Source: Clostridia bacterium (GTDB taxonomy: Bacteria > Bacillota > Clostridia > Oscillospirales > CAG-272). Taken from it: a DNA stretch of 44,701 nucleotides. This document shows, one piece after another, positions 1 to 44,701 of this stretch; positions within the stretch are counted from its first letter, which is position 1, and every line of letters starts with the position of its first letter. A program made the translations under genes and the position numbers. The notes beneath the pieces were generated by a model. It searched no databases, was not told the DNA's origin, and saw nothing but the letters and a program-made list of their open reading frames with translations. The DNA lies in contig JAFQPR010000012.1 in assembly GCA_017411605.1 (NCBI GenBank), positions 1-44,701 of the forward strand, written 5' to 3'.

Positions 1-4
1 CAAG

Positions 5-39
5 AAAAGCACTTGCATAAAGCAGGTGCTTTTTGTTTT
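5..39 (+). terminator. Intrinsic terminator of a gene left of the window
   Basis: A 12-bp stem with one G-T pair (positions 5-16 with 22-33) surrounds a 5-nt loop and is followed by a T-rich run. It most likely ends a transcript from a gene that lies before position 1. Confidence 0.75.
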
Positions 40-201
40 AAAGGAGCGATAAGGGGCGTCGAACACCGCCAAAAGCCTGCGGCTTTGGTTCGAGACCTGA
101 CCACTTCCGTGTCGCGTGCCATCGCCTGCGTATACTCGGCTTGCCCCGCTTGCGTCCGTGGGACTTCGCTATATTTAAGAGAAAGCGAAGATTGATTTTT
201 T
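40..201. other. GC-rich non-coding block with hairpins
   Basis: This block is visibly richer in GC than the AT-rich sequence to its right. It has no credible start site for its 60-codon open frame, and that peptide resembles no family I know. It contains a stem at 69-77/81-88 and a perfect 7-bp stem at 164-170/184-190 followed by a T run to about 201. It could be a small structured RNA with its own terminator or the remnant of a dispersed intergenic repeat. I cannot decide between these. Confidence 0.35.
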
Positions 202-220
202 ACGACCTCTGTGTTATAAT
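192..220 (+). promoter_or_regulatory. Sigma-A promoter of the lipoprotein gene
   Basis: TTGATT (192-197) and TATAAT (215-220) are separated by 17 bp. Transcription would start near 227, giving a leader of about 87 nt before the ATG at 314. The -35 box overlaps the T-rich tail of the hairpin at 164-190. Confidence 0.7.
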
Positions 221-313
221 AGTGATGAGAACTAAATTCAATTCATTTAAAAAATCGAAACTTAAATAATGTAGCTCTAGATAAACAAAGAATTGGCAAA
301 GGGAGGATTTTTT

Positions 314-958
314 ATGAAAAAAATATTAACAATGGTCATTTTGTTATTGTTTTGTTTTTCACTTACTTCTTGTTCAGCTATTGAAGCTCTAAAATACTCT
401 ATATCGGGAGAAATTATTGACCCTGCAGATGGTTTTTCTCGCAGTGGAGAAGGCGTACTTATATACCAAAATAACAAGTATATCTTGGTCCAAGAGCTTA
501 ACGGAGATTGTGAAATCGACATAACCGAACAAGACATTTTGCTTGGTCAAACGGGTAACTTCCCCTTTTTTCCAAATAGTTATTATTATATAAACACAGA
601 GGAAAACCCAAGCTTTATAATAGGTGGCACCGGTGGAGCTATGATAGGATCATTTGTTTATTTGAGAGAGGATCTATATAAAAACGGTATTGTATATAAA
701 ATAAATGATTCTTTCGAATTTGAATTTACATTATCTTTTATTGAAACAGATAAGGCAGACTATGATCATCATATTGCACGAGAGAAATATTCTAAAAAAG
801 CAACAGTTGATTTTTATGTAAAGGATATTCCAATTATACTTGCTCACAAAAGTTTATATTTGATAGATAATATATGGTATTGCGTTGAATCCGATGTAGC
901 GTATCAACTTTCTGATGAATTTGTGTGTCGGTTAATAGAAGAAGGAATAATAAATTAA
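314..958 (+). CDS. Small secreted lipoprotein of unknown function
   Basis: A 214-residue protein that starts with Lys-Lys, a hydrophobic stretch and a lipobox ending in LTSC around residues 16-19. It should be lipidated on that Cys and anchored outside the membrane. The ATG at 314 is chosen because GGGAGG at 301-306 sits 7 nt upstream; an in-frame TTG at 293 lies before this ribosome site. The mature part is rich in aromatic and acidic residues and looks beta-rich, and no catalytic motif is visible. It appears to be monocistronic, with its own promoter at 192-220 and a strong terminator at 1059-1088. I do not recognise the family. Confidence 0.8.
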   Translation: MKKILTMVILLLFCFSLTSCSAIEALKYSISGEIIDPADGFSRSGEGVLIYQNNKYILVQELNGDCEIDITEQDILLGQTGNFPFFPNSYYYINTEENPSFIIGGTGGAMIGSFVYLREDLYKNGIVYKINDSFEFEFTLSFIETDKADYDHHIAREKYSKKATVDFYVKDIPIILAHKSLYLIDNIWYCVESDVAYQLSDEFVCRLIEEGIIN

Positions 959-1058
959 GATTATTGAGATATGAGTTTGTCGGAACCGGGACTAAAGCTA
1001 TTAGTGGGTGCTGTTAATCAACTATCAATTTGTCGAGTAATATAGAAATGCCAAAGTT

Positions 1059-1090
1059 AAAAGCTCCCTTTGCGTGAAGGGAGCTTTTTT
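1059..1090 (+). terminator. Strong intrinsic terminator
   Basis: A perfect 12-bp stem (1059-1070 with 1077-1088), a 6-nt loop and a T6 run. It ends the lipoprotein transcript. The 100 bases between stop codon and hairpin hold no other recognisable element. Confidence 0.9.
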
Positions 1091-1140
1091 ATTGTGTCAA
1101 TTTACATAGTCGGCTTTGTAGAAGCGATATCTATGATTTC

Positions 1141-1169
1141 TTGACAAAAGATACAGAAAGTAGTATAAT
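1141..1169 (+). promoter_or_regulatory. Consensus sigma-A promoter of the CPBP protease gene
   Basis: TTGACA (1141-1146) and TATAAT (1164-1169) are both perfect consensus hexamers with a 17-bp spacer. The -35 box contains an in-frame TTG that could be mistaken for a start codon and would add 34 residues to the protease. The consensus suggests strong basal activity unless it is repressed. Confidence 0.9.
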
Positions 1170-1184
1170 AAACCAAACGACAGG

Positions 1185-1209
1185 TCGGTATAGTCTACTT
1201 GTATACCGA
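1185..1209. promoter_or_regulatory. Inverted repeat just downstream of the promoter (putative operator)
   Basis: Perfect 8-bp arms, TCGGTATA at 1185-1192 and TATACCGA at 1202-1209, flank a 9-bp centre. The left arm begins about 10 bp after the expected transcription start. A repressor bound here would block a consensus promoter; an RNA hairpin in the leader is the alternative. No regulator gene is adjacent. Confidence 0.5.
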
Positions 1210-1242
1210 AAACAAAAGTGTGATAGATTGAACGGTGAGAAA

Positions 1243-1905
1243 ATGAAAAAGATACAGATTCCTTTTCTTGTAGTAATTGCTTGTATAATAATGGGTATTG
1301 TAGATGCGGTAATTCAACCGGGATATGCTATTAAATCTGCAATTAAAATGGTTTTATTCTTGTTGATACCTATTACATACAGTTTGATAAATAAAGAATG
1401 TAATATCAAAGGATTGTTCAAACCCGACAAGAAGGGACTTTTGTTTGCTTTCGCAATTGGCATAGGGGTGTACGTAACGGTTCTCGGAGCATATCTTATA
1501 TTCAGAAACGTTTTCGATTTTTCCGCTCTTACGGGAAGTCTCACCGAAACTACGGGTGTAAATAAATCTAATTTCCTTTGGGTAGCTCTCTATATATCAT
1601 TTGCAAATTCATTGCTTGAGGAGTTCTTTTTCAGAGGCTTTGCTTTTATAAATCTGAAGAAAATCACAACGAGAAAAATTGCATACGTATTCAGCAGTCT
1701 TACTTTTGCGCTGTATCATATTGCAATGATGATAGGATGGTTTGGGTGGCCTGTCGTTTTGATTTCACTTGTTGGATTATTTGCCGGCGGTATGATATTT
1801 AATAAATTTGATGAAAAAAGCGAGACCGTTTATTTGTCCTGGCTTATTCATATGTTTGCAAACTTCGCAACGAATACGATAGGATTTATACTTTTTGCAA
1901 CTTGA
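1243..1905 (+). CDS. CPBP-family (CAAX-like) intramembrane metalloprotease
   Basis: A 220-residue multi-pass membrane protein. It shows the family's three motifs in order: EEFFFRG (the EExxxR element), FALYH (FxxxH) and WLIHMFAN (HxxxN). These supply the Glu and His residues that bind the catalytic metal inside the membrane. Family members process or mature peptides such as bacteriocins or confer self-immunity; the substrate here is unknown. The start at 1243 is preferred because the longer frame begins inside the -35 box and its first 34 residues are polar and atypical. The ribosome site (GGTGAG) is weak. The next gene follows 32 nt downstream and is probably co-transcribed. Confidence 0.88.
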   Translation: MKKIQIPFLVVIACIIMGIVDAVIQPGYAIKSAIKMVLFLLIPITYSLINKECNIKGLFKPDKKGLLFAFAIGIGVYVTVLGAYLIFRNVFDFSALTGSLTETTGVNKSNFLWVALYISFANSLLEEFFFRGFAFINLKKITTRKIAYVFSSLTFALYHIAMMIGWFGWPVVLISLVGLFAGGMIFNKFDEKSETVYLSWLIHMFANFATNTIGFILFAT

Positions 1906-1937
1906 ATTTTTGATATCAAATTAACAAGGAGATGACT

Positions 1938-2555
1938 ATGTACGACCTTGAAAAGCTATCGTGGATAATTGCCTCAAAGCGAAAAAGGTTTAAGATATTA
2001 TTGGCTTTATATATATGTTTAGTAATAATTGGCGCAGTTCTTTTCTTCATAGGAGAAATGAACGTAGTGTTTTGCGGCATTATTATCGCAATAATCGCGG
2101 TGGCTTTGATTTTTAAGCTCGTCCGCTCTTACTCTCCCTCTGTTTTGTTTTCCTCAGAGAAGCGTGGAATTCTCGTAAAAGAGCACGAATACGTTGCTAC
2201 AGTAAAAAGAGGTTTATCGGGAAGAGCTACAGTGGCTAAACGAACTGCGGGGACTCATTCCTCCTCGGGGAATGCCAAAAGCCGCCGTCCGCACGTGCGC
2301 TCAGCTTACATATACGTTCGGGATGGGAACGAAAACGTTCTCATTTTTGACGGACTAACCTCACTGCATACGGATATTTATGAAATAGGTGACGAGGTAT
2401 TGCGTCCTGCGGGTGCGAGATACCCGATAATAGTAGCGGCAAAAGATAACCGCAAAATAGAAAAGCAACCGTGCCCTCTCTGCGGTAGAATAAACGAAAT
2501 GAATAAAAGCGAATGCGTAGCATGTGGATTATCTATAAATAAAATAACCGAATAA
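1938..2555 (+). CDS. Two-TM protein with C-terminal zinc ribbon, function unknown
   Basis: A 205-residue protein. A short basic N-terminus is followed by two adjacent hydrophobic segments (about residues 18-60), a soluble domain, and a C-terminal CPLC...CVAC zinc ribbon. The ATG at 1938 is chosen because AAGGAG (1926-1931) sits 6 nt before it; the ATG at 1932 directly abuts that site and is unlikely. The middle region contains a Ser/Gly/Arg-rich loop. It lies 32 nt after the CPBP protease and probably shares its promoter. The ribbon places the soluble part in the cytoplasm by analogy. I do not recognise a named family. Confidence 0.75.
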   Translation: MYDLEKLSWIIASKRKRFKILLALYICLVIIGAVLFFIGEMNVVFCGIIIAIIAVALIFKLVRSYSPSVLFSSEKRGILVKEHEYVATVKRGLSGRATVAKRTAGTHSSSGNAKSRRPHVRSAYIYVRDGNENVLIFDGLTSLHTDIYEIGDEVLRPAGARYPIIVAAKDNRKIEKQPCPLCGRINEMNKSECVACGLSINKITE

Positions 2556-2562
2556 AAAAGTA

Positions 2563-2600
2563 AAAGCGGAAGCTCTCTGTAATATTGAGACTTCCGCTTT
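2563..2600. terminator. Bidirectional terminator between converging genes
   Basis: A perfect 10-bp stem (2563-2572 with 2591-2600) carries an inner TCTC/GAGA extension. The T run is best on the minus strand and weak on the plus strand. It separates the plus-strand zinc-ribbon gene from the minus-strand beta-mannosidase gene. Confidence 0.8.
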
Positions 2601-2627
2601 CTGCTATATAGTTAATAATTAGTATTT

Positions 2628-5081
2628 TTATTTTATAGTATATCCCGCAACCGTAAAATCTTCCGTATCGGCATTTTTTGCTTTGCGGAACGATACCGTG
2701 CGTACTTCTCCGGGCAAAAGAGAGAAATAGTTGTCATCAAAAATATATTCTCCTTCGAATTCAACTGCGTGAACGTAAGAATCTGCGGTAACTGTGATCT
2801 CGCCATCCGTGCGCGATATGACTTTTACAGCTTTTGTGGGGATGATGGGAAGGGGGCCGTTTTTATAGAAAGATCGGTCTATGCAACGCTCACCGTCAAA
2901 TGCTTCGCAAATGATTATCGCATCGGACGGCACGGAATTGATAGGGAACGAAAGCACCTTGCGTGAGCTGAGTCTGTCAGCGGTGCATATAGCGTTCTTT
3001 ATTTTATGCAAGATTCCGTTATCTATATAAGAAACAGAAACGTTGACTGACTTTTTATTCAAGGTGTCATTACAGAGATAAATCTCGTATTCATTATGCT
3101 TGTCAATCGACGTTATGATATTGCCGGCGGAGCGCTTGAAGCTGTAATACGATGCTTTCGGTAAACAGTAGTAGTCCACGAATGCCCATCCGCTTGAAGC
3201 GGGCCAGCAATCGTTCCACATCCAATAAATTATTCCGTTTGAGAAGCCTCTGTTTCGACGGATGTTTTCGAGTGTTATTCTCACCCATTCGTATTGAACG
3301 TACTTCATTTTGAAGTAGCGGTCTTTTCCGTCTTCAAACCCGCCAAGCACCTTTTCCGTAAACTGAAGAAGAACGTGAAATAGTGAGAAGGGGAGCGCGG
3401 GGTTGCTTTTTGTGTGATAGTTCCACATATCGTCATTGTAATATATGTCATCCTCGGTCATAAACTTTAGAAGAGAGGAAAGGCAAACGGCTCCTGTTGT
3501 TGGATCTTCAGCGATAAATCTTGCGAGATACTGAGAAAAATGCTCCTTGTAGTCCTTCATATCCTCGTTGAGAATGTAAGGGAATATTGAACATCCGAGA
3601 TATTGAGTGTTGTGAGTTGTACCCTTGGTTTTTGAAGCGTACGGCGTGCCGCCGTAGGGGCTCGAGAGAAGGAGTCTTCTCGAGTGGTCAAGCTGTTTAA
3701 GGGTGGGATATATTCCTTTGTGGATTGCCGTTCTTCCGTGGTAATCCGCGGCGCTGTCGTAACCCTCGACCGCGTTCTCGTTATCTCCCGACCACCATAC
3801 GAGAGAGGGATGGTTTCTGAGCTCGCGAGCGGCAAATTCTGCTTCTTTCTTTAGCTTTTCTATAAAATCATCTTCGTTTTCGGGGTAGATTCCGCAAGCC
3901 ATGAGAAAGTCCTGCGTTACGAGGATACCCAGCCTGTCGCATTCGTTGTAAAAGTGCTGTTTCTCAAAAATTCCGCCACCCCATACGCGTATCATATTGA
4001 CGCCTGCTTCTTTGGCAAGCTCGAGGAGCGTTGTGATTTTTTCGTCTGTTTCTGCAGAAGGGAAAGGCTCTGAGGGGACCCAGTTTGCGCCCTTACACAT
4101 TATTGGAATATCATTTACAAGAAGTGTAAATCCCGAAAAATCTTCGTTACGGTCATATCTCTTACCGCTGACAGAATCTTTTATTTCAAGGCATTTGTTG
4201 TAATACGGGCTGTCCTTTCCGTCCGGAAGCTCAAGTATTTTTGCCGTTCTGATTCCAAAGGTAAATTCTTTATCGCAGATAATTAGCTTGTATAGCGGTT
4301 GAGCTCCGTAGCCTATGGGATACCAAAGCTCTGCGTTGGGAATAGCAATGTATTCCTTGAGATAATCTTCTTTTCTGTAAAAGCGGTTAGAATATACGAC
4401 CTCGCCGCGAGGAGAAACGATACGCATATCTGCGTATCCGCCGCATTCGTAATTTTCAAATTCCGCTTCCACTATGATTGACGCGCAGCCGTCCGATATG
4501 TGGTCCGTGTATATGTATGCGTCCTTAACGGAAAATTCATCTCCGCCTTCAAGATAAACGTCGCGCCAGATACCCATAGTAACAAATCTTGCCACCCAGT
4601 CCCATCCGTACGTACATTGAATACGTCTTGTACGCATTCTTTCTCTAGTAAAAGCTCCGCCGAGAAGCGGCAATCCCGCAACCCTTTTTGTGGGAGAGTA
4701 AAAGTGAACCGTGAGCGTGTTTTCACCTATGATTAGCGCATCGGTGGCGGCAAACGAGTGCTTGATAAACATATCGTCGGCGTAACCTATATGCTTTCCG
4801 TTGAGATATACATCTGCATATACGTCAAGACCCGAGAATACGAGCTTTGCATTTTTTGGTATCTGCTCAAGCTCGAAGCTTCTGGAATACTCGAAATCGC
4901 GGTTTTCTATCCATTGGCACTCGTCTGCTTTATTACGATAAAACAAATCTTTTGGGATTTTTTTACCCATAAGGTCTGTATGAACGCAGCCGGGAACGCA
5001 ACCGTCAAAGGTAAAATCCACTTTACCGTCCTCGGTAAAGCACGTGCCACGCCAATTGCCGTTTAAAGAAATAGGTTTCAT
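2628..5081 (-). CDS. GH2 family beta-mannosidase
   Basis: An 817-residue enzyme that should release terminal beta-linked mannose from manno-oligosaccharides or N-glycan cores. It has the GH2 layout: a sugar-binding jelly roll (about 1-180), an Ig-like domain (about 185-280), a TIM barrel (about 310-650) and C-terminal beta domains. The likely acid/base is Glu435 in the WSGDNEN motif; most relatives have NNEN here. Glu525 in FIAED occupies the usual nucleophile position. The barrel also carries the expected IRVWGGG and TQDF strands. There is no signal peptide, so it acts in the cytoplasm on imported oligosaccharides. Its own sigma-A promoter lies at 5139-5167 and AAAGGAA precedes the ATG. The neighbouring sugar kinase suggests a carbohydrate-use locus, though no transporter is in view. 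Confidence 0.9.
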   Translation of the reverse strand: MKPISLNGNWRGTCFTEDGKVDFTFDGCVPGCVHTDLMGKKIPKDLFYRNKADECQWIENRDFEYSRSFELEQIPKNAKLVFSGLDVYADVYLNGKHIGYADDMFIKHSFAATDALIIGENTLTVHFYSPTKRVAGLPLLGGAFTRERMRTRRIQCTYGWDWVARFVTMGIWRDVYLEGGDEFSVKDAYIYTDHISDGCASIIVEAEFENYECGGYADMRIVSPRGEVVYSNRFYRKEDYLKEYIAIPNAELWYPIGYGAQPLYKLIICDKEFTFGIRTAKILELPDGKDSPYYNKCLEIKDSVSGKRYDRNEDFSGFTLLVNDIPIMCKGANWVPSEPFPSAETDEKITTLLELAKEAGVNMIRVWGGGIFEKQHFYNECDRLGILVTQDFLMACGIYPENEDDFIEKLKKEAEFAARELRNHPSLVWWSGDNENAVEGYDSAADYHGRTAIHKGIYPTLKQLDHSRRLLLSSPYGGTPYASKTKGTTHNTQYLGCSIFPYILNEDMKDYKEHFSQYLARFIAEDPTTGAVCLSSLLKFMTEDDIYYNDDMWNYHTKSNPALPFSLFHVLLQFTEKVLGGFEDGKDRYFKMKYVQYEWVRITLENIRRNRGFSNGIIYWMWNDCWPASSGWAFVDYYCLPKASYYSFKRSAGNIITSIDKHNEYEIYLCNDTLNKKSVNVSVSYIDNGILHKIKNAICTADRLSSRKVLSFPINSVPSDAIIICEAFDGERCIDRSFYKNGPLPIIPTKAVKVISRTDGEITVTADSYVHAVEFEGEYIFDDNYFSLLPGEVRTVSFRKAKNADTEDFTVAGYTIK

Positions 5082-5138
5082 ATATTGTTCCTTTCGGATA
5101 ACAAGAAGGTATTTAATAGAATATTTTAATACAAATCA

Positions 5139-5167
5139 ATTATATCAGTTTATCCCGAGCTTGTCAA
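5139..5167 (-). promoter_or_regulatory. Consensus sigma-A promoter of the beta-mannosidase gene
   Basis: On the minus strand TTGACA (5162-5167) and TATAAT (5139-5144) are separated by 17 bp. The predicted leader is about 50 nt. No clear operator palindrome was seen around it. Confidence 0.88.
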
Positions 5168-5198
5168 TCGACGGACAGTGGATTTCCGAGGGGGTAAT

Positions 5199-5243
5199 AA
5201 AAAAACAGAGGAACAAGTAAAAGCTCTTGTGCCTCTGTTTTTT
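5199..5243 (-). terminator. Intrinsic terminator downstream of the sugar kinase
   Basis: A long stem (about 5201-5216 with 5226-5241) has an inner ACAAG/CTTGT extension and A/T tracts on both sides, so it could act in either direction. It mainly isolates the kinase gene from the beta-mannosidase promoter. Confidence 0.85.
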
Positions 5244-5275
5244 TATTCAAGTTAAGATTGAATTACCAAAACGAA

Positions 5276-6301
5276 TTATCTCTGAATTCTTCCGGAGCCG
5301 TCTCCGCCTGCGAGCTTTTCAACCTCTGCGAGAGTTACCATGTTGTAGTCACCCTCGATAGAGTGCTTAAGAGCGGATGCAGCAACTGCGAACTCTACTG
5401 CGCCCTGAGCGGTCTTGCCACTCATAAGAGAGTAGATGAGACCACCGCCGAAGCTATCGCCGCCTCCTACGCGGTCGATAATGTGGAGATCGTACTTCTT
5501 GGAGAAGCAGTATTCGTTAGCTTTAACGTCGTAGAGCATAGCAGACCAGCCGTTATCGAATGCTGAACGGCTCTCACGAAGGGTGATAGCTACGTATTCG
5601 AAGCCAAATTTGTCAGCAAGCTGCTTAGCAACAGACTTGTATCCCTCGTGGTTGAGCTTACCGCCGTAGATATCGGTAGCCTCAGCCTCGATACCAAATA
5701 CGTCTTTAGCGTCCTCCTCGTTGGAGATGCATACGTCAACGTACTGGCAAAGATCTGTCATGGCCGCGCGAGCCTGTTCTCTTGTCCAGAGCTTACCACG
5801 GTAGTTAAGGTCGCAGGAAATCTTGATGCCCTTCGCTTTTGCAGCCTTGCAAGCATCACGGCAAATTTCAACAACGTTTTCGCCAAGAGCGGGGGTGATA
5901 CCGGTAAAGTGGAACCAATCAACACCCTCGAAAATCTTTTCCCAGTCGAAGTCTTCGCGTGAAGCCTTTGCGATCGCTGAATTAGCGCGGTCGTAAATGC
6001 ATACGGAACCTCTCTGCGATGCGCCCTTTTCGTTGAAGTAGATACCTACTCTGTCACCGCCGCGAACGATCTTTGTGGTGTCAACACCGTAACGGCGAAG
6101 GCTATTTACAGCCGCCTGACCTATAGCGTGAGCGGGAAGCTTGGTAACATAAGCTGCATCCATACCGTAGTTTGCAAGAGAAACTGCTACGTTAGCCTCA
6201 CCGCCGCCGAACGTGAATTCAACGTGGTCGCACTGAACGAATCTTTCGTAATTGTAAGGCTGGAGTCTGAGCATAAGCTCACCGAATGTTACAACTTTCA
6301 T
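5276..6301 (-). CDS. kdgK: PfkB-family sugar kinase, probably 2-keto-3-deoxygluconate kinase
   Basis: A 341-residue ribokinase-fold enzyme. The N-terminal FGELMLRL strand and the FGGGEANVA glycine motif (about residues 31-39) are typical of the family. DRVGGGDSFGGG near the end carries the catalytic base Asp282 and the anion hole. Overall resemblance is to bacterial KDG kinases, which phosphorylate 2-keto-3-deoxygluconate for cleavage by KDPG aldolase in hexuronate breakdown. Substrate within the PfkB family is hard to fix by eye, so another ketose or fructose is possible. AAAGGAA sits before the ATG. No clear promoter lies in the 78-nt gap to the AbrB-like gene, so partial read-through from that gene is possible. 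Confidence 0.85.
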   Translation of the reverse strand: MKVVTFGELMLRLQPYNYERFVQCDHVEFTFGGGEANVAVSLANYGMDAAYVTKLPAHAIGQAAVNSLRRYGVDTTKIVRGGDRVGIYFNEKGASQRGSVCIYDRANSAIAKASREDFDWEKIFEGVDWFHFTGITPALGENVVEICRDACKAAKAKGIKISCDLNYRGKLWTREQARAAMTDLCQYVDVCISNEEDAKDVFGIEAEATDIYGGKLNHEGYKSVAKQLADKFGFEYVAITLRESRSAFDNGWSAMLYDVKANEYCFSKKYDLHIIDRVGGGDSFGGGLIYSLMSGKTAQGAVEFAVAASALKHSIEGDYNMVTLAEVEKLAGGDGSGRIQR

Positions 6302-6379
6302 TTTGTTTTCCTTTCGAAATTTATAATTTTTTTGTTTTGAATTGCATATAGTGAAGTGTCAGACCTCTTGTCCCGAGGT

Positions 6380-6622
6380 TTATTTTGCCGAGAGCTCGTC
6401 AAGGCAGGATCTGCAAATGAGCTTTTCCTTGAATTCTACAAGGCCTTCGCCATTACCGCAGAAATGGCAGCCTGCATAGTATCTTCTGATACAGATGTTG
6501 TTATCCTGAGCGAAGATCTCAACGCTTGAGCCTTCGTGCATATCCATTTTGTTGCGCAATTCCTTGGGAATTACAATACGTCCGAGTTCGTCGATGTTGC
6601 GGACGATTCCGATTGATTTCAT
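6380..6622 (-). CDS. AbrB/SpoVT-type transition-state regulator with C-terminal zinc ribbon
   Basis: An 80-residue DNA-binding protein. Its N-terminus has the classic AbrB swapped-hairpin sequence with GIVRNIDELGRIVIPKELR at about residues 4-22, then a short arm and a CxxC...CxxC zinc ribbon (CHFC, CRSC). Proteins with this layout occur in Clostridia and control stationary-phase or sporulation genes. The start at 6622 is chosen because AAGGAG lies 8 nt upstream; the frame is open further upstream, but that stretch is transcribed leader. It has its own sigma-A promoter (6729-6757). It is divergent from the spoIIIA operon, which hints at a sporulation link, though this is only inference from position. 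Confidence 0.9.
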   Translation of the reverse strand: MKSIGIVRNIDELGRIVIPKELRNKMDMHEGSSVEIFAQDNNICIRRYYAGCHFCGNGEGLVEFKEKLICRSCLDELSAK

Positions 6623-6728
6623 TGAATTTTTCTCCTTGCTATGTAAAAAACTTTTGCTGTCCGCAAGGCTTTGCGTTTGTTTTTCTTGCGGATTTAAAGA
6701 AAGTCTTTGCCAACCTTCTCCATTTAGC

Positions 6729-6757
6729 ATTTTACCACAAAGCTGCCCGATTGTCAA
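6729..6757 (-). promoter_or_regulatory. Sigma-A promoter of the AbrB-like gene
   Basis: On the minus strand TTGACA (6752-6757) and TAAAAT (6729-6734) are separated by 17 bp. The leader is about 100 nt. The remaining AT-rich gap to spoIIIAA at 6839 must hold the spoIIIA promoter; I could not place a convincing sigma-E consensus in it. Confidence 0.82.
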
Positions 6758-6838
6758 GCACAAACAGGAATAAACCTCAATAAAAGACTATTTAACACAA
6801 TTATATATATCAATTATATATAAGTAAAGGAGCGATAA

Positions 6839-7726
6839 ATGATTTGTAATTTGAAAGAAGAGAAAACCGAGCGGCTCTTCAGAGTTCTTGATATACTACC
6901 GCTAAACTTAGTACGGGAGATACAGAGAATAGGAGAGGGCAGACTTGATTATCCATCCGGTTTATCCGAGATAAGAGTAAGATGTCGCTCGCGTTCCAGT
7001 ATTGTCTTATCGGGAGAAAACGTTCCTCTTTTCACGCGCGTGACGGAGAATGAGCTTGCAACGGTTTACGATAGACTCTTGTCAGGCTCTTTGTATGCTC
7101 ACGTTAAAGATCTAAAAGATGGATTTGTGAGTGCATTTTCGGGCGTGAGAGTGGGTGTTTGCTCTTCGGTTTCTGATAGCGGAGACCTGCCCTCGCAGAT
7201 AAACGGTTTAGTTTTCCGAATACCGATTTCTCCGTCAGAAGCGGCGGACGACCTTTATTTGGCATGGCGTGAGGCGCGTGGCGGACTGCTGATCTATTCG
7301 CTTCCCGGAGAGGGAAAAACGTCAGCGCTTCGCGCTCTCGCAGGTAAAGTGAGTGTGGAGTCGGGAATGCGCGTTGCCGTTATAGATGAAAGACGCGAGT
7401 TTTTGCCGGAAGATTATACCGATGCTACCGTTGACATTCTTTCGGGATACAGTAAGGCGAAGGGGCTCGAAATTGCACTGAGAACTTTGTCACCCGAGGT
7501 TATTGTTATAGATGAGATAGGAAATGCTTCGGAGGCGGATGCGCTTTTGCGGGTAGGCAGAGGCGGCGTTCCGATAATAGCAACGGCTCACGCCGGAAGC
7601 TTTGAGGAGGTTATCCGAAAAGCGGGTATCTCGAAGCTTGCGGATGAAGGCTATTTTAAGGTCTATGCCAGGCTCTACCGTGAAAAAAACAGATTCTTAC
7701 ACGAAATTTCCGTGAGAAGCAATTGA
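6839..7726 (+). CDS. spoIIIAA: Stage III sporulation protein AA, secretion-type ATPase
   Basis: A 295-residue cytoplasmic ATPase related to the motors of type II/IV secretion. The P-loop reads LPGEGKTS, where the usual first Gly is Ser. Downstream are VIDERREF and the Walker B VIVIDEIG. In the mother cell it is thought to power the SpoIIIA-SpoIIQ feeding channel that keeps the engulfed forespore active. AAAGGAG lies just before the ATG. It is the first gene of a complete eight-gene operon, and spoIIIAB follows after 4 nt. Expression is expected from a mother-cell sigma-E promoter in the AT-rich gap before it. Identity is supported by motifs and gene order. Confidence 0.95.
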   Translation: MICNLKEEKTERLFRVLDILPLNLVREIQRIGEGRLDYPSGLSEIRVRCRSRSSIVLSGENVPLFTRVTENELATVYDRLLSGSLYAHVKDLKDGFVSAFSGVRVGVCSSVSDSGDLPSQINGLVFRIPISPSEAADDLYLAWREARGGLLIYSLPGEGKTSALRALAGKVSVESGMRVAVIDERREFLPEDYTDATVDILSGYSKAKGLEIALRTLSPEVIVIDEIGNASEADALLRVGRGGVPIIATAHAGSFEEVIRKAGISKLADEGYFKVYARLYREKNRFLHEISVRSN

Positions 7727-7730
7727 AGGC

Positions 7731-8246
7731 ATGATGTACTTGGGATTAATTGCCGCCGCATTATCTGCCGGCTACTTCGTAACCTCATATGTGCGTAGGA
7801 TCAGCGCAAGGAAGGAAGAGTATTCCGCGATATGTACGTTACTTCTTCATATCAGAGGCAAAATATTCTCCGGAGGCGGCAGGCTGTGTGACATAATGCG
7901 AGGTTTTTATTCCGAGCCGTTGGAAAAAAACGGATTACTGCCTTGCCTCAGAGAAGATCCCGTATCAAGCGGTGACGGGGAAGTAACAGTCAATAATAGC
8001 TTTTTTAGGGATAAGCTTTCCGACGTTTTTTTCCTCATTGATGAGTTAGACGCGGAAAAGTTAAAGTCTTATCTTTACTCTTACGGAAAAAGCTATCTTG
8101 AAGAGGAAAAGAAGAAGCTCGGCGAGGTATCGGAATACTTCGGGAAGAAGGAAAGTGATGTGGTGGTAAAAAGTGAAAGAAATATAAAGACAGCGTGGAC
8201 ACTGTTTGCTTTTTTCTTTATAGGAGCATTAATACTTATTATATGA
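7731..8246 (+). CDS. spoIIIAB: Stage III sporulation protein AB
   Basis: A 171-residue membrane protein with an N-terminal TM segment, a helical cytoplasmic middle and a C-terminal TM tail. The layout resembles the GspF-like platform fold proposed for SpoIIIAB. Two adjacent ATG codons (7731 and 7734) are possible starts. It begins 4 nt after the spoIIIAA stop, which implies translational coupling. Its length matches the usual roughly 170 residues. The 95-nt gap to spoIIIAC is the longest inside the operon and contains a small hairpin at 8314-8330 just before the next ribosome site. Confidence 0.92.
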   Translation: MMYLGLIAAALSAGYFVTSYVRRISARKEEYSAICTLLLHIRGKIFSGGGRLCDIMRGFYSEPLEKNGLLPCLREDPVSSGDGEVTVNNSFFRDKLSDVFFLIDELDAEKLKSYLYSYGKSYLEEEKKKLGEVSEYFGKKESDVVVKSERNIKTAWTLFAFFFIGALILII

Positions 8247-8341
8247 TTTACACGAAGCCGTGCGAATTATTAGTTAATAAAAGCGCTGTATATAGGTTTG
8301 CATAAATCAATTTAGCGGAATAATACCGCTCGGGAGAAAAA

Positions 8342-8536
8342 ATGGATTTGGATTTTATAATGAAGGCGGCGGGGATAGCAATGACGGTTGCGGTGACCTG
8401 CCAGATATTGAGCCGCGTCGGAAGAGATGATCAGGGAAATCTTGTAGCTCTCGCGGGGATTGTCGCAATGCTGGTATTGCTTTTCGGAGAAATAGCGTCC
8501 TTGTTTGACACGGTAAGGGATATATTTGGTTTATAA
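8342..8536 (+). CDS. spoIIIAC: Stage III sporulation protein AC
   Basis: A 64-residue protein with two TM helices. Its size and the motif around GRDDQGNLVALAG are characteristic of SpoIIIAC, a small membrane component of the feeding tube. GGGAG precedes the ATG. A 5-bp stem with a 7-nt loop (8314-8330) ends directly at that ribosome site and may modulate translation. Confidence 0.93.
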   Translation: MDLDFIMKAAGIAMTVAVTCQILSRVGRDDQGNLVALAGIVAMLVLLFGEIASLFDTVRDIFGL

Positions 8537-8594
8537 AATGCTTGTGCGAAAGCCTTTAAATGTTTTTAATTAAGAGTAAGGAGAGATACGGGAC

Positions 8595-8981
8595 GTGGAT
8601 TTTGCCGGCGTATGCATTGCTGTTTTACTCGTTGCCTCACTTTCCTTAATATTGAAAGTATTCGGCTTTAAGGGAGCTCCCGTTTTTGGCGCTCTTGCTT
8701 TTTGCGCGTTATTATCCTCGTTTGTAAATAAAATGAACAGCGCATTTACGTTGTTTTCGGATTTTTCGTCCGTAGCTGATATTTCGGTTTATACGGAAGC
8801 GTGTATTAAGGTGATAGGAATAGGATATCTTGCGGGAATAAGCGGTGACGTTTGCAGAGAAATTGGAGAGGGCGGAGCTGCCAAGTTCATAAACGTTTTT
8901 GCGAAGTTTGAGCTTATCGCAATTTGCGCTCCGTTTATCAAAGAACTTTTTGAATCGGTGATAACGCTTGTCGGAGGTTGA
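8595..8981 (+). CDS. spoIIIAD: Stage III sporulation protein AD
   Basis: A 128-residue, very hydrophobic protein with about four TM segments, matching SpoIIIAD in length and position. Translation probably begins at GTG 8595, with AAGGAG about 11 nt upstream; no better ATG exists near the N-terminus. Its stop codon directly abuts the ATG of spoIIIAE. Confidence 0.92.
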   Translation: MDFAGVCIAVLLVASLSLILKVFGFKGAPVFGALAFCALLSSFVNKMNSAFTLFSDFSSVADISVYTEACIKVIGIGYLAGISGDVCREIGEGGAAKFINVFAKFELIAICAPFIKELFESVITLVGG

Positions 8982-10181
8982 ATGAAAAGGTTTTTTATTT
9001 GCGTTTTGTTGATATTGATATCCGTCGCAAATCTATGCTCGTTTTGCATAGCGGATACAAAAAAAGAAAACTATAGTTTGCAAAAAACTGTTAGTTTGGA
9101 TGCATACGAAGCGATTTCTGATTCTAACAAACCGGAGAAAAAAGCAAATAAAAGCAAAGAAGAGGCAAACGCCGATGAGCAGCTTCGCGCAATTTTTTCG
9201 GACTTTTTAAAAATTCTTCCGGAAGGAGTGCCAAGTGATGCCGGTGATATTTCGGGCGCTGTCGGAATTAGTGAGGCGTTCGCTTTTGTTACCTCGGTTT
9301 TAGAAGAAAGCCGCGCTTCAACCTATTTTTGTATGTTGCTGGGTATTGCGTTGCTTTTTTGTCTTGCAGAGCTTTTTTCTGATGAGGCGGGCGAAGCGGC
9401 TGCCACGGTGAAAAGCGCTTCAGCTTTAATACTTTCACTTCCTGTTTTGTATTTTGGTAAGGAGGTTATAGTATCCGTCAGCGAAGGAATATCCTCGGGC
9501 AGTGATTTCTTTTCGGAGGTAATTCCGATTTTTTCTTCCGTAGTGGCGATAGGAGCGGGCGGCGCTACGGCGGGGAGCGCTGCGGTAACAATGAATGCTT
9601 CGCTTTCGGTTGTGTCAGAAATTCTTGCCGAAAATCTCTTGCCGATGTCAACCTTGATTTTCGGTCTTTCTCTTTTGTCAAGTGTTGACACGGGTCAGGG
9701 TGTAAGCGGTGTGGCAAAGGGCGTTCGCAATTGTTTCAATTTTTTTATAGGTTTAGTTTGCGCGATTATAGTTGCGGTCTTCGGTGCGCAGACGTTTGTT
9801 TCCGCCTCGCGCGACAGTCTTGCGCTGAGAAGCGCAAAATATGCGTTATCCGGCATGATACCTATAGTAGGAGGCACAGTCTCGGGAACTCTTTCTCTTC
9901 TTATATCCGGTGTGCGTCTTTTGTCCGGTACTATCGGAGTAATTTCGGTTATTGCTCTGCTATCTCTTATGGGAGCGCCGCTTGTTTCACTGCTGTTTTA
10001 TAGATTTTGTATCGGTGCGTGTATAACTTTGACGTCTTTTTCGGGCGCCGTATTCGGTGAACGCTTCTTTTCTTCCGTGAGAGGGGCTGTTGACTGTTTG
10101 ATAGCAGTTCTCACTTCTTCGAGCTTAGTATATATCCTTGAAATAATCATTCTGGCGGCGACTCTTGGAAATGTATCGTGA
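8982..10181 (+). CDS. spoIIIAE: Stage III sporulation protein AE
   Basis: A 399-residue protein with an N-terminal signal or TM segment (about residues 1-24), a charged linker rich in Lys and Glu (about 35-65), then a long Gly/Ala/Ser-rich multi-TM region. The length equals that of typical SpoIIIAE, the large polytopic component of the forespore feeding channel. The ATG follows the spoIIIAD stop immediately and GGAGG lies inside the end of spoIIIAD. The next gene begins 9 nt after its stop. Confidence 0.93.
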   Translation: MKRFFICVLLILISVANLCSFCIADTKKENYSLQKTVSLDAYEAISDSNKPEKKANKSKEEANADEQLRAIFSDFLKILPEGVPSDAGDISGAVGISEAFAFVTSVLEESRASTYFCMLLGIALLFCLAELFSDEAGEAAATVKSASALILSLPVLYFGKEVIVSVSEGISSGSDFFSEVIPIFSSVVAIGAGGATAGSAAVTMNASLSVVSEILAENLLPMSTLIFGLSLLSSVDTGQGVSGVAKGVRNCFNFFIGLVCAIIVAVFGAQTFVSASRDSLALRSAKYALSGMIPIVGGTVSGTLSLLISGVRLLSGTIGVISVIALLSLMGAPLVSLLFYRFCIGACITLTSFSGAVFGERFFSSVRGAVDCLIAVLTSSSLVYILEIIILAATLGNVS

Positions 10182-10190
10182 GGTGTGGAA

Positions 10191-10652
10191 ATGAAAAACG
10201 GTGTTGTTTATATTATATCGGTTGTGTGCGTTGTAGCATTTTCATCCTTTTGTATGTATGATACGGAAAAAATGCGCGGAGCGCGAGGCGCTCTCGGAAT
10301 TATACTCCTCTCTGCGTTGGCTATCCCTTTTGTAAATACGTTGGTTGGCTTTTCGGATATTTCTTTTGATGACATTCCGATATACGGAGATGAATATAGC
10401 GATGATGTACGCGACGAGACGTTAAAAAAAGCATTTTTGCAAGGAATAGAGCAGGCTTTGAAGGAAGAGTTCTTTCTAAATGAAGAAGATATGGAAGTTA
10501 CGTGCTCGGGTTTTTCTCTTGAATATATGAAGGCTGAGAAAATCAATATAACTTTATCGGGCAGTGCGGCTTTTTCGGATTTGAGAGCAATTCGAGAATT
10601 CGTTGAAGAGTCCAAGCTCGGAGAATGCGAGGTTTTTATTTCGTTTGAATAA
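10191..10652 (+). CDS. spoIIIAF: Stage III sporulation protein AF (divergent)
   Basis: A 153-residue protein with two N-terminal TM segments and a C-terminal alpha/beta domain that fits the ring-building fold of SpoIIIAF. It is shorter than the roughly 200-residue Bacillus protein and divergent in sequence, so the call rests heavily on its place between AE and AG. The ATG at 10191 has GAGGTG 5 nt upstream; a GTG at 10185 would add two residues. Its end overlaps the likely start of spoIIIAG. Confidence 0.82.
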   Translation: MKNGVVYIISVVCVVAFSSFCMYDTEKMRGARGALGIILLSALAIPFVNTLVGFSDISFDDIPIYGDEYSDDVRDETLKKAFLQGIEQALKEEFFLNEEDMEVTCSGFSLEYMKAEKINITLSGSAAFSDLRAIREFVEESKLGECEVFISFE

Positions 10653-11064
10653 TTTTTACGGCATAATAAGAGATTTCGTAAAAGATAAAAAGAAGCTTGT
10701 TGTATTACTTATAGGGCTCTTTGGAGTTCTTTTGATTGCTTTATCGTTTGGTACGAATACCGAAAAGAATCAAAAAGAATATACTCTTGATGAATATAAG
10801 ACAGAACTTGAGGATGAGCTGAGGAGCCTTTGTGAGTCGGTCGAGGGGGCGGGAAAGTGTCGGGTTACGGTGACGTTTTCTGACGGAGAGAGATTTGAAT
10901 ACAAGGGCTCAAACGTCATAGGAAGTGAGCCGCCCAGAGTGCTTGGTGTGACTGTTGTATGCCGAGGAGGGGACGATCCCGATATAAAAAAGAACATATC
11001 CGAATGTATGACAGCGCTTTTTGATATAGGCTCAAACAGAGTATGCGTTCTCAAAATGAAATAA
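10645..11064 (+). CDS. spoIIIAG: Stage III sporulation protein AG
   Basis: A protein of about 139 residues with one N-terminal TM segment and the conserved SpoIIIAG core: EGAGKCRVTVTF, then LGVTVVCRGGDD and a C-terminal ALFDIGSNRVCVLKM. SpoIIIAG forms a large ring resembling secretin assemblies. The start is uncertain. TTG 10645 overlaps the spoIIIAF stop and has GCGAGG upstream. An in-frame TTG at 10603 would add 14 non-conserved residues. No ATG start is available. Confidence 0.9.
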   Translation: MNNFYGIIRDFVKDKKKLVVLLIGLFGVLLIALSFGTNTEKNQKEYTLDEYKTELEDELRSLCESVEGAGKCRVTVTFSDGERFEYKGSNVIGSEPPRVLGVTVVCRGGDDPDIKKNISECMTALFDIGSNRVCVLKMK

Positions 11065-11140
11065 ATTTGCAAAGTATAGCATATTCGGTGAAAAACGAAC
11101 ATAAGGTTTATCAGCAACAAAAAAAGGAGATTTACATAAA

Positions 11141-11692
11141 ATGAAAAACGAAAAAGTTAAGCAATTTTTCTCATCAAAGGCGGCAAGAAGCATGATCGTT
11201 ATTGCTGCGGTCCTTCTCATAGGTCTGGCGGTCTATCTCAATTACCGTTGGTTCTACGATCCCACGGGCTCTCTCGGTTACGGAGAGAACAATATGGAGG
11301 ATAACTTCAACGATTCCGCATCAACAGATGCGGATGCAGACGAGAGCAAGGATTATTTTGCCGCTGCTCTTCTTACCCGTCAGCAGTCGAGAGACGAGGC
11401 TATCGACGTTCTTACTCTTGTAAGCGGCTCCGCTGATGCGGATGAAGAAACAAAGGCTGAGGCTCAGGCGAAGATCTCGAAGATCGCACTTGATATTCAA
11501 AACGAGGCGAATATCGAAACTCTTATCAAGGCAAAAGGATTTGAGGAGTGCGTTGCCGTTATAGGCGAAGACTCCGTAAGTGTTATCGTAAAAGCCGAAG
11601 AGCTTCAAGCAAAGCAGACGGCGCAGATACTCTCGATAGTATATGAAACTACAGGTATTGCACCCGAAAAAGTAAGTATCATAAACAAATAA
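11141..11692 (+). CDS. spoIIIAH: Stage III sporulation protein AH
   Basis: A 183-residue bitopic protein with a short basic N-terminus, a TM segment at about residues 17-34, an acidic linker, then the YscJ/FliF-like ring domain. Conserved features include YFAAALLTRQQSRDEAIDVL and the Cys-containing GFEECVAVI. In the mother-cell membrane it binds forespore SpoIIQ across the septal space. It follows a 76-nt gap with AAAGGAG before its ATG, and it closes the operon ahead of the terminator at 11756. Confidence 0.95.
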   Translation: MKNEKVKQFFSSKAARSMIVIAAVLLIGLAVYLNYRWFYDPTGSLGYGENNMEDNFNDSASTDADADESKDYFAAALLTRQQSRDEAIDVLTLVSGSADADEETKAEAQAKISKIALDIQNEANIETLIKAKGFEECVAVIGEDSVSVIVKAEELQAKQTAQILSIVYETTGIAPEKVSIINK

Positions 11693-11755
11693 AGCGGGCT
11701 GAGGCTAAAAACCGCTTGCGAAGCGGGTCTCGAAGTTCTCATCTCAATCGAAACG

Positions 11756-11797
11756 AAAAGAGGACATTTCGGTTAAAAACCGATTTGTTCTCTTTTT
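11756..11797 (+). terminator. Terminator of the spoIIIA operon
   Basis: An 11-bp outer stem (11756-11766 with 11786-11796, one G-T pair) encloses an inner TCGGTT/AACCGA stem and ends in a T run. A second hairpin (about 11711-11728, ACCGCTT with AAGCGGGT) lies just upstream. Confidence 0.85.
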
Positions 11798-11832
11798 ACG
11801 TAGATTAACGCTTATATTATTATTTAAAAATA

Positions 11833-11861
11833 TTGACAATCGGAAAAAAGTGTGATAAGAT
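11833..11861 (+). promoter_or_regulatory. Sigma-A promoter of asd
   Basis: TTGACA (11833-11838) and TAAGAT (11856-11861) are separated by 17 bp, giving a leader of about 50 nt. The TTG in the -35 box is in frame with asd and could be mistaken for its start. The leader is too short for a lysine riboswitch. Confidence 0.85.
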
Positions 11862-11919
11862 ATTCTTGTTTTACTTTAGTAAATTAAAATGCGCCCAAAA
11901 AGGCGGAACGGAGATTTTT

Positions 11920-13005
11920 ATGGAAAAGCTTAAGGTTGGTATTATCGGTGCAACAGGAATGGTCGGTCAGAGATTTATAACTCTGCTCGCTGATCATCCT
12001 TATTTTGAAATAACTGCTCTCGTTGCAGGTCCGAGATCTGCGGGAAAGTCCTATGCCGAAGCGGTTGACGGAAGATGGAAACTTTCCGAAAAATGCCCCG
12101 ACAGAATTATGAATATGAACGTTATTTCGTCCGATGAGGTTGACGAGGTGAAAAAGCTCGTTGATTTCGTATTCTGCGCAGTAAGCCTTTCGAAGGATGA
12201 AACTCGCGCGCTTGAGGAGAGATATGCGAAAGCGGAGATACCCGTAGTATCGAACAACTCTGCGCACAGATGGACGCCTGACGTGCCTATGGTTATTCCC
12301 GAAATAAACGACTCTCACCTTGAAGTTATTACAGCTCAGCGCAAAAGACTCGGTACCGAGCGCGGATTTATCGCCGTTAAACCCAACTGCTCTATCCAGT
12401 CTTACGTAGGAGCACTCGCTCCCCTTCGTAAATACGGCATCAAGGAAGTTGTCGTTACTACGTATCAGGCTATAAGCGGAGCGGGAAAGACCTTCAACGA
12501 ATGGCCCGAAATGATAGATAACCTTATTCCCTTTATAGGCGGTGAGGAGGAGAAGAGCGAGAAAGAGCCTCTCAGAGTTTTCGGCGAGGTAAAAGACGGC
12601 GCTATCGTTCCCGCGACATCTCCCGTAATCACTTCTCAGTGTCTCAGAGTTCCCGTAACCGACGGTCATATGGCTGCTGTATTCGTTAAATTTGATAATA
12701 AGCCTACCAAGGAGCAGATACTTGCCGATTGGAATGATTACTCGGGCAAGCCTCAGTCACTCGGACTTCCTTCAGCTCCCGATAAGTTCCTCACTTACTT
12801 CGAAGAGGAGAACAGACCGCAGACAAAGCTTGACAGAGATATATACGGCGGTATGGGAGTAACGCTCGGAAGACTTCGCGAGGATACCGTTTACGACTAT
12901 AAATTCGTAGGTCTTTCTCATAACACTAAAAGAGGTGCTGCAGGCGGAGCCGTTCTTATTGCGGAGCTGCTTTACAGAGAGGGATACATAACAAAAACGC
13001 ATTAA
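11920..13005 (+). CDS. asd: Aspartate-semialdehyde dehydrogenase (archaeal/fungal-type)
   Basis: A 361-residue NADP-dependent enzyme that makes aspartate semialdehyde, the branch point to lysine/diaminopimelate, threonine and methionine. The Rossmann motif GIIGATGMVGQRF is at the N-terminus. The nucleophilic Cys lies in KPNCSIQ, the IPFIGGEEEK element follows, and a conserved His lies in VTDGHMAAVFVK. Length and motifs fit the archaeal/fungal-type branch rather than the E. coli type. The ATG at 11920 has ACGGAG upstream. Diaminopimelate also feeds peptidoglycan and dipicolinate, but the position beside spoIIIA is probably incidental, since it has its own promoter and terminator. Confidence 0.95.
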   Translation: MEKLKVGIIGATGMVGQRFITLLADHPYFEITALVAGPRSAGKSYAEAVDGRWKLSEKCPDRIMNMNVISSDEVDEVKKLVDFVFCAVSLSKDETRALEERYAKAEIPVVSNNSAHRWTPDVPMVIPEINDSHLEVITAQRKRLGTERGFIAVKPNCSIQSYVGALAPLRKYGIKEVVVTTYQAISGAGKTFNEWPEMIDNLIPFIGGEEEKSEKEPLRVFGEVKDGAIVPATSPVITSQCLRVPVTDGHMAAVFVKFDNKPTKEQILADWNDYSGKPQSLGLPSAPDKFLTYFEEENRPQTKLDRDIYGGMGVTLGRLREDTVYDYKFVGLSHNTKRGAAGGAVLIAELLYREGYITKTH

Positions 13006-13064
13006 ATTGCTTTAAAATATGTTATTTTGGTGATTTTGAATAAAATTCATCTTTGAAATTTGTC

Positions 13065-13108
13065 ATAGGCTACGCTATTAATCGATGCGTAGCCTATTGA
13101 CTTTTTTA
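13065..13108 (+). terminator. Terminator of asd
   Basis: A perfect 11-bp stem (13065-13075 with 13087-13097) and an 11-nt loop, followed by a T-rich tract. The tail overlaps the -35 box of the next promoter, so the two signals are packed together. Confidence 0.85.
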
Positions 13109-13125
13109 TCTCTAAAATGTATAAT
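13097..13125 (+). promoter_or_regulatory. Sigma-A promoter of the lipoprotein trio
   Basis: TTGACT (13097-13102) and TATAAT (13120-13125) are separated by 17 bp. The -35 hexamer begins at the last base of the asd terminator stem. Confidence 0.78.
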
Positions 13126-13171
13126 TATAATAGTTATAAAATGCTATAATAATCTGAATGAGGTACTAACT

Positions 13172-13822
13172 ATGAAAAAAATCATATGCTTACTCCTGAT
13201 TTTGGCTTGCGCATTTGCGATGGTTTCTTGTAAAAAGAAGAATAAAGACACAGAAACCGGCGTTGATACTATCAGCAATATAGTTAACGGATCGCTTGCA
13301 ACCAAAATAGTAACTAAGACAGAATATCTCGTAGAGGGAGAGGAAGCTCTTACAGGTAAGTATACCACCGAGATTGACAGAAGCAGAGGAAATTCCAAGT
13401 TCACCTTCGAATATCAGAGATATGCAACGATCGAAGATATGAACGATGACCGAGTAAAGACCGTTAAGGGATCTGTTCTTTTAAATGCTGACGGTAACGT
13501 ATCTTATAACGAGGGCGATACGTGGGAAGCAGCTGATGCTACCGCTTATCTTCCTTTCAACCTTGATATCAATGAATCAAGATTTGTAAGCCACGAGATC
13601 AGCGAAGACGGAACCGACCTTAGGGCAGAGATCGCAGCAAGCGATGCTAAGAAGGTCTTTGGTACGGATATTTCCGCCGAAGGTAACATTACGCTCGAAG
13701 TAGATACTAACGGTAAGTATCTTTACGAGGTCAGAATCCTTTACACTGCTAAGGGATCAGGAGCCAATGTTAATATCCAGACCTCTTACGACTATTCGCA
13801 AGTAGACGTCAAGTTTGAATAA
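13172..13822 (+). CDS. Lipoprotein 1 of a tandem trio
   Basis: A 216-residue protein with signal peptide and lipobox ending MVSC (Cys about residue 19), then a Lys-rich spacer and a beta-rich domain. It should sit on the outer face of the membrane. GAGGT precedes the ATG at 13172. The alternating beta strands and overall layout resemble LolA/LppX-like carrier folds, but this is an impression and no signature residue confirms it. It starts a three-gene operon; lipoprotein 2 follows after 26 nt. All three share size class, lipobox style and architecture and are probably distant paralogs. Confidence 0.75.
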   Translation: MKKIICLLLILACAFAMVSCKKKNKDTETGVDTISNIVNGSLATKIVTKTEYLVEGEEALTGKYTTEIDRSRGNSKFTFEYQRYATIEDMNDDRVKTVKGSVLLNADGNVSYNEGDTWEAADATAYLPFNLDINESRFVSHEISEDGTDLRAEIAASDAKKVFGTDISAEGNITLEVDTNGKYLYEVRILYTAKGSGANVNIQTSYDYSQVDVKFE

Positions 13823-13848
13823 TAAGCAGGTTAATATAGGAGGATAAA

Positions 13849-14595
13849 ATGATGAAAAAGATTTTAGCTTTATTACTTATAATCTGCTGTTGCTTAACGG
13901 TTGTATCCTGTAAGAAAAAGAACCCGGATAAGTCTGACGATAATCTTCAGCTTTTTGCTGATATGTTTGCTGCCAGCGCGCCCAAGAGATCTGAGGTTAC
14001 TACTACGATATCCGCAAATAACCTTGAGCTCGTCAGCACCTACACTCTTATAACCGGCACGGTTGGCGGTAAAGCTGCTTCTTACTTTGAGAGCAACGTT
14101 ACAACGATGAACGACGTAGAGAATGACCAGGGTGATCTTAACGAGAAGGTAACTAAGACAACTAAGTATTATTATCTCGAAGGTAAGGGCACAAGAACAA
14201 ACAAAGGCAGATGGAAGGCGGATGGCGAGGACTTCGCTCCCGCGGCAGGAAGCATTTCTCTCGATCTTAAGAAAGAGTATTTCGAGAATACGGAATACTT
14301 CGAGGATTCTTCCACTCAGACTCTTGTTCTTTACATTGCAGAGGATCTTGAAGAAACCAATGGTTATGCAAAGAAGGTTCTCAAAAAGTATATTCCTCAG
14401 TCTCAGTTCTTCGGTTATGAAACTAAAATAACGATTACCGCTTCGGGTGGACGTATTTCTCACCTTCTTATAGAGTGCATCGACTATGAGCATTTCGTAG
14501 GAGATGAGTACGATCCCGTTGAGATTTCGGACGCAACGCTTGTTATTGACGTCAGCTATTCGTATAACATTGAGTTGGATATGGATTTTGAATAA
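13849..14595 (+). CDS. Lipoprotein 2 of a tandem trio
   Basis: A 248-residue lipoprotein (lipobox VVSC followed by KKK) with a beta-rich mature part that ends in alternating acidic and aromatic residues. AGGAGG lies 5 nt before ATG 13849 and 8 nt before ATG 13852; either may be used. It contains a segment with several Lys/Tyr residues (around YYYLEGKG) and no catalytic motif. Co-transcribed with its neighbours; function unknown. Confidence 0.75.
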   Translation: MMKKILALLLIICCCLTVVSCKKKNPDKSDDNLQLFADMFAASAPKRSEVTTTISANNLELVSTYTLITGTVGGKAASYFESNVTTMNDVENDQGDLNEKVTKTTKYYYLEGKGTRTNKGRWKADGEDFAPAAGSISLDLKKEYFENTEYFEDSSTQTLVLYIAEDLEETNGYAKKVLKKYIPQSQFFGYETKITITASGGRISHLLIECIDYEHFVGDEYDPVEISDATLVIDVSYSYNIELDMDFE

Positions 14596-14644
14596 TTCGT
14601 GTTATGCCGAATAATAAAAAGAAATTAACCGAAAGGATCTAAAA

Positions 14645-15247
14645 ATGAAAAAGATTATATCTGTTATACTTATTGTTTGCTGCATGCTTACGGTTTGTTC
14701 TTGCAGCGCTATAAAAAATAAGTTTGGTAAAAAAAATGAGAATTCACCCATTGCTCCTTTTGAGACCGCGGCTGCAAACACCAATGCTTCAAACGTAATC
14801 GTTGATATCGAGAAAGAAACCGAGCTCGGTAAGCTTACGTCCAAGCTTGAAGTAAACTTCGCAAACGACGGCTCTGCGAGCATTGTTTATACATACGAGA
14901 AGTTCAACCTTATCGGTGAGGGCGCAGAGGACGAAACCAAGAGTACCGTTACCTGCAATATCGTACGCGCTGCAGACGGAACTTATTCCGGCGATATGCC
15001 CGAGGGCTTAGATCTCTCCGCTGTATCTGCCGCTCCCGCTCTTAAGCTTGAGTCCGTTAAGGATGCTGCTGTTGTAAATGAGAAGGGCGACACTCTTACT
15101 GTTGCCGTTCCCGCTGACGTTAGCGCAGCGGTTTACGGTTCCGCGCTTTCTTATGACTCCGAGCTTGAAATCTTCATAAAGAACGGCGCCGTTTCTCTTA
15201 TGGAGATCACCTTCGAGGGTGGAAAGATCACTTATCAGTACGCATAA
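14645..15247 (+). CDS. Lipoprotein 3 of a tandem trio
   Basis: A 200-residue lipoprotein with lipobox VCSC around residue 20, a short Lys/Asn-rich linker and a beta-rich domain. AAAGGAT precedes the ATG. The domain begins with residues resembling those after the linker in lipoprotein 1 (an E-K-E-T-E-L-G-K type strand). It closes the operon before the strong terminator at 15283. No enzyme motif was seen and the function is unknown. Confidence 0.75.
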   Translation: MKKIISVILIVCCMLTVCSCSAIKNKFGKKNENSPIAPFETAAANTNASNVIVDIEKETELGKLTSKLEVNFANDGSASIVYTYEKFNLIGEGAEDETKSTVTCNIVRAADGTYSGDMPEGLDLSAVSAAPALKLESVKDAAVVNEKGDTLTVAVPADVSAAVYGSALSYDSELEIFIKNGAVSLMEITFEGGKITYQYA

Positions 15248-15282
15248 GTTATTTTAATATTTTGGCTTCTTTGAAGCTAAAC

Positions 15283-15315
15283 AAAAAGGGTTACCTCGGC
15301 GAGGTAACCCTTTTT
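15283..15315. terminator. Strong bidirectional terminator
   Basis: A perfect 15-bp stem (15283-15297 with 15301-15315) and a 3-nt loop, with A5 and T5 flanks on the two sides. It serves the converging lipoprotein trio and the surE operon. Confidence 0.93.
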
Positions 15316-15375
15316 ATGCTTTTTATGCTTGAGGTATTATCGGCTTATAAGTCCATATTGTATTGCTTATTTTTA

Positions 15376-16101
15376 TTATAAGTTTTTAGCCTTAAGCGCG
15401 GTGAACGCATCCTTATTCAGCCTTGAGAGCGTTATCGGTGTTATAGATATATATCCGTTTGCGGTAGCAACCGTATCGCGCGAGAGATCATTCGGCTTCT
15501 CGTCGGGTATCATCTCTCCTGTCTGAAGATACATATCGTTGCCTATTGGCTTGAATTCATCCGTGAAATAAGGCGTTCCCTGGCAGGTAATAATTATACC
15601 GCGTGGATCTTTTGGAATGTTTACGTTATATATATCATTATAATCAAAGAGATTGTTATCCTTTATATAATTATATATATAGTCAAGCTGCGCCGCGGCA
15701 TCATCGCGTGTGTCGGGATAAGTGGAAAGAGCGAGCGCTCGGTGATTCCAATAAGATGCCTCGAATATCGCCGCAACAGTTCCCGAATATATCATATCCA
15801 CCCCGAGGTTTACACCGCGATTTATGCCCGAAAGCACGAGATCGTACGTTCTTCCGAGACCCATGATGCCGAAGCGAACGCAATCAGCAGGAGTAGAGTC
15901 GCAGGAATATGCTTCAACGCCTTCCCATAAATCTACCTTTTTAATCTCAAACGGTTTAACAAACTCGATAGCGTGGCTTTTACCGCTTTGCTCGATCTTG
16001 GGAGCGACAACGGTGACCTCTCCCATTCTTTTTGCCCACTCAACGAGCGGAACTATTCCGGGAGCGAAAATACCGTCATCGTTGGTTATAAGAATTCTCA
16101 T
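15376..16101 (-). CDS. surE: 5'/3'-nucleotidase SurE
   Basis: A 241-residue metal-dependent phosphatase that removes phosphate from nucleoside 5'- and 3'-monophosphates. The metal-site residues are visible: Asp8-Asp9 in ITNDDG, the Ser in EQSGKSHA and the Asn in SGINRGVN. Its ATG overlaps the stop of the upstream DHH gene by 4 nt, so it is translationally coupled. It is the last gene of a three-gene operon. Pairing a nucleotidase with NrnA-like phosphoesterases fits turnover of short RNAs and nucleotides. Confidence 0.95.
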   Translation of the reverse strand: MRILITNDDGIFAPGIVPLVEWAKRMGEVTVVAPKIEQSGKSHAIEFVKPFEIKKVDLWEGVEAYSCDSTPADCVRFGIMGLGRTYDLVLSGINRGVNLGVDMIYSGTVAAIFEASYWNHRALALSTYPDTRDDAAAQLDYIYNYIKDNNLFDYNDIYNVNIPKDPRGIIITCQGTPYFTDEFKPIGNDMYLQTGEMIPDEKPNDLSRDTVATANGYISITPITLSRLNKDAFTALKAKNL

Positions 16102-17075
16102 AGCCAGCCCTCGTTTTCGCTTTTGTATTTACATAGCAGAGCGTCAGCCTCGGAAAGAAGCTTGTTCATCTGATTTTTTGAATATACGGTAGCGCCCGCT
16201 GCGCAAGCGTGACCGCCGCCGTGGTATTTTTCGGCAAGCTCGCTTACGGTGACGAATCTTGATCTGAGTCTTACTCTTATCTCGCCATTGTCGCCCTCGA
16301 TGAATGCTATCCATATAAGGCTGTCCTTAATTGAGTCCATATATGAAACGGATGCGCTGGCAGCCTCCTTAGAAAGATTCCATTTTTTCTGCATACGCTT
16401 GGTGACGAAGAGAGAAACAACGCCGTTTTCCGTTATTTTCATCTTGCGTCTGGCGTAGGACTCAAATTTATAATCGTTGAAATCCTTGAGGTAAAGATGC
16501 GCAAAGAGAGTATCCGTGTCAACTCCCGCGCCGAGAATTACGCCTGCGAGACGCATAGTTTCTCCCGAAACGTCCCTGAAACGAAATCTGCCTGAGTCGG
16601 TAACCATACCGCAGTAGATATAAGTTGCAGCTTCCTTGGTGAGTGTAAGCTCGTCGCTGAAGGTATCGTAAAAGGCCGCTATCATTTCCGAAGATGAGGA
16701 TCTGAGCTCCTCTACCCATTCGAGCGCGCCATAGCTTTCAACGGGGATATGATGGTCTATCTTGATGATCTCGCGGCAGAGCGAATATTTTTGATTTGAT
16801 ATTCTTTTAGTCGTCGCGGTATCGATAACTATACCGAGGGCATCGGCATACTCCTCGTCTGAGATAGGCTCGTCTTCAGGACCTAGAAATTCGAGAAAAT
16901 CGGAAAAATCCGCATTCTGCAAAAGCACCGTCTTCTCGGGATAAGTCGCCTTGATGATTGCTGCAAGTCCCTTTGTTGATCCAACCGCATCTCCGTCGGG
17001 ACGGAAATGTCTGAACAAAATTATTTTGTTGTATTCTTTGATTTTATTAAGTATAGGTAAAAGTTTTTCTCTCAT
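16098..17075 (-). CDS. DHH/DHHA1 phosphoesterase (NrnA-like), copy 1
   Basis: A 325-residue protein with the DHH-domain motifs HFRPDGDAVGS, VIDTATT and KIDHHIP and the C-terminal DHHA1 motif GGGHACAAGAT. Family members are Mn-dependent nano-RNases and pAp phosphatases or c-di-NMP/pNpN phosphodiesterases. All motifs look intact. It shares its ATGA overlap with surE, and the paralogous copy lies 15 nt upstream. Whether it prefers nanoRNA, pAp or pGpG cannot be read from sequence. pGpG clearance would link it to the c-di-GMP genes further on, but that is speculation. Confidence 0.9.
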   Translation of the reverse strand: MREKLLPILNKIKEYNKIILFRHFRPDGDAVGSTKGLAAIIKATYPEKTVLLQNADFSDFLEFLGPEDEPISDEEYADALGIVIDTATTKRISNQKYSLCREIIKIDHHIPVESYGALEWVEELRSSSSEMIAAFYDTFSDELTLTKEAATYIYCGMVTDSGRFRFRDVSGETMRLAGVILGAGVDTDTLFAHLYLKDFNDYKFESYARRKMKITENGVVSLFVTKRMQKKWNLSKEAASASVSYMDSIKDSLIWIAFIEGDNGEIRVRLRSRFVTVSELAEKYHGGGHACAAGATVYSKNQMNKLLSEADALLCKYKSENEGWL

Positions 17076-17090
17076 TTTGACAACCTCTAT

Positions 17091-18023
17091 TTACATATTG
17101 AGTGCTTTTAAGTCTTCCAACATACGCATAGCTTCTTCTTTGTTTTTAAGAGTAGCGCCGCTCGCTTTAGCATGACCGCCGCCCCCGTACTTTACTGCGA
17201 TAGGGTTAATGTTGTGCTTGCTTGAGCGGATCTCCGTGAGAACACCCTCGTCGCTTTCCGTGAAGTTTACCCACGTGTTGATACCCTTTATCTCGCCCAT
17301 AGTGTTGACCATGCCGCGGGAGATAGTAAATGTGTCAACCCCGTAAGACTTTGCCTCGTCGAGTGTTGTATAGATATATGCAACACCGCAGTCGGTTAGA
17401 TTGATCTTGAGAACAAACTGCGCTCTGAGCTTAATAAACTCAAAATCGTCAACGTAAAGGTTAGAATATATTTCGGACGTGTCAAATTTCGTTTTCATAA
17501 TGAAGGAAGCGAGGCGGTGAGTATCAGAGCTTGTTGAGTCGTATCTGAATCTTCCCGAGTCGGTAACCATTCCTGTGTAGAGAGATTTTGCCGCAAGCGT
17601 GTTAAGTCTAAGACCGCACTCGAGCGCAAGCTCGGCGATAAGTCCGCAGCAGCTCTCGTAAGAGGTGTCGGTTATCTCAACATCGCAGATCTGCTCGCAG
17701 AAAATATGGTGGTCTATTCGAACGGTTTCCTTGGCGGTCTTGTATCTTTCGTCCGATATAAGAGCGGCGGCAGACGTGTCAAGCACGATAGCGAGAGCGC
17801 TCGGATAATAATCATCCGGTATCTCATCCATAACCGAGCCTTCCATAAAGCTGAAGCGGCGCGATGCGTCACCGACCGCAAAAACCTTTTTCTCGGGGAA
17901 GTTTTCTGTAATGATATTTTTGAGTCCGATCTGGCAACCGTACGCATCGCCATCGGGGTTTTTATGTCTATGTATTATTATTGTATTATATTGTTTTATT
18001 TTTTCTATTACTTGTTCAAACAT
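17091..18023 (-). CDS. DHH/DHHA1 phosphoesterase (NrnA-like), copy 2
   Basis: A 310-residue paralog of the next gene, with HRHKNPDGDAYG, VLDTSAA, RIDHHIF and GGGGHAKASGAT in the same order. It heads the operon, with GAGGAG before its ATG and a sigma-A promoter at 18075-18103. The two copies have diverged considerably outside the motifs, suggesting an old duplication with different substrates. The most probable role is degradation of short oligoribonucleotides or pAp. Confidence 0.9.
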   Translation of the reverse strand: MFEQVIEKIKQYNTIIIHRHKNPDGDAYGCQIGLKNIITENFPEKKVFAVGDASRRFSFMEGSVMDEIPDDYYPSALAIVLDTSAAALISDERYKTAKETVRIDHHIFCEQICDVEITDTSYESCCGLIAELALECGLRLNTLAAKSLYTGMVTDSGRFRYDSTSSDTHRLASFIMKTKFDTSEIYSNLYVDDFEFIKLRAQFVLKINLTDCGVAYIYTTLDEAKSYGVDTFTISRGMVNTMGEIKGINTWVNFTESDEGVLTEIRSSKHNINPIAVKYGGGGHAKASGATLKNKEEAMRMLEDLKALNM

Positions 18024-18074
18024 TTCGTTCTCCTCGTTGTTTTATCCCGATAACGCTCGGAGTCTATCTGTATT

Positions 18075-18103
18075 ATTATACACTAAAATTTGATAAATTT
18101 CAA
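18075..18103 (-). promoter_or_regulatory. Sigma-A promoter of the DHH-DHH-surE operon
   Basis: On the minus strand TTGAAA (18098-18103) and TATAAT (18075-18080) are separated by 17 bp. Confidence 0.75.
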
Positions 18104-18195
18104 TTCATTTCATTAAATTAACGCATTTAAGGATTAAAAAATATTTTAAATATGTAAAAATATTTTAAAATACGATGTATTTTTCACAAATTATA

Positions 18196-18224
18196 TTGAA
18201 ATTGCAATAAAAATATAGTAAAAT
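18196..18224 (+). promoter_or_regulatory. Sigma-A promoter of the HAD phosphatase gene
   Basis: TTGAAA (18196-18201) and TAAAAT (18219-18224) are separated by 17 bp in a very AT-rich divergent region. The leader is about 87 nt and contains the hairpin at 18270-18294. Confidence 0.65.
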
Positions 18225-18269
18225 TAAGGTATAAAAGGGAAAAATTACTAATTGACATATTATTTTGCC

Positions 18270-18294
18270 GCAGGTAACAAAATTCGTTGCCTGC
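18270..18294 (+). other. Leader hairpin before the HAD phosphatase gene
   Basis: A 9-bp stem (18270-18278 with 18286-18294, one G-T pair) with a 7-nt loop stands in an otherwise AT-rich leader, 11 nt before the AAGGAGG ribosome site. It has no T run, so it may affect mRNA stability or bind a regulator. Confidence 0.45.
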
Positions 18295-18318
18295 CGCGTC
18301 CCAAAAAGGAGGTCCATT

Positions 18319-19335
18319 ATGGAAAAGGATACAGTTATTCAGGAAGCTATAGATTTTAACGTTGGCAAAAAAATGCCCAAGATGGCGATATGCTATGATT
18401 TTGACAGAACGCTCTCTCCCGACGATATGCAGACGTTTACGCTCATACCCTCTTTCGGGGTTGATAAAAACGTTTTCTGGCATGAGTCGGATACTCTGGC
18501 GGAAGAAAACTTGATGGACAATAATCTTGCGTGGATGTACGAGCTTATAAAATATTCGAAGTTCAAGGGTAAGTCCTTAAGACGTGAATATTTCAAACAG
18601 ATCGGCGCTGACGTTCAGCTTTACCCGGGAGTCGAGACCTGGTTTGATAACATTAACGCATATGCGCGTGAGAGAGGAATTGAGGTTGAGCACTATATCA
18701 TATCCTCGGGACTCAAGGAGATAATTGAGGGAAGCCGCATCGCGCCTTATATCACGCGTGTTTACGCATCCTCGTATCTCTATTCTGCTGACGGTATTGC
18801 TGAGTGGCCTGCGCAGGTCGTTAACTATACGACGAAAACGCAGTTTATCTTCAGAATAGCAAAGGGCTATCTTGAGGAATACGATGCGAGAGTTAATGAC
18901 AGTATGCCTCACGACGTGAGAAACGTCGATTATGAGAACATCGTTTATATAGGTGACAGCGCTACGGATATCCCCTGTATGACGCTCGTTAAGCAGAAGG
19001 GCGGTTATTCTATTGGAGTATACGATCCCGTTTCGAACAATAAGAAGAAGGTATATCAGCTCTTCAGTGACGGACGTCTTAACTTCTATGCGCCCGCAAA
19101 CTACTCTGAGGAGAGTCCTATCTTCGACTATATGAAGAACGTTATAGACGAGATCGCCGCAAAAGAAAAGCAGAAGTCGGAGCAGAAGAAGCTTGGTACA
19201 ACTGCGGAAAAATTCAAGAAGCGCGCAACTCTTGAGAAGATACTCGAATCCGCGTCCGAAAATCTCAGCGAGGAAGAGCGAGCTATCGTAAGAAATATGA
19301 TAGACCATATCGACGATTGCGGGAAAAAGGATTGA
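18319..19335 (+). CDS. HAD-superfamily phosphatase (phosphoserine phosphatase-like)
   Basis: A 338-residue cytoplasmic protein. Motif I is YDFDRTLS with nucleophile Asp27 and Asp29. Motif II is ISSG (about residue 130). The final acidic motif YIGDSATDIPCM lies at about residues 210-221. The spacing fits HAD enzymes with a C1 helical cap that hydrolyse small phosphoesters. The C-terminal 70 residues are a charged, probably helical tail. AAGGAGG precedes the ATG at 18319. It is monocistronic and the substrate is unknown. Confidence 0.85.
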   Translation: MEKDTVIQEAIDFNVGKKMPKMAICYDFDRTLSPDDMQTFTLIPSFGVDKNVFWHESDTLAEENLMDNNLAWMYELIKYSKFKGKSLRREYFKQIGADVQLYPGVETWFDNINAYARERGIEVEHYIISSGLKEIIEGSRIAPYITRVYASSYLYSADGIAEWPAQVVNYTTKTQFIFRIAKGYLEEYDARVNDSMPHDVRNVDYENIVYIGDSATDIPCMTLVKQKGGYSIGVYDPVSNNKKKVYQLFSDGRLNFYAPANYSEESPIFDYMKNVIDEIAAKEKQKSEQKKLGTTAEKFKKRATLEKILESASENLSEEERAIVRNMIDHIDDCGKKD

Positions 19336-19402
19336 TCTTATCTTTTTCTGAAACGTGTTTGCTCTCGGTATATGACGAATAAAACGCTAACTAAATAATA
19401 TA

Positions 19403-19457
19403 AAAAGAGGGAAGCTGCGCTGTGCGCCGTAAGGCTGCGCTGAAGCTACCCTCTTTT
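19403..19457. terminator. Bidirectional terminator between the two HAD genes
   Basis: A 9-bp stem AAAAGAGGG (19403-19411) with CCCTCTTTT (19449-19457) encloses an imperfect AGCT-containing inner stem. It ends both the plus-strand HAD gene and the minus-strand NagD-like gene. A near-identical outer sequence recurs at 44323-44364. Confidence 0.8.
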
Positions 19458-19467
19458 GATTTTAGCT

Positions 19468-20253
19468 TTACTTTTTTGCTGCGGAAACGATATCTCCGAC
19501 ACCACCCAGAATATATTTTGGACGGTAAGGGAAGTTGTTGATATCATCTTTACTTGTAACCCCGCTCAGAACGAGAACGGTATCAACGTTAGATTCTATA
19601 CCCGCGATGATATCGGTATCCATTCTGTCGCCTACGAAGGCAATATCTGCGCTGTGGCATCCGAGCTTGCGCAATCCGTGCCTTAGCATCAAGGGGTTAG
19701 GCTTGCCGACGAAGTATGCCTTCTTGCCCGTCGCAATCTCAATTGGAGCAACGAGAGAGCCTGTTGCGGGCATAATGCCTTTTTCGGTAACGCCGATGGT
19801 ATCGGGATTTGCGCCGATGAGCTTCGCGCCCTTGTTAACAAGCTCAATAGCCTTTTCTATCTTTTCGAAGCAGTAGGTACGAGTTTCACCGATAACAACG
19901 TAGTCGGGGTTTATATCATTCATATAGATCTTCTGATCGTAGAGCGCCTTTGCGAGCGCAGCCTCGCCGATAACGTAAGCCGTGCATCCGGGAGCCTGGC
20001 TATGAAGAAATTCCGCAACCGCCATAGCGCTCGTATAGAAATGATCTGCCGAAACGGAAAGTCCCATACGTTCGAGCTTCATACTAAGCTCGTGAGGTGT
20101 TCTTTCGGGGCTGTTTGTAAGAAAGACAAATTTCTTGCCGTTTTCAATCATCCAATTAACAAATTCCTTGGCGCCGGGAAGAATGTTTTTTCCGTGATAA
20201 ATAACGCCGTCCATATCGCAGATAAAGCCTTGCTTTTCGAGTATCTTTTCCAT
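19468..20253 (-). CDS. NagD-like HAD-IIA phosphatase
   Basis: A 261-residue enzyme with motif I CDMDGVIYHG (Asp13, Asp15), motif II FLTNS, a large C2 cap and the motif III/IV stretch VGKPNP...FVGDRMDTDI. This layout matches NagD/AraL sugar-phosphate or nucleotide phosphatases. The start at 20253 is chosen for AAAGGAG just upstream; the open frame extends a further 21 codons across the promoter region. Probable role is housekeeping dephosphorylation of UMP or sugar phosphates. Confidence 0.9.
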   Translation of the reverse strand: MEKILEKQGFICDMDGVIYHGKNILPGAKEFVNWMIENGKKFVFLTNSPERTPHELSMKLERMGLSVSADHFYTSAMAVAEFLHSQAPGCTAYVIGEAALAKALYDQKIYMNDINPDYVVIGETRTYCFEKIEKAIELVNKGAKLIGANPDTIGVTEKGIMPATGSLVAPIEIATGKKAYFVGKPNPLMLRHGLRKLGCHSADIAFVGDRMDTDIIAGIESNVDTVLVLSGVTSKDDINNFPYRPKYILGGVGDIVSAAKK

Positions 20254-20283
20254 ACTGCACGCTCCTTTTGTTTTTTCGTGCAT

Positions 20284-20312
20284 AGTATAGCACCTTTTTG
20301 GAGGGATGTCAA
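20284..20312 (-). promoter_or_regulatory. Sigma-A promoter of the NagD-like gene
   Basis: On the minus strand TTGACA (20307-20312) and TATACT (20284-20289) are separated by 17 bp, giving a leader of about 25 nt. Confidence 0.83.
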
Positions 20313-20352
20313 GCAACGACGGGAATTATTTCAGGGCTTTAAATGCAAAGGC

Positions 20353-20393
20353 GCAGAGCTATCTGTGCGTTATAAATGAATGCGGATAGCTGC
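20353..20393. other. Inverted repeat downstream of the bile salt hydrolase gene
   Basis: A 7-bp perfect stem (20357-20363 with 20385-20391), extended imperfectly by GC pairs, lies between the bile salt hydrolase stop and the NagD promoter. It has no proper T run next to the stem, so terminator activity is doubtful. Confidence 0.35.
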
Positions 20394-20423
20394 GTACTGC
20401 TTTTTTTGCGTTTTGTAAACCGC

Positions 20424-21395
20424 TTAATTTATATAATCTGTGTCCTCGTCGAGCTTCATCGGAAAGCGTGAAAGCGCGCTGCTCGTTTTTGTTTCTTCGG
20501 TGAGCCTTACGGCGCTGATTCTGGAATTGCCGTAGGTTTTGTAATAGTAGGTGCCCGTGTTGAGATCTGCGCATACCGAATACTGCGTTTTCTCGCATTT
20601 TCCGCTGACGGAAACGAGCCCGGCGGTTTGCTTGACAAAATCGAGAATATGAAATACCTGACCTACGGAGTCTGCATCCGTGTCAAGCTTTGCGGCGTTT
20701 GCTACCGCAAAGGCGGCGCGTACAAATCTTGAGGAAGAGGACAGATCACCGGGAAGACCCATAGCGCCCATACCTCTGCTGTAATTATAGAGCGGAAGCT
20801 TTTTTGAGAAACGGTTCTCGGCTTTCTCCCGAGTAAGTCCCATGTAATTATTTAAATTTTCCCTGTGATAGGGGAACGGGGGATTGTTCGTAAGCACGCC
20901 AAATGGATCGTCGTATATCTTAAACCCGTCTTCCTCGGGTTCTGCGGCAAGACTGATATTTCCATCGGTCAAAAAGAAGTGAAGCTCTGATACGGGGGTG
21001 GTATCACTGTAGGGCGTGTTAATTAATCGCACGTTTTTGAGCATCTCCTCCGCTTTATATACAGACCTTGCTTGTCCGAGAATATAGGGTATAAGCTCAA
21101 ACTGAGCGAGGTTGACCGACTCTTTTGATTTTGGCATAAATTTTGCGTTCCCAACGAAATTCAACCCCGCCATAGCTAGTCCGTGTTCGTTTATAGCATC
21201 ATAGTATAAGGGATATGAGTCCTTTACCGTTGCTACGCCTATAATAGCCGATTCTGTTCTGAAGTCACCCTCGTGCCTTAAGTGAAAACGGTAATTTGCA
21301 GGCGTTATAACTATCTCTTCTTTGTAGTGATATTCAAGGTCGAGCGTTCTTCCGAAAAAATTGTGTTTTTGCATAAATGCGATAGCTGTACACAT
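20424..21395 (-). CDS. bsh: Conjugated bile salt hydrolase (choloylglycine hydrolase, Ntn family)
   Basis: A 323-residue N-terminal-nucleophile amidase that releases taurine or glycine from conjugated bile acids. Translation starts MCTA, so Cys2 becomes the N-terminal nucleophile after Met removal. Residues at the known catalytic positions are present: Arg16 and Asp19 in FGRTLDLEY, Asn79 in GLNF, Asn170 in LTNN and Arg223 in SSSSRF. The GLPGD loop and the C-terminal YYYKTYGN strand also match bile salt hydrolases of gut Clostridium. No signal peptide is present. Penicillin V acylase is the main alternative within the family, but the overall pattern favours bile salts. This is the best single indicator of an intestinal habitat. 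Confidence 0.9.
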   Translation of the reverse strand: MCTAIAFMQKHNFFGRTLDLEYHYKEEIVITPANYRFHLRHEGDFRTESAIIGVATVKDSYPLYYDAINEHGLAMAGLNFVGNAKFMPKSKESVNLAQFELIPYILGQARSVYKAEEMLKNVRLINTPYSDTTPVSELHFFLTDGNISLAAEPEEDGFKIYDDPFGVLTNNPPFPYHRENLNNYMGLTREKAENRFSKKLPLYNYSRGMGAMGLPGDLSSSSRFVRAAFAVANAAKLDTDADSVGQVFHILDFVKQTAGLVSVSGKCEKTQYSVCADLNTGTYYYKTYGNSRISAVRLTEETKTSSALSRFPMKLDEDTDYIN

Positions 21396-21467
21396 TACGT
21401 CCTATCTCCGTTTTTTTGAATATCTTACCCTGAAATACGAAAGGATATTCCCGAGAGGAAGATAAAC

Positions 21468-21513
21468 AAAAAAATAAGCGATACAAATAGAAGAATTCCT
21501 CTAAATGTATCGC
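21468..21513 (-). terminator. Terminator of the 5'-nucleotidase gene
   Basis: A perfect 8-bp stem (21478-21485 with 21506-21513) with an inner TAGA/TCTA extension, followed on the minus strand by a run of T residues (A run at 21468-21474 on plus). Confidence 0.8.
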
Positions 21514-21546
21514 ATTGTTTACATTATGTGATAATTATTGATAAAA

Positions 21547-23181
21547 TCAACTGAGTCCGCCGCTCTTGATATGTTCTGCCAGAAGATCTCTTGCGAACGT
21601 TATGCTGTCGTACGTTTCAACTACGGTGAGCCTGTTTGACGCGTAGTTTGAGGTGTAGCTGTCCACGATAACGTAGTAAGTTTCGCTGTCAATTATTGAA
21701 GAGGTGCTATTACCGTAATCGCTGACGGAGATGAAATAATCTTCGTTTGTGGTGTTGATAAAACGTGATTTGAGGTTTCTTCCGCTGATAGAGCAGAGAA
21801 CGATCTCGTTATCGAAGGGGAATATCATCTGCAGATCGGAATATTTCACCTCTCCTGCGTCAAGATTGTATGGACTTCTTGTGCGCAAGAAGCCGCCGCC
21901 GAGGAAGATATTGTATTCCTCGCCCCATTTTTCTATGCCCGCCTCAAGGTAAAGATCTGCAACGAGCTGCTCAAGCTCCTCACTGTATCTCTTCCTTGAA
22001 TTAGTACCGAGCACTTCGTTGCCCTTCGCGATATCATCCTTATACTTTTCGAGCAGCTCACCGACGAGCGGGTCGGGCTCGAGTCTTGAGTAGAGAGAGC
22101 TTGAAATTACCTGCGATTCGGTGACAGAGAATTTATCGTTTGCGAAGTTAAACATTATCTCTGCGTGAGCGATACCCTTGTTTTCTCCGCCGTTCTGAAT
22201 ATGGTATACTCCGTGGGTGTCACGAAGCACGTAATTCTGATGAGTATGTCCTTCGAAAACGATATCAACGTACTTGCCCGAGGAAAGCTCGGGATCGTAG
22301 TAGCCCGAAAGCTTGTTATCCGTGATAATTGACCCGCCGGATGAGCCGTAGCCGTCGTGAAGCGAATAAACTATAAGGTCTGCGCCTGCATCGCGCAGAC
22401 GCTTTGACTCTGCCTTAACGAGAGCGGTAAGCTCATCGCCTACCTTGAAATAAACGTCCTCAACCTTGTCTGACGAGATTGAAGAATAGCAATCTCCGAT
22501 AGCGCCGATAATGCCGATTTTAACGCCGTTTTGGTCGATCATAACCGAGGGCGTCGCGTATTCAGCTCGCTCGTTAGTAGCTCTTTCGTAAACGTTAATA
22601 GCGAGGAATGGGAAATCTGCCAGCTCGAGATTGTTTTCTATGTACTCCTCGCCCCAGTCAAATTCGTGGTTGCCGAGAGTCATTGATATGAAGTCCAACT
22701 CATTCATCCAATCGGTCATTATAAGACCTTTGGTGAGATTGGATTCGGAGCCGCCTTGCCACATATCGCCCGAGGAAAGCAGGAAAACGTTGTCCTCGCT
22801 TTCATACATCATTTTGATGTACGTTGTAAGCTCTTCGGCGCCGGGCTGATTGCCGCTGTCGGTAAGCTTACCGTGCAGATCGTTTATAACGTAAAAATCA
22901 AGCTCGATCAAGACGGACGTCTTGCAATCGTCGCATTTTCCGTCTTCATCCGCGTCAACGTGACCGGGGGTAGCGACGGTATCACCCGAGCCGTCATCAC
23001 CGCCGTCTGCGTTGTTTTCGTCGCTGCCCGAGCCGTTATCACCCGTGTTACCGCCGTCGGTGTCCGGCCTGTTGCTCTCGCCGCTCTGCTCGGTGCTGCC
23101 GCTGTCGGGCGGGAAGATAAGATCGCACGATGAGAGCAGAAGCGAAGCTATTATAAGGAAAACTATCAGTATTTTTTTCAT
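21547..23181 (-). CDS. Surface lipoprotein 5'-nucleotidase / UshA-like metallophosphoesterase
   Basis: A 544-residue lipoprotein. The lipobox ends LSSC (Cys19). A Gly/Asp/Ser/Asn-rich linker (about 25-72) follows, then a short HVDADEDGKCDDC element (about 74-86) common in clostridial secreted proteins. The metallophosphoesterase domain carries INDLHG (Asp101, His103), SSGDMWQGG (Asp139), GNHEFDWG (Asn171, His172) and later GHTH. The C-terminal domain (about 370-544) is the substrate-binding 5'-nucleotidase half. It should dephosphorylate extracellular nucleotides for nucleoside salvage. The start is set by GGAC before ATG 23181, since the longer frame runs into the promoter region. Confidence 0.9.
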   Translation of the reverse strand: MKKILIVFLIIASLLLSSCDLIFPPDSGSTEQSGESNRPDTDGGNTGDNGSGSDENNADGGDDGSGDTVATPGHVDADEDGKCDDCKTSVLIELDFYVINDLHGKLTDSGNQPGAEELTTYIKMMYESEDNVFLLSSGDMWQGGSESNLTKGLIMTDWMNELDFISMTLGNHEFDWGEEYIENNLELADFPFLAINVYERATNERAEYATPSVMIDQNGVKIGIIGAIGDCYSSISSDKVEDVYFKVGDELTALVKAESKRLRDAGADLIVYSLHDGYGSSGGSIITDNKLSGYYDPELSSGKYVDIVFEGHTHQNYVLRDTHGVYHIQNGGENKGIAHAEIMFNFANDKFSVTESQVISSSLYSRLEPDPLVGELLEKYKDDIAKGNEVLGTNSRKRYSEELEQLVADLYLEAGIEKWGEEYNIFLGGGFLRTRSPYNLDAGEVKYSDLQMIFPFDNEIVLCSISGRNLKSRFINTTNEDYFISVSDYGNSTSSIIDSETYYVIVDSYTSNYASNRLTVVETYDSITFARDLLAEHIKSGGLS

Positions 23182-23212
23182 ATAAGTGTCCTTTATGTTT
23201 ATTATCGCTCTT

Positions 23213-23241
23213 ATTATACATTTTTGCGGTAGGTTTGTCAA
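23213..23241 (-). promoter_or_regulatory. Consensus sigma-A promoter of the 5'-nucleotidase gene
   Basis: On the minus strand TTGACA (23236-23241) and TATAAT (23213-23218) are separated by 17 bp, with a leader of about 25 nt. Confidence 0.87.
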
Positions 23242-23306
23242 TAAGATTATAGTGTGCAAATATTGAAAAGGAAAATATTAACAATACCTAATTTTGTAAA
23301 AAATGC

Positions 23307-23335
23307 TTGATTTTAAAAAGAAAAGATGTTATAAT
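23307..23335 (+). promoter_or_regulatory. Sigma-A promoter of the diguanylate cyclase gene
   Basis: TTGATT (23307-23312) and TATAAT (23330-23335) are separated by 17 bp. An upstream in-frame ATG at 23303 lies inside the promoter and is not the start. Confidence 0.75.
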
Positions 23336-23371
23336 GGGACAACATCTTTATTTAACGCGAAAGGAGAGTTG

Positions 23372-24547
23372 ATGAATTACTTACTCGTATCGAATTTATT
23401 CCACTTCGTTTTTTGTATCGGCATTTTGATTTTCATACGTGTTGTCCTTGAAACCAAAAGTGATTCAACCTCTCGAAGTGCCTTTAAGCAGTTTGTTACC
23501 GTAGTGGCGGTGTGCTTGTTTGCGGATATGACGAGCTACATATTTGATAACAATCCGTCATTGATAGCAAAAACATTGAACCACGCATCAATGTTTATAA
23601 GTGTGCTTACCACTGCGTTTGCCGGATATTGGTGGAACCATTTCCTCAATATACTGTTCCATATAAAGAGAAAGAGCTACGAGGAGCTTGTATACGCATT
23701 ACCGATGCTTATTCTCTGCGCGCTTCTTATAGTCAATGTGTTTACGGGGATAATATATACGATAGATGATAACGGCGTTTATCATAGGGGGGAGTTGTAT
23801 TTCTTAAGCTTCATTTTGCAATACATTTCCTTTGCGTACGCCATGATACGTGCTATAATCATGCAAGAGGATATGAGAACGAAACGCCGTGAGCAAATGC
23901 GTCGAGGCGTAGTTCTTTTTGGTGTTTTGGTGCTTCTTTTCGGATTGTCCCAGGCGTTTGCGGGCGGATACATTGCGCTCCATTGCTTCGGACTCACGTT
24001 TGGCGTGTTCAATATCTTCGTCAGATTCCAGGATGACCAGATCACGCATGATAGGCTTACGGGACTTAATAACCGCTATGCTCTTGATACGTATATGGTA
24101 TCGAGGATGCAGTATTACGAACGCGGAAACCAGGGTAACGACAGATTATATCTCCTTATGATGGATATCAATAACTTTAAAAGCATAAACGATAAGTACG
24201 GTCACCCGGAAGGGGACAGAGTGCTTTGCGAGGTTGCCGATGCTTTAAGAGAAATAAGCGAATTGGATAATACCAAGCTCTTTATGGCGAGATACGGCGG
24301 TGACGAATTTGCCGCAGTGCTTGAGGCGAAGGGTGATATCCCGGTCAAAAAAATCATAATCAAAATAAAAGAATCCATTGCCGCAAAATCCGAAGCGCTT
24401 GAGCTTTCATTCTCGATGAGCGTAGGCTATGCGGAGTACGTCGGCAGAGAGATGGATATGAGTACGTGGATAGCAGAAGCGGATCGCGCCTTATACGTTG
24501 ATAAAAACGGCGGCGAAGGCGGCGGGGATCCCATAAGTTATCGTTAA
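23372..24547 (+). CDS. Membrane diguanylate cyclase (GGDEF)
   Basis: A 391-residue protein with about six TM helices in the first 215 residues and a C-terminal GGDEF domain. The active-site motif is intact (YGGDEF, about residues 309-313) and is preceded by the usual DHDRLTGLxNR-like start (THDRLTGLNNRYAL) and the metal-binding MDINNFKSIND stretch. No RxxD inhibitory site is seen five residues before GGDEF, so product inhibition may be absent. It should make c-di-GMP in response to an unknown membrane signal. AAAGGAG precedes the ATG. It ends at a terminator 300 bp before the c-di-GMP riboswitch and may supply that switch locally. Confidence 0.92.
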   Translation: MNYLLVSNLFHFVFCIGILIFIRVVLETKSDSTSRSAFKQFVTVVAVCLFADMTSYIFDNNPSLIAKTLNHASMFISVLTTAFAGYWWNHFLNILFHIKRKSYEELVYALPMLILCALLIVNVFTGIIYTIDDNGVYHRGELYFLSFILQYISFAYAMIRAIIMQEDMRTKRREQMRRGVVLFGVLVLLFGLSQAFAGGYIALHCFGLTFGVFNIFVRFQDDQITHDRLTGLNNRYALDTYMVSRMQYYERGNQGNDRLYLLMMDINNFKSINDKYGHPEGDRVLCEVADALREISELDNTKLFMARYGGDEFAAVLEAKGDIPVKKIIIKIKESIAAKSEALELSFSMSVGYAEYVGREMDMSTWIAEADRALYVDKNGGEGGGDPISYR

Positions 24548-24555
24548 AATTTTGG

Positions 24556-24590
24556 GAAGATCGGGCTCCAGAGCTACGGTCTTCTTTTTA
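24556..24590 (+). terminator. Terminator of the diguanylate cyclase gene
   Basis: GAAGATCG (24556-24563) pairs with CGGTCTTC (24577-24584) through one G-T pair. An inner GCTC/GAGC stem and a T5 run complete it. The following 215 bases are AT-rich and contain nothing recognisable. Confidence 0.78.
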
Positions 24591-24805
24591 TTTGCAAATT
24601 TCTTTTTGATTTATTACAACGCGTCGCGGGCTGAAATATTCTGCTTTGCAACAAATCTCTGTTTTCTATCCCAAAAATTAAAAATGAGAGCTGTTTTTAT
24701 AATTGTTTACAAAAAATTCACAATTATATAAAAGCGGTATTAAATTTCAAAAAACAACAGATAAAAGCAATATTTTCCACCTTTTTCGAAGCTCTTTATA
24801 CATAC

Positions 24806-24832
24806 TGCGTGCACGCATATGCGCCGTGCGCA
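24806..24832. promoter_or_regulatory. Paired GC-rich palindromes upstream of the riboswitch promoter
   Basis: TGCGTGCACGCA (24806-24817) is a perfect 12-bp palindrome. Two bases later TGCGCCGTGCGCA (24820-24832) is a second near-palindrome with the same TGCGC/GCGCA ends. Both stand out in AT-rich sequence and lie 34-60 bp before the -35 box, where an activator or repressor could bind. Which protein would bind is unknown. Confidence 0.45.
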
Positions 24833-24865
24833 GCACAATAATAGGAAGAAAAACGAAAAAAGCAC

Positions 24866-24894
24866 TTGACTTTTTTTAAAAATAAATATATAAT
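24866..24894 (+). promoter_or_regulatory. Sigma-A promoter of the matrix operon
   Basis: TTGACT (24866-24871) and TATAAT (24889-24894) are separated by 17 bp. The expected start near 24901 lies 10 bp before the riboswitch aptamer. Confidence 0.87.
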
Positions 24895-24908
24895 AGGTTC
24901 AAATATTT

Positions 24909-24976
24909 CAGCAAAGCATTTGAAAAGGTGTGACGCAAAGCTATAGGGGCCTCAAGTTAAGCCAGCCAGTTGCAGA
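24909..24976 (+). promoter_or_regulatory. Cyclic-di-GMP-I (GEMM) riboswitch aptamer
   Basis: The RNA has the conserved GACGCAAAGC core (24932-24941), a P1b helix CATTT/AGGTG capped by a GAAA tetraloop (24917-24930), a following GGCC...GCC arm with the tetraloop-receptor side (about 24947-24963), and a closing GCAA (24911-24914) / TTGC (24970-24973) helix. This order matches class I c-di-GMP riboswitches, and clostridial members look very similar. It lies between a sigma-A promoter and an intrinsic terminator and precedes an EAL-like gene, a known GEMM context. Confidence 0.92.
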
Positions 24977-25015
24977 TAAAGTACGTTTGCAGACTGTCTG
25001 GTGTTTTTTATTTTT
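24962..25015 (+). terminator. Riboswitch expression platform: intrinsic terminator
   Basis: CCAGCCAGTTGCA (24962-24974) pairs with TGCAGACTGTCTGG (24988-25001) with minor mismatches, followed by a T-rich run to 25015. The left arm contains the TTGC that closes the aptamer, so ligand-stabilised aptamer and terminator are mutually exclusive. I infer an ON switch in which c-di-GMP binding permits read-through. Confidence 0.82.
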
Positions 25016-25046
25016 CGAGGCGAATTTGAGGGAAGGGGGTAAAGAC

Positions 25047-26192
25047 GTGAAGCTCAAGGATATGGTAAAAGAAACTATCGAAAGCGGAATAAAGCCGATA
25101 GTTTTTGATTATGAAGAAGTTAAGCTTTTCGGAGAAGATAGCTCCGTTGTCCGCAGCTTTATGGTTATAAACAGTCTTGACCTCGGAACTCTGACGTATA
25201 AGCAGTACCGCTTCGTAGCGAGAAGAACGAGGCAGGGAAACCATATGGTAGAGCGGCATATACAGAAGCTTATCAGAATGATACCGAAGCTCCGCGAGAG
25301 AAACCCTGCGATACAGTGCTTTACGATACCCGTGTACGCAAGACTTCTCAAGGAGGGTGAGCTTGCAAGAATGCTCTTCGATGCGTTTGCTCTTTACCCC
25401 GAGATACCGCCCGAGTGCATATGCATAGAGCTTTCCGCGGATATTCTATATGAAAATATGGAGGAGTCCAAGGCGGGGATAGAGGAGCTGAGAGCGCTTG
25501 GAGTTAAGATAGCGATAAGCGAGGTGGGTGACGAGTTTTGCCCCGTGTTCAGGCTCTCGGAGCTTGAGTTTGACTATGCGTTTCTCGATGAATACGCGGT
25601 AGAAACGCTTGATAGAGACGATAGAGAGCGCGTTGCTAAAAGCCTTGTTAAATTCCTTCACTTCCTTGACGTAAAGGTTATTGCCCCTGGGCTTGACAGC
25701 GAGGCTAAGATAGACGGCGCTAAGGTCGTTGGATGCGACGGCTATACGACGGGTCCCATGCCCGACTTTGCTCCCAACGAGGAGGACTTCTTGCCCGACC
25801 TTCCGCCGCTTCCCGAGGATGAGGCAGAGGCTGCAGAGTCCGAAAAAACTGCTGAAGTGGCAGCAGAGGAAGCTCCTGCCGAGGATAAACCCTCCGAGCC
25901 TTTGGATGAGGCATCAAAGCCGGCTAAGACTAAAGGAAAAGTATCCGATGCAAAAAAGTCTGCCGAGCCTGCCGCGAAAGCGGAAGAGCCTTCGGCGCCT
26001 ACCCCTGCATTTGAGCTTGCGTTCGTACCTAAGCCGATGAGGCTGGAGCGAGCGTTTGCTCAGATAAAAAGACCGAAAAGACCGCTTTCTAAAAAGAAGC
26101 CTTATCACGGCAAGCGTCTTCAGAGGATAGAGTCCCCGATGGAAAAGAAAAAGCCGATACCGAAAAGGCGTAAGGAGGCGAGCGGCGTATGA
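25047..26192 (+). CDS. Degenerate EAL-domain protein with low-complexity basic tail
   Basis: A 381-residue protein. Residues about 15-235 align by pattern with EAL phosphodiesterases, but the catalytic residues are lost. There is no EAL motif. The DDFGTG region reads SEVGDEF, the Lys strand is altered, and the AEGVE position reads APGLDSE. It is likely a c-di-GMP-binding or scaffolding protein rather than an enzyme. Residues about 245-381 are disordered: first Pro/Ala/Glu-rich, then strongly basic with Lys/Arg/Pro clusters. GTG 25047 is chosen for GGAAGGGGG 7 nt upstream. Earlier in-frame codons, which would make the protein up to 39 residues longer, lie in the riboswitch or its terminator. 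Its stop overlaps the next ATG by 4 nt. Confidence 0.8.
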   Translation: MKLKDMVKETIESGIKPIVFDYEEVKLFGEDSSVVRSFMVINSLDLGTLTYKQYRFVARRTRQGNHMVERHIQKLIRMIPKLRERNPAIQCFTIPVYARLLKEGELARMLFDAFALYPEIPPECICIELSADILYENMEESKAGIEELRALGVKIAISEVGDEFCPVFRLSELEFDYAFLDEYAVETLDRDDRERVAKSLVKFLHFLDVKVIAPGLDSEAKIDGAKVVGCDGYTTGPMPDFAPNEEDFLPDLPPLPEDEAEAAESEKTAEVAAEEAPAEDKPSEPLDEASKPAKTKGKVSDAKKSAEPAAKAEEPSAPTPAFELAFVPKPMRLERAFAQIKRPKRPLSKKKPYHGKRLQRIESPMEKKKPIPKRRKEASGV

Positions 26193-26905
26193 ATATAAGA
26201 ACCTGGCGAAATAACGAAAAACGCGCAAGCTTCTTGCAGAGAACGGCTAAGGAAATCAGAACGTACAAGATGCAGAAAAGACTTCTCTTAACTGTTGTTG
26301 CAATGCTTCTTACGCTGACTGTTATTCTTTATACCATAGCTGCTCTTTATAAAAAAGAGGGAAGCTTCACCGTAAGTCTTGACAAGCACGACAGACTTGA
26401 ATACGGACTTACCCTTTGCGATACGAAGGGTATGGAAAGACCTACGAGCCAGCTCTCGGCTCAAATAGCAGAGCATATGACCAATATTTCGGGAGAGGAC
26501 ATTCCCGAAACGGTTGGCAGAGTAGACGGTGAGCATAACGGTGATAACTACATAGCCTTCACCTTCTACGTTCAGAACGGCGGAGAAACCGAGTTCAACT
26601 ATGAGTACGACGTTATAATGAAAAACGTAACGAACGATCTTGACAAGGCGATACGCTTAAGATTCTACGTTGACGACGTTCCCACCACCTACGCATACGT
26701 CGCGAGCGACGGAAATCCCGAGCCCGGCACGGAAAAATTCCATTCGAACAATATCATGGTCCACGGCAGAAGGGATGACTTTACCCCGGGCAGCCAGACC
26801 AAGTACACAATAGTCCTCTGGATAGAGGGCAACGACCCCGAATGCACGGATAAGCTTATCGGCGGCTCGATAAAGATAGATATGGAAATAAGCGTAGCTC
26901 ACTAA
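26189..26905 (+). CDS. Single-pass membrane protein with extracellular beta-rich domain
   Basis: A 238-residue protein. About 30 basic cytoplasmic residues precede one TM segment (about 31-55). The extracellular part is beta-rich and includes YIAFTFYVQNGGETEFNYEY, a pattern like the immunoglobulin-type fold of TasA/camelysin proteins. The N-terminus lacks the Ala-Trp-Phe cleavage region of the following four proteins, so it probably stays anchored. It may act as a fibre base or assembly factor; this is inference. It is translationally coupled to the EAL-like gene through an ATGA overlap. Confidence 0.7.
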   Translation: MNIRTWRNNEKRASFLQRTAKEIRTYKMQKRLLLTVVAMLLTLTVILYTIAALYKKEGSFTVSLDKHDRLEYGLTLCDTKGMERPTSQLSAQIAEHMTNISGEDIPETVGRVDGEHNGDNYIAFTFYVQNGGETEFNYEYDVIMKNVTNDLDKAIRLRFYVDDVPTTYAYVASDGNPEPGTEKFHSNNIMVHGRRDDFTPGSQTKYTIVLWIEGNDPECTDKLIGGSIKIDMEISVAH

Positions 26906-26941
26906 CTTTTGTTTACAAAACAAAGCAAATTTCGGTTTAAT

Positions 26942-26961
26942 TTCCGAGAAATCGGAATTTT
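26942..26961 (+). other. Intercistronic hairpin before the first matrix gene
   Basis: TTCCGA (26942-26947), a GAAA tetraloop and TCGGAA (26952-26957) are followed by four T residues. The 106-nt gap then becomes almost pure A up to AAAAAGGAG. It could be a leaky terminator or a stabilising 3' hairpin that sets expression of the matrix genes apart from the first two genes. Confidence 0.5.
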
Positions 26962-27011
26962 AAATAAAAAACAAAAAACAAAAATAAAAAAACAAAAAAG
27001 GAGAAAAAACA

Positions 27012-27740
27012 ATGAAACTCTCTCGCAAAATCCTCCCCGCACTCGCGATGCTTCTCGTATCTGCGATCATGCTCACCACAGCTTCATTCGCTTGGTTTGC
27101 TATGAACAGAAGCGTTGAAGCTAACGGAATGTCTGTTAATATTCAGTCAGACTCTGTTTATCTTTTGATTGCAGACGGTACAAAGACTGCTGAAGAAATT
27201 CAGACAGCTAAGGCAACGGTTGCTACCGGTACGCCCACTGGTACATTGGACATTTTCCCCACTGCTCACCACGCAACAAAGGGAAGTGAGTTCGATACTG
27301 TAGGCAAATGGTATACCAAGTCTGCTGATGACCCCTCCTCTTCCGCTTCTACAGGAAGTGAAACAGCATTGACCGATTTTAATGAATATGTAGTAAGATA
27401 TACATACAGCCTTGTACTTGCTGCAGGTTCAAACGAGGTTTCTAATCTTGTGTTAACTTCTTTCACCTTTACGGCAAGTGATGACAGCGCTGCAAGCGGT
27501 GCCGCACAGACTCTTGCTCCTGTTCGCGCTGTAATTGCATGCGGTGATAACTATGTTGAAGTTAAGAACGGAGATGAGGTTCCCTCTACTGTTCTTGCTG
27601 CAACTGTAAACGATACCGATGTTGTAACGCTCAAAGTATATATCTACTACGACGGAAATGACACATCCGTATATACAAACAACATAGCTAATCTTGAGGA
27701 CGTTGATTTCACCTTCACTGTTGGTGTTCCTAATACTTAA
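27012..27740 (+). CDS. SipW-type secreted matrix protein A (TasA/camelysin-like)
   Basis: A 242-residue protein with a SipW-type signal peptide: Lys/Arg N-terminus, hydrophobic core, then TTASFAWFAMN at about residues 21-31. That form resembles the signal region of TasA and camelysin. The mature domain is beta-rich, poor in Cys, and ends with VTLKVYIYYDGND followed by a final strand. It is the shortest of the four tandem proteins and lacks the YY repeat region, so it may be the core subunit. A very strong ribosome site (AAAAAGGAG) suggests high expression. The likely role is an extracellular fibre or biofilm matrix component cleaved by the neighbouring SipW-like peptidase. Confidence 0.8.
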   Translation: MKLSRKILPALAMLLVSAIMLTTASFAWFAMNRSVEANGMSVNIQSDSVYLLIADGTKTAEEIQTAKATVATGTPTGTLDIFPTAHHATKGSEFDTVGKWYTKSADDPSSSASTGSETALTDFNEYVVRYTYSLVLAAGSNEVSNLVLTSFTFTASDDSAASGAAQTLAPVRAVIACGDNYVEVKNGDEVPSTVLAATVNDTDVVTLKVYIYYDGNDTSVYTNNIANLEDVDFTFTVGVPNT

Positions 27741-27787
27741 GATTAAGACAAAATGACTATTGCTAATTAAAGCAAATGGAGATTATT

Positions 27788-29080
27788 ATGAAAATAAAGA
27801 ATAGAAGACTAATCGTTTCGGTAGTAATGCTACTTATATCTGCAGTTCTTCTTGGTACTGCTTCTTATGCATGGGTTGCTATGAATACCTCAAACGTAGT
27901 TGACGGTCTTGAGGTTGAAGCCAGCACGGATTCGCTCTACCTTGAAATTTCTACCAATGATGTAGATTACAGCACAAAGGCATCTTTTGGTAGCATACAT
28001 AAGACTCTAAGACTTATCACTCACGGATTTGTTTCTTCGGATAAAACTGAAATTGTTAAGCTTGACATCCAGCCAGCTTCCGGTAATTACTCAAGCGGCA
28101 ACTACTATATTAAAGCGGATAGCGATATAATTGACCCTGTTGCAGGTTCCGGCAGTGAATGGGAAGCAAATAACTTCTTGCTCGCTACCGACCTTGTTCC
28201 TGCTTCTGATCTTACAGGTTTATACAAGAACCCTGTATTTACCGAAGTAACGGCGAATGAATTATATGCTTCCGGTACTTATTACAAAGAGGTAAACAAG
28301 GCTTGCTACGCACCGGTTTCACTTTTGGTTGGAGATTCCGTTAAGGGACTTTTCACACTTGCTGATATTGATGCAGAAACTTCCGGTCAATATGATGGCA
28401 CTGAGCAATATTGGAAAGTTATTGACGGTAGCTACCACAATGTTACCAAGAATCTTACTATAGGCTCAGATTTGACTACACTTTATAAAGTTAATCCTGC
28501 TCCTGTATCTACTGAATCCAATTTCGACGGAGAGAATTATTACTATCTTGTAAACGGTAATGATTACTCCTGCATCGGTAAGCCCGCAGCTAGCGTTGCC
28601 ATTGCCGATTATCTTTATTGGGGCAGAGCATATTCTACCGATCCCACTCAGCATCAGGATGGTAATACGCTTAATATTGTAAACGATACAGATGGCGAAG
28701 CAAACTATTACTTCCACAATACTTTCTATATTCGTCAGGCTGAAGGCACTGTTTACGGTAAAAATTTCAAGGTTGAAAATGTAAAGATAGGTGGAGATTC
28801 TTCGGAAATTGCAAAGGCTCTTAGAGTACTGTTTGTTGCTACTTCCGATAACGGTGGCAGAGAAACTTGCGAATATGATTGCGGTGATAATTCTTACACC
28901 TATGGTGACGGTGGCGATAATTTCTTTGACGTTCTCCTTGGAGATGAGAAGGAAACGGTTACCATCGACGTATACGTTTACTATGACGGTAAAGATGATG
29001 TAGCAGATAACCAGACCGTAATTGATAACAATCAGAGTGTTGAGATAAAATTCTCAATTGACAATCACAATTATAACTAA
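27788..29080 (+). CDS. SipW-type secreted matrix protein B with YY repeats
   Basis: A 430-residue protein. Its SipW-type signal has GTASYAWVAMNTSNVVDGLEVEA at the junction, followed by a middle region with several short modules of the form FDG-x3-YY-x-V (for example NFDGENYYYLV), then a C-terminal module shared with the next two proteins: a YLYWGRAYS segment, FYIRQAEGT, and a terminal VTIDVYVYYDGKD strand. ATG 27788 is chosen because GGAG lies 6 nt upstream; the ATG at 27776 is part of that site. It is a paralog of its neighbours and has no anchor motif such as LPxTG. Confidence 0.8.
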   Translation: MKIKNRRLIVSVVMLLISAVLLGTASYAWVAMNTSNVVDGLEVEASTDSLYLEISTNDVDYSTKASFGSIHKTLRLITHGFVSSDKTEIVKLDIQPASGNYSSGNYYIKADSDIIDPVAGSGSEWEANNFLLATDLVPASDLTGLYKNPVFTEVTANELYASGTYYKEVNKACYAPVSLLVGDSVKGLFTLADIDAETSGQYDGTEQYWKVIDGSYHNVTKNLTIGSDLTTLYKVNPAPVSTESNFDGENYYYLVNGNDYSCIGKPAASVAIADYLYWGRAYSTDPTQHQDGNTLNIVNDTDGEANYYFHNTFYIRQAEGTVYGKNFKVENVKIGGDSSEIAKALRVLFVATSDNGGRETCEYDCGDNSYTYGDGGDNFFDVLLGDEKETVTIDVYVYYDGKDDVADNQTVIDNNQSVEIKFSIDNHNYN

Positions 29081-29096
29081 TTAATATCGAAAATAT

Positions 29097-29128
29097 CCTG
29101 CGGCTTTCGCAAAAGCAAATGCCGCAGG
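29097..29128 (+). other. Intercistronic hairpin between matrix genes B and C
   Basis: A perfect 8-bp GC-rich stem (CCTGCGGC at 29097-29104 with GCCGCAGG at 29121-29128) with an inner GCTTT/AAAGC stem. No T run follows, so it is more likely an mRNA-processing or stability element than a terminator. Confidence 0.6.
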
Positions 29129-29146
29129 AGCAAACGTGGATGAATT

Positions 29147-31132
29147 ATGAAAATTAAAAATCAAAGAATATTCGCTGCATTATCCAGCCTTCTTATTTCG
29201 GCTATTATGCTTGCGACGGCATCGTTTGCTTGGTTTGGTCTGAATACATCGAATATAGTTGACGGACTTCAGGTGGAAGCTTATTCGGATTCTAACTATA
29301 TTGAGATTAAAAACAACAACAAAGTTGGAGATTATGACAAGAATGCGACGTTCAAGGAGTCGAGTGATATTCTCAGACTTGCAACGCACGGATTTCTTAC
29401 AGAAGGTGCGGCTTTAGAGCTTAAGAATTTCGTTCAGTTAGAGGCGTATGAGATTGTTAACCAGGATTACGATTCTACGTTGGATTATTATATTAAGACT
29501 TCAACGGGAGATTTGATAAAGTGCGAGTCTGATACTTTTTATGATTCTTCTTCAACGAAGGATTATTATAAAAACCCGGAGTTCGAGCTTGTTACCTCTG
29601 ATGAAAAAGTAACCGGAGATTATTACACGTACGCATCTAATACCTACACGAGCAAAAATCTTCAAGATGAGTCGGCAAAAGGTTATTACAAACTTGTTGC
29701 AGAAAATAAAGAGGGCGCTGACGCAACTTACGACGGTGCAAGCGTTTATTATTCTCTTACAACTGCAACAGTAGGTACGGAAACCGTTTCCACTTATACT
29801 GATGTTACTCATACCTTAGTAAAGACCAACAAGGATGAAAAACTTAACGGATATTGGGTTATCCAAAAAACTACCACAATGGATACTGTTCCTAAACCCA
29901 TCGGTGAAGAATCTATACCTGCCAAAGGTGAAGAGTATTATCTGAATTTCGGTGACGATAATTATTACTCTCTTGGCAAAATAGGTTCTGCTGAAAAATC
30001 CGTTTATCTTATTGATCTTACGTATCATAAAGATTTAGTAAAGCTGAAAGATGCATCCGCATCCGGAAATTATAACGGAAAAGGCTCTTACTATAACAAA
30101 GTTAAAAGCGATGTTTCAAATGATTCCTATAACTATATTCTGGCAACGGATTTGAAAAATGCAGATCTTGTTAAAGGATATTATAGGGACTTGAAATTTA
30201 CTCAAGTAACTTCAAGCGAAAACGTTACAGGAATTTATTATGAGATATATGAGAACGGCTTCAAGCGGATTGAAGTAAACAACAAATCCGCAAAAGGTAT
30301 GTATGCTGTATCTCATCCTGTTAAGCTTAATGCAACCGATATTGAGTACAGAGCGGGCTTGCCAATGGCAGAGCCTGACGATGCAAGATTCGACGGCACG
30401 GGCACCTATTATAAGGTGGACGGTGATAAGATAGCAAAGGTTACGCTTTCTCTTGGAACTGACCTTAGCAATTACTGTACTTTATCCGAAGCTGTTGTTC
30501 TAGGTCCTACGAGCGTCGGTGATGCAGAATATTACCTCAAGAGTAAAGGAGATTATTCTTGTCTTGGAACTCTTGGAACAAAAGCGGAGCCTCAGATACT
30601 TAAGAATTACCTTTATTGGGGTAGAACATATTCCGGTGTTGCTCATGATGCCGAGGCAGGAAACACTCTTTCAATACTTAGTGCTGACAAGGGTGACGGA
30701 ACGTACTATCATTTCGAGTCATTCACTATTCGTCAGGCAGAGGGAACAAATCCCGCTAAGAACCTTCGAGTAGCGAACGTGAGATTTGGCGGAGAAGCAA
30801 ATGCTTTAGCACCCGCTATCAGAGTTCTTATAGTTGCTCACAGTAATACGCAGTCTGAAGATCCCAGCGCGATAAGCGTGGCTCTCTATGATCCTAATGA
30901 AGAAACCGATACCGGAAAGACCGGCGGATTTCTTCAGGCGGACGGTAAGTATACTGAAACCGATATATTGTACGATGTTATTCTTGGTAACGAAGCTGAA
31001 GAGATAAACGTGGATATTTACGTTTATTTTGACGGTACAGACAAAGATGCTCACAATGAAAAGGTTGCTAATTTCAGCGGTCAAACTGTTGAAATTGAGT
31101 TTACTATTGACGAACTTGATTATAACGAATAA
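29147..31132 (+). CDS. SipW-type secreted matrix protein C, expanded YY-repeat protein
   Basis: A 661-residue protein, the largest of the four. The signal junction reads ATASFAWFGLNTSNIVDGLQ. Residues about 75-480 contain eight or more modules of about 35-45 residues, each ending in a Tyr-Tyr pair. Two are clearly related to each other: VTSDEKVTGDYY...SAKGYYK and VTSSENVTGIYY...SAKGMYA. The C-terminal domain (YLYWGRTYS, SFTIRQAEGT, VDIYVYFDGTD) matches proteins B and D. Sequence is Lys/Asp/Tyr-rich with no Cys apart from isolated ones. Ribosome site is weak (GTGGAT). It is probably a long fibrous or spacer subunit; Tyr pairs could support cross-linking, which is inference. Confidence 0.8.
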   Translation: MKIKNQRIFAALSSLLISAIMLATASFAWFGLNTSNIVDGLQVEAYSDSNYIEIKNNNKVGDYDKNATFKESSDILRLATHGFLTEGAALELKNFVQLEAYEIVNQDYDSTLDYYIKTSTGDLIKCESDTFYDSSSTKDYYKNPEFELVTSDEKVTGDYYTYASNTYTSKNLQDESAKGYYKLVAENKEGADATYDGASVYYSLTTATVGTETVSTYTDVTHTLVKTNKDEKLNGYWVIQKTTTMDTVPKPIGEESIPAKGEEYYLNFGDDNYYSLGKIGSAEKSVYLIDLTYHKDLVKLKDASASGNYNGKGSYYNKVKSDVSNDSYNYILATDLKNADLVKGYYRDLKFTQVTSSENVTGIYYEIYENGFKRIEVNNKSAKGMYAVSHPVKLNATDIEYRAGLPMAEPDDARFDGTGTYYKVDGDKIAKVTLSLGTDLSNYCTLSEAVVLGPTSVGDAEYYLKSKGDYSCLGTLGTKAEPQILKNYLYWGRTYSGVAHDAEAGNTLSILSADKGDGTYYHFESFTIRQAEGTNPAKNLRVANVRFGGEANALAPAIRVLIVAHSNTQSEDPSAISVALYDPNEETDTGKTGGFLQADGKYTETDILYDVILGNEAEEINVDIYVYFDGTDKDAHNEKVANFSGQTVEIEFTIDELDYNE

Positions 31133-31144
31133 AGGTAAGTTTTG

Positions 31145-32482
31145 ATGCTTAATACAAAAAAGAAAAGTTTAGTTATTGCAACTATAATGCTGCTTATCTC
31201 GGCTATTCTTTTAAGCACTGCATCTTTTGCTTGGTTCTCGATGAATACAACCGTTAAGGCTACGGGTATTGAGTTTGAGGCTTACTCGGATTCATTGTTC
31301 CTTGTAATTAGTCAGGAGAATGACAAGAATTATGACGTTACCACGACGTTTAAGTCGGGCGAAAAATCCGTTAGACTTTCAACTATGGATAGGCTTACGG
31401 ACGGAGCGTACTTAATTTCTCCTGCAGACGTTGCTGACGGCACCAGATACAAGTCGGATGATGATATTAATTATTTCGTAAAAGTCACCTCTGCGCAGTC
31501 TAATGATTCGTACGAGGGAAGTAATTATCTATTGATCAACGATAGACTTCATGATGCTTCAAGCGTTAAGGGCTATTACAAGGTATCTGATACTAACGAT
31601 GAAATCGTCTTTAATCTCATAAAAACCGCCGACGTATATGATGCTTCTGCAAATAAATCCTACTACAAAAAGGTAGGTAATAATTATGAGCTTCAAACAT
31701 CGCTTGTCGACGGTGTTACCGAGCTTTACAGCTATTATGAGATAGAATTTAAAAATCCGTGCGCTGACGGTGAACGCTACGACGGTAAGAGTGTTTACTA
31801 TTCCGTTGATAATAATGGAAACGTATGCGTTGTAGGCGGACTTGCGCTCGGCTCTTTGGTACAAGACTATTTTACCATAGAAACACCGCAGAGCAAGACT
31901 ACCGTTGCTGACGGAACTTCCACCTATCACGTGCTTAACGCACGCGGCGATTTCGTTTCAATCGGAGTTCCGGAAAAAGATACTGACCTTACCGATTACG
32001 TTTACTTTGCAAGATCATATTCCGATTCTATTACCAATAGCGGAGCAGGGAACACCCTGAGCGTTATTAAAGAAGATCAACTTGATGAATATTATATTCA
32101 TAACACCGTTTATTTGAAGAAGGAAGTTGATACTAATCACGGTACCAATTTAAGAGTAAGCGCTGTTGAAGTTCTTGGTAAAGATTCGGTTTCCGATTCT
32201 ATTCGTATTCTTTTTGTTGCTAAAAACGGCAAGGGCGAGATTGCCCGCGCTGATTATAACAACAGAACGCAGACGATAACGCATTGGGATAATGCAAATG
32301 CAAATAATGAAGGTATTCTTTTTGATACCATTCTCGGTAACGAGCAAGAAATTATAACCGTAGATATCTACATTTATTTTGACGGTACGGATAATTCTAC
32401 CGTAACGAAAGATCATTATATGACCGGTCAATCTGTTTCTGTCGAATTCTCGATAGATAAACCGGAGTATATTAAAAATTAA
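31145..32482 (+). CDS. SipW-type secreted matrix protein D with YY repeats
   Basis: A 445-residue paralog with signal junction STASFAWFSMNTTVKATGIEFEA. The middle carries modules such as RYDGKSVYYSVDN and NKSYYKKVG. The C-terminal domain has YVYFARSYS, VYLKKEVDT and VDIYIYFDGTD, and the protein ends in a Glu/Lys-rich strand. ATG 31145 with AAAGGTAAG upstream is preferred; a TTG at 31142 is adjacent. It follows gene C by 12 nt, so the two are co-translated. It is the last of the first block of secreted proteins before the signal peptidase gene. Confidence 0.8.
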   Translation: MLNTKKKSLVIATIMLLISAILLSTASFAWFSMNTTVKATGIEFEAYSDSLFLVISQENDKNYDVTTTFKSGEKSVRLSTMDRLTDGAYLISPADVADGTRYKSDDDINYFVKVTSAQSNDSYEGSNYLLINDRLHDASSVKGYYKVSDTNDEIVFNLIKTADVYDASANKSYYKKVGNNYELQTSLVDGVTELYSYYEIEFKNPCADGERYDGKSVYYSVDNNGNVCVVGGLALGSLVQDYFTIETPQSKTTVADGTSTYHVLNARGDFVSIGVPEKDTDLTDYVYFARSYSDSITNSGAGNTLSVIKEDQLDEYYIHNTVYLKKEVDTNHGTNLRVSAVEVLGKDSVSDSIRILFVAKNGKGEIARADYNNRTQTITHWDNANANNEGILFDTILGNEQEIITVDIYIYFDGTDNSTVTKDHYMTGQSVSVEFSIDKPEYIKN

Positions 32483-32494
32483 AATTAATTTTCG

Positions 32495-32529
32495 CGCAAG
32501 GCTTCTGTACGGTATGCGGGAGCCTTGCG
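32495..32529 (+). other. Structured gap between matrix gene D and the first signal peptidase gene
   Basis: A perfect 9-bp stem (CGCAAGGCT at 32495-32503 with AGCCTTGCG at 32521-32529) is followed by a second weaker stem (TGAAG near 32541 with CTTCA near 32572). The 132-nt gap is long for this operon. No T run follows, which suggests mRNA processing that separates abundant matrix mRNA from the peptidase mRNA. Confidence 0.55.
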
Positions 32530-32614
32530 ATGAAAAAGTGAAGCCAGGAAAGCGGTTAGCATTTTTGACTTCAGGAAGGCAAAGTTTTATAACAGTAAGT
32601 GAGGAACTGCTATA

Positions 32615-33484
32615 ATGGATAAAGCAAAAGTGAAAAAAATACTTGGCATAGTTGCCAACGTGCTGATATGGGTGTTCGTAGTGATGTCACTGCTTACGAC
32701 CGTATTGGTGTTCGCGGCGCAGGGCAGTGAGGATGGCGTGCCCGCGATCTTTGGCAAAAGCTTAATAACAATTGAAACAAAGTCGATGGAAGATACCTAT
32801 AAGGTTGGAGATCTCGTCTTTATGAAGAAGCTTTCCGATGAAGATAAGCTTAATCTTAAAGTTGGTGATATCATAACCTTCCGTACCTCTGTTGACATCA
32901 ACGGTGACGGCAAGATCGGTGATATAAATACTCACCGTATCCACGAACACGAAGAAGGCTCAACGATTTTTGTAACAAAGGGTGATAATAACCCCAATCC
33001 CGATAACATAGCTACTTCGAATACCCCTGCATACACCGTTCACACATCCGATATTATCGGTATATGCAAAGAAAACGGCAGAATCGCAGGACTTGGAGCT
33101 GTTCTCGGCTTCCTTCGTTCCTCTCTCGGATTCTTCCTTTGCATAGTTCTTCCCTTGATATTGTTCTTCCTTTATGAGCTTTACAACTTTATTATGGTTG
33201 TCGTAAAAGAGAGAGCAAAGAAGGCTCCCGCAGGCGTAGCTCCCACGGTAGACGAAGAGGAGATCAAGCGCCGCGCTATCGAGGAATACCTTGCAGCGCA
33301 GAGAGCTAAAGAGGCTGAGGAGGAGATCAAGCGCCGCGCAGTAGAGGAATATCTCGCTTCGCAGAAGGCTGAAAGCTCCGCTCCCAAAGAAGAAACCGCT
33401 CCCGCAGACGAAGAGCCTGCAACCCCCGCGAGTGATGAATCATCCGAGGGAAATACAACAGAAGAAACAACAGACGAGAATTAA
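32615..33484 (+). CDS. SipW-like (ER-type, S26B) signal peptidase I, copy 1
   Basis: A 289-residue membrane peptidase. An N-terminal TM segment (about 10-33) is followed by the catalytic Ser57 in IETKSMEDTYKVGDLV. The usual bacterial Lys is replaced by His107 in NTHRI, and Asp124 lies in TKGDNNPNPD. This Ser-His-Asp arrangement is that of SipW and eukaryotic or archaeal signal peptidases. A second TM pair lies at about 165-195. The C-terminal tail holds two near-identical EEEIKRRA(I/V)EEYLA repeats and a Pro/Glu-rich end, probably cytoplasmic. It directly follows four secreted proteins with SipW-type signals and is presumably their processing enzyme. Confidence 0.9.
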   Translation: MDKAKVKKILGIVANVLIWVFVVMSLLTTVLVFAAQGSEDGVPAIFGKSLITIETKSMEDTYKVGDLVFMKKLSDEDKLNLKVGDIITFRTSVDINGDGKIGDINTHRIHEHEEGSTIFVTKGDNNPNPDNIATSNTPAYTVHTSDIIGICKENGRIAGLGAVLGFLRSSLGFFLCIVLPLILFFLYELYNFIMVVVKERAKKAPAGVAPTVDEEEIKRRAIEEYLAAQRAKEAEEEIKRRAVEEYLASQKAESSAPKEETAPADEEPATPASDESSEGNTTEETTDEN

Positions 33485-33696
33485 TTTAACCTTTTGATTT
33501 TTGATATTTTAAAATAATTCTCTCACGCGTAAATATATATAACAAAAGTTATAGTTATGCCTTGTTGGCATTTTCGCCTTAAAACTATAAAAAATATAGG
33601 AATAGGCGCGTAAAAATCGGCAATTATCTTTGAGTTTTTACTCAAAATCAAATATATTCGAAAAAATTAGAAAGTAAAGGCGGTGAAAACGACTAA
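33485..33696. other. 212-bp AT-rich gap inside the operon
   Basis: No gene fits here. It contains a short stem (TGCC/GGCA near 33556-33568) followed by four T residues and a perfect 7-bp hairpin at 33629-33646 with a T4 loop. A weak promoter-like pair starting with TTGGCA near 33564 is possible. It may separate the matrix genes from the AAA+ module transcriptionally, but the evidence is thin. Confidence 0.35.
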
Positions 33697-35253
33697 ATGA
33701 GTGGATTCCTTGAATGGTTTTATGCTTTTATAACTACTATGGTTAACGGAGTCTGGCAGATCATCTCAGGCTTATTTGGCGGTCTTTTCAAGATATTCAA
33801 CGTAGTTGATTATTTCAAACAGTTTGGCGCGTATAAGGGCGCGTTCAAGTTTATAGATTGGCTGTTTGCCATTTTATCATTCATTCTCGTAATGGCGATC
33901 TGGGGAATTATCATTTACTTAATAATTCTCGGTATAAGAAAGTATATAAGATTCAGAAAGTCAAGAGTCGGTAACGAGGATCTTCTTGAAGAGGTTGCAA
34001 ATCTTCACCGCGACGTTCTTAAGCTCACGAAGGAGAAGGAAAGAATTCTCGCACTCAAGATAGGTCAGACGAGCGTTTCCGTCGATGACCTTAACGCTAT
34101 CTTCCGCTCCGAGGATGAAGAAAAAGGCGAGGGCGCTGCAGCGAGCACGGACGACGAGGACAGCAAAGAGCTCGCCCCCCGTTTCTCGAAGCTCGAGGCT
34201 ATCGACCAAAAATATCAGTATTACATACCCCCGGTTTACAGAAAAGACTTCACGCTTGAGGAGCTTTGCCGCGACTTCCGTAACTTCGCTTGTTCAAGAA
34301 TGGGGCTCTATTATGAAGAAGAGGTCATCAGATGCTTCTTCGCGGGACTTGCTTCAACTAAGCTTATAATTCTCCAGGGTATATCGGGTACAGGTAAAAC
34401 CTCGCTTCCTTACGCGCTCGGTAAATTCTTCGAGAATGATGCTACGATAGTTTCGGTTCAGCCCTCGTGGCGTGACCGCACCGAGCTCTTCGGTTACTTC
34501 AACGAATTCTCGAAGAAGTTCAACGAAACCGAGGTACTCAGAAGAATATACGAATCCAACCTTAATGACGATATCAACGTAATCATCCTAGACGAGATGA
34601 ACATTGCCCGTGTCGAGTATTACTTCGCGGAAATGCTCTCTATCATGGAAATGCCCGACTCCTCGGAGTGGACTATCGAGCTCGTTCCTTCCTCATGGGA
34701 GAACGACCCCAAGCACCTTGCGGGCGGCAAGCTTACTATTCCCAAAAATACCTGGTATATCGGTACGGCTAACAACGACGACTCGACCTTCTCTATCTCG
34801 GATAAGGTTTACGACCGTGCTCTTACCATTAATATCGATACCAAGGGTATTGCATTCGATGCTCCCGATACGCCACCTTCAAAGATCGCTTACTCATCCG
34901 TTGAGGCTCTCTACGATAAGGCAGTACTCGAGCATCCCGTAGAGCAAGTATACCTCGATATGATCGAGTCGCTTGACCTCTACGTTATCAAGAAGTTCAG
35001 AGTTGCATTCGGTAACCGTATTATGAAGCAGCTTAAGACCTTTGTTCCCGTTTACGTAGCGTGCGGCGGTGACGTTGTCAGCGGTATCGACCATATGCTC
35101 GCAACGAAGGTCTTCAGAAAGTTTGAAAGCCTTAACCTCTCTCTTATCAGAGATGAGCTCAAGGGACTTATCAACTATCTTAACACTCTCTTCGGCAAGG
35201 ATAAGATGAAGTCGTCTATCGAGCTGCTTGAGAGACTCCAGAGAACCTACTAA
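33697..35253 (+). CDS. Membrane-anchored McrB-like AAA+ ATPase
   Basis: A 518-residue protein. Two hydrophobic segments (about 8-35 and 52-80) anchor it. A coiled coil (about 90-125) and an acidic linker (about 135-160) follow, then an AAA+ domain. Walker A is GISGTGKTS (228-236), Walker B is VIILDEMN (295-302) with the McrB-like continuation ARVEYYFAEMLS, sensor 1 is GTANNDD (356-362) and a candidate arginine finger is Arg374. The core resembles McrB/MoxR-type ATPases, but here it is membrane-tethered and part of a secretion/matrix operon, with no restriction nuclease beside it. It probably remodels or drives a membrane complex with the next gene's product. GGCGGTG lies before the ATG. Confidence 0.85.
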   Translation: MSGFLEWFYAFITTMVNGVWQIISGLFGGLFKIFNVVDYFKQFGAYKGAFKFIDWLFAILSFILVMAIWGIIIYLIILGIRKYIRFRKSRVGNEDLLEEVANLHRDVLKLTKEKERILALKIGQTSVSVDDLNAIFRSEDEEKGEGAAASTDDEDSKELAPRFSKLEAIDQKYQYYIPPVYRKDFTLEELCRDFRNFACSRMGLYYEEEVIRCFFAGLASTKLIILQGISGTGKTSLPYALGKFFENDATIVSVQPSWRDRTELFGYFNEFSKKFNETEVLRRIYESNLNDDINVIILDEMNIARVEYYFAEMLSIMEMPDSSEWTIELVPSSWENDPKHLAGGKLTIPKNTWYIGTANNDDSTFSISDKVYDRALTINIDTKGIAFDAPDTPPSKIAYSSVEALYDKAVLEHPVEQVYLDMIESLDLYVIKKFRVAFGNRIMKQLKTFVPVYVACGGDVVSGIDHMLATKVFRKFESLNLSLIRDELKGLINYLNTLFGKDKMKSSIELLERLQRTY

Positions 35254-35287
35254 TACGTAAAAAACTTTAAAGAAAGGAGAGCTAAAA

Positions 35288-38200
35288 ATGAATAACAACT
35301 ATGAGAAATTCAGAAAAGAAGCGTTTTCGGCTCTCCGAGGACTCGCTAAGGAATGCCCTGAGTTTTCCGATGCGGAAATGCTTGTCGCTTCCGCGGAAAC
35401 CACGGCATCCTTAAAGAGAAATACCGTTCATAAAAATATTGACATAGAGTGGATAGAAAAGATAGAAGCGGCTTTGCCGTATATTGACACTATCGTAAGA
35501 TTCCCGAAGGTAGCTATAGAGGACGTTGACGAGATACTACCCGTAGAGCTTTCAAGGCATATCACCGAGAAGACCATCAAGCATCTCGCTCAGCATACTA
35601 ACTTAATTCTCGATATAACCGAGGACGGCGACGTTATACCTCAGAAGCTTCTCAACGTTTTCCACGACGAAACCGTTCTTACTTACGAGAATAAGTTTAT
35701 AAACACCCTTCTTGCCCGACTTTCCGCTTTTGTTGACAAGCGTTATAAAGCCCTTATGGGTACTAACGCCGTCGAGCGAAATTATAAGTTCAACTATCAT
35801 ACCGAGTTTGAGCATTTCGCAGGAACAGACGATGAAGGCGGTCGGAATACGGCTCGGATAGATCTCCGTATTGAGCTGACCTCACCTCTCAAAACAGAGC
35901 TATCCGAGCTTGACTCGGAGCTTTCCGAGCAGTATAACGCTACGCTCGCAAGGCTCAAAAAAATCAATCACGCAATTATTTCATTTATGTCATCGCCGTT
36001 CATACGCGCGATGGGAAGAAACTATATACGCCCACCCGTGATAAGAACTAACGCTATTCTTAAGAATAAGAATTTCCGTGAGTGCCTTAACCTGTGGGAG
36101 TTTATCGAAAGCTTTGACAAGACCGGATTTTACTTCGTTAACGACGAGTATTCCGAGATGCCGTCAAGCAATTATATATCAGACCTTTATTCCTCGGTTG
36201 CAATGCAGTATACGCATTTCTATAACGGAGTTGCGGAAAATCCCGAGGATAACAGACTTCTTTCGAAGAAGCATCTTCAGGAGACCTATCCCGAGTTCGA
36301 CCCCGATTTCGAGATAGAAGAGCTTGACGATTATATGGTATACGACTCGGAGTATAAAAAGCTCGTACCCGTATCCCGTCTTATGAATAACAGGAAAAAG
36401 CTCTCCGAGGATGAAAAACGCATAAGAATGGCTATCGTCGTCGCTCTCAGAGCGGACGAGGAGATGAATGCTGAGCGCCTGCGCCGCGAAGCCGAGTACA
36501 GACGTCTTGAAAAGGAAAGACGCCAGCGCGAGGAAGAGGAGGCAAGACGCAGAGCAGAGGAAGAAGCAAGAAGGCTCGCGGAAGAGGAAGCAAGAAGACT
36601 CGCCGAGGAAGAAGCGAGAAGACTTGCGGAAGAAGAGGCGAGAAGACTTGCCGAGGCGGCGAAAGCGCCCGTCGAGATCAGATACAGACGCTCCTTTATG
36701 TCGCGTCTTATCCAGGCAGAGCCACCGCTTCAGGATTATTATACAGAAATCAAAAACGAGCTTCTCTCGTACCGCGGCGTAAAGTCGAAGGTAAGCTGGA
36801 AGTGCGAAACGTATAAAAAGACTAAGGTGCAGATAGCGAAGATCGACGTTAAGGGTAAAACGCTCTACGTTTACCTCGCTCTCGAGCCTGAAAACTATAA
36901 AGATAGTAAATACTTCTTTACAAATGTAGCTAATAAACCGGGTTATGGCGAAACTCCGATGCTCCTCAAGGTCAAGAGCGAACGCGGTAAAAACCACGCG
37001 ATAGAGCTCATCCGCGAGCTTATGCAGAACCTTGGAATCGAGCGCTTTGAGCGCGAGTGGGAGGACTTCCACTTGCCGTATGAGGAAACTGATGCGCTTA
37101 TCGAGCGCGGACTTATCAAGGTCATCGTGCCTGCGGGCGTAGAGTTGCGTGAGGGTGATGAAACCGTCAAGACTAACCTTGACTTCCTTGATGAATACAA
37201 GGATAAGGAAAAGGATGCAGCCGCCTCAGAGGGAGCTGACGTTCCCGCGACCGCGGAACCCGAAATTTCCGAAGAGCCCGTAGCCGAAGAGGCTTCCGAG
37301 CCTACAGAAGAAGCTCCCGTCGAAGTGACTGCGGAAGAGGCTCTCGCCGAAGAGGCTGCCGAAACTGAAGCTCCCGCAGAGGAGCCCGAGCTGACGCTTG
37401 ACGATGCGTTGAAGCTGATAGCAGGCGAGGAGGTTATCCCCGAGCCCGTGGTAAGCGAAGCTACGCCCGAGGCTGTCGCAGAAGAGTCCGAAGCACCCGT
37501 TGAAATAAGATACAGACGTTCCTTCCTTTCAAGACTTATTCAGTCTGATGATGAGCTGAAGGACTACTACTCGGATATAAAGAACGAGCTTCTTTCATAT
37601 ACGGGTGTCAAGTGCAAGATCAGCTGGAAATGCGAAACCTATAAAAAGACTAAGGTGCAGATAGCAAAGATAGACGTTAAAGGCAAGATGCTTTACCTCT
37701 ATCTCGCTCTCGACCCCGATGAATACACAGACAGTAAATACTTCTTCACCAACGTTAAGGATAAGCCGGGATTTGCAGAAAATCCGATGCTCCTTAAGGT
37801 GAAGAGCGGCAGAGGAAGAAACCACGCGATAGAGCTCATCCGTGAGCTTATGCAGAAGCTCGAGATCGAGAGAATAGATCGCGAGCCCGAGAACTTCCGT
37901 ATGCCGTATGAGGACACGGATGCGCTTGTCGAGCGCGGACTTATAAAGGTTCTTCTCCCGAAGGGCGTGACCCTCGATGAGGACGATAAGACCGTACTTA
38001 CCGACGTTGAGGCTCTCCTTGCGGGACTCCGTCGGCCCGAGGATAAGGAAAAGCCCGCTCATGTTCCCACCGTTGAAGTTAAGGATGACGGCGCTACGGT
38101 CGTAGTAACCGTTCACGACGAGGCAGAGGCGGACGTTGTTCGCGAGGCGCTCGACGTTATTGAGGGGACGGGGCTTTCCTCAAGCGGAAGACGCGTCATT

Positions 38201-38557
38201 ATCGTTGATGCGAACGGAACTCCTATCGTAAGACGTAAGGATTACGGTGAGGACGAAATGGACTTCGCGTTCTCGGATACCGAGGGCGCGCCGAGATCCG
38301 CACTTATCATTCCCTATACGAGAGCGCAGTATCTTGCTCTCCCGAGAAAGAAGAAAAAGAGCGTTCTTATGAACGTAAAGAAGCTTCTTGAGTACAGAAA
38401 GATCAAGCGCTACAGAAATGCTCTTATCTCGCTTCATTCTTCGAATGAAAGAATTATCGAGAGAATAGCTAAGCTTGACGAAAGACTTGCCCTTGCGGCA
38501 AAGTTCCTGCCCGACTCAAAGCTCTGGGAAAAATGCGTATTCGGAGTTAAAGGTTAA
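35288..38557 (+). CDS. 1089-residue coiled-coil protein with duplicated domain, AAA+ partner
   Basis: A large, probably cytoplasmic protein. Residues 1-390 form an N-terminal domain whose stretch LTYENKFINTLLARLSAFV recalls DUF2357 proteins that accompany McrB-like ATPases (low confidence). Residues about 395-460 are an Arg/Glu/Ala coiled coil built from an 8-residue EEARRLAE repeat. A domain starting VEIRYRRSF at residue 462 recurs at residue 738; each copy is about 165 residues, with shared KNELLSY, KCETYKKTKVQIAKIDVKGK and NHAIELIRELMQ segments. Acidic linkers separate the domains. The C-terminal 110 residues are basic. AAAGGAG precedes the ATG. No enzyme motif was seen. Confidence 0.8.
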   Translation: MNNNYEKFRKEAFSALRGLAKECPEFSDAEMLVASAETTASLKRNTVHKNIDIEWIEKIEAALPYIDTIVRFPKVAIEDVDEILPVELSRHITEKTIKHLAQHTNLILDITEDGDVIPQKLLNVFHDETVLTYENKFINTLLARLSAFVDKRYKALMGTNAVERNYKFNYHTEFEHFAGTDDEGGRNTARIDLRIELTSPLKTELSELDSELSEQYNATLARLKKINHAIISFMSSPFIRAMGRNYIRPPVIRTNAILKNKNFRECLNLWEFIESFDKTGFYFVNDEYSEMPSSNYISDLYSSVAMQYTHFYNGVAENPEDNRLLSKKHLQETYPEFDPDFEIEELDDYMVYDSEYKKLVPVSRLMNNRKKLSEDEKRIRMAIVVALRADEEMNAERLRREAEYRRLEKERRQREEEEARRRAEEEARRLAEEEARRLAEEEARRLAEEEARRLAEAAKAPVEIRYRRSFMSRLIQAEPPLQDYYTEIKNELLSYRGVKSKVSWKCETYKKTKVQIAKIDVKGKTLYVYLALEPENYKDSKYFFTNVANKPGYGETPMLLKVKSERGKNHAIELIRELMQNLGIERFEREWEDFHLPYEETDALIERGLIKVIVPAGVELREGDETVKTNLDFLDEYKDKEKDAAASEGADVPATAEPEISEEPVAEEASEPTEEAPVEVTAEEALAEEAAETEAPAEEPELTLDDALKLIAGEEVIPEPVVSEATPEAVAEESEAPVEIRYRRSFLSRLIQSDDELKDYYSDIKNELLSYTGVKCKISWKCETYKKTKVQIAKIDVKGKMLYLYLALDPDEYTDSKYFFTNVKDKPGFAENPMLLKVKSGRGRNHAIELIRELMQKLEIERIDREPENFRMPYEDTDALVERGLIKVLLPKGVTLDEDDKTVLTDVEALLAGLRRPEDKEKPAHVPTVEVKDDGATVVVTVHDEAEADVVREALDVIEGTGLSSSGRRVIIVDANGTPIVRRKDYGEDEMDFAFSDTEGAPRSALIIPYTRAQYLALPRKKKKSVLMNVKKLLEYRKIKRYRNALISLHSSNERIIERIAKLDERLALAAKFLPDSKLWEKCVFGVKG

Positions 38558-39309
38558 TGCAAAAAACTAAGGTTATAAAAATCGTAAAGCTGACGCTCTC
38601 CGCCCTGTGGTGGGTAGTGCTGGTGCTGCTCGCGCTGCTGCTTATGAGCATACTCGGAGCAAAGCTCCGCGGCGAGGTGCCGAAGGTTTTCGGCTACTCG
38701 GTTATGCATATCATAAGCAATAGTATGGGTGAAACGATTCCCGAGGGATCGTATATACTGATAAAGGAAACCGATCCCGAGGATATAAAAAAAGACGATA
38801 TCATATGCTTTTTATCGGATGACCCGACGATCTACGGTTTTCCAAATACTCATAGAGTAGTCGAAGAGCCGATAATTACCGAGGGGGGCATAGAATTTGT
38901 TACCCGCGGAGATGCAAATCACGGCAACGATACCGTTACCGCTAAGTCGGATAGACTCGTCGGACGGTACGTTAAGACGATGGGTGGCTTGAAAAGCTTC
39001 TCGGATATGCTCGATTCGGGCGGACTTATCACTATAATGGGAGTGCTTCTCGTTGCGATGAGCATAATTTTCCTCTATTCATGGTTGATAAAACTGAAAG
39101 AGGAAACGGGAGCAACTACCACAAATTCGGATAAAAACGGTCAAAGTGAAGAAATAACTTGCGAAAAAGTCGAAAATCCCGAGCAAAACAGGGAAGATAT
39201 CTCCACTTTGATAAAAAGGCTCGAAGCCGAGGGCGTTGATATTGACGCTATGGCAGAGGAGCTTTCGCAAAAGGGAATAAATATCAGGGCGGATAGCTCC
39301 GAAGAATAA
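38557..39309 (+). CDS. SipW-like (ER-type, S26B) signal peptidase I, copy 2
   Basis: A 250-residue membrane peptidase with an N-terminal TM segment (about 13-34), catalytic Ser56 in IISNSMGETIPEG, His99 in NTHRV and Asp119 in TRGDANHGND. A second TM segment lies at about 155-177, with an acidic cytoplasmic tail. Like copy 1 it lacks the bacterial catalytic Lys. Its ATG shares a base with the stop codon of the previous gene (TAATG), so it is tightly coupled to the AAA+ module. It precedes a second block of two secreted proteins with a different signal junction (AWLAS), which it may serve. Confidence 0.9.
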   Translation: MQKTKVIKIVKLTLSALWWVVLVLLALLLMSILGAKLRGEVPKVFGYSVMHIISNSMGETIPEGSYILIKETDPEDIKKDDIICFLSDDPTIYGFPNTHRVVEEPIITEGGIEFVTRGDANHGNDTVTAKSDRLVGRYVKTMGGLKSFSDMLDSGGLITIMGVLLVAMSIIFLYSWLIKLKEETGATTTNSDKNGQSEEITCEKVENPEQNREDISTLIKRLEAEGVDIDAMAEELSQKGINIRADSSEE

Positions 39310-39341
39310 ACGCTTAAACAAAAAGAGAGGAGGAGAGAAAA

Positions 39342-41654
39342 ATGGAAAAAAGCGCAGAAAAACAAAATCAAGCGCAGCTTGACCGTAAGCAGATACTTAT
39401 CCATGCCGGAAGAATTACGCTTATCGTAGCCGTTCTGCTTCTCGTTGTCTATTTCATATCGGTAATTGCATTCTCTTCATCCTTCTTTGAAGAGTCCTCG
39501 GAGAAAAACGCGCTCGTTTATTTTGACGAGGATATGGGAAAGATATCATTGCTCGTTGACGTGCATTACGGTAATCTTTTCGACGTTGCGGAAAAGGTAA
39601 AGTACGCGGAGTCGAGAGATGCGGTAAGCGCCGAGCTGCAAAAGTATATCGGCGTTGATCAGTTCGGTAACCTGAGATTTACCTCGGGCGGTAAGAATTA
39701 TGACGTATACGGCGCAGAGGTGCTCGAGGAGGCTGACGAGATGGTCGAGCTTCTCGCTCATCTCGACGAAAGAGGCTGCACAGACGTATATTACGATGCA
39801 ATGGTAAAAAAGGAATGCATAGCATTCTACGTTCCCGTTAAGGGTAACAAAAACGTTGACGGTATCATTTCTGTTCTCGAGGCGAGAAATATCATCAAGA
39901 TAGATGACAATATCAACGAAAAGGCTCTTGCTGTGGCTATCGTAAACGAGGACGGTCAGATATATGCGGATAAGCTCTCGTCGGGCTTTGTCGGCGAGTT
40001 TGGTGACAGTACTGTAAACCTTCGCGGAAATTACTACGATTTTATTCATAACGTAACCAGCAACAAGACCACCGTCGAGGGTGTTATGGAGCTTCTCCGT
40101 TCGGGAGAGAAGAATGCTGAGATGATCAGTATCTTCGGCAAGAATTACACGGTTGCATCAGCTCCCATAAAGAATTTTGATAATAAGCTAACCTTGGTTA
40201 TCCTCAGCGCCAGCGAGGGACTTGTCGCGACCGAGATGACTTATATCAGACATATCGTTACGATACTTCTTATAGCTATTCTTTCACTTGTGGTAAGCCT
40301 TGTATTTGCAATGCTCTTCAATAAGAAGCGCAAGGAAGCGATGTCAACGGCTAACCTCACGGACGATTCCGTCGGCTGCGCGAACGCGGAGCAGTTCAGA
40401 AGACGTACTATCGACACGGTTTACAGGACCTCGAAGAATTACGCCGTCGTCGTGTTCGGTATAAGGCAGTTCAATTATCTCTCGGAATCCCTCGGAGAAG
40501 AGAAGGTGACAGAGATATTGAGATTTATCTCGAGCGTTTTCGGCAACTTCTGCGACGATAACGAAACCTACGGATATGCGGGCAACGGAAGCTTCCTCTT
40601 CCTTTGCTATGCGGAAAGCGAAAGATACCTTAAGGATAAGATTCGTCTTATAGGTACGCTTTCAAATAAATATGAAGGACTTGAAGCAAGCGGTACTACC
40701 CTCAGATTTGAGGTAGGCGTATGCTTTACAAATACAAAAAGACGCTCCGTCAAGGAGCTTATCGACTGCGCTACCACGGCTTCGGGATATCCCAAAAAGG
40801 ATAATAAGCTCCCGTACTCGGTCTATAACGAGGAGATCGCCGTTGAAACAGCGCGTAACGAAAAAATCGAGGCTCAGATGGAAGAAGCTCTCGCAAACGG
40901 AGATTTCAAGCTCTTCCTTCAGCCGAAATATAACGTTAAAGAGGACAGAATTGATTCTGCCGAGGCACTCGTTCGTTGGTTTGACCCGAGCAGAGGCGAT
41001 TATATGTTCCCCGGCGAATTCATAAGTCTTTTCGAAACCAACGGATTTATTGTTAAGCTCGACCATTTCATATACCTTGAGGTGCTTAAGTATATGAGCC
41101 ATGCCGCAGAGCACGGCGATAAGATAGTTCCGATTTCTGTTAACGTATCGCGCGTTACGGCAAGCGCTCCTGATTTCCTTGAATTCTATATAGGAAATAA
41201 GCACAGATATAAGATCGGTGACGGATTTATCACTGTTGAGTTCACCGAGAGCTTCGCTATGGAAGACTACGATAAGATTTCTCATATAGTTGAGGAGCTT
41301 CATAAAAACGGAATGCGTTGCTCGATAGACGACTTCGGAACGGGTTATTCCTCGTTCAACATTCTGAAAAATATTCCTATGGATGAGCTTAAGCTCGACC
41401 GCTTCTTCCTCTTCGGCGGTATAAACAGAGAGAGGGACGATCTTGTTATCGAGATGATAGTAAATCTCGCAAAGAGTCTTGGAATGACCGTCGTTCAGGA
41501 GGGTGTTGAAACCAAGGATATGTTCGATAAGCTCGTTGGCTTCGGATGCGATATTATTCAGGGTTATTATTACGCAAAAGCTATCTCTCTTGAAGAGTAT
41601 AAGGTATTCCTTAAGACTAATACTTCAATTAAGTATAAATCTGTGGTCAAATAA
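39342..41654 (+). CDS. Membrane GGDEF-EAL protein, probable c-di-GMP phosphodiesterase
   Basis: A 770-residue protein. TM1 (about 23-45), an extracellular sensor domain (about 46-295, dCache-like in layout) and TM2 (about 303-327) are followed by a GGDEF domain and an EAL domain. The GGDEF site is degenerate (GNGSF at 414-418), so cyclase activity is unlikely. The EAL domain looks active: E541-A-L, NVS, EFTES, DDFGTGYSS, KLDR and EGVET are all present. It should hydrolyse c-di-GMP to pGpG and would lower the signal that turns this operon on, giving negative feedback. AGGAGG precedes the ATG. Confidence 0.92.
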   Translation: MEKSAEKQNQAQLDRKQILIHAGRITLIVAVLLLVVYFISVIAFSSSFFEESSEKNALVYFDEDMGKISLLVDVHYGNLFDVAEKVKYAESRDAVSAELQKYIGVDQFGNLRFTSGGKNYDVYGAEVLEEADEMVELLAHLDERGCTDVYYDAMVKKECIAFYVPVKGNKNVDGIISVLEARNIIKIDDNINEKALAVAIVNEDGQIYADKLSSGFVGEFGDSTVNLRGNYYDFIHNVTSNKTTVEGVMELLRSGEKNAEMISIFGKNYTVASAPIKNFDNKLTLVILSASEGLVATEMTYIRHIVTILLIAILSLVVSLVFAMLFNKKRKEAMSTANLTDDSVGCANAEQFRRRTIDTVYRTSKNYAVVVFGIRQFNYLSESLGEEKVTEILRFISSVFGNFCDDNETYGYAGNGSFLFLCYAESERYLKDKIRLIGTLSNKYEGLEASGTTLRFEVGVCFTNTKRRSVKELIDCATTASGYPKKDNKLPYSVYNEEIAVETARNEKIEAQMEEALANGDFKLFLQPKYNVKEDRIDSAEALVRWFDPSRGDYMFPGEFISLFETNGFIVKLDHFIYLEVLKYMSHAAEHGDKIVPISVNVSRVTASAPDFLEFYIGNKHRYKIGDGFITVEFTESFAMEDYDKISHIVEELHKNGMRCSIDDFGTGYSSFNILKNIPMDELKLDRFFLFGGINRERDDLVIEMIVNLAKSLGMTVVQEGVETKDMFDKLVGFGCDIIQGYYYAKAISLEEYKVFLKTNTSIKYKSVVK

Positions 41655-41663
41655 GAAAATTCA

Positions 41664-41716
41664 AGGGGCGGATATCAAAATGTGAGGCATGTGTCTTACG
41701 GTTTTAAACTGCCCCT
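41664..41716 (+). other. Structured gap before the second secreted-protein block
   Basis: AGGGGC (41664-41669) pairs with GCCCCT (41711-41716) across a 41-nt loop with internal structure. No proper T run follows. It may be an attenuator or processing site that sets expression of the last two genes. Confidence 0.35.
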
Positions 41717-41744
41717 GTTGTATTAAGAAAGGAGCACGCAGAGA

Positions 41745-43487
41745 ATGAGAAACAGCGTAAGATTAAAAATAATATCCACTGCAGTGCTCTTACTCTGCAT
41801 TGCGATATCTCTTACGGCGGCATCCGTTGCCTGGCTTGCGAGTATGATAACGGTTGATACCGCCGAGGATATTACTGCCAGCTCGATAGCATCTTATTTT
41901 GCATCGGGTGACGGAAAAACAGCGGAAACGGCATACGTAATCAAAACACCGACTCACCTTTATAACCTGGCATGGCTGCAGAACAGCGGCGTTTTTACCG
42001 AGAAAAAATACTTCAAGCTTGACGGCGCGATTGATATGAAGGGCGCTATTCACGGAGATGATATGACGGGCGGAGCGATACCTCCGATAGGTACGAAGGA
42101 TGCTCCGTTCATCGGAGAGTTTGAGGGCGGAGGCGCTGTTATCAGCAATCTTTGGGTGTCCACGGTTATGGATGACTGGAAGGAGCATCCCGAGGGATGC
42201 GAGGAGTATTCAAGCACTCACGTAGGTCTTTTCGGCGCTATCGGTGCAGGTGCCGTTGTAAATGATTTCATCCTCGATAAGGTAGAAATAAAATCGCACA
42301 TAAATAACGCGAAGGTCGGAATTATTTCGGGCTATGTTGACGGCAAGCTTTCAAACGTCGGAGTATATAACGGTATCGTTACGCTGACTGCGGGAACGGC
42401 TTGCTCGAGTGAATATACGTTGCTCGGTGAAATATCAGAGAATATGTCATGGACCGATAAACCGAGCGAAGAGGGCTCGGGCGGTGACCTTGTCATCGAT
42501 CCCAATGACTATGAGAATAACGGGGCAAGCGAATTCAATGACGTTGCAGCGGGAACAGCCGTTCAGGTTCCGTACTCTATAGCAGGCACAGCTTATTACG
42601 GCGGAGAGCTTGAGGTTCTCGGTGCGAATATATCCTCAAAGGCAATCTGGGATATGCGTAACTATAAAAACGGATCGGGTAACGTTACGTTTGTATCCGA
42701 CGGAAGCCGTGAGCACGAAAAGATTGCTAATGCATATGAACAGTACGGCCAGGGCGCGACTATTATTCACGCGCCAAACGCTCCTTTTAATACGTCGGGA
42801 AATCCAACCGGTACCGTAAGCGCAACGGATGAGAACGGAAACCCGATTTCGATTCCGCAGAGCGGAATATGGTTTAAGCCGCAAGGCGCGGGCAGAGTTG
42901 CTATGGCATTTGCCGCTACAAACCAATCGGCAAACAGATATATGATGCTTTATATCTGCGAAAGGGATTCCTCGGGAAATCTTAAAGCTGTAGATACCGT
43001 GGAATATATACTTCCTCTTAAGGAGTGTAAGTCGTTCAAGAACGGTCACATTGCTTATTACGAATATAACATATCCGAATCCGATGCAGGAAAATACGAA
43101 TACGTTATCGGCGCGACAAACGTTTCCGGACATAGCACAGATCAGGTAGGATTCTTTATCCTTATGCTTGCGGGAACTGATATTACAGGCGGTGACGGCG
43201 GCGCTTCGGATGACGGAAAGGTAATAGATAATATAGACTACGTAACCTCAACTACGGTCGATATCAGCGCTGCGGATTACGAAGTTCATAACACTATTCT
43301 CAAAATTGACGCAGGTACTGTTACGAGCGCGGGAAGCATTTATTATCTTGCGCGTGAGAGCGGCGGCGCATCGAAGGTCTACTACTCAAACCCTGCAAAT
43401 CTCGGAATAACGATAACCGATATTTCCGAGGGAAAAGAATCGCAGATGACCGATGAAGATGTCTTCGCTGACAGATTACAATCATAA
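41745..43487 (+). CDS. SipW-type secreted adhesin-like protein with GLUG-like segments
   Basis: A 580-residue protein. The signal region has an AASVAWLASMI junction at about residues 25-35. The mature start GDGKTAETAYVIKTPTHLYNLAWLQ (about 55-79) is the typical entry of proteins carrying GLUG or similar beta-helix repeats, and GLFGAIGAGAVVNDF and GIISGYVDGKLSNVGVY are GLUG-like turns (about 160-210). A large beta-rich region follows with no cell-wall anchor. It probably forms a surface adhesin or fibre tip. GAAAGGAG precedes the ATG. Confidence 0.8.
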   Translation: MRNSVRLKIISTAVLLLCIAISLTAASVAWLASMITVDTAEDITASSIASYFASGDGKTAETAYVIKTPTHLYNLAWLQNSGVFTEKKYFKLDGAIDMKGAIHGDDMTGGAIPPIGTKDAPFIGEFEGGGAVISNLWVSTVMDDWKEHPEGCEEYSSTHVGLFGAIGAGAVVNDFILDKVEIKSHINNAKVGIISGYVDGKLSNVGVYNGIVTLTAGTACSSEYTLLGEISENMSWTDKPSEEGSGGDLVIDPNDYENNGASEFNDVAAGTAVQVPYSIAGTAYYGGELEVLGANISSKAIWDMRNYKNGSGNVTFVSDGSREHEKIANAYEQYGQGATIIHAPNAPFNTSGNPTGTVSATDENGNPISIPQSGIWFKPQGAGRVAMAFAATNQSANRYMMLYICERDSSGNLKAVDTVEYILPLKECKSFKNGHIAYYEYNISESDAGKYEYVIGATNVSGHSTDQVGFFILMLAGTDITGGDGGASDDGKVIDNIDYVTSTTVDISAADYEVHNTILKIDAGTVTSAGSIYYLARESGGASKVYYSNPANLGITITDISEGKESQMTDEDVFADRLQS

Positions 43488-43540
43488 AATTGTATAAAAA
43501 AGAAAACTAAACTTTACAAAACAGAAGGGGAGTGGTGCAA

Positions 43541-44263
43541 TTGCTCGAGAAAATATCGTCAAGAGTTACTTTTGCTTTTACGGCGTGCGTGCTGATACTA
43601 AGCTTAATTGCATTCGCTTCAATAAACGGAAGTCTTGCCTGGCTTGCCTCGAATAAAGAGGTTTCGGCGAGCGGTATGCAGATAAAAATAAAGAATACCG
43701 TTGATATCGAAGCCTCGGTAAAAATACACGGTGTAACGGATATTGAGCAGGTTGAAGGCGTTGATACCAACTATATCTTTGATCCGAATAGTGAAAAGCA
43801 CGACCTTCCCAAGCACGACCCCAACGGTATCAGCTACGACCGTTATCATAAGGCTCTGGTTTTGCACTTCGAGATAACCGCGGGAGATGAGGACGTATCA
43901 GTGATAGTGGATATCGAAGCCTCGGGCGGTGTCACGACTGCGAATGACAATTTTATAAGCAATGCAGTATCATTTACAAAGGCAACGGTAGCAAGCGGCA
44001 CGTCCGTTGCTGTTAAGGATACCGAAGTTTATAGCTTTGTAACAGTATCCGGAAATAACGTTTCAAAAGAGTATACGCTCTCCCCGGTGTCTTCGGCTTC
44101 GCCTATAAATATTACGGCGGGAAGCACGGTTTCGTTTTATATGATAATCGAGTATAACGAGCCGTTTATAGAATATATAAACGCTTATATGCTGAATAAC
44201 TCCATCGCAAATACAACTGTGAATTACTCAAACGATTTGAAATTCGTTATAGATGTTGTATAA
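43541..44263 (+). CDS. SipW-type secreted protein, last gene of the operon
   Basis: A protein of about 240 residues with signal junction SINGSLAWLASNKEVSASGMQI, closely matching the AWLAS form of the preceding gene. The mature part is a single beta-rich domain with FEITAGDEDVSVIVDIEA and a late SFYMIIEYNEP strand, a TasA/camelysin-like pattern. The start is uncertain: TTG 43541 has AAGGGGAG at the right distance (8 nt), while GTG 43532 and 43535 lie within or next to that site. It probably forms a pair with the previous gene, as core subunit and adhesin. Confidence 0.75.
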   Translation: MLEKISSRVTFAFTACVLILSLIAFASINGSLAWLASNKEVSASGMQIKIKNTVDIEASVKIHGVTDIEQVEGVDTNYIFDPNSEKHDLPKHDPNGISYDRYHKALVLHFEITAGDEDVSVIVDIEASGGVTTANDNFISNAVSFTKATVASGTSVAVKDTEVYSFVTVSGNNVSKEYTLSPVSSASPINITAGSTVSFYMIIEYNEPFIEYINAYMLNNSIANTTVNYSNDLKFVIDVV

Positions 44264-44265
44264 TT

Positions 44266-44302
44266 CTACCGATAATAATTCATCCCTAAAAAATATCGGT
44301 AG
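44266..44302 (+). terminator. Hairpin right after the operon's last stop codon
   Basis: A perfect 9-bp stem (CTACCGATA at 44266-44274 with TATCGGTAG at 44294-44302) with a 19-nt loop starts 2 nt after the stop. No T run follows, so it may act as a 3' stabiliser rather than an efficient terminator. Confidence 0.45.
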
Positions 44303-44322
44303 CTAAGCAAATAATTAAACGC

Positions 44323-44364
44323 AAAAGAGGGTAGCTCAAGTTGTGCAAAACTTTAGCTACCCTC
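44323..44364. terminator. Long hairpin, terminator-like for the minus strand
   Basis: A 10-bp stem (GAGGGTAGCT at 44327-44336 with AGCTACCCTC at 44355-44364) is extended inward by AAGTT/AACTT. An A run at 44323-44326 gives a T run only on the minus strand. It would end a minus-strand gene lying to the right. It shares its outer sequence with the terminator at 19403-19457. Confidence 0.55.
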
Positions 44365-44365
44365 G

Positions 44366-44483
44366 AATGCGCTAAGGGGCCAGGGGGATTTAGAGCGAAA
44401 ATTTGCGTTCTCCCACCTGTGAGGCGTATAAAATTATGTCGAGGGAGGGAAACGCAAATAGAAAATGACTTTAATTTGATGGA
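44366..44483. repeat. 118-bp direct repeat, unit 1
   Basis: A non-coding unit that is almost identical to unit 2 at 44584-44701, with one C/T change near 44381 and a few changes in a short AT patch near 44430. It contains a long inverted repeat (TTTGCGTT with AAACGCAAA, plus inner CTCCC/GGGAG) and a weaker CGCTAA/TTAGAGCG pair, so an RNA copy would fold strongly. A palindrome GAAATTC-GTA-GAATTTC (44484-44500) follows in the spacer. Confidence 0.9.
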
Positions 44484-44583
44484 GAAATTCGTAGAATTTC
44501 AACATTATAACACCTCTTCTTAGCTCATTTGTTGATTTTAGAGCTTCTTTATGTCGTTTTTTTGTCATTTTCGGTTGCGCCTA

Positions 44584-44701
44584 AATGCGCTAAGGGGCTA
44601 GGGGGATTTAGAGCGAAAATTTGCGTTCTCCCACCTGTGAGGCGTATATAAATACGTCGAGGGAGGGAAACGCAAATAGAAAATGACTTTAATTTGATGG
44701 A
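44584..44701. repeat. 118-bp direct repeat, unit 2 (reaches the window edge)
   Basis: The second copy starts 218 bp after unit 1 and matches it up to the last base of the window, so the repeat may be longer or the array may continue. Short stem-forming segments are conserved while the AT patch in the loop differs, as expected for a structured element. The 100-bp spacer between the units holds a hairpin and T-rich sequence but no gene. Confidence 0.9.

Follow-up and report, generated by a model that had tools for sequence, protein, structure and literature searches.

The window analysed here, a stretch of 44,701 nucleotides of clostridial DNA, carries a locus that we read, with somewhat more confidence than doubt, as a c-di-GMP-induced system for SipW-type surface proteins (a fibre or adhesins), in which a nuclease-less McrBC-like NTPase appears to be coupled to the signal peptidases of the system. 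A promoter-like site, a GEMM-I riboswitch and a terminator precede 13 open reading frames (ORFs), all on the same strand (Table 1), and the gene content set out in the original prediction was recovered. The reading is built on profile matches, conserved residues and the gene order of relatives.

Table 1. Features of the locus and of the gene upstream of it (positions in the window).
Feature	Positions	Strand	Basis or remark
Multi-TM GGDEF protein, possible diguanylate cyclase	23303..24547	+	Outside the operon; GGDEF motif by eye
Promoter-like site TTGACT-17-TATAAT, sigma-70-type	24866..24894	+	11/12 consensus matches; consensus match only
c-di-GMP-I (GEMM-I) riboswitch aptamer	24900..24977	+	RF01051, 51.8 bits (gathering score 35), full model
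Terminator hairpin and U-tract	24961..25014	+	5' arm is the aptamer 3' strand; probable ON switch
EAL1, degenerate EAL-domain protein, charged C-terminal tail	25047..26192	+	PF00563, 72 bits
TMb, single-TM protein	26189..26905	+	C-terminal domain common to the secreted S1 family (hhalign 97.4%, E 1.1e-11, 115 columns)
S1, exported, SipW-type signal ASFAWF	27012..27740	+	Signal pattern
S2, exported, SipW-type signal ASYAWV	27776..29080	+	Signal pattern
S3, exported, SipW-type signal ASFAWF	29147..31132	+	Signal pattern
S4, exported, SipW-type signal ASFAWF	31142..32482	+	Signal pattern
SPW1, S26B (archaeal/SipW-type) signal peptidase	32615..33484	+	TIGR02228, 69.1 bits (cutoff 51.85); Ser/His kept
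Membrane-anchored McrB-like AAA+ NTPase	33697..35253	+	Family profile against E. coli McrB structures
DUF2357 (McrC-N-like) partner, 1089 aa, coiled-coil-like run, two copies of a repeat domain	35288..38557	+	
SPW2, second S26B signal peptidase	38557..39309	+	TIGR02228, 77.3 bits (cutoff 51.85); Ser/His kept
EAL2, TM-sensor-TM-degenerate GGDEF-intact EAL	39342..41654	+	PF00563, 179 bits; sensor region by eye
S5, exported, SipW-type signal ASVAWL	41745..43487	+	Signal pattern
S6, exported, SipW-type signal GSLAWL	43532..44263	+	Signal pattern

The riboswitch leader and the EAL proteins

The final 17 nt of the aptamer are common to the terminator hairpin, which is followed by GTTTTTTATTTT, and from this overlap the element is predicted to be a probable ON switch for c-di-GMP. 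The whole 156-nt leader folds no better than shuffled sequences (z -0.25). For EAL1, the first gene, the GTG at 25047, 3' of the leader, is a more probable start than 24930. Intergenic gaps of 106, 132 and 212 nt leave room for internal promoters within the set, and the 13 genes may form a single operon with possible internal starts at these gaps. A gene related to that of the upstream GGDEF protein also lies upstream of the system in another genome (G037).

Rfam scans took in 20 of the best 80 relative loci. GEMM-I lies directly 5' of EAL1 in 12 of the 14 scanned loci with the layout of the window and in none of the six with the Ruminococcus-type layout (two from R. albus, one from R. flavefaciens and one from E. 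ruminantium, all isolates, and two from MAGs); it occurs elsewhere in the genome in two of six whole genomes of the Ruminococcus type. The locus of relative L091 contains additional GEMM-I elements. A terminator-like hairpin overlaps 16 of the 17 aptamers compared, those of L082 and L083 beginning deep within the aptamer and three others sharing 6 nt only, and no terminator was found at the L091 aptamer at 9037. The proposed c-di-GMP control, by a probable ON switch, is supported. A second GEMM-I in the genome of the window also lies 5' of exported genes with SipW-like N-termini, which count as such under the wider signal pattern and not under the stricter one. With the wider pattern, GEMM-I is followed by SipW-system genes in 14 of 20 cases in AAA-bearing genomes versus 2 of 14 in others, G047 being scored as lacking the AAA gene despite a weak 28-residue match; if it is moved, the counts become 14 of 23 and 2 of 11.

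Both predicted EAL domains were found, but the two proteins differ. The 16 EAL1 proteins aligned, from the window and from 15 of the 51 relatives that were collected, all lack the Glu of EAL, the Asn, the Lys and the first Asp of DDFG (reference: the EAL2 of the window); one other Glu is retained in 12 of them. EAL2 retains its catalytic residues in 23-24 of the 24 proteins compared and is, judging from these, a probable c-di-GMP phosphodiesterase. A locus with two active EAL phosphodiesterases was therefore rejected.

The exported proteins and their signal peptidases

As had been predicted, six proteins carry SipW-type signals: with the strict pattern, these are 6 of the 38 non-overlapping ORFs of the window, and all six lie within the operon. 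Across 14 contigs (14 of 26 neighbourhoods), such signals were found in 31 of 205 ORFs within 10 kb of the AAA gene versus 0 of 131 farther out. The pattern is custom-made and undercounts. In R. albus 8, it misses a match to the S1 profile (E 1.9e-38) that, by its coordinates, lies just 5' of EAL1 on the opposite strand, and it finds no SipW-type protein in the fetched stretch at 18 of 46 loci, mostly from Ruminococcus. At five other loci, proteins with lengths of 204-1610 aa are similar to S5 in part.

By profile and residues, SPW1 and SPW2 are archaeal/ER-type signal peptidases with Ser and His. Neither reaches the Pfam S26 cutoff, and their scores of 65.2 and 71.3 bits against the Bacillus SipW equivalog NF046067 are below its cutoff of 190. 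Ser and His are retained in all 124 aligned relatives, namely, 72 of 72 upstream and 52 of 52 downstream peptidases, the latter count omitting one 867-aa ORF and the fused peptidases. The suggestion that the system has its own SipW-type processing is supported.

The description of the system as TasA-like stands in part. In profile comparisons, S1 aligns with the TasA/M73 set over 33 columns, in the signal region only; the S1 family has no match to TasA/M73 profiles in its mature domains, TMb gives no significant alignment with the set, and PF12389 (TasA/CalY) has no match across the genome, which is 81.8% complete. Membership in TasA/CalY proper was rejected because PF12389 has no match in this genome and only the S1 signal region aligns. 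Nothing meaningful was retrieved from PDB sequences with the profiles of TMb and S1, the NCBIfam search with the S1 family gave nothing, and the Pfam search with TMb gave stray single-member matches only.

The AAA+/DUF2357 pair and its genomic context

The membrane McrB-like AAA+ protein and its large coiled-coil partner were both recognised by profile. Against the McrB profile, the AAA+ protein scores a weak 23.6 bits; comparison of its family profile with E. coli McrB chains gives E 1.1e-6 to 2.5e-6, which points to a McrB-type AAA+ core. Walker A, Walker B and NNDD are invariant in 19 of 19 proteins; NNDD fits the NxD branch of McrB-like NTPases, as NxD followed by D, but HMMER aligns it ungapped with the NTAD of E. 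coli, so that NxxD may apply instead. A hydrophobic segment lies in the first 120 aa of all 80 relatives, as assigned, like the other TM segments, with a simple hydropathy window, and by eye a charged helix-like stretch follows it. The 1089-aa partner scores 24.0 bits against DUF2357 (cutoff 23.3) and contains a long charged heptad-like run, again by eye. Among 17 DUF2357 proteins scanned, PF09823 was found in 15, and none matched a Pfam nuclease family at E 0.01 (sequence-level match only). The shortest DUF2357 proteins have 397 aa. A DUF2357 profile search did not match McrC and gave weak matches, the best being a fusion with chromatin assembly factor 1 p90. In 14 of 76 DUF2357 ORFs, an S26B peptidase is fused 3' of the DUF2357 part; in R. 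albus and R. flavefaciens, the fused proteins contain a further hydrophobic stretch around residue 600, which makes their topology uncertain.

The idea of a single system, with the NTPase module as part of it, was borne out by gene order. Among the loci fetched, the best 80 of at least 529 relatives, labelled with profiles built on the family's own loci, the core order is EAL1-TMb-(SipW-type protein)-S26B-AAA-DUF2357-S26B. S26B lies 5' of the AAA+ gene at 53 of 53 testable loci, DUF2357 lies 3' of it at 56 of 56, and a second S26B, separate or fused, is likewise 3' at 56 of 56; EAL1 and TMb are each present at 46 of 53. Immediately next to the AAA gene lie S26B in 71 of 72 cases and DUF2357 in 75 of 76. 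Related AAA pairs without S26B also exist, adjoining transglutaminase-like proteins. When 398 genomes from across the phylum were scanned at E 1e-60, only the genome of the window was among the matches listed, a weak test of absence with no more than three scored candidates listed for each genome; the system is at least not common across the phylum.

Several other readings of these data must be weighed. The AAA+/DUF2357 pair could act in quality control, extracting unprocessed precursors, leftover signal peptides or stalled subunits from the membrane and thereby shielding the cell from export load. The membrane-anchored AAA+ protein, its ATPase presumably cytosolic, adjoins the peptidases, and one genome (G063) has a SipW-type operon without the AAA pair, as expected of an accessory; the motor is thus not needed for SipW processing as such. 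However, the fusion of DUF2357 with the peptidase and their pairing at 56 of 56 loci suggest a role at the cleavage step rather than afterwards, and the AAA and DUF2357 proteins showed no match to a domain for proteolysis or degradation other than the fused S26B. We regard quality control as unlikely, though deserving some weight. We give rather less credence to the idea that no polymer is formed and that the locus secretes and displays large adhesins, with S1-S4 as coat proteins of the cell wall or membrane. Some sister loci encode very large SipW-signal proteins (about 1800-2400 aa), one large neighbouring protein at L044 has InlB-type repeats, and any fibre-forming fold of the subunits is putative, all of which lean that way, whereas paralogous medium-size subunits and a membrane-anchored member with a common domain fit a polymer with a base.

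The pair might instead be a phage-defence or restriction module lodged in a surface operon. McrBC systems belong to a restriction family, and two PADLOC entries are matched here, PDC-M26A by the AAA protein (124.6 bits) and PDC-S18 by the repeat domain of the DUF2357 protein (59 bits); such labels denote candidates rather than tested functions. This reading was rejected and seems to us very improbable, because no nuclease domain was found in the 17 DUF2357 proteins scanned, the N-terminal hydrophobic segment, a predicted membrane anchor, is present in all 80 AAA relatives, and the pair is linked to S26B as neighbour at all testable loci and by fusion. Unrelated operons lying side by side by chance, for which the 106-212 nt gaps and possible internal promoters could speak, are scarcely credible and were likewise rejected, as order and fusion are kept among the best 80 of at least 529 relatives and also in the family's own genomes.

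Proposed mechanism and comparison with known systems

The c-di-GMP-induced surface-protein system that we favour could work as follows. At high c-di-GMP, the aptamer would fold and capture the 5' arm of the terminator, as the overlap suggests, so that the operon is read through. Its exported products, a set of subunits and adhesins that carry SipW-type signals, would then be cleaved by the two dedicated S26B peptidases, whose enzyme residues are present. TMb, with a domain common to the subunits and a plain TM anchor, is likely a membrane base or chaperone. A membrane-tethered ring of the McrB-like AAA+ protein and a nuclease-less, McrC-like DUF2357 activator would act with the peptidases, and, based on gene order and the DUF2357-peptidase fusions, NTP hydrolysis may drive or gate the release or assembly of processed subunits. 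EAL2 might provide feedback by lowering c-di-GMP. For the degenerate EAL1, binding of c-di-GMP or of a partner protein is a possible mode of action.

More tentatively, and with doubt outweighing belief, the locus could represent a new class of energised machine for building surface fibres in Gram-positive bacteria. In it, a McrBC NTPase of the restriction type would have shed its nuclease, relocated to the membrane and become coupled to a SipW-type peptidase (fused in Ruminococcus), turning NTP hydrolysis inside the cell into ordered cleavage and assembly outside under direct control of a c-di-GMP riboswitch. If our reading is right, a family of DNA-restriction motors would have been recruited to protein export or assembly, and a surface-protein system would exist in Clostridia of the gut and rumen, among them the cultured Ruminococcus albus and R. 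flavefaciens. The c-di-GMP riboswitch would be a handle for inducing this system. No functional test of the system was found in the literature searched.

In the SipW-TasA matrix system of B. subtilis, a dedicated S26B peptidase is encoded next to exported proteins with SipW-type signals. The same holds for the SipW-BsaA matrix system of C. perfringens, as described in PMC7395162, and the window shares this arrangement with both, differing in its several subunits, two peptidases, AAA+/DUF2357 pair and c-di-GMP-I riboswitch. The S1 mature domain, moreover, is unrelated by profile to the M73/TasA set. In LapD-type control, c-di-GMP governs surface adhesins. The window resembles it in having a degenerate EAL protein, a putatively c-di-GMP-controlled surface-protein locus and dedicated proteolysis, but no adhesin or protease family is known in common and the likeness is one of analogy. 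With the Type IV restriction system McrBC of E. coli, it shares a McrB-related AAA+ core and the DUF2357 of McrC; in contrast, the window system is membrane anchored, no nuclease domain was found in it, and its relatives include the peptidase fusions.

Also among the closest described systems are the CoCoPALM systems, signal-peptidase-linked McrBC-like systems named by Bell et al. 2024 (PMC11090510) in one paragraph that leaves further detail for later; the paper is also our source for the role of DUF2357 in McrC-type proteins. The original prediction that no described system combines these families was therefore partly wrong. As characterised in that paragraph, CoCoPALM comprises a McrB-like NTPase, of the NxD branch, fused with a TM/coiled-coil segment, a DUF2357 partner and nearby genes of the signal peptidase family. 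The N-terminal TM and coiled coil, FtsB-like in CoCoPALM, correspond in layout to the AAA+ hydrophobic segment and the charged stretch seen by eye here; the DUF2357 McrC homologue, usually with a coiled coil, corresponds to the PF09823 proteins with their by-eye coiled coil; and the signal peptidase association corresponds to the S26B genes on both sides of the pair in the relatives fetched. The c-di-GMP riboswitch, SipW-type substrates, pseudo-EAL and DUF2357-peptidase fusion, none of which was found in the CoCoPALM text of PMC11090510, are present here, and if our reading is correct, this named yet unexplored group would gain a concrete, testable role.

Conservation of the operon

The window is contig C87 of a draft genome of 2.8 Mb that is 81.8% complete. 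The gene list of the original prediction was confirmed: a pseudo-EAL protein (EAL1), a single-TM protein (TMb), four exported proteins with SipW-type signals, a SipW-type signal peptidase (S26B), a membrane McrB-like AAA+ NTPase (AAA), its McrC-N-like 1089-aa partner (DUF2357), a second S26B, a sensor-GGDEF-EAL protein (EAL2), and two more exported proteins. By eye, the likeliest start of the first gene is GTG 25047, preceded by a G-rich, ribosome-binding-like stretch. The SipW-signal pattern is passed by 6 of the 38 window ORFs, and the operon holds all six. Elsewhere in the window, a sporulation gene set resembling SpoIIIAA-AH by eye suggests that the source organism is a spore former, and a pair of 118-nt direct repeats (97%) that have inverted arms extends into the contig end, possibly the reason that the assembly stops there.

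Coordinates of features in the window and in related loci
Feature	Location	Strand	Remark
Promoter-like site	from 24866	+	
c-di-GMP-I aptamer	24900-24977	+	
Terminator hairpin	starts within aptamer	+	
13 genes	downstream of leader, ending 44263	+	same strand
Repeat domain in DUF2357 gene	36680-38014		two copies
SpoIIIAA-AH-like set	6839-11692		
118-nt direct repeats	44366-44701		
Exported genes after second GEMM-I	L181 (G000:C24) 8650-13707		300, 1105, 244 aa
AAA-DUF2357-AAA sets without signal peptidase	L062/L063 (G032:C7), L064 (G078:C20), L065 (G069:C25)		neighbours 796-1499 aa, Transglut_core

At an E cutoff of 0.001, 29 of the 98 genomes of the window's family have an AAA match, in several cases a weak one, and on 25 further contigs the neighbours seen in the window recur around most strong matches with enough contig reach. 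An AAA-profile scan of the GTDB genome collection returned at least 529 relatives; our locus counts refer to the best 80 of these, among them Ruminococcus albus, R. flavefaciens, and Eubacterium ruminantium. Within these best 80 of at least 529, and considering loci with enough flank, S26B lies upstream of AAA in 53/53, DUF2357 downstream in 56/56, and a second S26B downstream in 56/56 (a separate gene in 44, fused in the rest), while EAL1 and TMb are each present in 46/53. In the same best 80, the immediate upstream neighbour of AAA is S26B in 71 of 72 cases and the immediate downstream one is DUF2357 in 75 of 76; S26B forms the C-terminal part of 14/76 DUF2357 ORFs (S26B profile E 3.5e-61 to 7.2e-51), and the loci with this fusion are labelled Ruminococcus or Oscillospiraceae. 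The claim that these genes form a single system would have failed had they not co-occurred in other genomes; the conserved neighbours and the fusions show that they do, and the claim is thus supported.

Riboswitch distribution

In Rfam scans covering 20 of these best 80 loci, a c-di-GMP-I aptamer (GEMM-I) lay immediately 5' of EAL1 in 12 of the 14 loci with the window layout (the others being L093 and L098), compared with 0/6 with the Ruminococcus-type layout. Whole genomes of the Ruminococcus/Eubacterium type contain GEMM-I in 2/6, on contigs other than the system's. One relative, L091, has three elements, upstream of EAL1, of S26B, and of a SipW-signal gene. Of 17 aptamers, 16 have a 3' strand overlapped by a terminator-like hairpin; such a leader should therefore either bind ligand or terminate but not both, which implies a predicted ON switch for c-di-GMP.

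The 98 family genomes together contain 34 GEMM-I hits (~0.16 per Mb). SipW-system genes follow 14 of the 20 hits in AAA-bearing genomes and 2 of the 14 in others (Fisher p 0.0019), as counted in the next 8 kb of 30 hits plus four hits already within AAA loci; G047 is counted as lacking AAA despite a weak 28-residue match, and regrouping it gives 14/23 versus 2/11. The window genome's only other GEMM-I, on contig C24, is followed by three exported genes with SipW-type N-termini by eye (none flagged by the strict SipW-signal pattern, one by a wider pattern), probably a second part of the same regulon.

Other arrangements were seen in the family. On G063:C56 (L184/L205), whose genome has no AAA match, tandem GEMM-I elements lie upstream of exported-looking proteins and S26B genes, an apparently simpler c-di-GMP/SipW-type operon. 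Genes after the elements on G047:C17 (L185) resemble a Tad-type pilus set by eye. G020 carries two very similar copies of the system's front (L182 on C121, L183 on C12), with exported proteins of 1858 and 2393 aa and additional GEMM-I elements upstream of S26B and exported genes; each contig ends within the start of an AAA gene.

Protein families

The S26B Ser and His are retained in 124/124 aligned relatives. The catalytic residues of EAL2 are intact in 23 or 24 of 24 sequences, and its GGDEF motif is broken. None of 16 EAL1 sequences retains the EAL Glu, the Asn, the leading Asp of DDFG, or the Lys, all four being replaced; another Glu persists in 12 of these and the EGVE Glu in 2.

The system had been described as putatively TasA-like, which is apt for the signal and the peptidase. 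However, the exported protein S1 aligns with the TasA/M73 set over 33 columns, in the signal region only, and the term is therefore unjustified for the mature domains. Profile comparison gave no significant alignment of TMb with this set. TMb and the S1 family have a C-terminal domain in common (97.4%, E 1.1e-11), and the S1 profile matches 65/65 TMb-labelled ORFs. PMC10269814 reports that SipW cuts TasA and that the P2' residue of TasA is phenylalanine; the FAWF/YAWF motifs would fit this residue if cleavage falls after the alanine.

Searched with the AAA profile, E. coli McrB structures score E ~1e-6; its Walker A, Walker B, and NNDD sensor motifs show no variation across 19/19 sequences, and an N-terminal hydrophobic segment is present in 80/80. 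Pfam detected DUF2357 in 15 of 17 partner proteins and a nuclease family in 0/17. The repeat domain within the DUF2357 gene occurs in up to seven copies in L091 and matches the PADLOC candidate PDC-S18.

Proposed mechanism and known systems

We propose that c-di-GMP would switch the operon on, and that the subunits would be exported and then cut by the two S26B enzymes, with TMb as a putative membrane base or chaperone. EAL2 may provide feedback, and EAL1 could be a receptor or protein partner. Because Ruminococcus has the DUF2357 activator and the peptidase on one polypeptide, the AAA+ ring and this activator would spend NTP at the cleavage or assembly step. It is conceivable, though we consider it less likely, that the pair instead performs quality control, clearing uncut precursors, spent signal peptides, or stalled subunits from the membrane. 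A motor at the cleavage or assembly step also fits, short of proof, the related AAA-DUF2357-AAA sets without S26B in G032, G078, and G069: these adjoin large, putatively extracellular transglutaminase-domain proteins, a hint that the surface-protein enzymes served by membrane McrBC-like pairs could be of more than one kind.

The original prediction knew of no described system combining these families. This needs narrowing, as the link between McrB-like proteins and signal peptidases has already been named: Bell et al. (PMC11090510) give the name CoCoPALM to McrB-like NTPases that carry a fused FtsB-like TM/coiled-coil part and associate with signal peptidases, and leave the details to a later paper. 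Among the open-licence papers listed, Bell et al. and its preprint copy alone look relevant to CoCoPALM, and among those listed on SipW/TasA, the c-di-GMP riboswitch, McrB/DUF2357, signal peptidases, and Ruminococcus, no other title or abstract start describes the combination. The system is best filed as a variant of the CoCoPALM-type group, already named yet uncharacterised.
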